A stretch of DNA of 61,067 nt, taken from Anabaena subtropica FACHB-260. GTDB lineage: Bacteria; Cyanobacteriota; Cyanobacteriia; Cyanobacteriales; Nostocaceae. The notes under the pieces were generated by a model, which was not told the DNA's origin, did not search any database, and saw nothing but the letters and a program-made list of their open reading frames with translations. Position numbers and translations under genes: made by a program. Below, piece by piece: positions 1 to 61,067 of the stretch. The stretch is from positions 1 through 61,067 of the forward strand of contig NZ_JACJRF010000032.1 of the NCBI RefSeq assembly GCF_014697105.1. Reading direction: 5' to 3'. Within the stretch, counting starts at the first letter, position 1, and each line of letters starts with the position of its first letter.

Positions 1-1
1 T

Positions 2-91
2 CCTGAGCCTATTTTATTAAACCAGATTTTTGCCAAGCTTACTTCTTTAGGACGTATTCATCCCGTTTCTACGGGCGTTGAACCCTCGTAA
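2..91 (+). CDS. 3' end of an unrecognised gene (partial)
   Basis: An open frame enters from the left edge and stops at TAA 89-91. It gives about 29 residues ending HPVSTGVEPS. The stretch is not obviously repeat-derived, so it may be the C-terminus of a real gene that begins outside the window. It is too short to assign. It could equally be a chance open frame. Confidence 0.3.
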   Translation, partial: PEPILLNQIFAKLTSLGRIHPVSTGVEPS

Positions 92-391
92 TTTGGCAAA
101 GGTATTGCAATAAAGAGTATAATTTTGTTATCAATCCTGTAAGGCAGTACTGGCTTTCTTGGCGCAAAGACCCAAATAGAAGAATTTTAAATACTTGATT
201 TTTAATACCAATTTAAAAAACGATGGCGACAGATAGACGAAGAAAACCCAGATACATCAAGCAGTTTTCAATCTAAAATTTAAAATCTAAAATCCAAAAT
301 GGTATAACTTCAGACTTCAATAGACTTCAATTTAGTAAAGACTAAAACCCAGATTCCCCAGGTGCGATTGTAAATGCTGCATTTTAGAAGC
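92..391. other. Non-coding stretch with A/T-rich heptad repeats
   Basis: No gene is visible. Around 268-300 there are tandem A/T-rich heptads of the TCTAAAA/TTTAAAA type, a kind of short tandem repeat common between genes in Nostoc-type genomes. Similar heptads recur at 7335-7400, 13230-13245 and 59768-59820. Confidence 0.5.
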
Positions 392-899
392 ATGACAGCA
401 TCACCATTAGATATAAAGATACAGGATATTGACCACTGCGGTATAGTCGCAGACATATGTGATGGGATGAACCTAGTAGAACAAATTAACCGACTGCTGG
501 GAACTCACCTCAAGAAATAATCAGTGCAGGTCAAGATGTCAAAGCGATGGTTTTGAATGAACTTGGGTTTATCAGTGCGCCATTATACTTATTTGAAATT
601 TTTTTGTAAGTAAAGCTACAGAGCATTTATGAGGAGAAGATTTATTAGGAGAAGGCATACGCCCAGAACATTTAAATGATGACCGTTTGGATCGAGTATT
701 GGACAAACTATATGAGGCTGGACTAACCGAAGTATTTGTGACGGTGGCGCTTTGTACAGCAAGTAATTCCGGTGTAAAAATGGACAGCCTGTACCTTGAT
801 TCGAGTTCGTTCCACGTCAATGGCGATTACATAAATAATGCCAAGGGTGAGAAAAAGGAGCAAACCTGGGGAATGTGGGCTAAAAGGAAGCATTCCTAA
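392..899 (+). pseudogene. Degraded IS1634-family (DUF4277) transposase, N-terminal remnant
   Basis: Reading from ATG 392 gives a protein beginning MTASPLDIKIQDIDHCGIVA, the usual start of the DUF4277 transposases that I place with the IS1634-type elements. Near 510-520 the frame stops and the family sequence continues in another frame (PQEIISAGQDVKAM, then NELGFISAPLYLFE). A second shift near 605 is followed by GEGIRPEHLNDDRLDRVLDK and then VTVAL and MDSLYLDSSSFHVNGDY, up to about 835. The family is several hundred residues longer, so the whole catalytic part is missing. It is a dead remnant with at least two frameshifts and a large 3' deletion. No terminal inverted repeats could be identified. 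Confidence 0.8.
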
Positions 900-1013
900 T
901 TTTAGTTTGATTTTAAACGTAGAGGAACGCAGGATTTCAAGCAGAGAAAAGTTTCTTGAAGCCGGGAAACCCTGCGCTTAGTAACTGTTAAAACTCATTA
1001 TTCCCTCTTTACG

Positions 1014-1562
1014 CTAACCTCTAGCTTCTAGCCCCTCTTGATCTCTGTCCTCCTCCATTAGCGAACATGGTGCTTGAATCACAAATGGTAATTCTGTACC
1101 TATAAGACCGCGTTGAATACGTTCAGATCTTTCATTAAAAACCACAAATAAAGGATATACAGTATCAGCCCCTTCACTTAAAATATGACTGTGACGAAGG
1201 GGCATTAACCATTCATAATCTTGGTGTAGCAAAACTTGAGTTTGTCGCCAACGTCCCAACAAATCAGAAAAGTCTTCATGGGGTCGATGAATAAATAGTA
1301 GAATTTCGGCTCCTGTTTTGATTTTCCATTCGGGGTCACACATGATAATAGCCACATCGCAGGGTAAACAAGTCGCCTGTGTAGTTGCAGATACAGAATT
1401 ACGCAGGTAAACGATTGGCAGAGGGATTATTATGACACTTTCATCAGGACGACGCAGACTAGGGATCATTTCCAAGTATGGACGGTGTTGCTTGAGTAGT
1501 GCGATCGCTGCCTGATGATTGCTATACTCTGCCAAGCTCGCTTCATAGTCAGATTTTTGCAC
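1014..1562 (-). CDS. Conserved-looking hypothetical protein, 182 aa
   Basis: A 182-residue soluble protein without signal peptide or membrane segment. I do not recognise the family. It has a basic/hydrophobic middle (ESVIIIPLPIVYLRNSVSAT, CDVAIIMCDPEW) and an acidic C-terminus. The start is GTG at 1560-1562; there is no in-frame ATG near the N-terminus. It lies 48 bp downstream of pilC on the same strand and could be the last gene of the pilus operon, although nothing in the sequence ties it to pili. The coding region contains one HIP1 octamer near 1500, typical of genuine genes here. The function is unknown. Confidence 0.6.
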   Translation of the reverse strand: MQKSDYEASLAEYSNHQAAIALLKQHRPYLEMIPSLRRPDESVIIIPLPIVYLRNSVSATTQATCLPCDVAIIMCDPEWKIKTGAEILLFIHRPHEDFSDLLGRWRQTQVLLHQDYEWLMPLRHSHILSEGADTVYPLFVVFNERSERIQRGLIGTELPFVIQAPCSLMEEDRDQEGLEARG

Positions 1563-1610
1563 AAGCTTAACAATTCAAAATTCAAAAAATTAAATTTTCT
1601 TATGTCTTAT

Positions 1611-2834
1611 CTATGCCAAAGTTTCAAATACTTTGAACAGTGGTAAATACATCGCTAATAGAATTGTCCCCACCATACCCCCTAGAACCAAAATCATAAT
1701 CGGTTCTAAAACGCTGGTTAATGCTTTTACTGCTTGCTCAACTTCATCTTCATAGAAATCAGCAATCTTCATCAACATTCCATCTAATTCCCCGGTTTCT
1801 TCGCCAATACTAATCATTTGAATTGCCATTGGTGGAAAAACCGCTTCTTTTTGGAGAGCAATACTAATCATACCTCCTTGTTGAATTTCGGCTCGTGCCG
1901 CATCAATAGCATTAGCAACAACCTGATTTCCTGATGTATCTCGCACAATCTCTAAAGAAGTAAGAATAGGTACACCAGAACGAGTCAAAGAACCAAAGGT
2001 GCGACTAAAACGAGCAACTGAAGACTTTTGAATTAAGTCACCAAATAAAGGCATCTTTAAAGAAAGTCGGTCAATTGTTTCCCTCCCAACACGAGTTTTA
2101 TAATACTGTGAATAGGCAAATTTGAAGCCGACAATCCCAGCAATAATTACTAAAGACCACAAACTTCTCAAAATTTGGCTACAAGTCATTAAAAATGCAG
2201 TTAGTGGAGGTAATTCTGTTCCTAATTCTTGGAAGATTTTCGCAAAAATAGGAATTAAAAATACAGTCATTCCGACAAAAATACCAGTTGCTAAAATACC
2301 AACCACCACAGGATAAGCTAGGGCTGACTTAATTTGGTTCTGTAACCTAGCCATATCTTCTAATAATTTTGCTAGGCGGTTCAGCACTTCATCTAAAACA
2401 CCACCCACTTCCCCGGCTTGAATCATACTGACATACAAACCATCAAAACAATCAGGATGTCTACGCATGGCATCTGAAAGATTTACACCACTTTGAACAT
2501 CATTACTAATATCAGTTAGAGCTTGTTTGAGTTTAGCATTGGTACACTGATCACCTAATACTCCCAGTCCTCGGACAATTGCTACTCCCGCATTCACCAA
2601 AGTAGCAAGTTGTCGAGAGAAAACTGCCTTTTCCTTTACAGTAACTTTGACAAAGGAATTCTGAAATTTTTGAAAATCGAAATTAGCTCCAAAGCTTTGA
2701 AACTGTTTAAGTTCTTGAATGACGAACCCCTGATCTCTGAGATTAGTCCGCGCTTGCGCCAAAGATTCAGCCACAACTTTCTCGCTTCTGGTTTTTCCTT
2801 GTGTATCTCGAACACGGGCAATAAATGTCGGCAT
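1611..2834 (-). CDS. pilC: Type IV pilus inner-membrane platform protein PilC
   Basis: A 407-residue member of the GspF/PilC family, the integral membrane platform on which the PilB and PilT motor ATPases act. The N-terminus (MPTFIARVRDTQGKTRSE) is typical. Two repeated T2SF domains follow, each ending in long hydrophobic segments, at about residues 167-197, 215-235 and 372-400. The motif GEVGGVLDEVLNRLAKLLED of the first repeat is matched by GEETGELDGMLMKIADFYED in the second, as expected for this duplicated fold. It is third in the order pilB-pilT-pilC, 74 bp after pilT. This gene set drives twitching and, in filamentous cyanobacteria, hormogonium gliding. No strong Shine-Dalgarno sequence is seen. 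Confidence 0.95.
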   Translation of the reverse strand: MPTFIARVRDTQGKTRSEKVVAESLAQARTNLRDQGFVIQELKQFQSFGANFDFQKFQNSFVKVTVKEKAVFSRQLATLVNAGVAIVRGLGVLGDQCTNAKLKQALTDISNDVQSGVNLSDAMRRHPDCFDGLYVSMIQAGEVGGVLDEVLNRLAKLLEDMARLQNQIKSALAYPVVVGILATGIFVGMTVFLIPIFAKIFQELGTELPPLTAFLMTCSQILRSLWSLVIIAGIVGFKFAYSQYYKTRVGRETIDRLSLKMPLFGDLIQKSSVARFSRTFGSLTRSGVPILTSLEIVRDTSGNQVVANAIDAARAEIQQGGMISIALQKEAVFPPMAIQMISIGEETGELDGMLMKIADFYEDEVEQAVKALTSVLEPIMILVLGGMVGTILLAMYLPLFKVFETLA

Positions 2835-2908
2835 ATATCAATTCAAATTTAATCATGATTCAATAGTCGTTAGTCAATAGTTATTACTAATAACTATTGA
2901 CTAATTTT

Positions 2909-4027
2909 TTAATGTGTTTTGACAGATCCAGTTTTAGATCCTGGGGGTGGTGCAGAAGGGCCAATAAGGCGTTGAATTTCATCTGCTTTGGAGGTTTTAG
3001 ACATTGCTGCTTCAAATGAGATGTTTCCTGCTTTATAATAATCAGCTAAAACCTTCTCTAAAGTCTGCATTCCTAACTTACCTCCAGTCTGAATTGCTGA
3101 ATAAATTTGTGAGGTTTTACCTTCACGAATTAGGTTGGAAATAGCAGGAGTAACAATCATGATTTCCTGTGCCATGATACGACCATACTCGCCGGGCTTG
3201 GGGTTTTTCTTTGGCACTAATGTTTGACTAAATACTGCTACTAAAGAGTTAGATAACTGCACCCGCACTTGAGTTTGTCTTTCGTGAGGGAAAACGTCAA
3301 TAATCCGGTCAACAGTTTGAGAAGCTGAACTAGTGTGTAGTGTACCAAAGACTAAATGTCCGGTTTCTGCTGCGGAAATTGCCAAAGAAATAGTTTCCAA
3401 ATCACGCATTTCCCCAACCAAAATAATATCTGGGTCTTCACGTAAGGCTGCTTTCAAAGCATTAGCAAAACTTTTCGTATCTTCGCCTAATTGTCTTTGG
3501 TGAACTAAGCTTTTAATTGGTTCATATACAAATTCAATTGGGTCTTCTACTGTTAAAATATGTTCAGCTTTAGTGCGGTTGATTAAGTCAATCATTGCTG
3601 CCAACGTAGTTGTTTTACCTGAACCTGTTGGCCCTGTGACAAGGATTAGTCCTCTAGGCTTATCACACATTTCCCGTACTACATCTGGCAAACCCAATTT
3701 TTCAAAGTTAGGAATTTTGGAACTGAGCGCCCTTAAACAAGCAGCATAAGCACCACGCTCTTTATAAACATTGACCCGGAAGCGAGCTAAACCCTTAACA
3801 CCATAAGAACAATCTAACTCCCAAGTCTGCTCTAGGGTTTTACGTTGGGTGTTATTGAGCATACTAAAAATCAGTCTTTGACACTGGTCGGCGGTCAGTA
3901 CTTCTTCGCCTATGGGTGTGAGTTTACCGCTAATTCGGAAGTAGGGAGGTAGACCTGCGGATAAGTGCAGATCCGAGCCACCCATTTCAATCATCTGCTC
4001 CATCAAATCTTCAATCATCATTTCCAT
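2909..4027 (-). CDS. pilT: Type IV pilus retraction ATPase PilT
   Basis: A hexameric motor ATPase that depolymerises the pilus. From ATG 4027 it is 372 aa. The frame can be extended ten codons to a TTG, but the ATG start gives the usual N-terminus MEMMIEDLMEQMIEMGGSDL and has a GGAG upstream. Walker A is TGPTGSGKTTT at about residues 131-141. The Asp box and Walker B region (DPDIILVGEMRDLET) and the His box (ETGHLVFGTLHTSSA) follow. The C-terminus has the retraction-ATPase layout. It lies between pilB and pilC in one transcription direction, so the three are probably co-transcribed. Confidence 0.95.
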   Translation of the reverse strand: MEMMIEDLMEQMIEMGGSDLHLSAGLPPYFRISGKLTPIGEEVLTADQCQRLIFSMLNNTQRKTLEQTWELDCSYGVKGLARFRVNVYKERGAYAACLRALSSKIPNFEKLGLPDVVREMCDKPRGLILVTGPTGSGKTTTLAAMIDLINRTKAEHILTVEDPIEFVYEPIKSLVHQRQLGEDTKSFANALKAALREDPDIILVGEMRDLETISLAISAAETGHLVFGTLHTSSASQTVDRIIDVFPHERQTQVRVQLSNSLVAVFSQTLVPKKNPKPGEYGRIMAQEIMIVTPAISNLIREGKTSQIYSAIQTGGKLGMQTLEKVLADYYKAGNISFEAAMSKTSKADEIQRLIGPSAPPPGSKTGSVKTH

Positions 4028-4126
4028 AGGGTCGCTTTGCTCCAATTCAAACTTCAAAATTCGTCTTGAAAAGTTGCTCTTCTGGGGCTTTGCTCAAGAC
4101 CGCACTTTCTGCAAAATTCAAAAAAT

Positions 4127-4155
4127 GTAGAGACGTAGCAATGCTACGTCTCTAC
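4127..4155. repeat. 29-bp perfect palindrome at the pilB stop codon
   Basis: Both arms read GTAGAGACGTAGCA and its complement, meeting at 4140-4141. The pilB stop codon (4152-4154) lies in one arm. The same palindrome family occurs, with a different loop, at 53557-53580. Transcribed, it would form a hairpin between pilB and pilT that could act in mRNA processing or stability. There is no U-run, so it does not look like an intrinsic terminator. Confidence 0.75.
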
Positions 4156-6167
4156 GAATCTTGAAAACGGGGTGTCAGACAGTAGGGACAATCTAGCCAT
4201 TCTGGTTGTAATAGGGCGTTACAACTCCGGCAGGTAAGACCAGTCTTGCGTTTAGCTTTTAACTCAGCTTCTAAACCTGTATCTGTAAATGTCACCCGTT
4301 CCACTTCTTCTAAGGTGGTAGCACCTTGGCGAACTAAGTCTAAGCTGTACGCCAGCAAGGTTTTCATCCCTTCTTCTACAGCTACTTCTTTGATCCGTTC
4401 TGTTGGTGCGTCTTCGTTAATTAAAGTTTGCAGGTTTTCTGTAACCCGCATCACTTCATAAACACCACAACGCCCTTTGTAGCCGACACCGTTACAAGCT
4501 GGACAAAGCTGATTTTTAGCTTTGGCTTCAGCGATCGCTTCTGCTGGTACAGTGTTAGCTTTATAGAAAGTAACTGACACTTCTTGAGAAGCAGTCATCC
4601 CATAACGAGCTAATTCCTCTGATGTTGGGTTGTAAGGGATACGACACTCACTACACACACGCCGCACTAGACGTTGTGCCAATACCCCAATCAAAGAACT
4701 GGAAACCATGAACGGCTCAATACCCATTTCTCCCAAACGAGCGATCGCTCCTGGGGCATCGTTGGTGTGTAATGTAGTTAATACCAAGTGACCGGTTAAA
4801 GCAGCTTCAATCGCTGTTTTCGCTGTTTCTTTGTCTCGTGTTTCACCCACCAGCAACACATCTGGGTCTTGTCTCAAAAAAGCCCGTAATGCTGTCGCAA
4901 AATCTAGCCCTTTTTCCCGAATTACCTGTACCTGGGTAATCCCTGGCAAACTGTATTCAATCGGGTCTTCTACAGTACTGATATTAATCCCTGGTGAGTT
5001 CTTCTCAGACAGTGCCGAATATAAGGAAGTTGTTTTACCAGAACCAGTAGGCCCTGTCACCAAAATTAAACCGAAAGGCTTACTCACCATATCTTGGACA
5101 ATCTGCAATGTTTCTGGGTCAGTAATTAACTTATTGAGTCCCAGTTGCGTAGAAGAGTTATCCAAAATCCGCAGTACTACCTTTTCGCCGTAGCGACTGG
5201 GTAAGGTATTCACCCGGAAATCCACCTTACGTCCTTCAAACATCCGGCGGATGCGTCCGTCTTGGGGTAAACGTCTCTCGGCAATATCCAAATTGGAGAT
5301 AATTTTAAATCTGGCTGTTACCGCAGGGATAATTTTTTTCGGTAGGGGAGGAAACGCTTCTCGCAGTACACCATCTTTACGGAAGCGGATGCGGAGGTTT
5401 TCTTCCTGCGGTTCAATGTGGATATCAGAAACCTTATCGTGCAGAGCCTTCGCCAAAATTCTATTGACGAGGTTGATAACTGGGGCATCTTCTGCACCCT
5501 TCATCGCTGCACCTAAATCAGCCTCCATATCGTCAGGAGCCTCTTCTAGGTCGAGACTACCGAGATTTTCTAAATCCTGATTAATATCTGTAAATTTTTC
5601 CTGTTCCAGGTGCTTTTGTCGCACAGCCAATTCATCCAAATATTGATTAATTAGCTGTTGGTAATCTTCCTGGGTGATAACCATACGCTGTAATGCCAAA
5701 CCTTGTGGGCGCAAGATGCGGTTTAGATCATCTGACGCTTCCAGATTGTCTGGAGCAACCATCGCCACTAAAACGTAAGGCGGCGTTTGTTCATCATTCT
5801 TGGATAGTGGGACTAAACGATGACGACGGCAGATATCAACTGGGATGAGAGTTTCAATCAGATTACCCACCATCGTACTACCGATATTGTTGACCTCAGG
5901 ATCGAGGTATTCAACACCGTATAGTATTTTCAATTCAAATAATTGCTGTTTCTTGTATTGCCTGAGGTACTCAGGTGATAGTTGTCGCCCTGTAATTGAC
6001 TCCAAAACTTCTGTTAAGGGTCTACCAGACTTGCGACTTTCAATCAGCGCCTGTCTCATCTGTTCGGTATTAGCGTAGCCAGATTGTACTAGCTTGTTAC
6101 CGAAAGGCGAAAACTCTGTTCTTGTAGTAAGAGCGGTACTGCGCCGTTGTGGTGACGAGTAAGTCAT
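4152..6167 (-). CDS. pilB: Type IV pilus extension ATPase PilB
   Basis: A 671-residue GspE/PulE-type assembly ATPase that powers pilus extension. The N-terminal third is an MshEN-type domain (about residues 20-200, LVQSGYANTEQMRQAL onward). The core has Walker A (GPTGSGKTTSLYSAL), an Asp box (FLRQDPDVLLVGETRDKET) and a His box (LTGHLVLTTLHTNDAP). A CxxC pair (CSEC and CPAC) forms the zinc-binding C-domain. An additional C-terminal zinc-ribbon-like tail has CRSC and CPYC; I recall this tail in cyanobacterial PilB. The start at ATG 6167 gives MTYSSPQRRSTALTTRTEFS. It is first in the minus-strand pilBTC set and divergent from grpE. Confidence 0.95.
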   Translation of the reverse strand: MTYSSPQRRSTALTTRTEFSPFGNKLVQSGYANTEQMRQALIESRKSGRPLTEVLESITGRQLSPEYLRQYKKQQLFELKILYGVEYLDPEVNNIGSTMVGNLIETLIPVDICRRHRLVPLSKNDEQTPPYVLVAMVAPDNLEASDDLNRILRPQGLALQRMVITQEDYQQLINQYLDELAVRQKHLEQEKFTDINQDLENLGSLDLEEAPDDMEADLGAAMKGAEDAPVINLVNRILAKALHDKVSDIHIEPQEENLRIRFRKDGVLREAFPPLPKKIIPAVTARFKIISNLDIAERRLPQDGRIRRMFEGRKVDFRVNTLPSRYGEKVVLRILDNSSTQLGLNKLITDPETLQIVQDMVSKPFGLILVTGPTGSGKTTSLYSALSEKNSPGINISTVEDPIEYSLPGITQVQVIREKGLDFATALRAFLRQDPDVLLVGETRDKETAKTAIEAALTGHLVLTTLHTNDAPGAIARLGEMGIEPFMVSSSLIGVLAQRLVRRVCSECRIPYNPTSEELARYGMTASQEVSVTFYKANTVPAEAIAEAKAKNQLCPACNGVGYKGRCGVYEVMRVTENLQTLINEDAPTERIKEVAVEEGMKTLLAYSLDLVRQGATTLEEVERVTFTDTGLEAELKAKRKTGLTCRSCNALLQPEWLDCPYCLTPRFQDS

Positions 6168-6514
6168 AGGTGAGCAATGAGTAGGAAAAACCTCTGCTTA
6201 GAGTATTCCCAGTCAGAGATATAAAATTTTCATTTACACTGAGTAAATTCCAGCCAAAACTTTATGAAAGGAGTAGGTGTGGAGGGATAAGAGAAAAATT
6301 TTTGATTTTTGATTTGATTCCTCGTTCGGAATACCGCCCCTATAATGTTTACGCTAACTGGTTCACCATTTGTAAAAATTAAGATGACGGTGACAACATT
6401 TCCAGAGAGATTTCAGGGAAAAATCAGTCTCAGTGTACAGCCATCAACTACAAGGGTTGTTCATTGTGGTGAAATACTGCTGTAAATCGCATTTGGGATG
6501 AGTAGACTTGAACA
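6168..6514. other. Divergent pilB/grpE intergenic region
   Basis: About 350 bp between divergent operons must contain both promoters. I see no CIRCE element (TTAGCACTC-N9-GAGTGCTAA), the usual HrcA operator of heat-shock genes, upstream of grpE. No clear -35/-10 pair stands out. No small gene is visible. Confidence 0.5.
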
Positions 6515-7261
6515 ATGATCGACGAAAATAAACAGGTAAACAATACCAGCCAGCAATTGGGTGAATCAACAGAGGTAAAGCAAGTAATTATGAGTGAATC
6601 CCCAGCCGAAATTAACACTAACGAATTTGCTAGCGAAGTGACTGAGCAAGTGGCAACTCCAACTAATGTAGTGGGAGACACTACACTTACAGAAGATAAT
6701 AGCTTCGCTGCAACACAGACACCGGAAGTTGATACAGCCGCTTTGGCTGAACTGACTCAACAAATCAATTCCCTCAAAACACAGTTAGAAGAACGTAGTA
6801 CGCAATATATGCGGATTGCGGCAGATTTTGAAAATTACCGCAAACGGACTCAAAAAGAGAAAGAAGAGCTAGACGTACAGGTGAAGAGAAACACAATTTT
6901 GGAATTGTTGCCCATAGTCGATAATTTTGAACGGGCGCGATCGCACCTGAAGCCACAATCCGATGGCGAAATGACAATTCACAAAAGTTATCAAGGAGTT
7001 TATAAACAACTCGTAGATTCCCTGAAACGCTTAGGTGTATCACCAATGCGCCCCGAAGGACAAGACTTCGATCCCAACCTTCATGAAGCAGTAATGCGGG
7101 AACCTACGGATGAACATCCTGAAGGAACAGTGTTAGAAGAGTTAGTGCGCGGATATTACTTGGGCGATCGCGTGCTGCGCCATTCAATGGTCAAGGTGGC
7201 TGCTCCAAAGGAAGATACACCGCCTGCACAAGAAGATCAGTCGAGTCCAGCCGACAGTTAA
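6515..7261 (+). CDS. grpE: Nucleotide exchange factor GrpE
   Basis: A 248-residue GrpE, the ADP-releasing factor for DnaK. Residues 1-75 are a low-complexity Ser/Thr/Glu-rich extension. The coiled-coil follows ([20 protein letters not shown], then [17 protein letters not shown]), and the C-terminal beta domain contains [20 protein letters not shown] and [17 protein letters not shown], both diagnostic. The long N-terminal extension is usual in cyanobacteria. It is the first gene of a grpE-dnaK-dnaJ series, separated from dnaK by 240 bp that hold a repeat, so dnaK may also have its own promoter. Confidence 0.95.
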
Positions 7262-7334
7262 GCTGTATTAGCTCGCCTCGCTGACCAATAGTGCTTGGGT
7301 TGTAGCAGAGGCGAGCATTGTTAGGGACTAAGAA

Positions 7335-7404
7335 TTTTAGATTTTAGATTTTGGATTTTAGATTGGTTTTCAATTCAAAATCGCAAATCCAAAATCCAAA
7401 ATTG
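7335..7404. repeat. Inverted A/T heptad repeats between grpE and dnaK
   Basis: Tandem TTTTAGA/TTTTGGA heptads at 7335-7366 are followed by the complementary CCAAAATCCAAAAT type at 7385-7402. Together they form a long imperfect inverted repeat that could fold in mRNA. This is the same repeat class as at 268-300 and 59768-59820. A role is not shown by the sequence. Confidence 0.6.
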
Positions 7405-7501
7405 AATACCCTTCTGCCGTTAGAGTCAGCCTAAATCCGTACCCAAACAAAGATAGTCCGCGTAAAATTACGGCAACAGCACTCAATATAAATACTTACG
7501 T

Positions 7502-9463
7502 ATGGGAAAAGTTATTGGGATCGACTTAGGCACTACAAACAGTTGTGTTGCGGTTTTGGAAGGTGGTCAACCAATAGTGATCGCTAATTCTGAAGGTGGG
7601 CGAACTACACCGAGTATTGTGGGATTTGGAAAAAGTGGCGATCGCTTAGTCGGTCAACTAGCAAAACGCCAAGCTGTGACTAATGCCGAAAACACGATTT
7701 TCAGTATTAAGCGGTTTATCGGTCGTCGTTGGGAAGATACGGAAATAGAACGCGATCGTGTACCTTATGGCTGTGTCAAAGGTCGAGACGATACTGTTGA
7801 TGTACAGATTCGCGGACGCAACTACACACCCCAAGAAATATCTGCCATGATCCTGCAAAAGCTCAAACAGGATGCAGAAAATTTTTTGGGTGAAGCTGTA
7901 ACACAAGCAGTAATTACCGTACCTGCTTATTTTACTGATGCCCAAAGACAAGCCACTAAAGACGCTGGTACCATTGCGGGGCTAGAAGTTTTACGAATTA
8001 TCAATGAACCAACTGCTGCTGCTTTAGCCTTTGGATTAGAAAAACAAGACCAAGAGCAGCTCATTTTAGTGTTTGATTTGGGCGGAGGAACCTTTGACGT
8101 ATCAATCCTACAGTTGGGCGACGGAGTATTTGAAGTCAAAGCCACTAGCGGTAATAATCAATTAGGCGGTGATGACTTTGATGGCTGTGTTGTCAGTTGG
8201 ATGATTGAACGCTTCCAACAACAAGAAAAAATTGACCTCGCCCAAGATAAAATGGCGTTGCAACGCCTACGAGAAGCAGCCGAAAAAGCCAAAATTGAAC
8301 TCTCTAGCATGGCAAGTACCTCAATTAACTTGCCTTTTATTACGGCTGATGAAACTGGGCCAAAGCATCTAGAAATGGAACTCAGCCGTTCTAAGTTTGA
8401 AGAATTGGTGGGGCAGTTAATTGAAGCTACCATTGAGCCAATGATTCAAGCTCTTAAAGATGCAGACCTAAAAGCACAAGACATAGATAAGATTATTTTG
8501 GTAGGTGGTTCCACTCGCATTCCCGCAGTGCAGAATGCCTTAATTAAGTTTTTTAATGGTAAAGCCCCTGACCGTTCGGTTAATCCTGATGAAGCGGTAG
8601 CTTTGGGTGCAGCTATTCAAGCTGGTGTACTAGGCGGGGAAGTTGATAATCTGCTGCTATTGGATGTCACTCCCTTATCTCTGGGAATTGAAACCTTGGG
8701 AGAAGTATTTACTAAAATCATCGAACGTAACACCACAATTCCTACAAGCAAATCTCAAGTATTTTCCACAGCTGTTGATGGGCAAACCTCGGTAGAAATT
8801 CAAGTCCTCCAAGGTGAACGAGCAATGGCACGGGATAATAAGAGCCTGGGCAAATTTCTGTTGTCAGGCATTCCTCCCGCCCCCCGTGGTGTTCCACAAA
8901 TCGAAGTTTCTTTTGAAATTGATGTCAACGGTATTCTCAAGGTTGCTGCCCAAGATAAAGGCACAGGTAGAGAACAAAGTATTAGAATTACTAATACTGG
9001 TGGATTAAGTACCAATGAAGTAGAACGGATGCGGCAAGAAGCCGAAGTGTTTGCCGAAGAAGATAGAAAACGCAAAGAACTAGTTGAACTGAAAAACCAA
9101 GCAGATAATCTGTTGATAATTTATGAATCTACTTTAAAAGATAATGGTGAATTGATTGGCGACCAAATGAAAGCTTTAGCAAGTGAAAAATTTGCCCAAG
9201 TCCAGACTGTAATGACGAATCCTGCCATTTCTCTTAAAGAATTTCAACAATGCTTGGATGATTTCCAACAAACTCTATTTTCTATCGGTGCTGATGTTTA
9301 CCAACGAGCTAACACTCAAAATGGTGATGAGGTAGAGGTAATATCTGATAGTTCGTTACCCTTAGACATAGAACACACGATCAGTGGAACCTTAATCCCA
9401 CAATTTAATTTTGATTTTGATGACGAAAGTACAGCACAGGCTGATTATGAAGCGATAGATTAA
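7502..9463 (+). CDS. dnaK: Chaperone DnaK (Hsp70)
   Basis: A 653-residue Hsp70. The ATPase domain starts [20 protein letters not shown], with the phosphate-2 motif [15 protein letters not shown] and the adenosine motif [14 protein letters not shown]. The substrate domain follows ([20 protein letters not shown]). The C-terminal lid ends in an acidic tail ([17 protein letters not shown]) that lacks the EEVD/EDDK-type end. Cyanobacteria usually carry several dnaK paralogues; the grpE-dnaK-dnaJ linkage argues that this is a general folding copy working with its neighbours. Which of the DnaK1/2/3 groups it belongs to cannot be settled by eye. Confidence 0.95.
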
Positions 9464-9889
9464 GGAGTAGTGCTGAATGCTGGGTACTGAGTAATGAGTG
9501 CTGAATGAGTAAGATTATCTACCGAGTACTTGTTACTCAGTACTCAACACTAACTAGCATGGGGGGTTTTCCACACCTAATGGTGCGGCTAGCCCCTCTA
9601 GTTCATAAGCAGGGTTTTCCCGTAGTACGTAGCACAATTGTAAAAGAGGCAGCCGACTTGGCAGTGAGATACCAAAGTTATGCTTTCTCTGCTCCCAACT
9701 TCGGTAGCTTTTTTCGGTTCTACCAGGAAAGTACTCATTACTTGACTTGTTGGTGATTTTTGTAAAGAGTAAAAGGTAAAATCAGTTATTAACATAATTT
9801 AACTTTGCCTTCTATCTATTTTCCGGCAAGTTGCCCTTGTGGTGTCTACTGCCTATTGCTGTCTTCCTCCTAACCTTTACCTTTGCTAT
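9464..9889. repeat. dnaK-dnaJ spacer with inverted heptad repeat
   Basis: Positions 9470-9552 hold GTACTGAGTAATGAGTGCTGA-like heptads followed by their complement (GTTACTCAGTACTCAACAC), a typical Nostoc repeat. A related copy occurs at 32937-33012. An 83-codon open frame spans this region (9505-9756), but it runs through the repeat and has no recognisable features. I see no gene. Confidence 0.55.
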
Positions 9890-11017
9890 ATGGCCCGCGA
9901 CTATTATGAGATTCTAGGCGTTGCTCGTGACGCTGACAAAGAAGAAATCAAACAAGCCTACCGCCGTCTAGCCCGGAAATATCACCCTGATGTGAATAAA
10001 GAACCGGGAGCCGAAGAGCGTTTTAAGGAAATTAACCGTGCTTATGAAGTACTTTCTGAGCCGGAAACCCGTGCGCGTTACGATCGCTTCGGCCCTGAAG
10101 GTGTTTCAGGTGCTGGTGTTGGCTTCCAAGATATGAGCGATATGGGTGGTTTTGCCGATATCTTTGAAAGCATTTTCAGTGGTTTTGCTGGTGGTATGGG
10201 TGGACCAACACAGCAAAGGAGACGCGGCGGCCCAGCGCGGGGTGATGATTTACGGCTAGACCTGAAGTTAGACTTTCGGGAAGCAGTATTTGGTGGGGAA
10301 AAAGAAATTCGCATTTCCCATCTAGAAACCTGTGAAACCTGTAGTGGTTCGGGCGCGAAACCAGGGACTCGTCCACGTACTTGTTCAACTTGTAGCGGTT
10401 CTGGTCAAGTCCGTCGTGTCACAAGAACGCCATTCGGTAGCTTTACTCAAGTCTCAACTTGTCCTACCTGTAATGGTACGGGTATGGTAATCGAAGACAA
10501 ATGTGATACCTGTGATGGTAAGGGAACCAACCAAGTTACCAAAAAACTGAAAATTACCATTCCCCCTGGTGTGGATAATGGCACACGCTTACGTATATCC
10601 CAGGAAGGTGATGCTGGTCAACGTGGTGGACCCCCTGGTGATTTATATGTGTATTTGTTTGTCAACGAAGACGAAGAATTTCAACGTGATGGCATTAATG
10701 TCATCTCGGAAATCAAAGTTAGTTACTTGCAGGCAATTTTAGGTTGTAGATTGGAAGTAAACACTGTAGATGGGCCTGTTGAATTGATTATTCCGGCTGG
10801 TACTCAACCAAATACGGTGATGAAGCTGGAAAATCGTGGTGTACCTCGCTTGGGTAATCCCGTTAGCCGGGGAGATCATCTATTAACAGTGTTAATTGAT
10901 ATTCCGACTAAAGTGATCCCTGAGGAGAGAGAACTGCTAGAGAAGCTGGCTAAAATTAAGGGAGACCGCACTGGGAAAGGTGGTCTAGAAGGATTCTTGG
11001 GAAATTTGTTTAAGTAA
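9890..11017 (+). CDS. dnaJ: Chaperone DnaJ (type I Hsp40)
   Basis: A 375-residue full-length DnaJ, the J-domain co-chaperone of DnaK. The start is set at ATG 9890 because the protein then begins [20 protein letters not shown] as in all family members; the open frame extends 17 codons further upstream without homology. The J-domain has HPD at residues 32-34. A Gly/Phe-rich linker (about 75-125) precedes four zinc repeats ([32 protein letters not shown]) and the C-terminal substrate domain. Its stop codon overlaps the next start (TAATG), which shows translational coupling to the TusA-like gene. Confidence 0.95.
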
Positions 11018-11274
11018 TGACGCTCTCTTCTTTATCAACTTCTGATGGTCAACTTGACCTCCGTGGCACTCCTTGCCCGATTAACTTTGTGCGGACAAAA
11101 CTCCGTCTGGAGAAAATGCCCCCAGGAGCATTACTGGAAGTCTGGCTAGACCCAGGAGAGCCAATTGAGCAAGTCCCTGATAGCCTGACAATGGCAGGTT
11201 ATCAGGTTGAACAAATTACAGATTGTACTGGCTATTTTTCTTTGTTAATTCGCCGTCCTCTAACTGCCCAATGA
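11017..11274 (+). CDS. TusA/SirA-family sulfur carrier-like protein
   Basis: An 85-residue protein with the TusA fold. The motif LDLRGTPCPINFVRTKLRLE carries the conserved Cys-Pro, and PGALLEVWLDPGEPIEQVPD matches the second half of the family. TusA proteins relay sulfur as a cysteine persulfide, for example to tRNA thiolation. The gene overlaps dnaJ upstream by one base and rsgA downstream by four bases (ATGA), so the three form a tight operon. The precise sulfur acceptor is not known from context. Confidence 0.85.
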   Translation: MTLSSLSTSDGQLDLRGTPCPINFVRTKLRLEKMPPGALLEVWLDPGEPIEQVPDSLTMAGYQVEQITDCTGYFSLLIRRPLTAQ

Positions 11275-12452
11275 AAGTTTTAACCACTGGACAGTTCATC
11301 GGTACGGTGTTAGCCGTGCAAGCAAATTTTTACAAAGTACAGCTAGACCAAGAGGCAGGAGAGCAGGGGAGCAGAGAGAAGTCCGAGCGGAGGCTTCCTC
11401 CGATGGGCGAAGCCCCACCTTTGGTGATCGGAACTTCGGAGGGAACAAGGGAGAAAGTGCATTTGGATTCCCCTCTGCCCCTCTGCCCCCTGCCCCCTCT
11501 CCTCCTATGTACTCGCCGAACCCGGTTGAAAAAAATCGGTCAACAGGTGATGGTAGGCGATCGCGTGGTCGTAGAGGAACCAGATTGGGCTGGAGGACGG
11601 GGAGCGATCGCCGATGTTTTATTACGGCGAACCCAGCTAGATAGACCGCCAATCGCCAATGCTGACCAAATTCTGCTAGTTTTTGCGGTGGCTGACCCTC
11701 CCCTAGAACCCTATCAACTCAGTCGATTTCTGGTTAAAGCGGAATCTACTAGTCTGGATGTAGTTTTATGCTTGAATAAAAGCGATCTAGTTTCACCAGA
11801 AGTGCAGGAACAAATTAGCGATCGCCTATTAGCTTGGGGTTATCAACCACTATTTATTAGCGTCCAAAATCAAATCAATATTGACCAAATAGCCAAATAT
11901 CTGAACAAGAAAATCACTGTAGTTGCAGGCCCTTCTGGTGTAGGTAAGTCAAGCTTGATTAATACTCTGATTCCCGACATTAACCTGCGAGTGGGGGAAG
12001 TTTCCGGTAAACTGGCTCGTGGTCGTCATACCACCCGCCATGTAGAATTATTTGAGTTACCCAATGGTGGTTTGTTGGCGGATACACCGGGTTTTAATCA
12101 GCCTGATTTGGATTGTAGTCCAGAAGAATTAATACACTATTTCCCAGAAGCCAGAGAACGTTTAGCAGTTGCTAGTTGTCGGTTTAATGACTGTCTGCAT
12201 CGAGATGAACCAGATTGTGTTGTGCGGGGTGAATGGGAACGATACGAACATTATCTAGAATTTTTAGCAGATGCGAGCGATCGCCAAACTTATCTTCACC
12301 AACAAGCTGATCCCGAATCTACCTTGAAGCTAAAAACAAAAGGTAAAGGTCAAAGTCAGTACGAACCCAAACTTGAAAGTAAAAAATATCGTCGAACTTC
12401 CCGACGCACTCAAGTACAAGGGCTACAAGATTTGTATCAAGATGAAGAATGA
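11271..12452 (+). CDS. rsgA: Ribosome small-subunit GTPase RsgA
   Basis: A circularly permuted GTPase that matures the 30S subunit. ATG 11271 overlaps the preceding stop. The OB domain begins VLTTGQFIGTVLAVQANFYK. G4 (CLNKSD) precedes G1 (AGPSGVGKSSLIN) and G3 (LADTPGF), the order typical of RsgA. The C-terminal zinc domain has CRFNDCLHRDEPDC. The tail is basic. At 393 aa it is longer than usual because about 49 residues encoded by a repeat element (roughly 11352-11500) interrupt the OB domain; the reading frame is kept and family sequence resumes at LLCTRRTRLKKIGQQVMVGD. Whether the extra loop is tolerated is inferred from the intact frame. Confidence 0.93.
   Translation: MKVLTTGQFIGTVLAVQANFYKVQLDQEAGEQGSREKSERRLPPMGEAPPLVIGTSEGTREKVHLDSPLPLCPLPPLLLCTRRTRLKKIGQQVMVGDRVVVEEPDWAGGRGAIADVLLRRTQLDRPPIANADQILLVFAVADPPLEPYQLSRFLVKAESTSLDVVLCLNKSDLVSPEVQEQISDRLLAWGYQPLFISVQNQINIDQIAKYLNKKITVVAGPSGVGKSSLINTLIPDINLRVGEVSGKLARGRHTTRHVELFELPNGGLLADTPGFNQPDLDCSPEELIHYFPEARERLAVASCRFNDCLHRDEPDCVVRGEWERYEHYLEFLADASDRQTYLHQQADPESTLKLKTKGKGQSQYEPKLESKKYRRTSRRTQVQGLQDLYQDEE
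11352..11500. repeat. Repeat element inserted in frame within rsgA
   Basis: The segment is flanked by complementary purine/pyrimidine arms (GGCAGGAGAGCAGGGGAGCA on the left, CTCTGCCCCTCTGCCCCC on the right). An internal palindromic part (GAGCGGAGGCTTCCTCCGA) is of a kind repeated in Nostoc genomes. It adds about 49 codons encoding Gly/Glu/Ser/Arg- and then Pro/Leu-rich sequence not found in RsgA of other bacteria. The boundaries are approximate. Confidence 0.7.
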
Positions 12453-12475
12453 GGCGATAGTCTAGGACTGAACGC

Positions 12476-13225
12476 CTATGTTTCTAAAGAGAATTGTTCT
12501 AGCAGCCAGGCGATCGCAGCATCAACTTCTGTAACTTGTTCACCTGCTGGTACAGCTGGACGATTTACCATAACAACCTGTACACCTAGTTCTCGCGCTG
12601 CTACAATCTTGGCGTAGGTGGCATTACCACCACTATTTTTGCTAACGATGGTGTCAATATTGTGTTGAATGAGGATTTCCCTTTCTTGAACAAGGGCAAA
12701 GGGGCCGCGATCGCACAATATCATTCCGGTTGGCACTAAAGCATCAGTAGCCGGAGGGTCAATCATCCGCATGAAAAACCAGATTGCTTGCAAATGGGCG
12801 AAAGCTGCGAGTTCTTGTCTACCAACAGTTAAAAATACTCTTTTTGCTTGATTTTCTAAAATAGCGGCGGCGGCGCTTGTACTATCAACTTCAATCCAGC
12901 GATCACCTGATACTTTCTCCCAAGGTGGACGGATTAACATTAAACGTCGTATCCCCACTTCATCAGCCGCCACCGCCGCATTGTGAGAAATTTGGGTGGC
13001 AAAGGGATGAGTAGCATCAATTAATACATCGATTCCCATCTGACGTAGATACTCAGCTAGACCAGACGCACCACCGAAACCTCCTACTCGGACATGACCA
13101 GATGGGACAGAAGGTTCACGGGTGCGACCAGCTAAAGATGCGATCGCTTCAATACCTGGGATATTTGCAACTCTGGCACTTAGTTTGGCTGCATCACCAG
13201 TTCCACCCAGAATTAAAAGGCGCAT
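12476..13225 (-). CDS. cobK: Cobalt-precorrin-6A reductase (CobK/CbiJ)
   Basis: A 249-residue NAD(P)H-dependent reductase of corrin-ring synthesis. The N-terminus MRLLILGGTGDAAKLSARVA is a Rossmann glycine loop. The family motifs DVLIDATHPFATQISHNAAV, FLTVGRQELAAF and DTIVSKNSGGNATYAKIVAA are all present. The frame can be extended two codons to a GTG, but ATG 13225 gives the standard start. It lies 38 bp after the DUF1636 gene, and both are downstream of a cobalamin riboswitch on the same strand, which fits feedback control of B12 synthesis. Confidence 0.93.
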   Translation of the reverse strand: MRLLILGGTGDAAKLSARVANIPGIEAIASLAGRTREPSVPSGHVRVGGFGGASGLAEYLRQMGIDVLIDATHPFATQISHNAAVAADEVGIRRLMLIRPPWEKVSGDRWIEVDSTSAAAAILENQAKRVFLTVGRQELAAFAHLQAIWFFMRMIDPPATDALVPTGMILCDRGPFALVQEREILIQHNIDTIVSKNSGGNATYAKIVAARELGVQVVMVNRPAVPAGEQVTEVDAAIAWLLEQFSLET

Positions 13226-13263
13226 CTTCACAATTCAAAATTAACATTAATACTCTATACGCC

Positions 13264-13671
13264 CTAGTTGTTGACGGGTAAGGTTGGAATCCTGGCCAGA
13301 ATTCCTTTTTTCAACGGTTCAGGGCGTTCTGACCAAGGTAGTAAACCTTCTGCTTGCTCATAGTATTTACTAGCACATTCCAGCACAGCAGAAGCACTGT
13401 TATCTAGAGTTAAATCCCCAAACATATAGGTTAATTTACCTTTGCCGGTAAAAGCAATAACACAAGAACGGTTGCAAGCACTCATACACTCAACTTCTTG
13501 AATCGGGAATTTATCTCGTAATTCCCAGTCTTGTGCTAGCTGCTGAAGTTCGTTTAAGAGTTTTTGACCACCACTTTCACCTACGCGTTTACCATCTTGC
13601 CAAACACTAGCGCAGGTTTTGCAGACAAATAAGGTGTGTTCCGCCACACCCACGGTATTATTAGTAGTCAT
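13264..13671 (-). CDS. DUF1636 family, ferredoxin-like metal-binding protein
   Basis: A 135-residue protein with four cysteines arranged like a thioredoxin-fold 2Fe-2S ferredoxin: LFVCKTCASV near the N-terminus and VECMSACNRSCVIAF in the middle. I match it to DUF1636, often found beside cobalamin genes. It is the first gene after the cobalamin riboswitch and is followed by cobK, so a role in corrin synthesis or cobalt handling is likely, for example as electron donor. That role is inferred from context only. Confidence 0.85.
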   Translation of the reverse strand: MTTNNTVGVAEHTLFVCKTCASVWQDGKRVGESGGQKLLNELQQLAQDWELRDKFPIQEVECMSACNRSCVIAFTGKGKLTYMFGDLTLDNSASAVLECASKYYEQAEGLLPWSERPEPLKKGILARIPTLPVNN

Positions 13672-13705
13672 CCGTACCTCGCAGATGTTGATAATAAGAG
13701 GAGAT

Positions 13706-13857
13706 TTCGGCGGGTGTTCTGACTGAGAAAGTCAAAAAATTTGCCTTTCCTTCACAGTTGCGGGACAGCGCCGGATTTACACCGTTAGCCTACGGAATAC
13801 CACAGGCATACTTTCCCCGTTACCTCTAGTGACTGCTCCCCACCAGAACCGAACATT
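13706..13857 (-). promoter_or_regulatory. Cobalamin (B12) riboswitch
   Basis: Read on the minus strand the region shows the class hallmarks in order: GGTTCTGGTGGGGAGCA at the 5' end (about 13856-13840), GGTAACGGGGAAAGTATGCC, the core ATCCGGCGCTGTCCCGCAAC followed by TGTGA, and the closing AGTCAGAACACCCGCC (13724-13709). The order and sequences match the adenosylcobalamin/B12-element consensus. It ends about 35 bp before the DUF1636 start, so it probably hides the ribosome-binding site or terminates transcription when B12 is bound. Confidence 0.95.
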
Positions 13858-13888
13858 CACTTAATAGTAACACCAATGTTTACAATCT

Positions 13889-14383
13889 TTAAAAGCGTAA
13901 ACCTACACCACCTTGTACAGAGACAGCCGCACCGCCACCATTACGATAAGCATCAAAAGCGATGATGGCATTACCAAACAGCACCGTATTACTATTAGGA
14001 ACGACGTAATCAATACCTGGTTGTAGGGCAAAACTAATTTTATCGCCTACGGGAGAGGCGCTATTACCACCAGTCAACACTAACCCAGCACCTAAGTAAG
14101 CATCTGTTTGCCAATTTAAGGGTAAGTCATAAGAAACTGTAGGTACAACGGCGGTATTCTGCCCTACTAAAGCTTGAGCGCGGAAGGAAATTGGTGATTC
14201 TAGAAGTTTGTAGCGAAAAGCCAGTACTCCCCCAACTTGGATACTATCCGTTAAACCAATGGTCGGACCAACACCCACATAGCTACCGTATGCGACTTGA
14301 GCTTGTGCTGATTGAGTGTTGACAACAAGACTCAAAGCAGAACTAATTCCCAAAACTGCAACTAAATAAGGTAAATACTTCAT
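13889..14383 (-). CDS. Secreted, outer-membrane-barrel-like protein
   Basis: A 164-residue protein from ATG 14383, chosen because GAGGAGT lies six bases upstream; an extension of eleven codons is possible. A signal peptide is clear (MKYLPYLVAVLGISSALSLV, cleaved near AQAQVAYG). The mature part alternates short polar and hydrophobic strands, is Gly-rich, and ends in Phe (QGGVGLRF), as outer-membrane beta barrels do. The size suits an eight-stranded barrel. I do not recognise a named family. Its leader contains a perfect complement of the Yfr1 sRNA motif, which fits an envelope protein under sRNA control. Confidence 0.75.
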   Translation of the reverse strand: MKYLPYLVAVLGISSALSLVVNTQSAQAQVAYGSYVGVGPTIGLTDSIQVGGVLAFRYKLLESPISFRAQALVGQNTAVVPTVSYDLPLNWQTDAYLGAGLVLTGGNSASPVGDKISFALQPGIDYVVPNSNTVLFGNAIIAFDAYRNGGGAAVSVQGGVGLRF

Positions 14384-14389
14384 CACCCG

Positions 14390-14401
14390 ACTCCTCACAC
14401 C
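14390..14401 (-). promoter_or_regulatory. Candidate Yfr1 sRNA target site over the ribosome-binding site
   Basis: On the minus strand the sequence GGTGTGAGGAGT sits six bases before the start codon and includes the Shine-Dalgarno GAGGAG. It is a perfect 11-12 base complement of the single-stranded ACUCCUCACAC motif of cyanobacterial Yfr1, an sRNA reported to repress outer-membrane protein mRNAs in Prochlorococcus. The match is seen directly; regulation is inferred. Confidence 0.55.
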
Positions 14402-14603
14402 ATCTTGGATTTTCAAGGTTCCTTTGAATACTTATGTTATCGCTGTTGCTGGTCATAGGTCATGGGTAATATAGCAGGGAATCGGGAACAGAGAAAAGGG
14501 AACAGGCTTGAAAGTCTCTTGGTATGGAAGTTTTCTGATGAAAGAAGAGTATAAAGATATGAAGAATTTTTCCTCACACCCTTATACTTACACCCGCAAA
14601 TGA

Positions 14604-16820
14604 CTACGGACAACGTGGGTGAATACCACCTTGAGTGCAAATGTAAGCTAATTGCTTACCATCTAAATTTTTGGCTTGAGAAAAATCTACTCCTTTAACT
14701 ACCGCAGATACTGAGCCTAGTTCTGGAGTTTGTACGAATTGATCTGCTGGATCTTGTCTGCTCGGTGTGAGAATAGTGTCTTTAAAATCAGCGCCTGCAA
14801 CATTGGCTCCCCGTAAATCTACAAGGCTCAAATCTGCATTTCGCAGATTGGTATTTTCTAATTTAGCGGAGCGTAAAATCGCACCTGTCATTCGAGTGGC
14901 GCTGAGGTCAGCATTACTAAGATTAGCTCGTTCAAAATCAGCACCAGAAAGGTCTGAGCTTTGCCAATCGGTTTTAGTTAAATTGGCAAAGGACAATTGA
15001 GCGCCTATAGCGATGACTCGACCGAGACGCGCACCATAGAGGTTAGCTTCTTGCAATTTAGCATCACCTAAATCTGCCCCCGTTAAGCTGGCATTTTCTA
15101 AAACTGCACCCCGCAGATCGGCTCCTACTAATTGAGCGCTGCTGAGGTTAGCACCAATTAAACGTGCATTCGATAAATTAGCTCTGTTGAGGGTGGCGCG
15201 GCTTAAGTCGCTGCGAGTCATGACAACGCGACTGAGGTTCGCATCAGTGAAGTTGGCTTGTTTCATCTGCGCTTGGCTTAAATCAGCGATCGCATCGTCG
15301 TATGTATCCCAACGTCCATCTTCACCAACACCACGAAAACGGCTACCCTTAAAACTAGCTTGGTTGAGATTGGCAGATTTAAACTTAACCCCTGATAAAT
15401 CAATGTTTTCTAAAACCAAGTTAAAGAAGGAAATACCCGGAGTACCACTTTGACCTAGTTGAGTACGACTGAGGTCAAGCCCTAAGGTTTTACCACTGTA
15501 AACATTGAGAATTTTGTTAATTGTCTGCTGGTTGATTTGTAAACGTTTTTGCCGAGTTTCTCGTTCTTGTGATGCGCTACCAATAGAGTCTAACTCTGTA
15601 GCCAAAAACTGGTTTTTGTTTTGTAATTCGGGGATGGCGGCGGTTCCTATGCTGGTGAGTGCTTGTTGGATGGTATCGAGAAGGATGGGATCAGTTTCTT
15701 TCACCATCAGATCCGTCAAAAACTGGATAGACTGGGCATCATTGAGACTACCTAAAGCCAAAATTGTCCTCTGGCGGTCTTCAATGCTAGCTCCAAACTC
15801 AGGACTTAATTGTTGAACTAGTGCTAGAAACTGCTGACTATTAATTTTTTGCGATTCTTGATGGCTTTGTTGGGCTTGGATATAAACTTGAGTACCAATT
15901 AGAGTAGCCAGTACCGCCGTCATGCTTGTGAGTGCGACCCCAAATAAGGTGAGGCTGGGGTTTTGCTGCATTCGTCGCCACAGGGAAAGCAAATTGCTGT
16001 TGTCTGTAGCGATGACCTCCGGTCGGTTGGAGATCATCGCTTCTGGTTGGGGGTAGCTCATCGCCATTGCTGTTGTCGCTAATGTGGCATTTCCCTCTAA
16101 TTGTTGTTCTGTCTGATGACTAACAGTAGACAAACTTCGGCCACTAGCGGCTACATCTACGGATGGTGCGGGACGATTGGCATCTATTACGTAAGTCCCT
16201 GCCAACCAATCGTGCAAAGCTTTCCGTCCCCGGCGCGCAGGTAAGGCTAAGGCTTCCCCTATGACCATTAATACAGCTAATGATGTAAACAATCCCAAGT
16301 TGGGAAAGGCAAAACTGTAACGCCAGAGAATATAGGCGACGGACATAGGTACAGTCCAGCGACCAATACCTTCTCGTACTGCTACGGCGGCTAAACCTGG
16401 GGGAGTACCTTCTTCGTTCACAACCTTAATGCCAAACCAACGCTTAGGAAGAGTACTCCCTGTTTTTGCTAGTAAGTATAATTGCCACCACGAAATGGTT
16501 GTGGGTGCTAACAAGGCTAACATCCATAAGTAATTCGTCGGCCAAGCTACATTACGAATGCCGTAGTCTGCCGGTAATGCCAAAGGTCTGGCGATCGCTC
16601 TTTCTGTAACTATCAATGCAGGGTGAAGCGGTACTCGATTAATATCACTTCTGGAATTGATGTATACACCAAGGCCAAAGGGAACTAAGCCTGTTGTCGC
16701 CAGCAAAGTGATCTCTGTCACCCAAGCGGCTAACCGTCTTGTTGTCAGGGGTAGTGAATTTGGTTTTGCCAGATTTTTGCTAGGTTGATTATGAATTTTT
16801 TTAACAATTGGGGTCGTCAT
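14604..16820 (-). CDS. RDD-domain membrane protein with pentapeptide repeats
   Basis: A 738-residue multi-domain protein. Residues 25-215 form an RDD-type membrane domain (LTTRRLAAWVTEITLLATTG; helices near 35-50, 95-115, 165-185; and LPARRGRKALHDWLAGTYVI). A Ser/Thr-rich linker and another hydrophobic segment (about 290-312) follow. A helical stretch resembling HEAT-type repeats (about 325-400) leads into pentapeptide repeats of the A(D/N)Lxx type from about residue 460 to 690 (ANLSNARLIGANLSSAQLVG and similar). The end GGIHPRCP is outside the repeats. The protein is probably anchored in the membrane with the repeat helix as a binding surface. Such fusions are frequent in filamentous cyanobacteria; the function is unknown. 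Confidence 0.85.
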   Translation of the reverse strand: MTTPIVKKIHNQPSKNLAKPNSLPLTTRRLAAWVTEITLLATTGLVPFGLGVYINSRSDINRVPLHPALIVTERAIARPLALPADYGIRNVAWPTNYLWMLALLAPTTISWWQLYLLAKTGSTLPKRWFGIKVVNEEGTPPGLAAVAVREGIGRWTVPMSVAYILWRYSFAFPNLGLFTSLAVLMVIGEALALPARRGRKALHDWLAGTYVIDANRPAPSVDVAASGRSLSTVSHQTEQQLEGNATLATTAMAMSYPQPEAMISNRPEVIATDNSNLLSLWRRMQQNPSLTLFGVALTSMTAVLATLIGTQVYIQAQQSHQESQKINSQQFLALVQQLSPEFGASIEDRQRTILALGSLNDAQSIQFLTDLMVKETDPILLDTIQQALTSIGTAAIPELQNKNQFLATELDSIGSASQERETRQKRLQINQQTINKILNVYSGKTLGLDLSRTQLGQSGTPGISFFNLVLENIDLSGVKFKSANLNQASFKGSRFRGVGEDGRWDTYDDAIADLSQAQMKQANFTDANLSRVVMTRSDLSRATLNRANLSNARLIGANLSSAQLVGADLRGAVLENASLTGADLGDAKLQEANLYGARLGRVIAIGAQLSFANLTKTDWQSSDLSGADFERANLSNADLSATRMTGAILRSAKLENTNLRNADLSLVDLRGANVAGADFKDTILTPSRQDPADQFVQTPELGSVSAVVKGVDFSQAKNLDGKQLAYICTQGGIHPRCP

Positions 16821-16962
16821 TTAAATAATTCCCTTTAAAAGTTATTTTTTGCCGCTTCCGACATGGTTAACATATAGCGTTTCTGATTTTGCTCAGGTAT
16901 ACCTCTTAGAGGTTATAAGCTAGGGTGTACTTGATGTAATTGACAACTGCCATAAGACAAGA

Positions 16963-17289
16963 CTATTGCTTATTTTGAGAATTGCCGGATACAAAAAATT
17001 TGTATCCAAGATACACTAAGCCAGCTAACAGTGCCAAAGATATTGCAGATACAACAACTTTCAAAACCATTTGGGCGATCGCTATACCTAAGACTACTGA
17101 ACCACCAACAACTACAACTTTCTTCGTACCTGATAAGCCCTTAAACCAGAGTTGTAATTTCTGAAAATTAGGGTTCCAATTTAGCCAACTCAATGGGGAA
17201 TTTTTTTCTGGCGCTGGAGGCTGGGAATTCATTTGTGCCTCTAGCTGTTGGAGACGACGCTGCAAATCATCATCTGGTTGAGGATTCAT
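16963..17289 (-). CDS. Small membrane protein with coiled-coil N-terminus
   Basis: A 108-residue protein. The N-terminus (DDLQRRLQQLEAQMNSQP) looks like a short coiled coil. Residues 55-98 form a long hydrophobic region (TKKVVVVGGSVVLGIAIAQM and VVVSAISLALLAGLVYLGYK), probably two membrane helices. The family is not recognised. It lies upstream of the RDD/pentapeptide gene on the same strand with a 142-bp gap, so co-transcription is possible but unproven. Confidence 0.7.
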   Translation of the reverse strand: MNPQPDDDLQRRLQQLEAQMNSQPPAPEKNSPLSWLNWNPNFQKLQLWFKGLSGTKKVVVVGGSVVLGIAIAQMVLKVVVSAISLALLAGLVYLGYKFFVSGNSQNKQ

Positions 17290-17767
17290 TGATCTTTTTT
17301 ACCTCGGTTAACATCAAAGGGAATGGGTGGGACTTATAAAGAGACAGAGTAGCCAGGGTAAGCCGTGGATCAGTTTAGGTTTTTAACCAAGCAATGAGTG
17401 ATGACTATAAAAGTAAGGAAAAAATCATAGTTTCATCAACTCCCATACCCTACCCCTACTCCCCTCACAGGTTTAAGGAACGTTGTTTTTGTTAGAGAAA
17501 TTAGACAATTTGTGTTTTGGTATTCTCATATTCCTAGCCTCTAGTGAATAATCGCTTATTCCTAGTCCCTATTTTCAAGAGAGCTATCGTCTTAATTAGA
17601 CACTTTATCTAATCTTTAACATTTAGCCATATATTCATTAACTTAGTAGATAAAATTTTATACAATCTATTTTGGAACATAGCCGGATTGGCAACGTCTC
17701 TTAGCTTAGACTATTTAATTTATATCTATAAAAAATGCTCTATAAATAGTCAGAAGCATTAATTTAT
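17290..17767. other. Intergenic, divergent promoters presumed
   Basis: This 478-bp A/T-rich gap separates divergent genes. I see no small gene, no terminator and no recognisable regulatory site. It presumably contains the promoters of both flanking genes. Confidence 0.5.
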
Positions 17768-18229
17768 ATGAAAATGTTTAGGCTGTTGAAAGTTCTTCCT
17801 GTAGCTTTGGTCATGATCTTGGCATCAACCGAAGCTAATTTTGCTCAAGTACCATCGATTCAAATCAGGAGAAAGTTACCCTCAGACCCACTAGTTTTAC
17901 GTGGTCAGTCTGAAGGCTCAGTCAAAAGTAATTGCGGCCATGTCGGGACTGAACCCAATCAAATTATCCAAGTTACAGAGGCGCTACCTTATTTACGATT
18001 AACTGTTGAAGGTCCTGGTAAACCCACATTGTTTATTGATGGTCCTGACGGACGGTTCTGTGTCTTAGCGGATAGTTACTCAGGAAGTAAAGCCGAACTG
18101 TCCGGTTTTTGGCAACCAGGAAGGTATTTATTACACATAGGTAATTTATCACCAGGACAGTATAACTACAACCTCTTGATTTCTCAAGAAAAACTGCCAA
18201 ATAGCAGCAACATTAGGCAATCTCGATAA
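17768..18229 (+). CDS. Secreted protein of unknown function, 153 aa
   Basis: The N-terminus is a signal peptide (MKMFRLLKVLPVALVMILAS, cleaved near NFAQ). The mature part has a beta-rich pattern with QSEGSVKSNCGHVG, LTVEGPGKPTLFIDGPDGRF and GFWQPGRYLLHIGNLSPGQY. This resembles the pre-peptidase C-terminal (PPC) type of beta sandwich, which binds or stabilises extracellular proteins, but the match is weak. Two cysteines could form a disulfide in the periplasm. No operon partner is evident. Confidence 0.7.
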   Translation: MKMFRLLKVLPVALVMILASTEANFAQVPSIQIRRKLPSDPLVLRGQSEGSVKSNCGHVGTEPNQIIQVTEALPYLRLTVEGPGKPTLFIDGPDGRFCVLADSYSGSKAELSGFWQPGRYLLHIGNLSPGQYNYNLLISQEKLPNSSNIRQSR

Positions 18230-18282
18230 ATTATTATTCAGTTCTAAATGCTGAAGGCAAGTAACAATAGTTACTTTCGCTT

Positions 18283-18483
18283 CTACTTGTTCCCTCTTGT
18301 TTTAAAACTAGACAAACAAGCTTCTAAGTGCGTACAGTCTTCACACTGGATTTCTTTACCAGGGTTATGACATCCACAGGGAGGATTAACAAAACAATCA
18401 TTTGGGTTTGTAGGGAATAATTGCTTTTTGCGTAGTAGTTGTAAAGCAGCCTCTTGTAGACAAAAAATACAATCTTGCACCAT
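18283..18483 (-). CDS. Small cysteine-rich protein, possible metal binder
   Basis: A 66-residue protein with eight cysteines: CIFC near the N-terminus, then C..PPCGC, and CEDC followed by C. Paired CxxC motifs suggest zinc or Fe-S binding. A strong Shine-Dalgarno (AGGAGAT) lies just before ATG 18483. It lies 22 bp downstream of another 66-codon gene on the same strand, so the two are probably one transcript. The family is not recognised. Confidence 0.65.
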   Translation of the reverse strand: MVQDCIFCLQEAALQLLRKKQLFPTNPNDCFVNPPCGCHNPGKEIQCEDCTHLEACLSSFKTRGNK

Positions 18484-18505
18484 CGTTATCTCCTATAAGG
18501 TGGAA

Positions 18506-18706
18506 TTAAGAGGCTACTGACCACCTAATCCATGCTGAAACTCGATCTTCCACTACAAATACTCGCTTTTGCGAATTAGCACTTTCAGCCACAAGCACTT
18601 TCAATGTCACCGTATCTACATGATTAATAGGATGGTTTCCGTAACCAACAACTTTTCCTAAATGACCAGTTTGTTGATTAAGTACATAATCTCCAATGGA
18701 GAACAT
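18506..18706 (-). CDS. Small SH3-like hypothetical protein
   Basis: A 66-residue protein beginning MFSIGDYVLNQQTGHLGKVV, which looks like a small SH3-like barrel of the kind that starts 'F.GD.V....G..G.V.GY'. The middle (VDTVTLKVLVAESANSQKRV) continues the beta pattern. The function is unknown; similar barrels bind proteins or nucleic acids. It is first of a two-gene minus-strand unit with the cysteine-rich gene. Confidence 0.65.
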   Translation of the reverse strand: MFSIGDYVLNQQTGHLGKVVGYGNHPINHVDTVTLKVLVAESANSQKRVFVVEDRVSAWIRWSVAS

Positions 18707-19093
18707 AACAGTATTACAACTTTTTAAAATAAATTAATCACACTGCATTGATCTTCTGTAAATGGTTTAGTAAAAGCCTCATACTTCTAGAGTGTTTTAA
18801 TCAAAACTTCAGAAATATATTAGACCTATTCATTCTCTTACCTGAGATATAAGACAATTTTTATTGTTGCCATTATTCGCTATATCAGCAATTAAAAAAA
18901 ACTGTGGTGTAGACTTTTAGGTTACACCACAGTTTTTTTACCAATGAATTAATAATGGAATTGAAAAATTCCCCTAATTCAAGCTTTTGCATTTGCTAGC
19001 TTGAAAAATTGCATTTTTACCAACTAACAAACCTAGTCCTATCACAGATAAGCTAAGTTTACCAGTACTTGAATTGATAGCTAAGTACTGACG
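18707..19093. other. Intergenic region containing a bidirectional terminator
   Basis: Apart from the strong hairpin at 18894-18939 nothing gene-like is seen. The region between the hairpin and 18707 must hold the promoter of the two small minus-strand genes. Confidence 0.5.
18894..18939. terminator. Bidirectional intrinsic terminator
   Basis: The perfect 10-bp stem CTGTGGTGTA / TACACCACAG (18902-18911 and 18923-18932) has an 11-base loop. It is flanked by an A-run on the left and a T-run of seven on the right, so it can terminate on both strands. On the minus strand it would end the transcript of the gene at 19094-19417. Confidence 0.85.
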
Positions 19094-19417
19094 TTATTTA
19101 TTTAACGCTAGCTCTTTTTTCTTCTTCATGATTTCCAAATATTCAGTGCGGGTACCATCGACTCGATAATGGTCACAAATTTGGCAGAGTTTGAGAACAT
19201 CCAATCGGCTGAATACTTTTTGGTGTTCAATTCCGTTATCATTTCTCCAACGCCAGAATGTTGTGCGGTCAATGCGGCGATCGCTCTCAGTCCATCTTCG
19301 TCGAGACAGAAAATCTACAACTTCTTCTTCATAAAATGAGTAGCCTTTTGGTAACTTAAGGAGTTCTTCTTTTAAATGAATAAGCGGTATGAGTGGATCT
19401 AACTCAGATAGTCTCAT
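19094..19417 (-). CDS. Hypothetical protein with helix-turn-helix-like centre
   Basis: A 107-residue basic protein. The segment DRRIDRTTFWRWRNDNGIEH resembles the recognition part of a MerR- or transposase-like helix-turn-helix, and KVFSRLDVLKLCQICDHY could be a second helix pair. The C-terminus is Lys-rich (EIMKKKKELALNK). No family is recognised. It stands alone, followed by a strong terminator, which supports it being a real transcribed gene. A DNA-binding role is a guess. Confidence 0.6.
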   Translation of the reverse strand: MRLSELDPLIPLIHLKEELLKLPKGYSFYEEEVVDFLSRRRWTESDRRIDRTTFWRWRNDNGIEHQKVFSRLDVLKLCQICDHYRVDGTRTEYLEIMKKKKELALNK

Positions 19418-20060
19418 GCCAGCAAGCCCTTATAGTCTTGTGTAAATTCAACTAAACAGAAGACTTCATGCAAAACGGTATCATTATCTATAAGTTAGAT
19501 TCTATACTGTACGGTTAATAAAAAAGGAAGTAATTAGGCTATTTGGGACTTTCTTAATGTATTTTCCCTTACTCAATACTTTCTATTCAATTAAACGAAC
19601 AGTATAGAGCTAAATTATTAATTTATACAATAATCTAATTTATACTACCTGACAATATATATGCAACAAATTCTACACTAGATTACTAACAGTATCATAT
19701 ATAAAAAATACTAAGTAATTGTTATTTTTTAATCTTGTGAGTCTAATAACATTTAAAATATAGGTCAATAATGAAAACGATAAATCTTATTGGCGTTATT
19801 TTAAATACACTAATTAATTTAATAAAATATTTTTTGGTCTTTAGACTTATTTATTGCGATACTCGTGTCAGTTGGTTTTGGATCGAGTGTAATATCCCGT
19901 TCCCATGAGCGACTGCTGAAAAGTGTCCCCTCGCTTGTAGCAAGTGGCGAATACTGTTGGTGAATTTCTGAACATAGAAATATTTAATGAACCCGTTGTT
20001 TTAAAAACGTTGGGTTTCCTTGCGTCAACTCAATCTAGGGAACAATTTGGAATTAAAGTG
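19418..20060. other. Long A/T-rich intergenic region
   Basis: This 643-bp stretch is low in G+C and has stops in all frames. I see no gene. A weak stem (AACCC/GGGTT with an internal GTTTT/AAAAC stem, 19989-20015) lies downstream of the kinase gene on the minus strand and may help end its transcript. Confidence 0.45.
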
Positions 20061-21692
20061 TTAATAATTGTTAATTTGTGTATTATCTGGTGATTTTTCG
20101 TTTTTTTGTGAGGGCGTTTGAGTTTGGCTATCAGTAGATGAATTTTGTTTCACTTCCACAGTTGGAACGACTACAGAACCATCCGAATTTTTCGGTTCGA
20201 TGGCTGGTGCTGGAACAACTACAGGACTTGATTGTGGCTCCACTTGGGGGGTGGTGGAAGACGGGGTGGTGTTTGTAGCGTTGGCTGGATTTGCTTTGCG
20301 AGATGAACGTATTTCGCGCAGTGTTTCTACTAAGGATGGTGTGGGAGAAGTGCTAGGTGAAATAGCAGGCTGTTGAGAACTAGGGCGTTGTGATTCTCTG
20401 GAATTAGGTTGTGGTGATTGTTCTGGAGAACTGCTGTTGTTATTGGAAGATTCTGTTTGTTGGTTATTTAGACTGCGCCTGCGGCGCCTGGAAGTTGAGA
20501 CGGGTGTAGTTTCGTTTGGGGAAGCAGTTTGATAATTTTGTCTAGTATTATCTTGCTCTTGAGGAGAATTAGTGTTGGCTTTTCCGCCTATCGGTTTCAT
20601 TGGGCGCTCTTCAAACAGGGGTTTTGCATTTGGCTGTGGCTGAGAGTGAGAAAATAAGCTGGTGACACTAAATCCGGCTGTAGCTGCAACTAAAGCTATA
20701 CTGACACCTAGTAAAACTTTAGAAGCACCATGCTTGTAAGCTATTAACGCGAAATTTTTCAGGGGTGATGGTTTCTTTACAAGACGGCGTTTCTTTACCC
20801 CAGAAAAGTTTTCTTGCAGATGCACGGATAAATCAATAGTTGGCACTGCATGAGTGGGTAATAGTTGAATTGGCAAATTTACGCCACTACCTGGTAGTAA
20901 TCGCAACCATTCTGCAATTGTTGGGGGGCGAAAGCGTGATTCTACCGCCATACCGCGCATGACGGCTTGATTAACTGCTGCACTGAGATGGGGTTGTAGT
21001 TCGCGGGGGGCTGGCATTTGTTCGCGATCGCGCAATAATGCTGGTATGGGAACTTGTCCTGTTAACAGTGCATACAAAGTTGCCGCTAAACCATAAACAT
21101 CTGTGGCGGGTGTGCGTGGTGCTTGAGTTAAGTATTGTTCTATAGGGGAATAGCCCTCAGATACTATACCTGTATGAGTTTGTCGCACACCGCTATTAAA
21201 TTCGCGGGCTATGCCAAAATCAATCAGTACTACTTCCTGTGTACCTTGGCGGAGGATAATATTATCTGGTTTCACATCCCGATGTAGCAAACTATTGTTG
21301 TGTACTACCTGCAATGCTGCCCCAATTTGGCGGATGTAATGAATTGCTTTTTCTTCTGGTAAGGGTATCGCTGGTAAGACAAAAGCATCTCCTAAGGTTT
21401 CTCCAGGGATATACTCCATTACCATGTAAGGTAGTCCATCCTCAACAAAAAAGTCGCTGACTCTAACAATATTAGGATGGATACAAGTAGCTAGTCTCCT
21501 GGCTTCATCTTGGAACTGACGCTCGAACTTCGCAAAATCAGGATGTTGTCTTAGCCGTTCGTTGATGGTTTTCATTACTACCTCTTGTCCTAAGTAGTGA
21601 TGAATAGCCTTAAACGTAATGCCAAAGCCACCACGTCCTATTTCTTGGATGAGGGTGTATTTTCCACCCTGTAAAATTTGGCCTGCTAACAT
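20061..21692 (-). CDS. Membrane-anchored Ser/Thr protein kinase (PknB type)
   Basis: A 543-residue Hanks-type kinase. The glycine loop GRGGFG (residues 19-24), catalytic lysine K41 (VVMKTI), the catalytic loop [11 protein letters not shown] ([10 protein letters not shown]) and APE-like region ([10 protein letters not shown]) are all intact, so it should be active. A single membrane helix lies at about residues 320-345. The C-terminal 200 residues outside the membrane are low complexity, rich in Ser, Pro, Gln and Asn, with a short basic patch (RRRRR). No PASTA or other sensor domain is present. Filamentous cyanobacteria have many such kinases; the substrate is unknown. It is monocistronic. Confidence 0.9.
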
Positions 21693-22070
21693 AGATAGTC
21701 TTGAGTCCTGAGTCTTAATTCCTGACGGAGCAGATAACTACTAATTCCTAATTGTGAGGAACTGGTAAACAATTAAAAATTAAAAATTAAAAATTGTTTC
21801 TTCAGATAGGGTTTTAGACACTCGACTGTAACATAAGCATTTATCCCTGGGGTATAAATTTCAATTGCTTCCCATATATTGTATTCAGTAGTCAGATTTT
21901 TCTTACTTTTACCATCCAAAATACTCTTAGGTTAGCTCCAACCAGAATTTTTTGTAGAAAAATCTTACATCCTTCATATAAACACTTTGTTTCAGAAAAA
22001 CCACCTTGATTGAATACTTATCCGATTTTACTTCGTATTCACCATAACTTTAAGGAACTATATAGCCCTA
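21693..22070. other. Intergenic between divergent genes
   Basis: 378 bp with short A/T heptads near 21773-21796 (AATTAAAAATTAAAAATTAA type). No gene or terminator is seen; promoters of the kinase and methyltransferase genes are expected here. Confidence 0.45.
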
Positions 22071-22811
22071 ATGTCTCAAAAGTCATCTCAAAGCCATCTG
22101 TCTACTTCACAAAATTCTTACACAAACAACACCAATCGTTCAGATAAATGGCAACAAAGGGTAGCACAGGTAGCATATCGCTTTAACCAACAGTATCAAA
22201 ATCAATCCTGGGAACTACCAGCAGAAGTAAAGGAAATGCCGATTTATCAAGAGTGGATTTCTGGTATATTGGCAGGAAAAATTGCTTCTCCTTTCTGGGA
22301 AATTGCCCAACCCCAAAAGAATCAGCACTGTTTGGATATTGGCTGTGGAGTCAGCTTTTTGATTTATCCTTGGCGAGATTGGCAAGCGTTGTTTTATGGG
22401 CAAGAAATCAGTAATGTAGCACGGGATACCCTCAATTCTCGTGGTTCGCAGTTGAATTCCAAGCTGTTTAAAGGGGTGGAATTAGGGGCAGCTCATCAGC
22501 TAAACTACACACCATCTTATTTTGATTTGGCGATCGCCACAGGATTCAGTTGCTATTTTCCCCTGGAATATTGGACATCTGTATTACAAGAGGTCAAGCG
22601 TGTGCTAAAACCAGGGGGACATTTTGTCTTTGATATCCTCAACGCAGAACACCATCAAGCTGAAGATTGGGCAGTTTTGGAAACTTATTTAGGTGCGGAA
22701 GTATTTTTAGAACCTGTGGCTGAGTGGGAAAAAACAATTAACGCTGCTAGTGCTAAAGTAGTTGGGCGACAACCAGGGGAATTTTTTGATTTGTACAAGG
22801 TGCGGTTTTAA
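22071..22811 (+). CDS. Class I SAM-dependent methyltransferase
   Basis: A 246-residue enzyme with a Rossmann methyltransferase core. Motif I is CLDIGCGVSFLIYPW, the acidic strand-2 position is YGQEIS, motif post-I/II is LAIATGFSCYFPLEYW and motif III is VLKPGGHFVFDIL. The N-terminal 40 residues are polar and Ser/Asn/Gln-rich. The substrate cannot be told. It lies 85 bp upstream of bioB on the same strand; BioC, the pimeloyl methyltransferase of biotin synthesis, is also of this class, but the sequence does not look like BioC and the link is only positional. Confidence 0.8.
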   Translation: MSQKSSQSHLSTSQNSYTNNTNRSDKWQQRVAQVAYRFNQQYQNQSWELPAEVKEMPIYQEWISGILAGKIASPFWEIAQPQKNQHCLDIGCGVSFLIYPWRDWQALFYGQEISNVARDTLNSRGSQLNSKLFKGVELGAAHQLNYTPSYFDLAIATGFSCYFPLEYWTSVLQEVKRVLKPGGHFVFDILNAEHHQAEDWAVLETYLGAEVFLEPVAEWEKTINAASAKVVGRQPGEFFDLYKVRF

Positions 22812-22896
22812 GATTGGTTTTGATTGTTGACTTTTGACTGTTGACTGTAATAGCCCAGTCCCCAGTTCTTAATACTAGAAGAAGGATACTATACTG

Positions 22897-23901
22897 ATGT
22901 CGGTGGGAAGAATACGCTACGATTGGCAGCAAGCAGAGATTCGCGCAGTATATGACACGCCATTACTAGAGTTGATTTATCAAGCTGCTAGTGTACATCG
23001 GCAATTTCATAATTCTCAACAAATACAAGTATGTAAGCTGATATCGATTAAAACAGGTGGCTGTCCAGAAGATTGTAGTTACTGCGCCCAGTCTTCTCGT
23101 TATCAAACTGAAGTGAAGCCCCAAGCACTCCTGGATAAGCAAACGGTTGTAGAAATTGCCCAAAATGCTAAACAAAAGGGTGTCAGTCGTGTCTGTATGG
23201 GTGCGGCTTGGCGGGAAGTGCGGGATAATTCTCAATTTGACCGAGTTTTAGAAATGGTCAAAGATGTTACAGATATGGGTTTGGAAGTGTGCTGTACTCT
23301 GGGAATGCTCTCTACAGAACAAGCGAAAAAGTTAGAGACAGCAGGGTTGTATGCTTATAATCATAATTTGGATACATCATCTGATTATTACAGCACAATT
23401 ATCACCACGAGAACTTATGGCGATCGCCTAAACACAATTGAAAATGTCCGACAGACTAATGTTACCGTATGTTCTGGCGGCATTCTTGGTTTAGGTGAAA
23501 GCATCGATGACCGCGTAGCTATGTTGCAAACTTTAGCCACCCTCAATCCTCACCCTGAATCAGTCCCGATTAATATTCTCTCCCAAGTAGAAGGCACACC
23601 CTTAGAAGATCAGCCCGATGTACCTATATGGGATATATTACGGATGATTGCCACTGCACGTATAGTTATGCCCACTTCGGATGTACGTTTGAGTGCTGGT
23701 AGGGCGAGGCTTTCCCAAGTTGAACAAGCCTTATGTTTTATGGCGGGAGCAAATTCCATTTTCTCCAGCGATGACAATAAAATGCTGACGGTGACAACTC
23801 CCTGTCCAGATTACGATGCTGACCAGGAAATGCTCAACCTACTAGGCTTGGAAATGCGTCCTCCAGCCAAAAGACCAAATTTTGTAGCAACTAATTCGTA
23901 A
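22897..23901 (+). CDS. bioB: Biotin synthase
   Basis: A 334-residue radical SAM enzyme that inserts sulfur into dethiobiotin. The radical SAM cluster motif is [12 protein letters not shown] (CxxxCxxC). Other family landmarks are [60 protein letters not shown] and [20 protein letters not shown], which includes the Arg ligand of the 2Fe-2S cluster. It is followed directly by a strong terminator, so it ends its transcription unit. Confidence 0.96.
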
Positions 23902-23908
23902 TTGTTGC

Positions 23909-23947
23909 AGATCCCTGACTTTTTAAAGAGTCGGGGATCTAGTTTTT
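23909..23947 (+). terminator. Intrinsic terminator after bioB
   Basis: Stem AGATCCCtGACT / AGTCgGGGATCT (23909-23920 and 23929-23940) is closed by a short T/A loop. It is followed by AGTTTTT. It sits eight bases after the bioB stop codon. Confidence 0.8.
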
Positions 23948-23971
23948 CACAAAGGATTTAGGATTGTTAGA

Positions 23972-24067
23972 TTACAGTACCTTAGCAGAACGCAGACCGA
24001 ACAGCAGACCTACAGTGATCCCGGTGAACAAAGCCAAAAAGCCAATATAAGCTACTATTGCCAACAT
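23972..24067 (-). CDS. petL: Cytochrome b6f complex subunit PetL
   Basis: A 31-residue single-helix protein that translates as [20 protein letters not shown], then [11 protein letters not shown]. It is the small subunit VI of the cytochrome b6f complex in the thylakoid membrane, important for complex stability. The sequence matches what I remember of Nostoc PetL nearly throughout. ATG 24067 is preceded by GAGAAAA. It is convergent with bioB and appears monocistronic. Very short genes such as this are easily missed. Confidence 0.88.
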
Positions 24068-24296
24068 TTATTTTTCTCCACAATACTTTACTAACTCTAT
24101 TGAATCATCAATTTTTGGTCATTGGTCAATAGTCCATAGTTAACAGTTAGTAAGCGGTAGGGATTTTATTTTCCTTTGTTGTTTTCCCTGCACTCCTGTT
24201 CAACAACAGTTTGCGTGAATGTTAATCTGGAACTAACTAGAAGAGAAACTAGTTTAGCCTGCTGTAGCATTTTGGTTCTAGTTTCAGGACGGTAAA

Positions 24297-24899
24297 ATGA
24301 CACAAACTAACTTATCCCCAACACTTGCCGTCAATATTCCACCTACGTTAACGCTAACACTCTCTCATGAGCAGTTTGTTGAATTAGCACTGGCTAATAG
24401 AGATTTACAATTAGAACGAACTGCTACGGGAGAGTTGATTGTTATGCCTCCTACTGGGAGCGATACAGGATACAGAAATCTGGATATTGCTGGACAATTG
24501 TGGTTGTGGAATCGCCAGAATAAATTAGGAATAGTTTTTGACTCTTCCAGTGGTTTTCATCTTCCTAATGGTAGCGATCGCTCTCCTGATGCAGCATGGA
24601 TACGTCAAGACCGATGGGATGCTCTCAGTATAGAACAACAGGAGACTTTTGCCCCAATATGTCCTGATTTCGTGCTAGAACTACGTTCTAAAAATGACTC
24701 TATAGATAAGTTACGCGCCAAAATGAGAGAATACATAGACAATGGCGCTAGTTTAGGTTGGTTAATTGACCGCAAAAATCAACAGGTAGAAGTTTATCGC
24801 CCAGGTCAGGATGTAGAAGTATTGAATCATCCTGTCAATTTGTCAGACGAAAATATTTTACCGGGGTTTGTGTTGGATTTAACTGAAGTGTGGAGTTGA
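24297..24899 (+). CDS. Uma2-family (DUF820) putative restriction-like endonuclease
   Basis: A 200-residue protein of the large cyanobacterial Uma2 family with a PD-(D/E)xK nuclease fold. Landmarks are LSHEQFVELALANRDLQLER, the strand with GELIVMPPTGSDTG, the acidic site SPDAAWI and the catalytic DFVLELRSKND. The C-terminal YIDNGASLGWLIDRKNQQVE and PGFVLDLTEVW are typical. These genes are present in dozens of copies per genome and their biological role is unclear. A second copy is at 49629-50267. Confidence 0.88.
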   Translation: MTQTNLSPTLAVNIPPTLTLTLSHEQFVELALANRDLQLERTATGELIVMPPTGSDTGYRNLDIAGQLWLWNRQNKLGIVFDSSSGFHLPNGSDRSPDAAWIRQDRWDALSIEQQETFAPICPDFVLELRSKNDSIDKLRAKMREYIDNGASLGWLIDRKNQQVEVYRPGQDVEVLNHPVNLSDENILPGFVLDLTEVWS

Positions 24900-25090
24900 G
24901 TAGTAAGTTCTTAGTTAGGACTTTAGTCCTGATTGTTTTAGGCTAAGACAAATATTCAAAACGAACTCGACCAAGTACCATAAACGCAAAAATAGTCAAT
25001 AATTCTTGTATTTGGATAAAAATATGTCCTCCCCTGGACTTCCCAGAATGAGGTAGAATACAGCCCACGGCGCTTGTTGGGGTTTGGGCA

Positions 25091-26182
25091 ATGACTTCTT
25101 TAATTAATGTGAATTTACCAACGCAGTCCTATGAGATTGCGATCTCATCTGCAAGTTTAGAGCAGTTGGGTCAAAGTTTGGCTGGGTTAAAACTGGGCAA
25201 GAAAGTATTATTAGTATCCAATCCCACTATTTTTAAACATTTTGGCAAAATTGCCGTCGATTCGCTAGAATCGGCTGGTTTTCAAGTAGCCAGCTATTCT
25301 CTACCACCAGGGGAACGCTACAAAACCCTTAACTCTATTCAGAAACTTTACGACATTGCCCTAGAAAATCGCCTAGAACGTTCCTCAACGATGGTGGCGT
25401 TAGGGGGAGGGGTAATTGGGGATATGACTGGCTTTGCCGCCGCTACTTGGCTACGGGGGATTAATGTGGTGCAAGTACCTACTACACTCTTGGCAATGGT
25501 CGATTCGGCTATTGGTGGTAAAACAGGTGTGAATCATCCCCACGGGAAAAACTTGATTGGTGCGTTCCATCAGCCGCGATTTGTCTTAATTGATCCCGAA
25601 GTATTAAAAACCTTACCTGTGCGAGAATTGAGGGCAGGCATGGCAGAAGTAATTAAGTACGGTGTAATTTGGGATGCGGAATTATTCAGCCAGTTAGAAG
25701 AGAGTCAACGCCTCGACCAACTCCGCTACATCAAACCGGAATTGATAGATGCTATTTTAACTCGTTCTTGCCAAGCCAAGGCTGATGTTGTGGGTAAAGA
25801 TGAGAAGGAAGGCGGACTGCGGGCAATTTTGAATTATGGACACACCATTGGTCATGCGGTGGAAAGCTTAACTAACTATCGGTTACTCAAACATGGAGAA
25901 GCAGTAGGTATCGGTATGGTAGCGGCTGGACAAATTGCTGTAAATTTGGGACTTTGGCAACAAGAAGATACAGACCGTCAAAATGCTTTAATTGAGAAAG
26001 CCGGTTTACCGACAAAATTACCAGTCGGATTAGATATTGAAGGGATTATTGAGGCGTTGCAATTAGATAAAAAGGTTAAAGATGGTAAAGTGCGGTTTGT
26101 TTTACCAACACAAATTGGTGTAGTGACAGTTACAGATGAGGTGACATCTGATAACATTCGGCAAGTTTTACAGGAGATGTAA
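25091..26182 (+). CDS. aroB: 3-dehydroquinate synthase
   Basis: A 363-residue NAD- and metal-dependent enzyme, the second step of the shikimate pathway. NAD-binding [39 protein letters not shown], the metal ligands (Glu in [10 protein letters not shown] and His in [12 protein letters not shown] and [11 protein letters not shown]) are all intact. It marks the conserved left border of the accessory peptide island that follows. Confidence 0.97.
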
Positions 26183-26971
26183 ATTAATCACTAAATTCTG
26201 CCAAAATGGCAAATTTTCAGTGATGGAATCTTATACATTAAATATAGCTACTTAAATAGAGGTCATCGATAAAATCGATGATAATCTGACTATGAAACCT
26301 ATGCAACTGAGTGCTATTGCTGAAGCACTTAGTGTTTGGGGAATTCACTAAATCCTACAGCAAGACGAACAAGCTAACTATTACTAGTAGTTCTTTTTTC
26401 GAGAAAGTTTGAGCAAAGATAAGTTTGGTATGCTGGCACCTGCCAATCTTAACCTTTAATGCTCTCTAGCGAATTTTCATGTGGTGGTGAAAACTTCGAA
26501 CAACTTTCTATACTAGGGATGGTGTTGCTTGAACCAACCCAAAAGTAGTAAGAAAAAAGAGTAGAAGTAGTGGTTTAACTGTTATCGTAGCTGGTAGAAC
26601 TTATAGTTCTTGCCCTTTTTAAAATCAGTAATCCTTGTTCTCCTAGATAGGATTACTTCTGCTAGATAAATTTGCAATTTATACAGCAACTCCTAAAATC
26701 TGCTGGAAGCTAACCAAATTAATTAGCTTCCAGCTTTTTTATGTGTTAAAAAATTGATAGATTACACTGGATTGGTGAAATTATGTAGATATATAGGATG
26801 TTTTATGCGGTAGGCTAATGCACCTTGGATTATTGGCGGTGCGCTGCGCGACAACACACTTTACATTTAATTTGTCTTTACATAGTTATAAATATTCGCG
26901 CCTAGCTACTTGTATTAAACATTTGCTTGTTATAACTTCAGTACACAACATAGCTACCTTCTAATACATTA
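26183..26971. other. 789-bp intergenic region, possible small RNA with terminator
   Basis: No protein gene longer than about 20 codons is visible. Positions 26264-26282 form a palindrome (TCATCGAT/ATCGATGA). A strong hairpin with T-run lies at 26702-26740, far from any gene end, so some transcript on the plus strand may terminate there. Around 26825-26865 there is a Nostoc-type GC-rich repeat (GCGGTGCGCTGCGCGAC). Confidence 0.45.
26702..26740 (+). terminator. Intrinsic terminator in the aroB downstream region
   Basis: Stem GCTGGAAGCTAA / TTAGCTTCCAGC with an A/T loop is followed by TTTTTT. It is 520 bp after aroB, too far for an efficient aroB terminator, so it may end an unannotated non-coding transcript. 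Confidence 0.75.
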
Positions 26972-27730
26972 ATGAATGACTTAACAAAGGTATTTATTGC
27001 GCCTGAGGAAATTGTTAATTTTCTCAAAAAAGATATGAATTTAAAGGAAGTTTATCAAAAAATTTTATTTCAAAGGTTGATCTGGCAAGTAGCCGAGGTC
27101 AGAGGAATCACGGTGACAACAGAAGAAATTGAAACTGAAGCCAACCGCCAGCGCCGGGAAAAGCGTTTAGAGAAAGCCGCAGATACAATGGCGTGGTTAG
27201 AAGATCAGTTGGTTTCCCCTGAGGATTGGGAAATGGGTATTCGCGATCGCTTATTATCTCAAAAGTTGGCTAATTTCCTATTTGCTGACAAAGTGGAAGC
27301 TTTCTTTATCCAAAACCAACTAGAGTTTGAGCAAGTTAGTCTCTACCAAATTATTGTCGATTCAGAACAACTTGCTCAGGAAATATACTACCAAATCGAA
27401 GATGATGAAATCAGTTTCTATGAGGCTGCATACTTATATAATATTGATGATTTTCGTAGGCAAAAATGCGGTTATGAAGGTAAAGTTTATCGGTTCGCAC
27501 TTCCATCAAATATAGCTGCTGTCATATTTAGAACTTCACCTAAACAGTTAGTTGGCCCTCTGCAAACTGAGCAAGGTTATCACCTATTTATGGTAGAAGA
27601 ATTTGTGTCTGCTGAATTAACTCTAGAACGATATCAAGAAATTCTCGGTAATATGTTTCACCAATGGTTAGTTACGGAACTAAATAATATACTTAATTCG
27701 TCCATTACTCATCATTTACCAAAATACTAA
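26972..27730 (+). CDS. Parvulin-like peptidyl-prolyl isomerase (first copy of the island)
   Basis: A 252-residue protein of the PpiC/SurA-like type. The N-terminal helical region (LKEVYQKILFQRLIWQVAEV and EEIETEANRQRREKRLEKAA) resembles SurA-N/trigger-factor-like helices. The parvulin-like domain follows (SLYQIIVDSEQLAQEIYYQI, DEISFYEAAYLYN, GPLQTEQGYHLFMVEEFVSA). No signal peptide is present, so it acts in the cytoplasm. It is clearly related in layout to the protein at 34973-35755. Such proteins are often encoded beside cyanobacterial peptide exporters, presumably assisting precursor folding or delivery. The catalytic competence cannot be judged by eye. Confidence 0.8.
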   Translation: MNDLTKVFIAPEEIVNFLKKDMNLKEVYQKILFQRLIWQVAEVRGITVTTEEIETEANRQRREKRLEKAADTMAWLEDQLVSPEDWEMGIRDRLLSQKLANFLFADKVEAFFIQNQLEFEQVSLYQIIVDSEQLAQEIYYQIEDDEISFYEAAYLYNIDDFRRQKCGYEGKVYRFALPSNIAAVIFRTSPKQLVGPLQTEQGYHLFMVEEFVSAELTLERYQEILGNMFHQWLVTELNNILNSSITHHLPKY

Positions 27731-29146
27731 ATAGTCATAATACACATTAAATATTTGTCATCATAATGACGTCAAATGTGAAGTTGATTGATTTGATAGT
27801 TTTAATGTTAGCTTGAATACTACTAAGATGAGTAGTTATTATTTATTCATAGTAAAAATATTTTACTCGGTAAATAAGCTATTTTAAAAATTAATTTCGC
27901 TATAAGATTTATACTTAATTTGGGAAATGGATGTATCCGGGAAATACCCACCAAGATATGATACATTGACTAATGCTTACTCTACAGATGTTGAATTTTT
28001 TCAAAAATTAAATTTTCATACATTCTTTGTTTCATGCTTAAGATAGAGGGAAATTTAATATTTTTATTTAGAATATTCTATTTTAATGCTGAACAAATAA
28101 AATGGAGAATAAAATTATGTGCCTTATTTTTTTGTCTATTAAATAGAAGAAAAACTAATAAATTATTCAGAATCCAATCGGAACAATAAGTAATATTTAA
28201 CTTTCAGTGAGTTTAATATAAAGATTTGATGAAGTTTAGGATTTTTTGATAAAACCTATTGACTATAGGATGAAAAATTCTTAAAAGAATAACAGTGGTG
28301 TTTAGCACTAAATTGATAACTGTCACTTTTGCTCTAATTTTGTCTTTTAATTGACTGTAGGCACATCATATTCGGCTGCTGAGAAAACAATTAGTGTTAG
28401 GTTAATGTAAATATATTTTTTACATTTATACCTAACCGTATATGTTTTTTTATTCCAATGTATAACAGGCTTCACCTTCTTTTTAGTGTCTAGAAACCTA
28501 AGTTTAAAGATTGAGAGGCTTACCTCTGAAGCAAAATTGCAGAGTTCGGTAACATCCTAAGAATCAGAGTAAGTATTAGAATTCAGTAAATTACCTGCAT
28601 TGAGCTAAATACCAGCATTACACCAAGCTTCAAAAAAACTATCAAGTTATTAAGGTTAACCAGTGCAGAACAATTGGATTACACTTACGTCTCAAAAGGT
28701 TTGACTATTTTGACTACCGGATTCTGAATGCTAAATGCTGATAAATAGCCACCCTAATTTTCTTACAAATAGGGGGGTAAACACTCATCATCTGTATATC
28801 AGTGACAGATGAATTTTGTATCTAGAAAACTAGTACTGCAAGGTGAAATGTGTAATAGCTTACGGCTAGGCTAGGGCCTCAATAACTAAGGCTAAGGACA
28901 ACGTAATTCGTAATTACGTTTTTGCAAGGTTTTCTACCAATATTTCTGATATTTGGCTTATCTATGCCTTGTTTTATTAGTACTTTGTCAAGTTATTTTT
29001 GGGGTTTGTAGTAAGCACTATAGTACTTAGAAGAATCAGGGCTAAAAACCTGAATAAGAACTTACTTATCCATAAATTTAAACTTGGCTTACTAATAGTT
29101 GCAATCCATAAATTTGCCGCAATTTTACATTAGACAGCAACTGGTA
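27731..29146. other. 1.4-kb gene-free A/T-rich region inside the peptide island
   Basis: All frames are closed; the longest candidates are under 20 codons. It contains two notable hairpins: 28396-28436 (GTTAGGT..AATGTAA / TTACATT..ACCTAAC) and 28900-28924 (9-bp stem AACGTAATT/AATTACGTT followed by TTT). The size and A/T richness suggest a long regulatory region or a decayed gene. Nothing further can be recognised. Confidence 0.5.
28900..28924 (+). terminator. Terminator-like hairpin in the 1.4-kb gap
   Basis: Stem AACGTAATT / AATTACGTT with a three-base loop (CGT) is followed by TTT. The stem is weak in G+C, so this could be a poor terminator or a chance palindrome. Confidence 0.4.
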
Positions 29147-29737
29147 ATGATTATGTCAAATACCTTTACTCAAGACACAGTTTTTAGTATTTACGAAAAC
29201 CAAGAAAGCAAGTTTTTAACGCCTTTCCAACGTAAGGCTTTACTCAAACATTTACAAAATAATCTACAGCCAGAATATCGCCGACGCATCGAAATTATGT
29301 TAATGGCAGATATTGGTAAATCTCAAACTCAAATTTGCGAAATATTGGGTTGTTCGCAAGAAATGGCACGTTATTGGATTGGAATAGCCGAAGCGGGTTT
29401 AGCACACAAATGGAACGAACGTCCAATAGGTAGACCGAAGATTGTTAATGCTCAATATTTAGAAAGACTAAGAGAATTGGTGAGTAATAGTCCTCGTGAT
29501 TATGGCTATGCTTTTACTTATTGGACTGCTCAATGGTTAAGCAAGCATTTAGCCGCAGAGTTAGGGATTGAAATTAGCGATCGCCACATCAATCGCCTGC
29601 TCAAACAAATGGGACTTTCTACTAAACGCAAAAGTTCCCAGCCAAAACCAGCTAATCCTATTGAGGATGCTGGGATTACAATTGGTGACTTACAAACTAC
29701 CTCTAAGCCTAGTTTTAATTGGTCGATTAATTCGTAA
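29147..29737 (+). CDS. Helix-turn-helix protein derived from an IS630-type transposase N-terminus
   Basis: About 196 aa from ATG 29147 (a second ATG lies two codons on; an upstream TTG is also possible). Residues 20-85 (YRRRIEIMLMADIGKSQTQI, CEILGCSQEMARYWIG) are the first HTH of IS630-type transposases. ERPIGRPKI and TYWTAQWLSKHLAAELGIEI, SDRHINRLLKQMGLSTKRK form the second winged HTH. The DDE catalytic domain is absent, replaced by a short tail. It lies 145 bp upstream of the exporter gene in the same direction. It may be a domesticated regulator of the island; that is inferred from position. Confidence 0.75.
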   Translation: MIMSNTFTQDTVFSIYENQESKFLTPFQRKALLKHLQNNLQPEYRRRIEIMLMADIGKSQTQICEILGCSQEMARYWIGIAEAGLAHKWNERPIGRPKIVNAQYLERLRELVSNSPRDYGYAFTYWTAQWLSKHLAAELGIEISDRHINRLLKQMGLSTKRKSSQPKPANPIEDAGITIGDLQTTSKPSFNWSINS

Positions 29738-29882
29738 TTATGCTTGGTCTCAATAATTCAAAATTATCCAGAAAATCCCGAATTTTGAATTTTGTTGGCG
29801 CAAGCTTTCCCTACGGTGGCCTTAGCCTAGCCGTAGGCTATGAGAGAATTTTGAATTCCCCAAAGGGGTTGGAGGTAGGGAA

Positions 29883-32800
29883 ATGCCATCAGGGTTTTCC
29901 CGGCAATATTTAGCCGAACAACTCACCCAACTCTTGGGTGAGTCTTTATCCGAAAGAGAATTAGAAAAGTGCATTTCAGCTTTAGAAATTATTGAACCAC
30001 CCATTGCCAAACAATTTTGGCAAGCAGCTACAGCATCGGCGGGTATTCATATTGTTCTTGGGGGTAAAGTCAGGCTGCTAGATAGCACTCACAACTTAAT
30101 TACTACCCTCTCAACTGGTACATCATTTGGGGAATTGACGCTGTTTCCTGACGCAGACTTTATTCCTTATGTCGCCAGAGCTTCAGTAAACTTAAAACTC
30201 GGCTATCTTCCCCAAGCAATTTTACAAGAATTGATGGGTGAAAATACCAGTATTGGCGATCGCCTGAAAAAACACGCCGAAACTTGGGATTTGTTGGTGC
30301 TATGTTGTCAAAATTCCTTATTGCCGCAAAATAGCTCGGTGGAGGAGATAATTAAAGCCCTAGCTTTATTTGAACGGCATACTTTAGATATTGGCTCACT
30401 ACCAAATCAAATCTTTGAAGATACTAAGCTTTGGCTGTTGCGTCGGGGAGAATTAGTAAAAAATAGTGGACGCACATTTCAACCTGGAAAAATCTCTCAA
30501 TACAGCAAACAGGGAACTTGGCGGGTAACGCAATCCGCTATTGTCTACATCCTCAAGAATGATAATTGGCAAGTAGCACAGGAATATTGGCCGGAATTGG
30601 GGAGTAGGGAGTGGGGAGTGGAGAGTGGGGAAAATGCTACTCAATCTCCCTTACTTAATCTTCCATCCCCAGTTATTAAGGAACCAGAACCCAAGCCAAA
30701 ACAAAAGCAACGACGAGCCTATTTTCCTAGTCCGCGTGTAAAAGTTGGTCATTTATGGGGACGACTGACTAAGCGCTATCCCATATTTGAACAACAAAGT
30801 GCGGCTGATTGTGGTGCAGCTTGTTTGGTGATGATTAGCCGCTATTGGGGTAAGCGTTTGAGTGTAAATCGGCTGCGGGATTTAACTAACGTCAATCGTG
30901 ATGGTGCATCGCTGAAAGGTTTAACAGCAGCAGCCGAAACCATTGGTTTTACTACCCGTCCGGTAAAAGCAAGCCTGGATAAATTGGCACAACAACAGCT
31001 ACCAGCGATCGCACACTGGGAAGGTGTACACTACATTGTAGTTTATGAAATTAATAAAAGACAGGTAATTGTCGGTGATCCGGCAATCGGACAACGTAAC
31101 CTTAGCCTGGCTGAATTTAAAGCTGGTTGGACTGGTTACGCCTTGTTACTACAACCGACAACTGAACTCAAAGAAAACCAGGAAGCGAATACATCATTCT
31201 GGCAACTGTTTGAGTTAGTTAAACCCCACACGCGGGTGTTGGTGGAGGTATTCAGCGCTTCTTTATTGATTCAAGTGTTTGGACTAATCACACCCCTATT
31301 TACTCAGTTGTTATTAGATAGGGTGATTGTTCAAGGAAGCACTTTGACATTAAATGCAGTGGGTTTGGGGTTAATGATATTTGGTTTATTCCGTGTTGCA
31401 CTCAACGGACTAAGGCAATATTTGCTAGACCATACAGCCAACCGCATCAGCATATCTCTACTGGTAGGTTTTATTAAACATACCTTCCGTTTACCCTTGT
31501 CGTTTTTTGAGTCGCGTTACGTCGGGGATATTGTTTCTCGCGTCCAAGAAAACCAAAAGATTCAGCGCTTTTTGACTGGGGAAGCATTGTCAATCATTTT
31601 AGACTTGCTGACAGTGTTTATCTATGTAGCATTGATGTTTTGGTACAGTTCAGCAATGGCGTTGCTGAGTTTAGCGATTGTGCCGCCTTTTATGTTGTTG
31701 GCAATCATTGCTACACCATTTTTACGTCGCATTAGTCGGGAGGTTTTTAGTGCTACAGCTAGCGAGAATAGTTATTTAATTCAATCCCTCTCTGGTATTC
31801 GCTCAATTCGCTCGATGGCAATTGAACAAACAGTCCGTTGGCATTGGGAAGAACAACTGAATAATGTCATCAGAAAAACCTTCACCGGGCAGATAATTAG
31901 TAACAAATTACAAATTTTTAGTTCTGCCTTAGAAACTCTGGTGACTACGGGATTACTTTGGTTTGGGGCATGGTTGGTGATTCAAAACCAACTGACGATA
32001 GGGCAATTAGTCGCCTTTAATATGCTGTTGGGTAATATTATTCGCCCCTTTCAGAGGTTGGTAGTATTGTGGAATCAATTGCAAGAAGTAGTTATTTCTA
32101 CAGAACGAATTAACGATGTATTAGAAGCAGAACCAGAGGAAGATTTACAACGCCAACATCGGCAATTTTTACCAAGATTACAAGGACATATTCGCTTTGA
32201 TAATGTCACATTTCGTTATCATCCAGAAAGCGATCGCAACATCTTAGAAAATCTCAGCTTTGAAATCAAGCCTGAGCAAACCGTGGCTGTGGTAGGGCGG
32301 AGTGGTTCCGGCAAAACCACCCTGTTTAAACTGATTTTGGGTTTATATCCCCCGACAGATGGAAAAGTTTTAATTGATGGGCAAGATGTGACTAATATAG
32401 CCCTGCGATCGCTCCGTTCACAAATCGGTGTTGTCGATCAAGATACCTTTTTATTTGGCGGCACAATCCGCGAAAATATCAGCATTGCTCACCCAGACGC
32501 TCCTTTAGAAGAGATTATTGCCGTCGCCCGTTTAGCAGGAGCAGATGACTTTATCAAGCAAATGCCAGTAGGATATGAAACCCAAATTGGTGAAGGTGGG
32601 GGGATGTTATCTGGCGGACAACGACAACGTTTAGCGATCGCCCGTGCTTTGTTAGGAGACCCCCGTCTACTGTTGTTAGATGAAGCAACCAGTCATCTCG
32701 ATTCTGAATCAGAACGTATAATTCAAAACAATCTGAAAACTATACTCAAAGGGCGCACCAGTATTATCATTGCCCACCGCCTGTCCACCGTGCGCCATGC

Positions 32801-32921
32801 AGACCTGATCCTGGTTTTAGATCGCGGCTTATTAGTCGAAACTGGAACCCACGATGAATTAATTGCCAGAAGAGGTCATTATTTTTATCTCAACCAACAA
32901 CAATTGGCACAAGCAGGTTGA
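29883..32921 (+). CDS. HetC-like peptidase-containing ABC exporter (cNMP-type domain + C39 + ABC)
   Basis: A 1012-residue exporter that should cut double-glycine leaders and secrete the peptide. Residues about 50-130 resemble a cyclic-nucleotide-binding domain (GGKVRLLDSTHNLITTLSTG, SFGELTLFPD). A linker with a heptad-repeat insertion (about 235-265) follows. The C39 peptidase has catalytic Cys310 (AADCGAACL), His383 (VHYIVVYE) and Asp399 (GDPAIG), so it is intact. Six membrane helices span about 430-720. The ATPase has Walker A (GRSGSGKTTLFK), signature LSGGQRQR, Walker B LLLLDEATSH and the His switch (IIAHRLS). The layout matches HetC, the exporter needed for heterocyst development. RBS GGAGG lies nine bases before ATG. 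Confidence 0.92.
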   Translation: MPSGFSRQYLAEQLTQLLGESLSERELEKCISALEIIEPPIAKQFWQAATASAGIHIVLGGKVRLLDSTHNLITTLSTGTSFGELTLFPDADFIPYVARASVNLKLGYLPQAILQELMGENTSIGDRLKKHAETWDLLVLCCQNSLLPQNSSVEEIIKALALFERHTLDIGSLPNQIFEDTKLWLLRRGELVKNSGRTFQPGKISQYSKQGTWRVTQSAIVYILKNDNWQVAQEYWPELGSREWGVESGENATQSPLLNLPSPVIKEPEPKPKQKQRRAYFPSPRVKVGHLWGRLTKRYPIFEQQSAADCGAACLVMISRYWGKRLSVNRLRDLTNVNRDGASLKGLTAAAETIGFTTRPVKASLDKLAQQQLPAIAHWEGVHYIVVYEINKRQVIVGDPAIGQRNLSLAEFKAGWTGYALLLQPTTELKENQEANTSFWQLFELVKPHTRVLVEVFSASLLIQVFGLITPLFTQLLLDRVIVQGSTLTLNAVGLGLMIFGLFRVALNGLRQYLLDHTANRISISLLVGFIKHTFRLPLSFFESRYVGDIVSRVQENQKIQRFLTGEALSIILDLLTVFIYVALMFWYSSAMALLSLAIVPPFMLLAIIATPFLRRISREVFSATASENSYLIQSLSGIRSIRSMAIEQTVRWHWEEQLNNVIRKTFTGQIISNKLQIFSSALETLVTTGLLWFGAWLVIQNQLTIGQLVAFNMLLGNIIRPFQRLVVLWNQLQEVVISTERINDVLEAEPEEDLQRQHRQFLPRLQGHIRFDNVTFRYHPESDRNILENLSFEIKPEQTVAVVGRSGSGKTTLFKLILGLYPPTDGKVLIDGQDVTNIALRSLRSQIGVVDQDTFLFGGTIRENISIAHPDAPLEEIIAVARLAGADDFIKQMPVGYETQIGEGGGMLSGGQRQRLAIARALLGDPRLLLLDEATSHLDSESERIIQNNLKTILKGRTSIIIAHRLSTVRHADLILVLDRGLLVETGTHDELIARRGHYFYLNQQQLAQAG
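30598..30640 (+). repeat. In-frame G-rich heptanucleotide repeats in the exporter gene
   Basis: Four to five tandem copies of GGGGAGT variants (GGGGAGT AGGGAGT GGGGAGT GGAGAGT) are translated as LGSREWGVESGEN in the linker between the cNMP-like and C39 domains. This repeat type is otherwise intergenic in Nostoc-type genomes. The frame is kept. Confidence 0.75.
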
Positions 32922-32936
32922 GGAACTGGGAACTAC

Positions 32937-33012
32937 TTAGTGCTGAGTCATGAGTACCGTTAGCGCGGCGTAGAGCAGCGTGCTGAGTAAGTATCTTACT
33001 CAGCAATCGGTA
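32937..33012. repeat. TGCTGAGT-type repeat between exporter and HlyD genes
   Basis: Heptad-like TAGTGCTGAGTCATGAGTAC on the left and GTATCTTACTCAGCAATCGG on the right flank a GC-rich core (GTTAGCGCGGCGTAGAGCAG). It is the same class as the repeat at 9470-9552. It separates the exporter and adaptor genes by 137 bp without an obvious terminator. Confidence 0.5.
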
Positions 33013-33058
33013 CTAGATGATACTCCATGTTATATCCCACATTTCCGCTAAATAATTT

Positions 33059-34606
33059 ATGCCACATCCATCTGTTAATTCATCATCTGTACTTGTTCAA
33101 CAACAGCCGGATCAGCTGCAACGAGGTCAAGATGCTCATGACTTCGTTGATTATCGGACACAGACAGGAACGGAGACAAACGATTGGTTTTACGGCACAG
33201 AAGAACTACTAGATGCTTTACCGCAGCGCTGGACGCGCTCCATGCTGTATTTGCTCATCAGCTTTACAATCGTTGTTTTACCTTGGGCAATGTTCACCAA
33301 GGTAGATGAAACTGGCAGCGCCAGAGGGCGTTTAGAACCCCAAGGCGCAACGCAAAAATTAGGTGTTGCGATTACCAGTAATGTCAAAGCTGTGAATGTG
33401 GAAGAAGGAGCGACTGTCAAAGCCGGACAAGTGCTATTGGAATTAGATTCTGATGTGTTGCAAACACAGGTAGAGCAAGCGCAGACAAGGTTAGAAGAAC
33501 TGATCAATCGTCAAGGACAACAAGAACTACTCAAAAACCAATTGATGTTAACAATTAACATCCAACAACAGCAAAATCAAGCCCAAGAATTAGAAAAGAT
33601 GGCTCAAGTCCATCAGGCGCAGCAAAATCTTGATGCTAGACAAAGTACATATAACTTACAAAAATTAGAAAAATTGTCTCTAGTTGAACAAGCTAGGCAA
33701 AATATTAATTCCGCTCAATTAGCTAGGAATTTAGCTAATAGTCGTTTGCAAAGAGATATTAAGGAAGTTGCACGCTATCGCCAACTGTTAAAACAAGGTG
33801 CGATCGCGCAAATTAAAGTTGTAGAACTAGAAAAGATAGCTGAAGAAAGTCAACGTTCTCTATTGCAAGCTAATGCTGATTTTACTCAAGCCCAATTACG
33901 CTTGCAAGAACAAGGCAGCCGTTATCAAACAACTGTCAGCCAAACTTTAGCTGACATTGAGCAAGCAAAACTCCGGCTACAAGAACAGCAAAGTAGCTAT
34001 CAAAGCCTTGTACAAACAGGTAAATTGGCGCTGTTAAGAAGTCAGGAACAACTCAAAGACCTGCAAAACCAACTAACGACATTGCAATCAGAAATCATCC
34101 AAACCAAGAGCCAGATTAACGCCTTCAAGATTCAAATGCAACAAAGAATAGTGCGATCGCCTGTTGATGGTACGATTTTTGATCTGCCTATCGACAAACC
34201 AGGCCCCGTAGTTGAAGCTGGACAGATCGTTGCTCAAATTGCTCCCAAGAATGCAGCATTAGTTCTCAGAAGCTCAATGCCTAGTCAACACAGTGGTTTC
34301 TTGAAGGTAGGAATGCCAGTTAAAATCAAATTTGATGCCTATCCTTTCCAAGATTATGGAGTATTGCCAGGACGTGTTAGCTGGATTTCTCCTGACTCGA
34401 AAATACAAACTACAAGCCAGGGCAACATAGAAGTTTATGAAATGGATATTACCCTAGAGCATCCTTATATTCAAGCTGGTAATAAGCGGATTTCCTTAAC
34501 TCCTGGTCAATCAGCAACCGCCGAAGTAATTATCCGTCAGCGTCGAGTTATTGATTTCATCTTAGACCCATTCAAGAAGTTACAAAAAGGTGGGTTAGAG
34601 CTTTAA
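33059..34606 (+). CDS. HlyD-family membrane fusion protein
   Basis: A 515-residue periplasmic adaptor that pairs with the ABC exporter to reach the cell surface. A cytoplasmic N-terminus (about 60 aa) is followed by one membrane helix (MLYLLISFTIVVLPWAMFTK, about residues 61-80). Then come the lipoyl half-motif (LGVAITSNVKAVNVEEGATV, KAGQVLLELDSD), a long coiled coil rich in Gln/Leu (about 135-360), the second lipoyl half (IVRSPVDGTIFDLPIDKPGP) and the C-terminal beta barrel (VGMPVKIKFDAYPFQDYGVL). It directly follows the exporter in the same direction. Confidence 0.93.
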   Translation: MPHPSVNSSSVLVQQQPDQLQRGQDAHDFVDYRTQTGTETNDWFYGTEELLDALPQRWTRSMLYLLISFTIVVLPWAMFTKVDETGSARGRLEPQGATQKLGVAITSNVKAVNVEEGATVKAGQVLLELDSDVLQTQVEQAQTRLEELINRQGQQELLKNQLMLTINIQQQQNQAQELEKMAQVHQAQQNLDARQSTYNLQKLEKLSLVEQARQNINSAQLARNLANSRLQRDIKEVARYRQLLKQGAIAQIKVVELEKIAEESQRSLLQANADFTQAQLRLQEQGSRYQTTVSQTLADIEQAKLRLQEQQSSYQSLVQTGKLALLRSQEQLKDLQNQLTTLQSEIIQTKSQINAFKIQMQQRIVRSPVDGTIFDLPIDKPGPVVEAGQIVAQIAPKNAALVLRSSMPSQHSGFLKVGMPVKIKFDAYPFQDYGVLPGRVSWISPDSKIQTTSQGNIEVYEMDITLEHPYIQAGNKRISLTPGQSATAEVIIRQRRVIDFILDPFKKLQKGGLEL

Positions 34607-34640
34607 CTTTCTTCCTTAATTTGTCTGCCAATAATTTTTT

Positions 34641-34803
34641 GTAGCGTGTGTTGTCCCATAGTGCAACACACCATCTAAGATTTCCCGTGCGTTATGGACG
34701 TTAGTTCTAACTCACGCTACTTAAATAGAACATAATAAATAATTCAAAGTTTGTAGTCAGGAGTTTAGTCCTAATAAAAGGGCTAAATCCCTCACTATGA
34801 ACT
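34641..34803. repeat. Two adjacent palindromic intergenic repeats
   Basis: 34641-34720 has outer arms GTAGCGTG/CACGCTAC and an inner stem GTGTTG/CAACAC. 34751-34803 is an imperfect inverted repeat with GGAGTTTAGTCC and GGGCTAAATCCC arms. A member of the second family also lies at 55201-55271. They look like miniature mobile or palindromic elements of Nostocales. The rest of 34607-34972 shows no gene. Confidence 0.6.
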
Positions 34804-34972
34804 AAATTTATGCTATTTATTAAGAATGAAATCGGACTATCATATTAATTATTGAAGATTGAAAACTATCACTAGATAGAGTCTAGAAAACATTTATCAC
34901 GCAATCATAATAAATGAATAATTACTGCAAAATATCAATTTAATTTAGTTGAAAAACGGGAGAGAACGTAAT

Positions 34973-35755
34973 ATGGATAAATTATTGAAAATGTCAGCCG
35001 AAGACATTATTAATCACCTGAAATTATCTTTCCAAGTTCCTAGTATATTAGAAGCGATCGCTACTCAGAGAATTATTGCCCATACAGCCGCAGAAGTCGG
35101 AATTGAATTAAGTGTAGAAGAACTACAACAAGCGGCTGATAGTATGCGCTTGGCTAACCGCTTACTGAAAGCAGATGATACTTGGAATTGGCTACAAAAA
35201 CACTACCTAACTATAGATGATTTTGAAGAAGTAGCGAAAACAAACTTACTGTATATGAAATTAGCGGAATATTTATTTGCAGAAAAAGTTGAACCTTATT
35301 TTTATGCTCACAAAATTGATTATACTGGAGCGGTAACTTATGAAGTTATTTTAGATGACGAAGACTTAGCTTTAGAGTTATTTTATGCTTTACAAGAGGG
35401 CGAAATCAGCTTTCAAGAGATCGCCCGTCAATATATCCAATATCCCGAAATTCGCCGCGCTGGAGGGTATCAAGGTACTCGCTATCGTCAAGATTTTCGT
35501 CCAGAAATAGCAGCCGCAGTTTTTGCTGCAACCCCTCCCCAAATTCTTAAACCAATAATTACACCCCAAGGAGTACATATAATTGTTGTTGAAGAAATCA
35601 TTACACCAGAATTAGATGAGTCACGACGGATTCAAATACTTAAAGATTTTTTTACTAATTGGTTACAACAACAAATTACTAATTTAGAACTTGTGGCTGA
35701 CCTTTCTCAAAATGGCTATTCTCCATCCTCATCAGAATTGCCAAAACCAGCCTAA
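34973..35755 (+). CDS. Parvulin-like peptidyl-prolyl isomerase (second copy of the island)
   Basis: 260 aa from ATG 34973, chosen over an upstream TTG because GGGAGAG precedes it. Same family as 26972-27730: N-terminal helices (ILEAIATQRIIAHTAAEVGI, VEELQQAADSMRLANRLLKA), then the parvulin-like part (VTYEVILDDEDLALELFYAL, EISFQEIARQYIQYPEIRRA, GGYQGTRYRQDF, IITPQGVHIIVVEEI). There is no signal peptide. It follows hlyD on the same strand at a distance of 366 bp. Likely an accessory of precursor handling. The identity between the copies is low, so the duplication is old. Confidence 0.85.
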   Translation: MDKLLKMSAEDIINHLKLSFQVPSILEAIATQRIIAHTAAEVGIELSVEELQQAADSMRLANRLLKADDTWNWLQKHYLTIDDFEEVAKTNLLYMKLAEYLFAEKVEPYFYAHKIDYTGAVTYEVILDDEDLALELFYALQEGEISFQEIARQYIQYPEIRRAGGYQGTRYRQDFRPEIAAAVFAATPPQILKPIITPQGVHIIVVEEIITPELDESRRIQILKDFFTNWLQQQITNLELVADLSQNGYSPSSSELPKPA

Positions 35756-35837
35756 ATGGGGAATAAATTAAATTTATCCCTCTCTGTGCCTCTGTGATGT
35801 AAGCTTTTTTAGGGACTTCCAGATAAAAAATATCCAA

Positions 35838-35908
35838 GTAGGTTGGGTGCGTCAGTGCAAGAAAATCTAGCTGTACCAAGAAATTATTCATACTGACGCA
35901 CCCTACTA
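35838..35908. repeat. MITE-like inverted repeat
   Basis: Arms GTAGGTTGGGTGCGTCAGT (left) and ACTGACGCACCCTAC (right) enclose about 35 bp. It lies between the convergent parvulin and HetP-like genes. No coding content is seen. Confidence 0.65.
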
Positions 35909-35986
35909 ACCGTCAATTTGGAATAATTTTTTTTGGTGTTCCCTTATTGAACCACATAGGCACAGAGTAAATAATTTTAAAATCTG

Positions 35987-36280
35987 TTAAAGATGACTTG
36001 AGTCTATAGCTATAATCTTTGTTTTTATCGCCACGAACTTAACATTTATACTATTGGTTTTACGAATTTTAATAATGTTAGGTGTGGGATTATTTTTACG
36101 TAAGCGAATATAGGTACGATAAGGGATATATGTAAGAGGATTATAACCAACTGTCTGGAGGATTAATACACAAGCCCAAGAATACTTACCAGTAGATATA
36201 GCCTTAAGAATAGCCTCCCATTCTTCAGTGAGAATTGCACAGTCAGAAAGTTGATGATGCTGGGAAAGTTCTTGAGTCAT
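35987..36280 (-). CDS. HetP-like protein, short form
   Basis: A 97-residue protein whose segment [20 protein letters not shown], followed by [14 protein letters not shown], matches the conserved core of HetP, which promotes commitment to heterocyst formation. HetP and several homologues occur in Anabaena PCC 7120, and some are short like this one. The C-terminal 35 residues (basic, [20 protein letters not shown]) do not match HetP. It lies downstream of the HopA1/kinase genes on the same strand and opposite the HetC-like exporter. In PCC 7120 hetC and hetP are adjacent too. The family call is from memory of the motif; the role in this island is unknown. Confidence 0.75.
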
Positions 36281-36420
36281 AAGCCTAAATTTTAAGTATT
36301 ATTGAGAAATAGCCTTTTGCCCAACCGGAATAGCTGCCAAAACCTGTTTACCGAGTGAAAAATCAGTCAACTCAATATCAATACATCTCTAACTTCAATG
36401 ATGAAGATGAAATTTGAAGA

Positions 36421-37503
36421 TTACAAAGGTGTATAGATATCTTCGGAGTAAGCATTGAGGTAAGGACGCTGCAATTCAATGTTGAGTGAAGAGAAGTGTT
36501 GCAAAATTGCAGTCATCCTACCTATTGGCGTATCATTACCTTGTTGCCAAGCCTCCAACAAACCATTAGCCACAATTTGACAACGGTGTGTCCCAAAACT
36601 TTCGTTTTCGCCAAATCTATGGTTTGGTTCTTCTGCGATCGCTAACCCAGATGCGATAGGCTTAGTAAATAGGGGTACTTGTTCCTGAAAATGCCCTTGA
36701 TTTTCTGCATAAAGCCTCTCTAGGACAGGGTGAACCTTTTCATAGTCATTTTTACCAAAATACAGCACGGCTGAGTCATAGCGGTCATAATCAGAAGGAT
36801 TATATAGTGCTTTAAATGTGAAGTTAACAGGGATAGCGTTGAGGTGTGTAGTCAAATTGTCCATGACAGCAACTGCACCATCTGGTGTTAAGTTGAAGTA
36901 GACACGCACCAGAGTTTGATTGTGTGGTGCAGCACCTGCGTTTGCTACAGCCATATAAAATCCATTTTGGACTAGATTTTTCGGCAGTTGGATACCAACA
37001 GAGTCATCTATAGTATTAGTTTCCAAACCACCCCGTTCAACGTGCAGAGTCAAACCATCTCGATACACAGCGAAAGTACCATCTGATTCTTCTCTAACTA
37101 CTTGCCAACCATAATTCCAGTAGCCAGTACCTCTGTTATTTTCATGCAGGCGATCGTAAAAAGCTAGGTCTACACCCAAAAATGTATTATTCTCTAAATT
37201 TTGGTTGACGGCTAAATTAGATATCTCTGCATCAGATGCCAAAACACTTTTCAATGAACCATTGTAATAAATACCGTAAAGAAAACTACGCAATTGCTGA
37301 CTCAAGTACTTATTTTGTAAATCTGAAGATAATTTTTGAAACCGAGATACTGAAGACTCAGGTAACTCTAAGGCTTTATAGTTTGGATGCTTAATACAAT
37401 ACTGAGACTGAATTTCAAGATTATGAATAATGTCTTGCAATGATATCTGCAATGACTCTGGAATATCCGACAATTGCACAGATAGAGAATCTAATAGTTG
37501 CAT
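36421..37503 (-). CDS. HopA1-family protein, predicted phospho-Ser/Thr lyase of a RiPP pathway
   Basis: A 360-residue member of the family named after the type III effector HopA1. Diagnostic stretches are LRSFLYGIYYNGSL, DLAFYDRLHENNRGTGYWNY, VRVYFNLTPDGAVAVMDNLT, FTFKALYNPSDYDRYDSAVL and ENESFGTHRCQIVANGLLEA. In class V lanthipeptide (LxmY-like) and thioamitide clusters such proteins work with a phosphotransferase-like kinase to make dehydroalanine and dehydrobutyrine. Here the kinase gene is the neighbour (99 bp upstream) and precursor genes lie beyond it on the same strand. The lyase activity is inferred from family and context. Confidence 0.85.
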   Translation of the reverse strand: MQLLDSLSVQLSDIPESLQISLQDIIHNLEIQSQYCIKHPNYKALELPESSVSRFQKLSSDLQNKYLSQQLRSFLYGIYYNGSLKSVLASDAEISNLAVNQNLENNTFLGVDLAFYDRLHENNRGTGYWNYGWQVVREESDGTFAVYRDGLTLHVERGGLETNTIDDSVGIQLPKNLVQNGFYMAVANAGAAPHNQTLVRVYFNLTPDGAVAVMDNLTTHLNAIPVNFTFKALYNPSDYDRYDSAVLYFGKNDYEKVHPVLERLYAENQGHFQEQVPLFTKPIASGLAIAEEPNHRFGENESFGTHRCQIVANGLLEAWQQGNDTPIGRMTAILQHFSSLNIELQRPYLNAYSEDIYTPL

Positions 37504-37602
37504 AGAGATTTGTCCATAAATGATTTTGAGAGATGAGGGGGATGAGGGAGATAGAAAGATAAGGTAAGTAGAAATTCTTCCCTATCTCCCCCCACTCCCT
37601 AA

Positions 37603-38775
37603 TTAACGCTGAGACAAACTTGCAGGTGAAATATCTGATAACTGCACACCAAGAATTGTGGGGATAGATGCTTCTGGACGACACAACAAACTTTTGGCGA
37701 CTTGCAGCATACAAATACCTGCATTCCCAAAGGTTTTTTCATACTGGAGTTGAGCTTGAATAGCGGTAACTAAAGCTAAACCACAAAATTGCATTACCCG
37801 TTGTAAGAAATCTGGCCGATGTTCTAAGATTTCTGGGAAATTAGTGAGATAAGCCGTTACTAACTCTCTCATTGAAGGTTGGAGAACATACAAGGGGGTA
37901 GCTGCTAGACGTAAAGACTCTTCAAGAGCAATTGATTTACCAGTAACCATGCTGTACAACCAAATTTGCAAGTAGCTGGCGATGACTGTACCTAAATCAT
38001 TTGCGGGGTCTCCCCAATTACCACGTTCCCAGTCAATTAAGCGGACAATATTTTCATCATCTGCATCTTCCCAATTGAGAGAGAGAAGAATATTGTTCAA
38101 CTTCAGGTCATTATGGGTGAGACAACAGGGAGTAAAGCTATTGAGTAATTGTGCGATCGCCTGACCCAAACTATCGTAACGTTGATATAGAGCAAAAAAT
38201 CTCAGACCATCAGCAGGAACCTTACCAAATATTTCTGGAGCCAGTCTTTCTAATCCCCGATTTAGATTAGGTGTTGTGGGGTTAAGTGTAGTATCACTAG
38301 GATTTTGAAAGAACTCTCGATACTTTTCACTGTTAAATGATGTGCGATGAATTAATGCCAAAGTATTGCCAACTGCCTTTGCTAGCTGAATGGGAAATAA
38401 ATTTAAATTCTCCTTGGCATAAAAATCCATCAAATCTCGATAATTATCAAGATAATTGAAAATAATAATAGAATTTTCCCAATTAAACTGTACTGCTTCT
38501 GATAAACGGGAACGTATATGGCTAAGTTCTGGAAATTTTCTCACAAAATCGTGAATGCGCCATTCTAGCAAAAATTCACCAGTTGTTTTTCCTTCTAAAT
38601 TATGACGCTCTTGTTTAACAAGCAGTTTCCTCCCGTCTGGAAAAGTAACTAATAAATTAAAGTTTTTAGCAGGTTTTAGCTCTATTTTGCTTAAGGACTG
38701 CTCATCAGAAGTACACAAATTTAACGAAATTAGGTACTCGAATACATTTTGAGAACTCAAGATAAATGGTGGCAT
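37603..38775 (-). CDS. Aminoglycoside-phosphotransferase-like kinase, predicted peptide Ser/Thr kinase
   Basis: A 390-residue APH/choline-kinase-fold protein. The ATP-site lysine is in GRKLLVKQERH. The catalytic loop is CLTHNDLKLNNILL (HxDxxxxN) and the metal-binding motif VRLIDWERGNWGDPANDLG, all intact. Paired with the HopA1-like protein, it corresponds to LxmK/TvaC-type kinases that phosphorylate Ser/Thr before elimination. It is downstream of the precursor genes on the same strand and 99 bp before the HopA1 gene. An antibiotic or small-molecule kinase is the alternative, less likely here. Confidence 0.85.
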   Translation of the reverse strand: MPPFILSSQNVFEYLISLNLCTSDEQSLSKIELKPAKNFNLLVTFPDGRKLLVKQERHNLEGKTTGEFLLEWRIHDFVRKFPELSHIRSRLSEAVQFNWENSIIIFNYLDNYRDLMDFYAKENLNLFPIQLAKAVGNTLALIHRTSFNSEKYREFFQNPSDTTLNPTTPNLNRGLERLAPEIFGKVPADGLRFFALYQRYDSLGQAIAQLLNSFTPCCLTHNDLKLNNILLSLNWEDADDENIVRLIDWERGNWGDPANDLGTVIASYLQIWLYSMVTGKSIALEESLRLAATPLYVLQPSMRELVTAYLTNFPEILEHRPDFLQRVMQFCGLALVTAIQAQLQYEKTFGNAGICMLQVAKSLLCRPEASIPTILGVQLSDISPASLSQR

Positions 38776-38943
38776 AGTCAGAAGATGATTTACAACATTA
38801 ATAATTATTTTTTTAGGGTTGCAACAATATGCGGTATTGAACTGATATTGTAAAAGCTACTAAGTTTTTGTTAGATGGGAGCAAACTTGAATCTTTATTG
38901 AATATTTATAAATAAGATTCAAATTAGCTTTAGCTTTTGTTTT

Positions 38944-39165
38944 CTATTGTCTGTTTTTAGCTAAATATGAATCCACTAGTTCTACAATAGTAGCTATTGC
39001 AAATGCTACAATAGCAAATTCAAAAACCTTTTCTACAAATTCTAATATTTGAGTAGGAGAATGATTGTTTCCACCATATATTAATTTACAATCTCCGTCA
39101 TTTAGGTCAATAAAAATTTTTTCCGAATCATTAAAATGTAATTCAGTAATAACTATTTTGGACAT
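38944..39165 (-). CDS. Divergent double-glycine precursor peptide
   Basis: 73 aa from ATG 39165 (an upstream TTG gives 78). The leader MSKIVITELHFNDSEKIFID ends at LIYGG, a double-glycine site. The predicted core begins NNHSPTQILEFVEKVFEFAI and aligns without gaps to the seven tandem peptides: ILEFVEKVFEFAIVAFAI against VLDLAVKGFEFGVITYGI. It is strongly hydrophobic and has no Cys in the core; the only Cys is in the leader. It is the last precursor before the kinase gene. Confidence 0.75.
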   Translation of the reverse strand: MSKIVITELHFNDSEKIFIDLNDGDCKLIYGGNNHSPTQILEFVEKVFEFAIVAFAIATIVELVDSYLAKNRQ

Positions 39166-39287
39166 TTTTGTATTGGTCAAATAACTGACGTTTAATAAAA
39201 ATACTTTAGATAAAGTACTTTTATTGTACTATTATTAAAATCAGAGTTATATCCTCAGCTTAAATTTATACTTAAGAGAGATTACAA

Positions 39288-39315
39288 GCGATTAAACAAT
39301 ATATTGTTTAATCGC
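39288..39315. repeat. Perfect palindrome after the last tandem precursor
   Basis: GCGATTAAACAATA and its complement form a 28-bp perfect palindrome. It is the end member of a series of GCGATTAAG/CTTAATCGC hairpins found after each tandem precursor gene (39631-39666, 39981-40016, 40331-40358, 40709-40736, 41471-41504, 41863-41890, and a weaker one near 41085-41119). Confidence 0.7.
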
Positions 39316-39353
39316 TCATGGCACAATCTCAACAAAGCTATTGAGCTTAGTAT

Positions 39354-39587
39354 TTATGCAGCAGAACTGAAAGAAATTGCCAAGTGTCCAATAGCATCAA
39401 TACCATAAGTGATGACACCAAACTCAAATCCTTTCGCCGCTAAATCTAAAACTCCGTTGGTGCTTTTAGAATAGTTACCACCATGAACGGAATCATCAAG
39501 ATTGTTCAATTCATTAAGGAAGCTTTCAGAATCTTGGAATAATTCTGAACCAGTAGCTTGTAATTCCTTAACAGCAATAAACGCCAT
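39354..39587 (-). CDS. Tandem precursor peptide copy 7 (last)
   Basis: A 77-residue double-glycine peptide. The 37-residue leader begins MAFIAVKELQATGSELFQDS and ends DDSVHGG. The 40-residue core starts NYSKSTNGVLDLAAKG and ends HLAISFSSAA. It differs from its neighbours by Ser for Thr at the second TT position, Ala for Val in VKG and Ile for Lys before the tail, so it is the most diverged of the seven. AGGAGT lies eight bases before ATG. There is no Cys. Substrate of the C39 exporter by inference. Confidence 0.85.
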   Translation of the reverse strand: MAFIAVKELQATGSELFQDSESFLNELNNLDDSVHGGNYSKSTNGVLDLAAKGFEFGVITYGIDAIGHLAISFSSAA

Positions 39588-39703
39588 GATTGACTCCTAA
39601 AATAATTTTGGTTTGCAATGGAAAGTGCAGGCGATTAAGCTGAATATTTTGATATAGCTTAATCGCTGTTGTCTCAATTTCAACAGAGCTTTTAACTTAG
39701 TAC

Positions 39704-39937
39704 TTATAGAGCAGAACTGTAAGACTTAGCTAGGTGTCCGATAGCATCAATACCATAAGTGATGACACCAAACTCAAATCCCTTCACAGCCAAGTCTAAA
39801 ACTCCATTGGTAGTATTAGAATAGTTACCACCATGAACCGAGTCATCAAGATTGTTCAATTCATTGAGGAAGCTTTCAGAGTCTTGGAATAATTCTGCAC
39901 CAGTAGCTTGTAATTCCTTAACAGCAATAAACGCCAT
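39704..39937 (-). CDS. Tandem precursor peptide copy 6
   Basis: 77 aa. Leader as in the other copies (GAELFQDSESFLNELNNLDD, then SVHGG). Core starts NYSNTTNGVLDLAVKG, continues FEFGVITYGIDAIGHLAKSY and ends SSAL. It is nearly identical to copy 5, differing in leader Ala/Ser and core Asn/Lys. Spacers on both sides match the neighbouring unit exactly. Confidence 0.88.
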   Translation of the reverse strand: MAFIAVKELQATGAELFQDSESFLNELNNLDDSVHGGNYSNTTNGVLDLAVKGFEFGVITYGIDAIGHLAKSYSSAL

Positions 39938-40053
39938 GATTGACTCCTAAAATAATTTTGGTTTGCAATGGAAAGTGCAGGCGATTAAGCTGAATATTTT
40001 GATATAGCTTAATCGCTGTTGTCTCAATTTCAACAGAGCTTTTAACTTAGTAC

Positions 40054-40287
40054 TTATAGAGCAGAACTGTAAGACTTAGCTAAGTGTCCAATGGCATCAA
40101 TACCATAGGTGATAACACCAAACTCAAATCCCTTCACAGCCAAGTCTAAAACTCCATTTGTAGTTTTAGAATAGTTACCACCATGAACCGAGTCATCAAG
40201 ATTGTTCAATTCATTGAGGAAACTTTCAGAATCTTGGAATAACTCTGAACCAGTAGCTTGTAATTCCTTAACAGCAATAAACGCCAT
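40054..40287 (-). CDS. Tandem precursor peptide copy 5
   Basis: 77 aa. Leader ends SVHGG. Core starts NYSKTTNGVLDLAVKG and ends HLAKSYSSAL. Same tail as copy 6, which with the identical 116-bp spacer shows the two are the youngest duplicates. Ser and Thr residues cluster at the two ends of the core, with an uncharged hydrophobic FEFGVITYGIDAIG centre. Confidence 0.88.
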   Translation of the reverse strand: MAFIAVKELQATGSELFQDSESFLNELNNLDDSVHGGNYSKTTNGVLDLAVKGFEFGVITYGIDAIGHLAKSYSSAL

Positions 40288-40419
40288 GATTGACTCCTAA
40301 AATAATTTTGGTTTTTAATAGAAAGTGCAGGCGATTAAGAAGTTCAAAACCTAATCGCTCATGCCACAATTTCAACAGAGCTATTGAGATCGATTCTTCA
40401 CGCAGTCAGCAAGTGAATT

Positions 40420-40665
40420 TTAGTAATAACCGTTACCAGCATCGCTGAAAGACTTAGCTAGGTGTCCGATAGCATCGATACCATAAGTGATGACACCAAA
40501 CTCAAATCCCTTCACAGCCAAGTCTAAAACTCCATTTGTAGTTTTAGAATAGTTACCACCATGAACAGAGTCATCAAGATTGTTCAATTCATTGAGGAAA
40601 CTTTCAGAATCTTGGAATAACTCTGAACCAGTAGCTTGTAATTCCTTAACAGCAATAAACGCCAT
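40420..40665 (-). CDS. Tandem precursor peptide copy 4
   Basis: 81 aa. Leader ends SVHGG. Core starts NYSKTTNGVLDLAVKG and ends KSFSDAGNGYY. The tail is four residues longer than in copies 5-7 and ends in two tyrosines. Its upstream spacer (40666-40797) is identical except for one base to the one downstream of the gene. Confidence 0.88.
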   Translation of the reverse strand: MAFIAVKELQATGSELFQDSESFLNELNNLDDSVHGGNYSKTTNGVLDLAVKGFEFGVITYGIDAIGHLAKSFSDAGNGYY

Positions 40666-40797
40666 GATCGACTCCTAAAATAATTTTGGTTTTTAATAGA
40701 AAGTGCAGGCGATTAAGAAGTTCAAAACCTAATCGCTCATGCCACAATTTCAACAGAGCTATTGAGATCGATTCTTCACGCAGTCAGCAAGTGAATT

Positions 40798-41043
40798 TTA
40801 GTAATAACCGTTACCAGCATCGCTGAAAGACTTAGCTAGGTGTCCGATAGCATCGATACCATAGGTAATGACACCAAACTCAAATCCCTTTTCAGCCAAG
40901 TCTAAAACTCCATTTGTAGTTTTAGAATAGTTACCACCATGAACAGAGTCATCAAGATTGTTCAATTCATTAAGGAAGCTTTCAGAGTCTTGGAATAATT
41001 CTGCACCAGTAGCTTGTAATTCTTTAACAGCAATAAACGCCAT
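40798..41043 (-). CDS. Tandem precursor peptide copy 3
   Basis: 81 aa. Leader ends SVHGG. Core starts NYSKTTNGVLDLAEKG (Glu instead of Val before KG) and ends KSFSDAGNGYY, the same tail as copy 4. The rest is as in the other copies. Confidence 0.88.
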   Translation of the reverse strand: MAFIAVKELQATGAELFQDSESFLNELNNLDDSVHGGNYSKTTNGVLDLAEKGFEFGVITYGIDAIGHLAKSFSDAGNGYY

Positions 41044-41180
41044 GATTGACTCCTAAAATAATTTGTGTTTTGCCGAAAGCATAAGCAATTAAGCTTGATA
41101 ACTGAATATTACTTAATCACTTATGCCACAATTAAAACAGAGCTATTTAGCTCGGTCTTTACTCACCAGCTAATGAGAAA

Positions 41181-41426
41181 TTAGTAGTAACCACCATTAG
41201 CAGAACTGAAAGACTTAGCTAGGTGTCCGATAGCATCGATACCATAAGTGATGACACCAAACTCAAATCCCTTCACAGCCAAGTCTAAAACTCCATTGGT
41301 AGTATTAGAATAGTTACCACCATGAACAGAGTCATCAAGATTATTCAATTCATTGAGGAAGCTTTCAGAGTCTTGGAATAACTCTGAACCAGTAGCACGT
41401 AATTCCTTAACAGCAATAAATGCCAT
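41181..41426 (-). CDS. Tandem precursor peptide copy 2
   Basis: 81 aa. The leader has Arg for Gln (KELRATGSELFQDS). Core starts NYSNTTNGVLDLAVKG and ends KSFSSANGGYY. Ribosome-binding AGGAGT is kept. No Cys. Confidence 0.88.
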   Translation of the reverse strand: MAFIAVKELRATGSELFQDSESFLNELNNLDDSVHGGNYSNTTNGVLDLAVKGFEFGVITYGIDAIGHLAKSFSSANGGYY

Positions 41427-41568
41427 GATTGACTCCTAAAAGGATTTGCTTTTTTACTAGAAAGTGCAGTCGATTAAGTTTTATATGTTGATTTTGCTTA
41501 ATCGCTCATTCCACAATTTCAACAGAGCTATTTAGCTCGAAATTTATGCAGTGACTAATGGAAAATTA

Positions 41569-41820
41569 CTAGTAACCGTAACCGCCACCAGCAGAACTGT
41601 AAGACTTAGCTAAATGTCCAATAGCATCGATACCATAGGTAATGACACCAAACTCAAATCCTTTTACTGCTAAATCTAAAACTCCATTGGTGGTATTAGA
41701 ATAGTTACCACCACCATGAATAGAGTCATCAAGATTGTTCAATTCATTGAGGAAGCTTTCAGAATCTTGGAACAATTCTGAACCAGTAGCTTGTAATTCT
41801 TTAACAGCAATAAACGCCAT
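41569..41820 (-). CDS. Tandem precursor peptide copy 1 (first)
   Basis: 83 aa, the promoter-proximal copy. The leader ends SIHGGG, with one more Gly than the others, so the cut could fall after the second or third Gly. Core NYSNTTNGVLDLAVKG to KSYSSAGGGYGY, the longest tail, rich in Gly and Tyr. The 5' leader of the array (41821-42390) has no other gene and presumably holds the promoter. Confidence 0.88.
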   Translation of the reverse strand: MAFIAVKELQATGSELFQDSESFLNELNNLDDSIHGGGNYSNTTNGVLDLAVKGFEFGVITYGIDAIGHLAKSYSSAGGGYGY

Positions 41821-42390
41821 GATTGACTCCTAAAAAAGTATCATTTTGAGCAGTAGTTTCAGGCGATTAAGTTTTTATTTGCTTAACCGTTGATTCAATT
41901 TTTATTTACTTCTTCCATGAAAATCAAGTCTAAAATCTTGATTAACAAGACATAAATAAGTGATATATGTCTATTTTTGAGTTTGATTATTACTGGATTT
42001 AATATTGATATAACAATCCAATTTGATTTTTTTCGCGCAGTGTAGCATAGCCATAGTTACTAGCATAGAAAAGCAATAATTAATAAAAAAGAAGGCTCTC
42101 AATACCGTTCGTTTAAGGAATTTTTGGTTGAGGCAGGCAGGGGGAAAAGAGAAGCAGAGGGAGAGAAGAATTACTGAACAATAATCCTCTTTCCTCCTCT
42201 GCTTCCTTTGCTTATCCGAATAGTATTGAGAAGGCTATTCGATGTGTACTGAAGATTTAAGTATAATAGATAGTAATATTGCAGAAATTGCCTCAAATAT
42301 CTGATGATTTCCATGAAAAATCGCGTGCCTAACTTAATCTGAGCTAAAGCACACGATAATTGTAAGTATTAAGTTGTAATTAGTTAACAA
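41821..42390. other. Upstream region of the precursor array
   Basis: 570 bp without a gene. It contains a first array-type hairpin at 41863-41890 and a pair of complementary purine/pyrimidine-rich arms (GGGGAAAAGAGAAGCAGAGG near 42141, CTTTCCTCCTCTGCTTCC near 42190), an inverted repeat of the kind seen in rsgA. The array promoter on the minus strand should lie between 41890 and 42100; no convincing boxes were found. Confidence 0.5.
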
Positions 42391-42645
42391 CTATTGGGGA
42401 ATACCAAGCTGTTCTCGCAAGTCTTTAATTTGAAAGTCTAGATTATCCATCCATTGACCAAGAATTGCATTTGTATCAGGTATTGAGTTTGTGTCTGGCT
42501 CTTCTAGACTAGTTTCAACTTGTCGTCTTCTACCATATCTTCTTTCTAAACCAGCATACACAGTTTTCATTTCCCAAACAGTGAGTTCATTAATAGATTT
42601 TCCTTCGTCACCGGGAGAAAGGTCAGAGATTTTTATGTTCACCAT
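42391..42645 (-). CDS. Small protein with a precursor-like leader
   Basis: 84 aa with AGGAG ten bases before ATG 42645. The first 32 residues (MVNIKISDLSPGDEGKSINE, LTVWEMKTVYAG) resemble the M.NI.ISDL.P leader type of cyanobacterial double-glycine peptides, and align loosely with MSKIVITELHFNDSEKIF of the divergent precursor. The cleavage site would be AG instead of GG. The remainder is charged (GLERRYGRRRQVETSLEEPD), unlike the hydrophobic cores. It may be a degenerate precursor, or an accessory protein with a leader-like domain. Same strand as the array, upstream of it. Confidence 0.6.
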   Translation of the reverse strand: MVNIKISDLSPGDEGKSINELTVWEMKTVYAGLERRYGRRRQVETSLEEPDTNSIPDTNAILGQWMDNLDFQIKDLREQLGIPQ

Positions 42646-42862
42646 TTACTTGGCTCCTGCAATTTGTTCATATCAATGCAAAGCAATACATGGATATAGC
42701 TAATCTAAAAGATTAGAATTCCTCCCCTATATTTTGATTTTTTATTTAATAAAGTCAATATTATCTGACTGATTTTTCAGACAAAATTACTTGGATTTTG
42801 TCTATAAAACCAAATTTTTTATATTAGTACAACTTCTTTGTCTTCATGGAATTTATAAACTG

Positions 42863-42896
42863 AAAACCCCAGATTTCTTCAATAATCTGGGGTTTT
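42863..42896. terminator. Intrinsic terminator after the M16 peptidase genes
   Basis: Stem AAAACCCCAGATT / AATCTGGGGTTTT with an 8-base loop lies 25 bp past the stop of the minus-strand M16 gene. A/T flanks allow action on both strands. It marks the right border of the peptide island. Confidence 0.85.
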
Positions 42897-42920
42897 CATC
42901 ATCCTCAAAAACTTCAGTGA

Positions 42921-44417
42921 TTAATTCTGCGATTGTTGTTGTGGGACAGGAATAGTCACATCTATCGGCGTGACTTGAGCCGCTAACCGAGTCAATGGTG
43001 GTTGTATGGTGGCTTGATTTCCGACAACCAAAGTCACGAGATTTTCTGGCTTGAGGTATTGCTTGGCTACCCGTTGCACATCAGATGCTGTAGTTGCAGC
43101 TACAGCTTTTTGATAGCGGAACAGGAAATCAGCCGGATAGCCGTAATATTCATAACGCATTAACCGTGACAAGGTTTGGCTGGGGTCTTGAAAGTTGAAT
43201 ACAAAAGAATTGAGTGTAGACTCTTTAGCGCGAGATAATTCTTCTGCTGTCACTGGTTGAGCTTGAATGCGTTTAATCTCTGTCTTTAAAGCATTGATGA
43301 ACTGCACAGTAGCATCAGAACGGGTTTGTCCACCAGCCATGAACATCCCTGGATAGTCAAAGCGGGGACTCCAGTAACAATATACAGAATAGGCTAAACC
43401 TTGACGCGATCGCACTTCATTAAATAAACGTCCCCCAAAACCGTTTAATACACCATTCAATACATCCAAGGCTGCATAATCGGGGCTATCGAACTTACCA
43501 CCCAAATGCCCAACTAACACACTACTCTGAGTTAACTGGGGTTGATTGACGAAAAACACCCCACCTGTCTTAGCTGGGGATACTTCCGGTAAAGCTGGTT
43601 TAGTCAATCTAGGGTTACGTCGCCAGTCGCCTAACTTGGCTTGTACAAGCGATCGCATTTGTTTAGGATCAAAATCGCCGACAATGCCCAAAATCATATT
43701 ATTGGGGTGAAAATATTGCTGGTGAAATTTGAGCAAATCTTCGCGGGCGATCGCATCCACTGTGGCATACTCAGTAATACGGGCATAAGGGCTATCCTTG
43801 CCATAAATCAACTTGCGAAATTCCCTACTGGCTATATCATTGGGGTTATCATTACGGCGAGCAATACCACCCTTAGCTTGAGTTTTCACTAAATCCAGTT
43901 TTGTTTGAGCAAACACTGGCTCTCGCAGTACCTCCGAAAATAGCCCAAACACTGTTTCGACATCTTCACTCAGTGCCTCAAAACTAGCACTACCCGCAGC
44001 TTCACCGATATTAACTTCTACAGATGCTGCCCGTTGTTCTAGTATTTCATTGAGATTATCAGATGAATGTTTCTTAGTACCACCAGTCCGCATGACTGCA
44101 CCTGTAAAACCCGCCAAACCGACTTTATCTGCTGGTTCCCAACGACTTCCAGTCCGTACTAGTGCTGTACCACTAATTAAAGGTAGTTCCCGATCCTCCA
44201 TCAGATAGACAACCAAGCCATTTTGCAACACAAACCGTTCATACTTGGGTAAATTTACCTCAGGTAAAGGCCCAAACTCCAACTCTGTGTAGTGCTTGGC
44301 TGCTGCTGTCGCTGTCAGCGAAAAGTTAAAAGTTACACCTAAAAAGGCAAAAATAGCCACCAACGCATAAATTAACCTTTTGCCTTTTCCCATTTTGAAG
44401 TTATTTTGCCTGTGCAT
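42921..44417 (-). CDS. M16 peptidase-like protein lacking the zinc motif
   Basis: A 498-residue secreted M16B-type protein with an N-terminal signal sequence (LIYALVAIFAFLGVTFNFSL, then TATAAA). The position of the HxxEH zinc motif reads GLAGFTGAVMRTGG, so the catalytic residues are missing. The C-terminal half has the conserved region with GGRLFNEVRSRQGLAYSVY. It follows the active M16 gene by 37 bp on the same strand. The pair corresponds to the beta/alpha subunits of a mitochondrial-processing-peptidase-like heterodimer in which this subunit binds substrate. An alternative start is eight codons downstream. Confidence 0.9.
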   Translation of the reverse strand: MHRQNNFKMGKGKRLIYALVAIFAFLGVTFNFSLTATAAAKHYTELEFGPLPEVNLPKYERFVLQNGLVVYLMEDRELPLISGTALVRTGSRWEPADKVGLAGFTGAVMRTGGTKKHSSDNLNEILEQRAASVEVNIGEAAGSASFEALSEDVETVFGLFSEVLREPVFAQTKLDLVKTQAKGGIARRNDNPNDIASREFRKLIYGKDSPYARITEYATVDAIAREDLLKFHQQYFHPNNMILGIVGDFDPKQMRSLVQAKLGDWRRNPRLTKPALPEVSPAKTGGVFFVNQPQLTQSSVLVGHLGGKFDSPDYAALDVLNGVLNGFGGRLFNEVRSRQGLAYSVYCYWSPRFDYPGMFMAGGQTRSDATVQFINALKTEIKRIQAQPVTAEELSRAKESTLNSFVFNFQDPSQTLSRLMRYEYYGYPADFLFRYQKAVAATTASDVQRVAKQYLKPENLVTLVVGNQATIQPPLTRLAAQVTPIDVTIPVPQQQSQN

Positions 44418-44454
44418 ATTTGTTGCTTATTTCCTCATCTTTGCGGTGTATTGC

Positions 44455-46047
44455 TCATGCTTTTTTGGATAACAACTTGCCAATTGTGCGATTCTCTGGT
44501 GTAAATGCTGCCTTGGCCACTCGTTGAATATCAGCAGGAGTCACAGCAACAATCTCATCTAATTGTTTAAACAAATTTCGCCAAGAGCCAGTTTTCACCT
44601 CATATTCCAAAAGTTGCTGTGCCATGCCACTATTAGAATTGAGGCTACGTAACAAACCAGCCCTAGCTTGAGTTTTTACCCGTTCTAATTCAACTGTAGA
44701 TACAGGTTCAGTTTTTAACTTGTCAATTTCTTTGCTTAAAGCTACCGCTACCTCATCAACTGTATGACCAGGCGCTGTGAGAGCATAGAACAGCATCAGG
44801 TTGGGATACTTATCCCCAGGGAAGCCACTAAAGCCTTGGGCATTTAACGCTAAACGCTGTTGTTCCACCAAAGACTTATATAACCGCGAAGTGCGTCCAT
44901 TACTTAATAAACCACCAATAATGTCATATACCGCATTATCTGGATGAGTACCTGACGGACGATGATAGCCTTCCAAATACCAAGGTTGAGAAGGTAATTC
45001 TAAAGTAACTTCTCTTGTTTGTGTCTGCTTTGGTTCTGGAGCAATTTCTGACTGTGGTTTCGGTGCTGCTTTGTAGCGTCCAAAATAAATTTGTGCCAGT
45101 CGTTTCACCTCAGCCGTCTTCACATCCCCAACAACAGCAATAGTAATATTACTGGGTACGTAGTAAGTTTCAAAAAACTTCTCTACATCGACTGGTGTGA
45201 GATTACGGATATCTTGGTCATAACCAATGACAGGCCGTCTGTAAGGATGAACTGTGAAAGCGGTATCGATAAATTTCTCTATCATCATACCAATAGGTGA
45301 ATTATCCACCCGCATCCTGCGTTCTTCCAAAATCACATCTTTTTCTTTATAAAACTCCCGCCGAATCACCGGCTCAAGAAATCTATCTGACTCCAAGGAC
45401 ATCCAAAGTTCCAACTTATTCGCGGGAAAACTGTAGAAGTAACGAGTTGCTTCCGCCGAGGTAGTAGCATTTAAACCTACACCACCAGCCTGTTCCACAA
45501 TTTGCCCCATTTCATTTTGGTTGACTAATTTGTCAGCTTGTGCTTCCACTTCCTTAAAAGTAGCTTCCAATTTAGCAACCTCATCTTGCTTACCATTAGC
45601 TCTGGCTGCTCTAATTTGAGTGTCTAACTGTTCTAAACGCTCAAGTAGAGGTTTTTCCGCCTGATAATCCTTCGTACCGATGCGTGTAGTGCCTTTGAAC
45701 GCCAAATGCTCCAGAAAGTGGGCTACACCAGTCTGTCCTTCTGGCTCATCCACACCTCCAACATCTGCATAGGTGAGGAAAGAAACTACTGGTGCTTGAT
45801 GGCGTTCTAAGACAATAAACTTCATGCCATTATCAAGCCGGAACTCCGTCAACTGATCAATTACCCTGTCTAGATAGGGCTGAATCGAAGTTGGAGCTTT
45901 TGTGGTTGGCGTTTTGCTTGGTTGTAGTTGGAGCAGGGTTGGCGTTTGTGCTAACGCTACTTCTGGTGTCCATCCCCACCAAGAGACAACTGTTGCCATT
46001 AAAATTGCCAACAGCCGACGCGATATTGAACGACTAAGTTGATTCAT
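44455..46047 (-). CDS. Zinc metallopeptidase of family M16 (catalytic subunit)
   Basis: 530 aa from ATG 46047; a GTG nine codons upstream is possible. The signal peptide (LLAILMATVVSWWGW to VALAQ) sends it to the periplasm. The inverted zinc motif HFLEH (about residues 110-114) and the downstream Glu region (GGVGLNATTSAEATRYFYS, ESDRFLEPVIRREFYKEKDV, with ILEERR) are intact. The C-terminal domain contains GGLLSNGRTSRLYKSLVEQQ. It is the first gene of a two-gene operon with the inactive partner and divergent from the TetR gene. It probably degrades peptides in the periplasm. Confidence 0.93.
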   Translation of the reverse strand: MNQLSRSISRRLLAILMATVVSWWGWTPEVALAQTPTLLQLQPSKTPTTKAPTSIQPYLDRVIDQLTEFRLDNGMKFIVLERHQAPVVSFLTYADVGGVDEPEGQTGVAHFLEHLAFKGTTRIGTKDYQAEKPLLERLEQLDTQIRAARANGKQDEVAKLEATFKEVEAQADKLVNQNEMGQIVEQAGGVGLNATTSAEATRYFYSFPANKLELWMSLESDRFLEPVIRREFYKEKDVILEERRMRVDNSPIGMMIEKFIDTAFTVHPYRRPVIGYDQDIRNLTPVDVEKFFETYYVPSNITIAVVGDVKTAEVKRLAQIYFGRYKAAPKPQSEIAPEPKQTQTREVTLELPSQPWYLEGYHRPSGTHPDNAVYDIIGGLLSNGRTSRLYKSLVEQQRLALNAQGFSGFPGDKYPNLMLFYALTAPGHTVDEVAVALSKEIDKLKTEPVSTVELERVKTQARAGLLRSLNSNSGMAQQLLEYEVKTGSWRNLFKQLDEIVAVTPADIQRVAKAAFTPENRTIGKLLSKKA

Positions 46048-46199
46048 AAGCAACAAGTAAGTGTATGTATCCACTACCTAAGCCACAGGTCAATTGACAA
46101 TTGGAGCGTTAATCTTGTATTAAGCTTTCTGTGCTTTTTGTACCTGACGTTAGACAATAATGCTACAAGTAGTGTTCCGGAGATTTTACATTAACTATT

Positions 46200-46814
46200 A
46201 TGCGAGTTTTTAATTCTTCTCCACCTTCAGAGGCACAGACACGTACCCGAATTTTGCAAGCGGCGCTGAAATTATTCGCTTCCCAAGGCTTTGATGGTAC
46301 TACCACCCGCGATTTAGCGCAAGCCGCAGGTGTAGCCGAAGGGACTTTGTTTCGGCATTTCCAGAATAAAAAAGCGATTTTGGTGGAAGTAGCAACTAGC
46401 GGTTGGGTGGAAATTCTCACAGATTTGCTCACAGAATTGAGTGAAATGGGTAGCTATAAAGCTGTCGCTCAGGTAATGCGCCGCCGAATGTGGAATTTAC
46501 AAAAAAACGCCGATTTAATGCGGGTTTGCTTCATGGAAGTGCAGTTTCATCCAGACTTACGCGATCGCATTCAAGAAGAAGTCATTGGTAAAATGACCGA
46601 TGTCGCCGAAGCCTTCTTCCAAACCGCAATGGATAAAGGCATTTATCGCCAAGCAGATGCCAATCTTGTAGCAAAAGTCTTCCTGGGAATGTTTGCGATC
46701 GCTGGTTTCTCTAACAATACTCTCATGCAACCAGATGCTTCACCCCAACAAATGCAGCAGATGGCAGAAGGACTTGCCGATATCTTCCTCAACGGGGTGC
46801 TGGCGAAAGATTAG
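46200..46814 (+). CDS. TetR/AcrR-family transcriptional regulator
   Basis: A 204-residue repressor-type regulator. The N-terminal HTH is clear (RILQAALKLFASQGFDGTTT, RDLAQAAGVAEGTLFRHFQN, KKAIL). The C-terminal ligand domain includes FMEVQFHPDLRDRIQEEVIG and is not diagnostic. It is divergent from the M16 peptidase operon with about 150 bp between, so these genes may be its target. The ligand is unknown. Confidence 0.9.
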   Translation: MRVFNSSPPSEAQTRTRILQAALKLFASQGFDGTTTRDLAQAAGVAEGTLFRHFQNKKAILVEVATSGWVEILTDLLTELSEMGSYKAVAQVMRRRMWNLQKNADLMRVCFMEVQFHPDLRDRIQEEVIGKMTDVAEAFFQTAMDKGIYRQADANLVAKVFLGMFAIAGFSNNTLMQPDASPQQMQQMAEGLADIFLNGVLAKD

Positions 46815-46849
46815 GGAATCACTGTTAACTGTTAAATGTTAAGTAACTG

Positions 46850-47290
46850 TTAAGTGTTGATCATATTCGCCTGCTGACTCCATTGTTGGACTAATTCAAT
46901 TGCTGGACACAAATCTCGACGCTGCAAAGTGGCTACTTGTAAGCGCAAAATCTGTTTGTGTAATCTGTGAGTAGGAATCTGGGCTAACTGTGCCACAGAA
47001 CCAACACCTGCATGAAGTAACAGACCACAATATTGTGTTCCCACACTAGGAATCCTGGCTAAATCTGCTAAAGCCACCCATTTATTTACATACTGAAGAT
47101 GTACTTGCAACTTATTAGCCAAAGCCAACCTAGATTCTAAAGTTTTACCTTGTTTGACTAGCCCTAATGTAGTCTTAATTCCATAATTGTCTAGTTGAGA
47201 TTTTTCATCTTCGCTCAATCCAGGCAACTGCTCAATAGGCCAATCACAACCGACAATAGAACTTTTATTAGCTGTATTTTTAGCAGACAT
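46850..47290 (-). CDS. DUF4332 protein (helix-hairpin-helix-like)
   Basis: A 146-residue protein with repeated helix-hairpin-helix-like segments: EQLPGLSEDEKSQLDNYGIK, LADLARIPSVGTQYCGLLLH and AGVGSVAQLAQIPTHRLHKQ. This is the pattern of DUF4332 proteins, related to the HhH repeats used for non-specific DNA contacts. No other domain is present. It is convergent with the TetR gene. A nucleic-acid role is suggested by the fold only. Confidence 0.8.
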   Translation of the reverse strand: MSAKNTANKSSIVGCDWPIEQLPGLSEDEKSQLDNYGIKTTLGLVKQGKTLESRLALANKLQVHLQYVNKWVALADLARIPSVGTQYCGLLLHAGVGSVAQLAQIPTHRLHKQILRLQVATLQRRDLCPAIELVQQWSQQANMINT

Positions 47291-47389
47291 GGGAAATAAA
47301 ATATATGTTTATTCATCTATTGTGACGCTTAATTTTAAACGCAGAGGAACACAAAGCAAACTCTCTGCGTACCTCTGCGCCCCTTTGCG

Positions 47390-48184
47390 TTAAATTAACT
47401 CCCCCCTCAACACAGTAACCGCCTGTCCTGAGAGAAATACACGATCGCCTCCCCCATAACTAACCTTCACCACCCCACCGCGACTAGAAGCTTGATAAGC
47501 CAAAAACTCATTTTTATGCAAGCGATCGCGCCAATAAGCAGCCAAGCAACAATGAGCCGCCCCTGTAACGGGGTCTTCATTTATACCCAAACCAGGAGCA
47601 AAGAAACGAGAGACAAAATCATATTGGGAATCAGGCTGAGTTTGACTAGTTACAATAGCATTACCAGTTAATAAGGTTGCCAGTTTTGAGAAATTCGGCT
47701 GCATTTGCCGCACCAAATCCTCAGACTCCACCTCTACCAAATAGCCCAAGGAGTTCTGTACAACTACTTTCAACGGCACACCCAAAGCCTCACCTAGTTC
47801 AGGCGGCGTTGTTATTGGTTGTGAGTGATTTACCGGAAAATCTAACTCAATCCAATCATCTTGGCGCTTGGCAATCAGTAAACCACTTTTGGTATGAAAA
47901 CGGGCAATTTCATCGGGGGACAAATGCCCCTCTGACCACAAAACATGGGCGCTGGCTAAAGTCGCATGACCACAAAGCGGTACTTCCACCGTCGGCGTGA
48001 ACCACCGCAGACTGAAACCATCATCTTGTTTGACTAAAAAAGCCGTCTCCGATAAATTCATTTCCTGGGCTACATTTTGCATCCAAGTGTCATCTTGAGG
48101 AGCAGGTAAAACACAGACAGCCGCAGGATTGCCCGCGAACGGTTTATTAGTGAAAGCATCTACTTGAATAATTTGTTGTCCCAT
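47390..48184 (-). CDS. PhzF-family isomerase-like protein
   Basis: A 264-residue member of the PhzF/YddE family, diaminopimelate-epimerase fold. N-terminus QIIQVDAFTNKPFAGNPAAV, catalytic Glu46 in NLSETAFLV, RWFTPTVEVPLCGHATLASA and GINEDPVTGAAHCCLA in the second half are all diagnostic. The biological substrate of most members is unknown; phenazine genes are not present here, so a phenazine role is unlikely. It is divergent from the aminopeptidase gene, 28 bp away. Confidence 0.93.
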   Translation of the reverse strand: MGQQIIQVDAFTNKPFAGNPAAVCVLPAPQDDTWMQNVAQEMNLSETAFLVKQDDGFSLRWFTPTVEVPLCGHATLASAHVLWSEGHLSPDEIARFHTKSGLLIAKRQDDWIELDFPVNHSQPITTPPELGEALGVPLKVVVQNSLGYLVEVESEDLVRQMQPNFSKLATLLTGNAIVTSQTQPDSQYDFVSRFFAPGLGINEDPVTGAAHCCLAAYWRDRLHKNEFLAYQASSRGGVVKVSYGGGDRVFLSGQAVTVLRGELI

Positions 48185-48212
48185 AAAATAATTCGTAATT
48201 CAGATTAACTTT

Positions 48213-49586
48213 ATGAATTTTTTAGCAAATACTTTACGCGATCGCCGCCAAAGACTAGCTAATATAATTAATTTTCCAGCAATTTTATGGTCTGGTGGTA
48301 GCAATTCCCGTAACTTTCCTGCCAATCGTTTTCCTTTTCGTGCCAGCAGTCACTTCCTCTACTTTGCTGGCTTACCCTTACAAAATGCCGCCATTCACCT
48401 AGAAGCCGGCAAGTTAACCTTATTTATTGATGATCCTGCACCCAGTAGCGCCCTGTGGCACGGAGAAACCCCCAAGCGTGAAGAAATCGCCCAAACCATT
48501 GGTGCAGATGCAGCTCAACCATTATCAGAATTAACTCCATTCCTAGAAGGTGCAGCTACTATTGCCGTTCAAGATGCGACAACTTGGACACAGCAATCCC
48601 AACTAATGAATAGATGGGTTTTACCCCAAAGTCAACCAGAAGGAATTGACTTAGAATTAGCCAAAGCGATCGTCACCTTACGCCTCACCCACGACCAAGA
48701 CGCATTAGCTGAGTTACGCAAAGCTGCAACTGTGAGTGTAGCAGCACACAAAGCCGGTATGGTAGCCACAGCAAACGCCAAAACCGAAGCGGAAGTTAGA
48801 GCCGCAATGGAAAGCGTTTTCATCGCTCACAACATGACTACTGCTTATAACAGTATTGTCACAGTCCACGGCGAAGTTTTACACAACGAACAATATCACC
48901 ATCTTCTGCAACCAGGAGATTTATTATTAGCCGATGTCGGCGGCGAAACAGAGCTAGGTTGGGCTGCTGATATCACCCGTACCTGGCCTGTGTCTGGTAA
49001 ATTTTCCCCCACCCAACGCGATATATATGATGTAGTCCTAGCAGCCCATGATGCTTGCATTGCCAATATCCGCCCCGGTGTCGAGTATGCAGAGATTCAT
49101 CTATTAGGGGCTAAGGTGATTGCTGAAGGTTTGGTAAATTTAGGCATTTTACGAGGTAATCCCGAAGATTTAGTAGAAAAAGATGCCCATGCTTTATTTT
49201 TCCCCCACGGTATCGGTCATCTATTGGGTTTAGATGTCCATGACATGGAAGATTTGGGAGATTTAGCCGGATATGAAGAAGGGAAGAAAAGGAGCGATCG
49301 CTTCGGCTTAGGCTACCTGCGTTTAAATCGTTCCCTACGTACAGGAATGTTGGTCACAATTGAACCCGGATTTTACCAAGTTCCCGCCATCTTAAACGAT
49401 GAAAAAATTCGCTCAAGATATCAATATACAGTCAACTGGGAACGCCTATCACAATTCGCCGATGTCCGAGGAATCCGCATTGAAGATGATGTTTTAGTCA
49501 CAGACAGAGGTAGCGAAGTCCTCACCGCCGTGTTACCAAATGATGCTGATACCGTAGAAAATTTAGTTAATTCTTCAATTTCATGA
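48213..49586 (+). CDS. pepP: Xaa-Pro aminopeptidase (M24B, PepP type)
   Basis: A 457-residue dinuclear metallopeptidase removing N-terminal residues before proline. The N-terminal AMP_N domain (about residues 1-140) has FPFRASSHFLYFAGLPLQNA. The pita-bread catalytic domain carries the metal ligands: Asp in LLADVGGETELGWAADITRT (two), His in FPHGIGHLLGLDVHDME, Glu in TIEPGFYQ and Glu in GIRIEDDVLV. All five are present. It is monocistronic. Confidence 0.93.
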   Translation: MNFLANTLRDRRQRLANIINFPAILWSGGSNSRNFPANRFPFRASSHFLYFAGLPLQNAAIHLEAGKLTLFIDDPAPSSALWHGETPKREEIAQTIGADAAQPLSELTPFLEGAATIAVQDATTWTQQSQLMNRWVLPQSQPEGIDLELAKAIVTLRLTHDQDALAELRKAATVSVAAHKAGMVATANAKTEAEVRAAMESVFIAHNMTTAYNSIVTVHGEVLHNEQYHHLLQPGDLLLADVGGETELGWAADITRTWPVSGKFSPTQRDIYDVVLAAHDACIANIRPGVEYAEIHLLGAKVIAEGLVNLGILRGNPEDLVEKDAHALFFPHGIGHLLGLDVHDMEDLGDLAGYEEGKKRSDRFGLGYLRLNRSLRTGMLVTIEPGFYQVPAILNDEKIRSRYQYTVNWERLSQFADVRGIRIEDDVLVTDRGSEVLTAVLPNDADTVENLVNSSIS

Positions 49587-49628
49587 CTTCTTCAAGAAGT
49601 TGCGGTTCATTTTGAATTTTGAATTGAT

Positions 49629-50267
49629 TCATCGATGCTCAATTTTACTTTTAACCCAGCCACGAAATTCTCGAATCAAATCTAAATAATCTTTCTGCTC
49701 AACCTGCTCTAAAAAGTTAACTATTTCTAAAACAGGCAACCCAGGAAAAGCCAAACTCTGATCAACATTAGTATACGTTTTATTTTGTAAAATGTGGATA
49801 CTAAAAGTTTGGCGATCGTATACCCAAATCTCTGGTACACCCATTTCAGCATAAACTTCAAAACGATTTTTAGAACTACTGCTGATATCAATTTCTACTA
49901 CCAAGTCCGGTGGCGGATCTTGCTGTAAATCAATTCTTGTTTTACCCTTAATTAAATTGATATTTTTAATATAAAAACATTCATCTGGTTCTGCTCCACT
50001 TAGTTCTGGGTGTTTAAAAGTTGTAGAACCAAGCGGTTGAATCTTAACATTTAATTCTTCTGACAAAGTTTCGACAAATCGACCCAATACTTTCTTATAA
50101 ATTTCATGTTCAGGCGAAGGAAGCATAATTTCCAGATTACCCCGATTGTAAGTAAGTCGGAGGCGACGACTAGCACTCAGTTCAACTAGCAAATTTTCGT
50201 AAGTTTGCCAACTAATCCCTGACAGGTGAACAATTTCTGTAGATTGAATGAGAGTGTTGCTAGTCAT
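49629..50267 (-). CDS. Uma2-family (DUF820) putative endonuclease
   Basis: 212 aa from ATG 50267 (MTSNTLIQSTEIVHLSGISW); an upstream start 19 codons earlier is less likely. Same family as 24297-24899: LRLTYNRGNLEIMLPSPEHE, the acidic site EPDECFYIKN and the catalytic DLVVEIDISSSSKNRFEVYA, then MGVPEIWVYDRQTFSIHIL. A member of the multi-copy cyanobacterial family with a PD-(D/E)xK fold; role unclear. It is convergent with pepP. Confidence 0.88.
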   Translation of the reverse strand: MTSNTLIQSTEIVHLSGISWQTYENLLVELSASRRLRLTYNRGNLEIMLPSPEHEIYKKVLGRFVETLSEELNVKIQPLGSTTFKHPELSGAEPDECFYIKNINLIKGKTRIDLQQDPPPDLVVEIDISSSSKNRFEVYAEMGVPEIWVYDRQTFSIHILQNKTYTNVDQSLAFPGLPVLEIVNFLEQVEQKDYLDLIREFRGWVKSKIEHR

Positions 50268-50638
50268 AAGTAATACTTTGAGATATGTTCTCTCTTTAAT
50301 CCCTAATAATAGATGAATTATCATTCGCCGTTAGCGGTAGATACATCTCTATACAGTGAGTTCTTTGTTGTTCCAGCAATCACCCATCAACCAGGAAGTA
50401 CAGGGAGCAACCAAGCGAATTATGACCGCTTTTGCCTTCTAATCCAGTAGCATCATCGGCAAATATAAATTTAGATGTTCAGTTAGCCACTTTAGCCACC
50501 CAACACAAAGGTAGGTATCCTCTGCTCAAGTCGCGGGAAAAACTACTAAGCTGGTAAATAGCACATTATAAAAATTCCTGAATCGCATTATATAGCTGAT
50601 TCGGACATCCCCATTGGCTCAATAACTGTAACTAAGAT
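50268..50638. other. Divergent Uma2/ffh intergenic region
   Basis: 371 bp without a recognisable gene. Short open frames are chance. The ffh promoter should be in the last 150 bp; no clear boxes are seen. Confidence 0.45.
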
Positions 50639-52108
50639 ATGTTTGACGCATTAGCAGACCGTTTAGAATCCGCCTGGAAAAAGCTGCGCGGGCAAGATAA
50701 AATTTCCGAATCTAACATTCAAGATGCTTTGCGGGAAGTGCGCCGCGCCCTATTGGAAGCAGATGTTAACCTCCAAGTAGTCAAAGATTTTATTAGCGAA
50801 GTTGAAGCCAAGGCCCAGGGAGCCGAAGTTATTAGCGGCGTGCGACCTGACCAGCAGTTCATCAAGATTGTTTACGATGAGCTGGTACAGGTGATGGGGG
50901 AAGAGAATGTTCCCCTGGCGGAAGTGGAACAAAAGCCCACAATTGTTTTGATGGCTGGTTTACAAGGTACTGGTAAAACCACAGCCACCGCCAAATTAGC
51001 TTTACATTTACGCAAATTAGAACGCAGTTGCTTGTTGGTAGCTACAGACGTATATCGTCCAGCCGCTATTGACCAGTTGCTCACACTAGGTAAACAAATT
51101 GACGTACCAGTGTTTGAATTGGGAAGCGATGCAGACCCGGTAGAAATTGCCCGTCAAGGTGTGGAACGTGCCAGAGCCGAAGGTGTGAACACGGTCATCA
51201 TTGATACAGCAGGTCGTCTGCAAATTGACGAGGATATGATGGCGGAATTAGCCCGCATCAAAGAAACCGTCCAGCCCCACGAAACATTGCTGGTGGTGGA
51301 TTCGATGACTGGTCAAGAAGCCGCAAACCTCACCCGTACTTTCCACGAGCAAATAGGTATAACTGGGGCAATTCTTACCAAGATGGATGGTGATAGCCGT
51401 GGTGGTGCGGCGTTATCGGTACGGCAAATTTCGGGAGCGCCGATTAAGTTTGTGGGTGTGGGGGAAAAAGTCGAAGCCCTACAACCATTTTACCCAGATC
51501 GTATGGCATCCCGGATTTTGGGTATGGGTGACGTGCTGACACTGGTAGAGAAAGCCCAGGAAGAGTTTGACTTAGCTGATGCTGAGAAAATGCAGGAGAA
51601 AATCCTGTCAGCGAAGTTTGACTTTACCGACTTTGTGAAGCAACTGCGGATGTTGAAAAATATGGGATCACTGGGGGGTATCCTCAAGATGATTCCAGGG
51701 ATGGGTAAACTCTCAGATGACCAACTCAAGCAAGGAGAAACCCAACTCAAGCGGTGTGAGTCGATGATTAATTCCATGACCATGCTAGAACGCCGCGACC
51801 CCGACTTACTTGCCAGTTCCCCCAGCCGACGGCGACGGATTGCGTCTGGTTCCGGTTATAAAGAAGCCGATGTAAATAAACTGGTGGCTGATTTCCAAAA
51901 AATGCGATCGCTCATGCAGCAAATGGGTCAAGGTAATTTCCCCGGAATGCCGGGAATGTTCGGTGGTGGCGGTGGTATGGGTAATGCCTTCGCTGGTGGG
52001 GGCAATCGTCCCGCAGCTCCCGGCTGGCGCGGCTACAATAGCGGTAGTGCAGGGACGAAAAAGAAAAAGCCCAAAGACAAAAAGAAAAAAGGTTTCGGCA
52101 ATCTTTAA
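50639..52108 (+). CDS. ffh: Signal recognition particle protein Ffh (SRP54)
   Basis: A 489-residue GTPase that targets membrane and secreted proteins co-translationally. The N domain begins MFDALADRLESAWKKLRGQD. G1 is GLQGTGKTTATAKLAL, with DVYRPAAIDQL, the G3 region DTAGRLQIDEDMM, and TKMDGDSRGGAALSV. The M domain is methionine-rich (LRMLKNMGSLGGILKMIPGM) and contains the RNA-binding SRRRRIASGSGYKEADVNKL. The C-terminus has a Gly/Met-rich segment and ends in KKKKPKDKKKKGFGNL, a Lys-rich tail common in cyanobacterial SRP54. It is followed by rpsP, a frequent bacterial arrangement. Confidence 0.96.
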   Translation: MFDALADRLESAWKKLRGQDKISESNIQDALREVRRALLEADVNLQVVKDFISEVEAKAQGAEVISGVRPDQQFIKIVYDELVQVMGEENVPLAEVEQKPTIVLMAGLQGTGKTTATAKLALHLRKLERSCLLVATDVYRPAAIDQLLTLGKQIDVPVFELGSDADPVEIARQGVERARAEGVNTVIIDTAGRLQIDEDMMAELARIKETVQPHETLLVVDSMTGQEAANLTRTFHEQIGITGAILTKMDGDSRGGAALSVRQISGAPIKFVGVGEKVEALQPFYPDRMASRILGMGDVLTLVEKAQEEFDLADAEKMQEKILSAKFDFTDFVKQLRMLKNMGSLGGILKMIPGMGKLSDDQLKQGETQLKRCESMINSMTMLERRDPDLLASSPSRRRRIASGSGYKEADVNKLVADFQKMRSLMQQMGQGNFPGMPGMFGGGGGMGNAFAGGGNRPAAPGWRGYNSGSAGTKKKKPKDKKKKGFGNL

Positions 52109-52300
52109 ATCAATAGTCAATAGTCATTAGTCGTCAGCCTAATTTACAGGTTTGCTCACACTCGACTGTGGACTATTGACTCTGGACTAATAGCACGAAA
52201 CCCTGGGCAAGTGCTAAAATTAGCATTTCAGTAAAAGAAGTTCTGAATCAAGACAGCAACTTCCTCAATTACCTACAAATAGGAGAATGTTTCTTCAATC

Positions 52301-52567
52301 ATGATCAAACTGCGCTTGAAGCGATACGGTAAAAAGCGGGAAGCGAGCTACCGCATTGTCGCCATGAATAGTCTCTCTCGCCGCGATGGTCGCCCCTTAG
52401 AAGAATTGGGATTTTACAACCCTAGAACTGATGAAGTGCGATTAGATGTCCCCGGCATCGTCAAGCGACTACAGCAAGGCGCTCAACCCACTGACACGGT
52501 ACGTCGCATCTTACAAAAACAAAATGTCTTTGAACAGGTCAGTGCAACAACCGCAACCGCATCATAG
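52301..52567 (+). CDS. rpsP: 30S ribosomal protein S16
   Basis: An 88-residue S16 ([60 protein letters not shown]), which binds 16S rRNA in the 30S body. GGAGAATG-type ribosome-binding sequence precedes the ATG. Its 3' end overlaps the KH-domain gene by 44 bases in a different frame. The ffh-rpsP-KH order is common in bacteria. Confidence 0.96.
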
Positions 52568-52964
52568 TCTCACAGCCAATTCACTAACAACTAGTCCTAA
52601 TTACGTTGGACTAGTCAAGTTTTTGATGCAGCCATTTTTAGAAGCTCCAGAGTCTTTAAGTGTCGATTGTGAAATTTCTCCAACCCTAAAACGGGCTTGG
52701 GTTCGCATCGCCTTTGAAAGTGCAGATAAAGGGAAAGTGTTTGGTCGAGGGGGACGAAATATTCAGGCGATTCGCACGGTAATTGCTGCTGCGGCACAAC
52801 TTACTGGACAATCAGTTTACTTGGATATTTACGGCAGCACCACTCCAGGCCGGGAAGGTATGTCTGTTGAAGAAGATCAACAAGAACGTACACTTTTGCC
52901 CATATCACGAGAAAGAAGTGGAAACGCAGCACCAAGACCGATTGTTAAACCACGCACTCGCTAG
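52524..52964 (+). CDS. KH-domain RNA-binding protein (KhpA/YlqC-like)
   Basis: A single KH domain protein: [40 protein letters not shown] and [20 protein letters not shown], with the GRGG loop of the GxxG motif. The C-terminal 45 residues are charged and end in KPRTR. The start is uncertain: ATG 52524 (146 aa) overlaps rpsP by 44 bases, and GTG 52542 is possible; the homologous part begins after codon 25 in either case. In other bacteria KhpA binds many small and messenger RNAs. Coupled to rpsP. Confidence 0.88.
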
Positions 52965-53271
52965 TACCGCTACGCGGAATATCCTACGGGTAGGCTTACG
53001 CTGACTCAGGAAAGCAAGCTACAAAATTCAAAATTCAAAAAGCTGATTAAGCAAGCTTTTTACGTATTTTGAATAGTTGATTTATCTAATCTGTGCTGTA
53101 CTAAGTTAAAAATAGAAGAGAAGCCTGAGCGGTTTTAGTTAACTCCGCTCAGAACCTTCGATAAATTTGGGAAGTGGTCAAAAAATACTTACATCTTTTG
53201 GCAGCTACCAGTAGAAGTTACCCACTGTATACAGTTAATAATGGTTATGCACAACTGTGAGAATCTCTGCC

Positions 53272-53280
53272 AGGAGGTGA
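53272..53280 (+). promoter_or_regulatory. Strong Shine-Dalgarno deciding the rpsU GTG start
   Basis: AGGAGGTGA lies about 11 bases before GTG 53290. No in-frame ATG lies nearby, so the GTG is the start of rpsU. Confidence 0.75.
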
Positions 53281-53289
53281 ATCCAGGGA

Positions 53290-53466
53290 GTGGCTGAAGT
53301 CCGGTTAGGGGAAAATGAGTCTATTGACTCGGCAATCAGACGTTTTAAAAAGAAAATTCAAAAAGCTGGGATTTTATCAGAAGTTAAACGTCGGGAAAGA
53401 TACGAAAAACCCAGTTTGCGACGCAAGCGCAAAGCAGAAGCTGCACGCAAAGTTGGTCGCTACTAA
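53290..53466 (+). CDS. rpsU: 30S ribosomal protein S21
   Basis: A 58-residue S21 with GTG start: [57 protein letters not shown]. The basic composition and the motif [12 protein letters not shown] are diagnostic. S21 helps mRNA binding by the 30S subunit. It lies downstream of rpsP and the KH gene on the same strand; the 325-bp gap contains a repeat around 52964-53005, so it may have its own promoter. Confidence 0.93.
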
Positions 53467-53799
53467 ATCAGAGCAGTGTCTTTGGTTATGATGGTGAACC
53501 TATTTTGAATTTAGTGAGTTAAGGTTGGCAGGTTTTTTAGCTCAACTCTTAATAAAGTAGAGACGTTATTGCGTCTCTACTTGAGAAATATTAAAAAATG
53601 ATTAAATATTTTGGGATTTACAAAATTATAAAAATACAGTTCGTCAGTAAATTTAAATAAAACCTTGATAGAGTCGAGAATTAACGAGGTTTTTTATTAT
53701 AAAATAGTATAAAAACTAACTAATCGAAAATGAGATAAAAACCTCAGGAAACTACTGAAATTTAGTAAGAATTGCTCTTCACAAATTAAAAAAATACTT
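53467..53799. other. rpsU-phoH spacer with palindrome
   Basis: 333 bp without a gene. 53557-53580 is a hairpin with GTAGAGACG/CGTCTCTAC arms, the same family as at the pilB stop. A weak stem with T-run (AAAACCT...AGGTTTTTT) lies at about 53661-53697 and might terminate the rpsU transcript. Confidence 0.5.
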
Positions 53800-54753
53800 A
53801 TGGCAGATGCCTTGATAATTCAGCTGCCTAACATTCCCAGTACGATCGCTCTAGCTGGTGATAGAGAAGAAAACCTGAAAATCCTATCACGGCACACAGG
53901 AGCTAATTTAGTACTGCGTGGGCAAGAGTTACATATTTATGGTACGGAAACCCAAAGAGACTTAGCAGCAAAATTAGTGCGATCGCTAGAAAATATTTGG
54001 ATTCAGGGCAATACTATTTCTAGTGCGGATATTTTAACTGCCCGTCAAGCTGTAGATAATCACCGCGAAGACGAGCTACAAGAACTACAGCGAGATGTCC
54101 TAGCCAGAACCCGCAGAGGCGAAGAAGTCCGAGCTAAAACCTTTAAACAACGCCAGTACATCGAAGCTATCCGTAAACGTGACCTCACTTTTTGCATCGG
54201 CCCGGCTGGGACTGGTAAGACATATCTCGCCGTTGTCGTCGCCGTCCAAGCGCTCCTCGCCAATCAAGTAGAAAAGCTGATTTTGACTCGTCCGGCGGTA
54301 GAAGCTGGGGAAAGGTTGGGTTTTTTACCTGGAGATTTGCAGCAGAAAATTAATCCTTATCTCCGCCCCCTTTATGATGCAATTTACGAATTCATCGACC
54401 AAGAGAAAGTCCCCAATTTGATAGAAAGGGGTATTATTGAAGTCGCACCCCTCGCCTATATGCGAGGACGTACCCTCAATCATGCTTTTGTGATTGTCGA
54501 TGAAGCTCAGAATACCACACCCGCCCAAATGAAGATGGTTCTAACCCGTTTGGGTTTCCGTTCTCGCATGGTAATTACAGGTGACACCACACAAACCGAT
54601 TTACCAATGAATCAACAATCAGGTTTAACAGTGGCTTTACAAGTTTTAAAGCACGTTGAAGGTATTGGTGTTTGTGAATTCACTCAAAAAGATGTCGTGC
54701 GCCATCCCCTAGTTCAGCGCATTGTTAGCGCCTATGAACAGTACGAGAAGTAA
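53800..54753 (+). CDS. phoH: PhoH-family ATPase
   Basis: A 317-residue PhoH-like protein. An N-terminal KH-like domain (about residues 15-90, ILSRHTGANLVLRGQELHIY) precedes a P-loop ATPase with Walker A FCIGPAGTGKTYLAV and Walker B FVIVDEAQNTTPAQMKMVLT, then ITGDTTQTDLPMNQQSGLTV. Family members are linked to RNA metabolism and, in some bacteria, phosphate starvation. The neighbourhood of SRP, S16, KH and S21 genes fits an RNA/ribosome role. Confidence 0.93.
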   Translation: MADALIIQLPNIPSTIALAGDREENLKILSRHTGANLVLRGQELHIYGTETQRDLAAKLVRSLENIWIQGNTISSADILTARQAVDNHREDELQELQRDVLARTRRGEEVRAKTFKQRQYIEAIRKRDLTFCIGPAGTGKTYLAVVVAVQALLANQVEKLILTRPAVEAGERLGFLPGDLQQKINPYLRPLYDAIYEFIDQEKVPNLIERGIIEVAPLAYMRGRTLNHAFVIVDEAQNTTPAQMKMVLTRLGFRSRMVITGDTTQTDLPMNQQSGLTVALQVLKHVEGIGVCEFTQKDVVRHPLVQRIVSAYEQYEK

Positions 54754-54792
54754 TCATTAGTCATTAATTAATATTGAGAAAGGGTAACAGGT

Positions 54793-55197
54793 ATGAGTGC
54801 AACTTTGAAAGAATTTTTAGAAGCTTGTGAAGACTTGGGAACTTTGCGGTTAATTGTTACTAGCAGTGCAGCTGTATTAGAAGCACGAGGCAAAATAGAA
54901 AAGCTATTTTATGCAGAATTGGCTAAGGGCAAATACGCCAATATGCACACCGAAGGTTTTGAATTTCACTTGAATATGGAAAAAATTACACAAGTGAAAT
55001 TTGAATCTGGTGAAGCAAAAAGAGGTAATTTTCCAACCTATGCCATTCGGTTTTTAGATGAGAAACAAGAGTCAGCTTTGAGCTTATTTCTACAATGGGG
55101 TAAACCAGGAGAATACGAACCGGGACAAGTAGAAGCTTGGCAAGCCTTGAAAGAAAAATATGGTGAAGTTTGGGAGCCTATACCAACATTGCTTTAA
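54793..55197 (+). CDS. Conserved protein, possible ChuX/HutX-like heme-binding family
   Basis: A 134-residue soluble protein: LRLIVTSSAAVLEARGKIEK, GKYANMHTEGFEFHLNMEKI and FLQWGKPGEYEPGQVEAWQA. The alternation of strands and the His-containing segment recall the ChuX/HutX heme-chaperone fold, and I remember such an annotation for close cyanobacterial homologues. I hold this as tentative. It is 40 bp after phoH on the same strand. Confidence 0.7.
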   Translation: MSATLKEFLEACEDLGTLRLIVTSSAAVLEARGKIEKLFYAELAKGKYANMHTEGFEFHLNMEKITQVKFESGEAKRGNFPTYAIRFLDEKQESALSLFLQWGKPGEYEPGQVEAWQALKEKYGEVWEPIPTLL

Positions 55198-55200
55198 GAA

Positions 55201-55271
55201 TGTTCGTATTAGGGGCTTTAGCTTTAGCCCTCTCTAACAAGAATTGAAGGGCTGAAGCCCTGACTACAAAC
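55201..55271. repeat. Palindromic intergenic repeat
   Basis: Arms with GGGCTTTAGCTTTAGCCC and GGGCTGAAGCCC and flanking TTCGTATTAG / CTGACTACAAAC define a repeat that resembles the one at 34751-34803. It sits between the ChuX-like and DUF6816 genes. Confidence 0.6.
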
Positions 55272-55279
55272 TTGTCAAA

Positions 55280-56074
55280 ATGAAATTAACATTTACTATC
55301 AGGGTTATTTGTAATCTTTGCTTAATTGTTTTCTTGGTGCTGGGTTGGGGTGAAAAAGTAACCGCAGGTGAATTATCTGAACGCTTGGCTCATTTTCCTC
55401 AGTGGAAACAACTAACTTCTGTGGAGCCAGCTAAGGGAGATTTGGTTTACCCTGAATGGATGGCTGGAACCTGGGAAGTTAAAAGTACCTTGGTAGATTT
55501 AGCAGCACCTTTAGCGCCGGATATTGTTACACCTGGATTTGAAGGGAATCGTCAGCAATTAAATCAGCCCATGAGCTTTTTAGTGCGGTTTGTAAAAGCA
55601 CAATCTTCGGTTGCTGGCTTAAAATTCATGCTTCAGCTAGATGCTAAATCAACAATTTTAGTGGCTGATAGAGCATTTAATAGTTTGAATTTAGCTAGGT
55701 CTTATTTAGGCGATGAAGCAGTATTGTCAGTCAAAGTAGATCCAGATTCACCTAATCGTCAGATTACATTTTTACGTGGTGAACGTCAGTTAATTTCTAT
55801 AGTTACGGCAAGAGGTACAGAAACTACACCAGATGGTAAATTTATTACTACAGAAGTTTTTCAGCAATTATTTAAAGGTGGTTCCTTACCTTACTTAAAT
55901 TCAGTTGAATCTACTACCTCTTACCATCAAATGTCTACTTCATCTCCAGCAATTGAAGCAGATCAAGTTACTGCCGTCTACCTTTCACCCCAAGATCCAG
56001 ATTACTTTACCGCAGGCGATCGCCCAGTTGCTCTTTATCGTTATCGTCTGGAATTCTTGCCTACAGCTAAATAA
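55280..56074 (+). CDS. DUF6816 family secreted or lumenal protein
   Basis: A 264-residue protein with a signal peptide (FTIRVICNLCLIVFLVLGWG to VTAG). The mature part has QWKQLTSVEPAKGDLVYPEW, MAGTWEVKSTLVDLAAPLAP and DRAFNSLNLARSYLGDEAVL. I match it to DUF6816, which has plant chloroplast relatives; thylakoid-lumen location is likely. The function is unknown. It is convergent with the NADH dehydrogenase gene, 13 bp apart. Confidence 0.78.
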   Translation: MKLTFTIRVICNLCLIVFLVLGWGEKVTAGELSERLAHFPQWKQLTSVEPAKGDLVYPEWMAGTWEVKSTLVDLAAPLAPDIVTPGFEGNRQQLNQPMSFLVRFVKAQSSVAGLKFMLQLDAKSTILVADRAFNSLNLARSYLGDEAVLSVKVDPDSPNRQITFLRGERQLISIVTARGTETTPDGKFITTEVFQQLFKGGSLPYLNSVESTTSYHQMSTSSPAIEADQVTAVYLSPQDPDYFTAGDRPVALYRYRLEFLPTAK

Positions 56075-56087
56075 TCAAAATATATTG

Positions 56088-57401
56088 TTAATTAACAGTT
56101 TTTGCTTGTACAAAAGCTTCTCGACCTGTAATTAATCTAGAGCGACGGTTACGAGTAATATAATTCCATGCCCACTGAAATACTACTAGTAATTTAGTAT
56201 CAAACTCGATTAAGAAGTAGATGTGGATTAATAGCCAAAATACCCAAGCAATGAAACCTTGGAGTTTGATTAAACCTAAATCTACAACAGCTAAATTTTG
56301 TCCAATCATTGCCAAACTACCTACGTCATTGTAACGAAACTGTGGCAAAGTTTGACCTTTAAGCCGTCGTTTAATGAGTTTAGCTACATACTCTCCTTGT
56401 TGTGTAGCTACGGGTGCAACACCAGGTAAGGGTTTACCATTTTGATGGGAAAAGTTGCCTAAATCCCCCACTACAAAGATGTTTTTATAATCCCTAATAG
56501 TTAAATCCGGTTCTACGATCACACGTCCAGCGTGATCGCACTCTACACCTGTACGTTCTGCTAAGATTTGTCCCATTGGAGAAGCTTTTACACCTGCTGC
56601 CCACAATATAGTTTGTGAGGGAATTTCTTTGATTTCATTGCCTTGCTTGAAAGTAACAGTGTTATTTTCAATATTTGTCACTCTGGTTTTAGTGTGGATA
56701 ACTACACCCAACTTTTCCAAAGATACTTGGGCTACTTGGGATAACTCTGGCGCAATGTGTGGAAGGATGCGATCGCCCCCTTGCAATAGTAAAATTTTTG
56801 TTTCTGAGGTGTCGATGCTGCGGAAATCTTCTTTGAGGGTTTTGTATGCCAATTCAGCGATCGCACCCGCCAATTCTACACCAGTTGGACCACCCCCGAC
56901 AATCACAAACGTCAACCAAGCACGGCGTTTTTCGGGATCATTTTCACTTTCTGCTGCTTCAAATGCGCCAAATATCCGACGACGCATTTCTATCGCATCT
57001 TCAACAGTTTTCAAGCCAGGTGCAAAATCTTTCCAGTGATCTTTACCAAAATAAGAATGGTTAGCACCTGTGGCAACAATTAATGTATCATAGGGTACTA
57101 TTTTATCATCCAAAATAACTTGTTGAGCTTTGGGATTGATATCCTTTACTTCTCCCAGCAACACTTGTGTATTTTTGCTTTTGCTGAATACAGCTCGTAA
57201 TGGTGAGGAAATGTCACCAGGTGATAGAGTACCTGTGGCAACTTGATATAAAAGTGGCTGAAATAGGTGAAAGTTACGTTTATCGATCAGAGTAACATTT
57301 ACATTCGCTGTCTTCAGCGTCTTTGCTGTATACAGTCCACCAAAACCACCACCAATGATTACAACCTGATGCGGTGACTTCTTTTCAAGTGAATCTACCA
57401 T
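56088..57401 (-). CDS. ndh: Type II NAD(P)H dehydrogenase (NDH-2)
   Basis: A 437-residue FAD enzyme passing electrons from NADH to quinone without pumping protons. The FAD fold is VVIIGGGFGGLYTAKTLKTA and the NADH fold FVIVGGGPTGVELAGAIAEL. The second FAD contact is IFVVGDLGNFSHQNGKPLPG, followed by VAPVATQQGEYVAKLI, typical of NDH-2. A C-terminal hydrophobic part (GFIAWVFWLLIHIYFLIEFD) binds membrane. Cyanobacteria have several NDH-2 copies, thought to act as redox sensors or in respiration. Confidence 0.93.
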   Translation of the reverse strand: MVDSLEKKSPHQVVIIGGGFGGLYTAKTLKTANVNVTLIDKRNFHLFQPLLYQVATGTLSPGDISSPLRAVFSKSKNTQVLLGEVKDINPKAQQVILDDKIVPYDTLIVATGANHSYFGKDHWKDFAPGLKTVEDAIEMRRRIFGAFEAAESENDPEKRRAWLTFVIVGGGPTGVELAGAIAELAYKTLKEDFRSIDTSETKILLLQGGDRILPHIAPELSQVAQVSLEKLGVVIHTKTRVTNIENNTVTFKQGNEIKEIPSQTILWAAGVKASPMGQILAERTGVECDHAGRVIVEPDLTIRDYKNIFVVGDLGNFSHQNGKPLPGVAPVATQQGEYVAKLIKRRLKGQTLPQFRYNDVGSLAMIGQNLAVVDLGLIKLQGFIAWVFWLLIHIYFLIEFDTKLLVVFQWAWNYITRNRRSRLITGREAFVQAKTVN

Positions 57402-57716
57402 AAAATATATGTCCTATGTTAAGCGTCTTGTAACTTTTCTTAACAAAGATGTAGCAGAATTATGATATTGGTTGCCGCTTATTTAGAACAATTGAAAAAA
57501 GAATAAAAGTAGTCAAAGTTATTAATGATTCGTTTGAATGTTGACCAACTATTGAAAGTATTTAGCATCTGTTGGGATACAGCATTTCACAAACTATTAC
57601 AGTGGTCTTTCTCTCCCAAATGGGCGATTTAATTATCCGGCTCTTGACTACAATTGTAATATTAATGTAGTATAGCAATTCCCAGCTAACACTCGCGCTC
57701 TTGGGCAGTGTGCATC
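57402..57716. other. Divergent ndh/ABC intergenic region
   Basis: 315 bp without a recognisable gene. Both promoters are expected here. No terminator or repeat stands out. Confidence 0.45.
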
Positions 57717-59534
57717 ATGGCTAAATTTAGAGATATTGTCAATTATTTTCATGACGACTGGAAGCTGAGTGTCTTCACTATTGCAGTCTCTAGCGTTTAT
57801 GAAATTGTGGATTTGGTTGTGCCTTATGCAATTGGGCAAATTTTGAACGTTTTGTCCAATCAACCCTTGGATAAACCCTTAGAGAGTGCGATCGCCACTC
57901 TATCCCAATTAACTAATTACCCAGTGAGTAAACCTCTCTCCTTGGGTGTATTAATGGGTTTGATTTTCCTTGTCACCGTCGTGAGAGCGCCAACACAACC
58001 TTGGCTAACCAGTTGGTTTCATTGGGATATAGCCTTAAGATCACGTCGGGATAAAACCCAATCAGCGATTGAGAAAATTCTCACACTTCCCTTAGAATTT
58101 TATGATGTAAATAATCCGGGAAGAATTGCCGGACGACTAGGTAGAGGTCTTTCTAATCACACTTGGACATATCCAGAAATCGCCGGACAGTTAATTCCCA
58201 AACTATTTCGAGTGTTAGGAATTTTTGGATTTATTGTCTTGATTGAATGGCGGATTGCGATTTTCTATCTAATTTCTTTCGTTGTTATTCTCGGCTTTAG
58301 CTTGAGAAAGTTACAGAGAATAATTTGGCACGAAGGCCTTCTAGATAAATACATGGAAGACACTGAAAGCCGCACATCTGAACTAATCACCAATATCAAA
58401 ACGGTGAAAGCTTTTGCTACAGAATCGAAAGAACTAAAACGACAAAAGCAACGTTTAGATCGTGAGCTAAAGGTGGTAGATTATCGCATTCACAAAGGCT
58501 ATGTTAACCTGCTGACTTGGCAAAAAACTGTTATTCAGTTTTGCGTATTTAGCATCTTGGGTTTAACATTGGCTGCAACAGTAAGTGGTAGGGTTTCCCT
58601 CGGTCATTTCATCATGACTTTAACCTTGTCTAGCATGGCGTATTCTGAATTGGAACCGATTAGTACCCTAGCAGAAGTGTTTGCTCGTCGGTATTCTTCC
58701 ATGCTGAGGTTTCACGAGTTTCTGCAAGAGCCGACTGGATACGATGCGGCTAGTCTTTTGGAAGAAGACGACACATCCTCACCCTACAAATTCACTGGCA
58801 AAGTTGAATTCTCCCATGTCAGTTTTGGCTATGATGCTAGCCGGAAAGTGTTGCAAGATATCAACTTATTGATTGAACCATACCAAACAGTGGCATTAGT
58901 GGGTCGCTCTGGTTCTGGTAAGTCTACCTTAGTTAAACTACTGTTGCGCTATTTTGAACCACAAGATGGGCAAATTTTGATTGATGGTCAAGATATTCGC
59001 ACTTTGAATGTAGGTAAGTATAGACGCAGATTGGCGATCGTTCACCAAGAAGTAGACGTTTTCAACGGTACAGTTTTAGATAACCTCACCTACGGTAGAC
59101 CTGAGGCTACTTTTGAGGAGGTAAAAGAAGCCTGTAGAATCGCCAGAGTTGACGAAGTCATGCAGCACTTACCCCAAGGTTATTACACCGTTGTCGGGGA
59201 ACGTGGAGTGAGGTTGTCTGGTGGACAAAGACAGCGTTTGGGAATTGCTAGAGCCTTGCTTGTAGAACCAGATGTGCTAATTTTTGACGAAGCCACCTCT
59301 AGTCTAGATTATGAATCTGAGCGTGCAATTCAATTGGCGATGCGATCGATTCAGGGTACCTGCACCACAATCGTCATCGCTCACCGTCTAAGTACAGTCC
59401 GAGAAGCAGACAAGATTGTAGTTCTAGACCAGGGAAAGATTGTAGAAGTTGGTAGCCACGATGAACTTTTGAGTCAAGAAGGTATTTACCGTCGTTTGCA
59501 CTCCCTGCAAGAAACAGGTGAACTTTTAGATTAG
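57717..59534 (+). CDS. ABC half-transporter (membrane + ATPase fusion)
   Basis: 605 aa from ATG 57717 (a GTG three codons upstream is possible). The six-helix ABC membrane domain fills residues 15-310 (SVFTIAVSSVYEIVDLVVPY, GVLMGLIFLVTVVRAPTQPW). The ATPase has Walker A GRSGSGKSTLVKLLL, the Q-loop VHQEVDVFNGTV, signature LSGGQRQRLGIARALL, Walker B VLIFDEATSSLD and the switch IVIAHRLSTV. It resembles MsbA/lipid A-type and multidrug exporters; the substrate is unknown. No C39 domain is present, so it is not part of the peptide export system. Nothing adjoining fixes its role. Confidence 0.9.
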   Translation: MAKFRDIVNYFHDDWKLSVFTIAVSSVYEIVDLVVPYAIGQILNVLSNQPLDKPLESAIATLSQLTNYPVSKPLSLGVLMGLIFLVTVVRAPTQPWLTSWFHWDIALRSRRDKTQSAIEKILTLPLEFYDVNNPGRIAGRLGRGLSNHTWTYPEIAGQLIPKLFRVLGIFGFIVLIEWRIAIFYLISFVVILGFSLRKLQRIIWHEGLLDKYMEDTESRTSELITNIKTVKAFATESKELKRQKQRLDRELKVVDYRIHKGYVNLLTWQKTVIQFCVFSILGLTLAATVSGRVSLGHFIMTLTLSSMAYSELEPISTLAEVFARRYSSMLRFHEFLQEPTGYDAASLLEEDDTSSPYKFTGKVEFSHVSFGYDASRKVLQDINLLIEPYQTVALVGRSGSGKSTLVKLLLRYFEPQDGQILIDGQDIRTLNVGKYRRRLAIVHQEVDVFNGTVLDNLTYGRPEATFEEVKEACRIARVDEVMQHLPQGYYTVVGERGVRLSGGQRQRLGIARALLVEPDVLIFDEATSSLDYESERAIQLAMRSIQGTCTTIVIAHRLSTVREADKIVVLDQGKIVEVGSHDELLSQEGIYRRLHSLQETGELLD

Positions 59535-59682
59535 GCTGTTTCGTAGTAAGCACTTAGGGCTGGGAAAATTCAGAACTAAAGTGCTTACAACAAACTCTAG
59601 TTTCTTGGACTCCCAAAAATTTTTTATCACCCCCTTGCCATTTCTAGAATACGCTGCTATTATTGTAAATCGTGGGACATAC

Positions 59683-59765
59683 GGGTCGGTGTCCGAGTGG
59701 TTAATGGAGACGGACTGTAAATCCGTTGGTTTACGCCTACGCTGGTTCAAATCCAGCCCGGCCCA
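59683..59765 (+). tRNA. tRNA-Tyr (GUA)
   Basis: Acceptor arms GGGTCGG and CCGGCCC pair. The anticodon loop is CTGTAAA within GGACTGTAAATCC, giving GUA. A long variable arm, as in bacterial tRNA-Tyr, and the T-loop GGTTCAAATCC are present. CCA is not encoded. It is 60 bp upstream of tRNA-Thr. Confidence 0.95.
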
Positions 59766-59825
59766 CCTTCAATTTTAGATTTTGAATTTACATACAATTC
59801 AAAATCTAAAATTTTCAAAAAATTT

Positions 59826-59897
59826 GCCCGTGTGGCTCAGTGGTAGAGCACACCCTTGGTAAGGGTGAGGTCACGAGTTCAATCCTCGTCACGGGCT
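59826..59897 (+). tRNA. tRNA-Thr (GGU)
   Basis: Acceptor arms GCCCGTG and CACGGGC pair fully. The anticodon stem-loop CACCCTTGGTAAGGGTG gives anticodon GGU. D-loop GGCTCAGTGGTAGAGC and T-arm GAGTTCAATCCTC are standard. CCA is not encoded. Probably co-transcribed with tRNA-Tyr. Confidence 0.95.
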
Positions 59898-60100
59898 TTT
59901 AATACAATTCTATATGAGAAGTTGTAGCTAGCTGTATGATTTAGTTTTTACTTACTAGTATCACTTTTCATATATATAGTTGCATGGAAATTGTCTAGCT
60001 ATTTAACACTCAAAATTCATGCTTGTGTGATTTTTATTTCAAACCGCAAATTCACTGGGAGCGATAATGCCTAAGGGTACGATAACAGAAGCATTAACGC

Positions 60101-60973
60101 GTGAATACAAAACTCCTCATCTCTCCTCCAGAACTCACGTCTCTGTTAGCAGAAAAATCCTCAAAAACTGTCATCATCGATACGCGCAGTCCCGAAGATT
60201 ATGCTGTTTCTCACATATATCAATCTATCAATATCCGAGATTTTTTCACTTATCTTTTAGAGAATTCTTCCCCCTTAGGGTTAAAGAACTTGCAGGAGTA
60301 TTTTGCAGAAATTATGAGCAAGTTAGGAATATCTGGTGGGGAAAGGTTAATTGTGTATGAAGATGCTTTAAATCAAGGCTACGGTCAATCTTGTCGAGCA
60401 GCTTTTTTACTCAAGTATTTAGGTTGCACTCAGGTATGGGTTTTACACGGAGGATATCAAGCTTGGCTGGCTGCTGCTTTACCTACCACCAATGAAGTAC
60501 CTGAAAGAGAAAGCAGTATCTTTAGATTGCGTCCCAAAGCTGAGATGATGGTGACTACAACCGAGATGTTGCAAGCACTTGACAATCCAGAAATCATAAA
60601 ATTAGATGTGCGCGATAGCAATGAGTGGCAAGGACTAAGTTCTTCTCCCTACGGTACTGATTTTTGTCCCCGCAAAGGGAGAATCCCTAATTCTATCTGG
60701 CTGGAATGGCATCGTTTAATGAAATCTGAATCTGGAATCCCTATGTTCCGTTCACCAGCAGAAATATGGGAAATTTGCCAATCAGTGGGTATTACTTCCG
60801 AGTCTACTGTGTATGTTTACTGCTTTAAAGGTTCTAGGGCTGCTAACACACTGATTGCGCTACACGAACTAGGAATTGATGCCAGAAATTATTTTGGCTC
60901 TTGGAATGAATGGTCTCGTGACTTTTCTTTACCCATCGATAGTCATCTAATTCATAATTCACGTCTAATGTGA
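60101..60973 (+). CDS. Two-domain rhodanese-like sulfurtransferase
   Basis: A 290-residue protein with GTG start. Two rhodanese domains are present: residues 1-125 (KTVIIDTRSPEDYAVSHIYQ, LIVYEDALNQGYGQSCRAAF, LHGGYQAWLA), without the catalytic loop Cys, and residues 145-285 (IIKLDVRDSNEWQG, VYVYCFKGSRAANTLIALHE) with active Cys241. This is the layout of thiosulfate/3-mercaptopyruvate sulfurtransferases. The loop CFKGSRA differs from the CxxGxR/T of classic enzymes mainly at the second position, so the donor is uncertain. Confidence 0.88.
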   Translation: MNTKLLISPPELTSLLAEKSSKTVIIDTRSPEDYAVSHIYQSINIRDFFTYLLENSSPLGLKNLQEYFAEIMSKLGISGGERLIVYEDALNQGYGQSCRAAFLLKYLGCTQVWVLHGGYQAWLAAALPTTNEVPERESSIFRLRPKAEMMVTTTEMLQALDNPEIIKLDVRDSNEWQGLSSSPYGTDFCPRKGRIPNSIWLEWHRLMKSESGIPMFRSPAEIWEICQSVGITSESTVYVYCFKGSRAANTLIALHELGIDARNYFGSWNEWSRDFSLPIDSHLIHNSRLM

Positions 60974-60974
60974 A

Positions 60975-61067
60975 TTAAAGAGAATGAGACTGGAAGGTGA
61001 GAACATCAATACCAAAAAGGCGGCGAAGCAATTTGCGTAGTGTGTGAGAGGCGATTTTGGCAGCAAT
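60975..61067 (-). CDS. 3' end of an unrecognised gene (partial)
   Basis: The frame open at the right edge ends at stop 60975-60977 and encodes 30 residues, IAAKIASHTLRKLLRRLFGI then DVLTFQSHSL. The basic amphipathic stretch looks like protein-coding sequence. It is not recognised. It overlaps nothing, ending one base after the rhodanese stop. Confidence 0.45.
   Translation of the reverse strand: MAAKIASHTLRKLLRRLFGIDVLTFQSHSL

What the first reader, a model, noticed from the sequence alone, without database searches (positions are those of the whole stretch)
26972..42645. A peptide-export island that joins a HetC-like exporter, a HetP-like protein, a lanthipeptide-type dehydration pair and amplified precursors
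Seen: in 16 kb between aroB and the M16 peptidases lie two parvulin-like genes, an HTH gene, a C39-containing ABC exporter with a cNMP-like domain, an HlyD adaptor, a HetP-like gene, a HopA1-family gene, an APH-like kinase and nine small genes with precursor-like leaders. Known: APH-like kinase + HopA1 proteins make dehydroamino acids in class V lanthipeptides and thioamitides; C39 exporters cut at Gly-Gly. Inference: this is one RiPP pathway whose products are modified, cleaved and secreted. I know of cyanobacterial double-glycine bacteriocin clusters, but not of a described product with this gene set.
Basis: partly seen in the sequence, partly recalled or inferred. Interest (0 to 1): 0.9.

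Follow-up and report, generated by a model that had tools for sequence, protein, structure and literature searches.

The report
Cyanobacterial cysteine-free dehydrated peptide cluster
This is a gene cluster of a known cyanobacterial kind that most likely dehydrates, trims and secretes a set of small peptides without cysteine, so its product is unlikely to be a classical lanthipeptide; a sister copy of its two modifying enzymes, found in nearly all relatives examined, seems to have lost one catalytic residue and taken on another job.

Summary
In detail: all genes named are there, and the layout recurs in other genera. The gene set is not new: it combines Wang 2011 'group II' cyanobacterial bacteriocin clusters with Eyles 2021 'Family 1A' HopA1/phosphotransferase clusters. 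The exporter is not HetC; hetC-hetP lies elsewhere in the genome. 'Lanthipeptide-type' holds for the dehydratase pair only: in 24 M16-type loci the cores of 139 parsed precursors hold one Cys (about 59 expected; their leaders are Cys-poor too), and the genome has no LanC match. Best reading: Cys-free peptides with dehydroamino acids, perhaps at a conserved C-terminal K-S-[FY]-S motif (25 of 26 loci). Precursors occur in 37 of 37 genomes with a lyase-competent pair and in 2 of 9 without. By-product: 45 of 46 Nostocaceae genomes carry another HopA1/APH pair without these precursors nearby, often beside phylloquinone genes. Its catalytic lysine is replaced (mostly by Gln), the kinase residues mostly remain, and selection is purifying. 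It looks like the same complex turned to something other than dehydration.

The parts
26972..27730 (+). PpiC-type parvulin (SurA-like) 1
   Evidence: Rotamase PF00639 38.5 bits, cut-off 21.7
29099..29737 (+). HTH protein resembling the N-terminal part of IS630 transposase; possible regulator of the exporter
   Evidence: NF033545 76 bits, below its cut-off of 100, positions 1-124 of 299; 36 of 37 HTH hits in 102 loci have the exporter directly downstream on the same strand
29883..32921 (+). Long-type PCAT exporter: cNMP/CAP_ED-like + C39 peptidase + ABC
   Evidence: DCGAACL, HYIVV and GDP motifs of the C39 domain present
33059..34606 (+). HlyD adaptor
   Evidence: TIGR01843 215.3 bits, cut-off 208.65
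34949..35755 (+). PpiC-type parvulin 2
   Evidence: PF00639 39.9 bits; TIGR04500 'peptide maturation' 64.2 bits, below its cut-off of 180
35987..36280 (-). HetP-family protein, short, without the C-terminal GG stretch of the genome's own HetP
   Evidence: NF037966 96.8 bits; 51% over 67 aligned positions to own HetP
36421..37503 (-). HopA1-fold phospho-Ser/Thr lyase (LanY-like), catalytic residues R200, K231, R241, Y248 kept
37603..38775 (-). APH-fold kinase (LanK-like); K54, D223, N228, D248 kept
38944..39180 (-). Precursor, beta type (single copy, next to the kinase gene)
39354..39587 (-). Precursor, alpha type, copy 7
39704..39937 (-). Precursor, alpha type, copy 6
40054..40287 (-). Precursor, alpha type, copy 5
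40420..40665 (-). Precursor, alpha type, copy 4
40798..41043 (-). Precursor, alpha type, copy 3
41181..41426 (-). Precursor, alpha type, copy 2
41569..41820 (-). Precursor, alpha type, copy 1
42391..42645 (-). Third peptide type (gamma): leader-like part ends in Ala-Gly, Arg-rich stretch after it
   Evidence: hits in 14 of 102 loci, the window counted
42921..44417 (-). M16 peptidase, first of the pair
   Evidence: PF05193 143.8 bits; hits in 24 of 102 loci
44455..46074 (-). M16 peptidase, second of the pair
   Evidence: PF05193 106.7 and PF00675 59.9 bits

Best explanation
A RiPP-like export cluster, a member of cyanobacterial group II / Family 1A. The kinase (37603-38775) phosphorylates Ser/Thr in precursor cores and the HopA1-fold lyase (36421-37503) eliminates the phosphate, giving Dha/Dhb; by analogy with LxmKY they act as a heterodimer. 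The cores carry no Cys and no cyclase was found, so the product keeps free dehydroamino acids (or is closed by something other than a thioether). The C39 domain cuts after Gly-Gly and the PCAT-HlyD pair exports the peptides; the two parvulins and perhaps the M16 pair help in folding or trimming. Several peptides are made together: seven near-identical alpha copies, one beta, one gamma. Shown: gene content, co-occurrence, conserved catalytic residues, predicted fold of the lyase, scarcity of Cys, a conserved K-S-[FY]-S tail. Inferred: actual dehydration, its sites, secretion, and the role of the product (antagonism or signalling).
For: Residues that matter in CaoY (R187, K219, R229, Y236; numbers and mutant data from section 6 of PMC9486802) map to R200/K231/R241/Y248 here. 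Among 104 HopA1 proteins of 46 Nostocaceae genomes the Lys is kept in 57, and 54 of these 57 have precursors in the fetched stretch; of the 47 without it, 45 have none. phmmer aligns R, K, R and Y with chain 9dk1_B ('Lyase', E 6e-5), which the fold search names as the lexapeptide dehydratase LxmKY (best hit 9dk3_B E 7e-17; model pLDDT 78.9). Precursors found in 37 of 37 genomes with a K-type pair and in 2 of 9 without (Fisher p 7e-7, not corrected for kinship). Exporter hits in 41 and HlyD hits in 37 of 54 K+precursor loci, against 4 and 1 of 45 orphan loci. Cores of the 24 M16-type loci: 1 Cys in 6207 residues against 58.7 expected. M16 pair, precursors and K-type HopA1 together in 24 of 46 genomes.
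Against: No mass or transcript data. Leaders are as poor in Cys as cores (3 in 5232 residues), so the scarcity is not proper to the core. Ser+Thr are not enriched in M16-type cores (17.9%, the same as in leaders). LxmK model far below its cut-off (78.2 of 315). Eyles 2021 found no conserved Ser/Thr/Cys in Family 1A cores; the S[FY]S tail is absent from 23 of 28 other K+precursor loci and sits in a stretch whose other positions are conserved too. 13 of 54 K+precursor loci show no exporter hit in the fetched stretch. Three K-type proteins have no precursor hit (L056, L097, L106). Beyond the 46 genomes, Lys-less HopA1 ORFs lie beside precursors without a K copy in L146, L148, L149, L150, L186 and L187.
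Confidence: 0.66

Rival explanations
1. A true class V lanthipeptide pathway: dehydration followed by lanthionine or AviCys formation, with Cys supplied by some precursor and a cyclase elsewhere.
For: LanK/LanY-like pair. Some precursors of non-M16 loci carry Cys in the core: 18 of 104 parsed peptides.
Against: No Cys in the cores of the eight alpha/beta peptides of the window; one Cys-bearing core among 139 peptides of 24 M16-type loci; no LanC match in the genome; a single APH hit in the window, so no LanX-like second APH there (the rest of the genome was not searched for one).
Confidence: 0.06
2. The peptides are exported unmodified by the PCAT (class II bacteriocin-like, multi-component), and the kinase/HopA1 pair acts on another substrate or only regulates.
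For: GG leaders plus PCAT/HlyD suffice for export of unmodified peptides (general knowledge); the cores look amphipathic by eye (not computed); Ser+Thr not enriched in cores; some precursor arrays in other genomes lie far from any HopA1 gene.
Against: Genome-level co-occurrence of precursors with the lyase-competent pair but not with the orphan pair; the pair borders the precursor array in the window.
Confidence: 0.23
3. The window's pair phosphorylates the cores without eliminating, so phosphopeptides are secreted.
For: Expected if the lyase were inactive, as in CaoY K219A (PMC9486802).
Against: R200, K231, R241 and Y248 are all kept in the window protein and in all 57 K-type proteins of the 46 genomes (pattern RYKRY).
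Confidence: 0.04

Closest known systems
Group II cyanobacterial bacteriocin clusters (Wang, Fewer, Sivonen 2011, PMC3140520; parts 1 and 2 of 5 of the text read)
   Same: Long-type C39/ABC exporter with CAP_ED domain, HlyD, SurA-like rotamase, frequent HetP-like gene, M16 peptidases, several precursors (3.78 per cluster on average)
   Different: The parts I read do not mention the kinase/HopA1 pair; the window has seven near-identical alpha copies plus a beta and a gamma
HopA1/phosphotransferase Family 1A clusters of cyanobacteria (Eyles 2021, PMC8153245; passages and section 16 read)
   Same: HopA1 + phosphotransferase, cyanobacterial, conserved GG leader, several precursors, cores without conserved Cys
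   Different: Here a subfamily (M16-type) shows near-absence of Cys and a conserved K-S-[FY]-S tail; Eyles reports no conserved Ser/Thr over the whole family. Not compared with the paper's own peptide list
Class V lanthipeptides: cacaoidin CaoK/CaoY (PMC9486802; passages, sections 6 and 7) and lexapeptide LxmK/LxmY (9DK1-9DK3; PMC12141560 passages and section 10)
   Same: Kinase + HopA1-fold lyase dehydratase; same catalytic residues and predicted fold of the lyase
   Different: No Cys in the window cores, no second APH in the window, no LanC match in the genome; GG leader with PCAT export. PMC9486802 collected only ORFs with Cys, so Cys-free precursors were outside its set
HetC of Nostoc (PMC10986499, passages only)
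   Same: PCAT architecture; HetP-family gene near
   Different: 44% identity over 810 aligned positions to the genome's own HetC, which lies beside hetP with no HlyD-size ORF between them; the window exporter has HlyD next to it and is 61-80% identical to 37 exporters of other HopA1 loci

Membership tests
Group II cyanobacterial bacteriocin cluster | Long-type exporter (extra N-terminal CAP_ED + C39 + ABC) | tested here: met
   (cNMP weak: 24.1 bits, cut-off 27.5; C39 and ABC strong)
Group II cyanobacterial bacteriocin cluster | HlyD and SurA/rotamase genes | tested here: met
Group II cyanobacterial bacteriocin cluster | M16 peptidases nearby | tested here: met
Group II cyanobacterial bacteriocin cluster | HetP-like gene (frequent, not obligatory) | tested here: met
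Family 1A HopA1/phosphotransferase cluster | HopA1 beside phosphotransferase, GG-leader precursors, cyanobacterial | tested here: met
Class V lanthipeptide | LanK + LanY dehydratase pair | tested here: met
   NF038156 cut-off for LxmK itself not reached (78.2 of 315)
Class V lanthipeptide | Cys in the core for (Me)Lan or AviCys | tested here: not met
Class V lanthipeptide | Cyclase (LanX-type second APH or LanC) | tested here: not met
   no LanC match in the genome; one APH hit in the window (second APH sought in the window only)
Class V lanthipeptide | Thioether in the product | not testable with these tools
   needs mass spectrometry
HetC | Orthology: closest to hetC, beside hetP, no adaptor gene | tested here: not met

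The most novel reading that the evidence does not exclude
One enzyme pair has been split into two chemistries in heterocyst-forming cyanobacteria. In clusters like this window it is a working dehydratase that puts Dha into Cys-free, multi-component secreted peptides (at the K-S-[FY]-S tail). The sister pair, present in 45 of 46 Nostocaceae genomes examined and often beside menaquinone/phylloquinone genes, has lost the lyase Lys (Gln in most) but mostly kept the kinase site and is under strong purifying selection: it is a kinase complex that leaves phosphate on its target, with the dead lyase as substrate-binding scaffold, and has a core function outside RiPP synthesis.
Probability: 0.26. Interest if true: 0.75.

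Novelty: new member of a known kind. Interest (0 to 1): 0.52.

Why it matters
Eyles 2021 counted 183 cyanobacterial clusters of Family 1A, and no product turned up in my searches. The Cys-free cores, the conserved Ser motif and the link of the catalytic Lys to precursor-bearing loci make a direct test possible. If the orphan pair is a lyase-dead kinase complex shared by nearly all heterocyst-forming cyanobacteria, it would be a natural-product dehydratase recruited to core physiology, and genome mining by 'HopA1 + APH' alone would overcount RiPP clusters in these bacteria.

Tried and rejected
HetC orthology (rejected; the exporter tree has very long branches, so I rely on identity and synteny). 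Lanthipeptide product (held unlikely for this cluster). HTH gene as a stray IS remnant (held unlikely: 36 of 37 HTH hits lie just upstream of the exporter). Literature: HopA1 with Nostoc, and HopA1 with phylloquinone, found no paper in the held library; PMC4133259 held none of four gene names sought. PDB sequence search for the kinase gave one weak hit (7s3l, E 0.004).

Weak spots of my own tests. The 46 genomes were picked by hand from the 118: 43 with at most 10 contigs plus G000, G035 and G077; G190 (10 contigs) was left out by oversight. Exporter and other neighbour hits are phmmer hits at E <= 1e-5 with the window protein, so 'exporter' can include other ABC transporters (in the window itself a second hit at 57708-59534 is one). 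The Fisher test of Lys against precursors (p 3e-23) is not independent evidence per protein: the tree puts all 47 Lys-less proteins on one side of a branch (support 85/89; the 45 orphans 100/99, with long-branch warnings). The GG cut is a regular expression; 243 of 247 precursors could be cut, and a few cuts are plainly odd. The Cys background is all ORFs over 350 aa in the stretches, spurious ones not removed. The alpha representatives were chosen for having S[FY]S, so 25 of 25 there is by construction; the unbiased figure is 25 of 26 loci. Outside the family three short HopA1 fragments (G084:C8:214397, G084:C10, G019) were not examined as such. Not done: structure of the kinase or of the orphan lyase; a search for cysteine decarboxylase or a second APH in the whole genome; shuffles for the spacer hairpins; expression data.

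Full report
What is there. The window is a whole contig (G000:C31) of a 5.8-Mb genome. Between aroB and an M16 pair lie, on the + strand, parvulin, HTH, long C39/ABC exporter, HlyD and parvulin; on the - strand, gamma peptide, seven alpha peptides, one beta peptide, APH kinase, HopA1 and HetP-like. The alpha copies share the leader MAFIAVKEL.ATG.ELFQDSESFLNELNNLDDS.HGG and a core such as NYSKTTNGVLDLAVKGFEFGVITYGIDAIGHLAKSFSDAGNGYY.

Comparative set. HopA1 (PF17914) has a match in 117 of 118 genomes of the family and in 40 of 148 drawn from the order. I took 46 family genomes, 43 of them with at most 10 contigs: 104 HopA1 places, covered by 102 stretches: the window, L003 and 100 of up to 20 kb. 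An APH partner was found for 103 of 104.

Lyase residues. In CaoY, K219A abolishes and R187A nearly abolishes elimination, and R229Q impairs it (PMC9486802 section 6). By spacing and alignment these are K231, R200 and R241 in the window protein; Y236 is Y248. phmmer against 9dk1_B aligns the same residues. A model of the window protein (30 sequences, pLDDT 78.9) finds LxmKY chain B first (E 7e-17, TM 0.65 by query, rmsd 5.8, 17% identity) and the two Pseudomonas effector structures next. The Lys column is K in 57, Q in 40, E in 5, Y in 1 and N in 1 of 104. K-type: 54 of 57 with precursors in the stretch. Lys-less: 2 of 47, both second copies beside a K copy (L060, L075). A second alignment with 90 more sequences gave the same letter in that column for all 104.

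Co-occurrence. A profile of 32 precursors finds matches (E <= 1e-5) in 39 of 46 genomes: 37 of 37 with a K-type pair and 2 of 9 without (G200 with 2, G224 with 1, both weak). Exporter hits are in 41 and HlyD hits in 37 of 54 K+precursor loci, against 4 and 1 of 45 orphan loci. M16, precursors and K-type HopA1 stand together in 24 of 46 genomes.

Peptides. 247 precursor-like ORFs in 54 loci. In the 24 M16-type loci 139 could be cut at GG-like sites: one core has a Cys; 58.7 Cys residues would be expected from 737 long ORFs and one is seen. Paralogues are not independent; by locus 23 of 24 have none. The leaders are Cys-poor as well (3 in 5232 residues), and Ser+Thr make up 17.9% of cores and of leaders alike, so composition does not single out the core. 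In 30 other loci 18 of 104 cores have Cys. S-[FY]-S near the C-terminus occurs in at least one alpha-like peptide of 25 of 26 loci (24 M16-type plus L009 and L010; the exception is L030), in 5 of 28 other K+precursor loci and in 50 of 2547 small background ORFs. The residue before it is K in most. The beta peptide is a single-copy divergent relative next to the kinase gene.

Exporter. The genome has eight C39 matches and four HetP-family matches. One C39 gene lies beside a HetP gene on contig C17 with no HlyD-size ORF between them: hetC-hetP by synteny. The window exporter is 44% identical to it over 810 aligned positions, 64% to a further long exporter on C17 (L191), and 61-80% to 37 exporters of other HopA1 loci.

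Mechanism. Best supported: phosphorylation by the APH-fold kinase, elimination by the HopA1-fold lyase, cutting after GG by C39, export by PCAT/HlyD. Chemistry, sites and role of the product are inferred. Without Cys and without a LanC match a thioether is unlikely.

What is known. Wang 2011 group II has the same exporter type, HlyD, SurA, HetP-like and M16; M16 as a mark of group II is repeated in PMC4558948 (passages). Eyles 2021 lists 570 Family 1A peptides in 183 cyanobacterial HopA1 clusters with GG leaders and cores without conserved Ser/Thr/Cys. PMC9486802 looked at cyanobacterial precursors too but only at ORFs with Cys. So the cluster is a new member of a known kind.

Orphan pair. The 45 Lys-less HopA1 proteins without precursors form one group (support 100/99), one in each of 45 of 46 genomes (none in G142). 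Kinase residues beside the 47 Lys-less proteins: K54 in 47, H221 in 47, D223 in 44, N228 in 46, D248 in 43 of 47. dN/dS among five same-genus genomes is 0.085-0.106 for the lyase and 0.113-0.177 for the kinase. A 4HBT-type thioesterase gene, directly downstream in the window's own genome (L003), has hits in 39 of 45 loci (38 within 3 kb), and menE-, menC-, menA- and menF-like ORFs of L035 have hits in 34, 33, 32 and 33 of 45. In L035 these four pass NCBIfam cut-offs, the thioesterase does not; its role as DHNA-CoA thioesterase is recalled, not tested. In the window's own genome the other men genes are not beside the pair. Among 47 HopA1 ORFs (two of them halves of one broken gene) from other families of the order, 39 keep the Lys; of the rest one is Q-type, with precursors nearby (L150), and no orphan Lys-less copy was seen. 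Several of the 39 lack R or Y at the other sites. Gene neighbourhood alone does not show a role in phylloquinone synthesis, and loss of the Lys is read from sequence, not assayed.

Limits.

Noticed in passing
L003:6894-9887 (same genome, contig C39) and 44 further loci: Another HopA1/APH pair with the lyase Lys replaced (mostly Gln), no precursors nearby, in 45 of 46 Nostocaceae genomes, often beside phylloquinone genes.
   Followed up: partly
29099-29737: HTH gene like the N-terminal part of an IS630 transposase; directly upstream of the exporter in 36 of 37 cases: perhaps a domesticated transposase HTH acting as regulator.
   Followed up: partly
39181-41568, spacers between small genes: 6 of 7 spacers fold with a hairpin of the kind GCGATTA...TTAATCGC whose stem letters vary (minimum-energy fold only, no shuffles), and the alpha genes share TTTTAGGAGTC[AG]ATC before the start codon; may be a processing or stabilising element.
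   Followed up: partly
42391-42645: Third peptide type with Arg-rich stretch, hits in 14 of 102 loci; a similar-looking ORF at L061:6022-6264 has a leader ending in GG.
   Followed up: partly
35987-36280: HetP-like protein lacks the C-terminal part with GG that the genome's own HetP has (L201:4737-5216).
   Followed up: no
G257:C1:3635850-3637211, G243:C1:1239503-1240631, G221:C1:798328-799777 and 4403347: Precursor arrays far from any HopA1 gene of the same genome: modification in trans or export unmodified.
   Followed up: no
L060, L075, L110, L113, L177, L178, L179, L185: Loci with two HopA1 genes near each other, one K-type and one Lys-less: a possible further loss of the lyase within clusters.
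   Followed up: partly
L126:9657-10739: A HopA1 gene beside precursors and exporter, split by a stop codon; left as two pieces.
   Followed up: no
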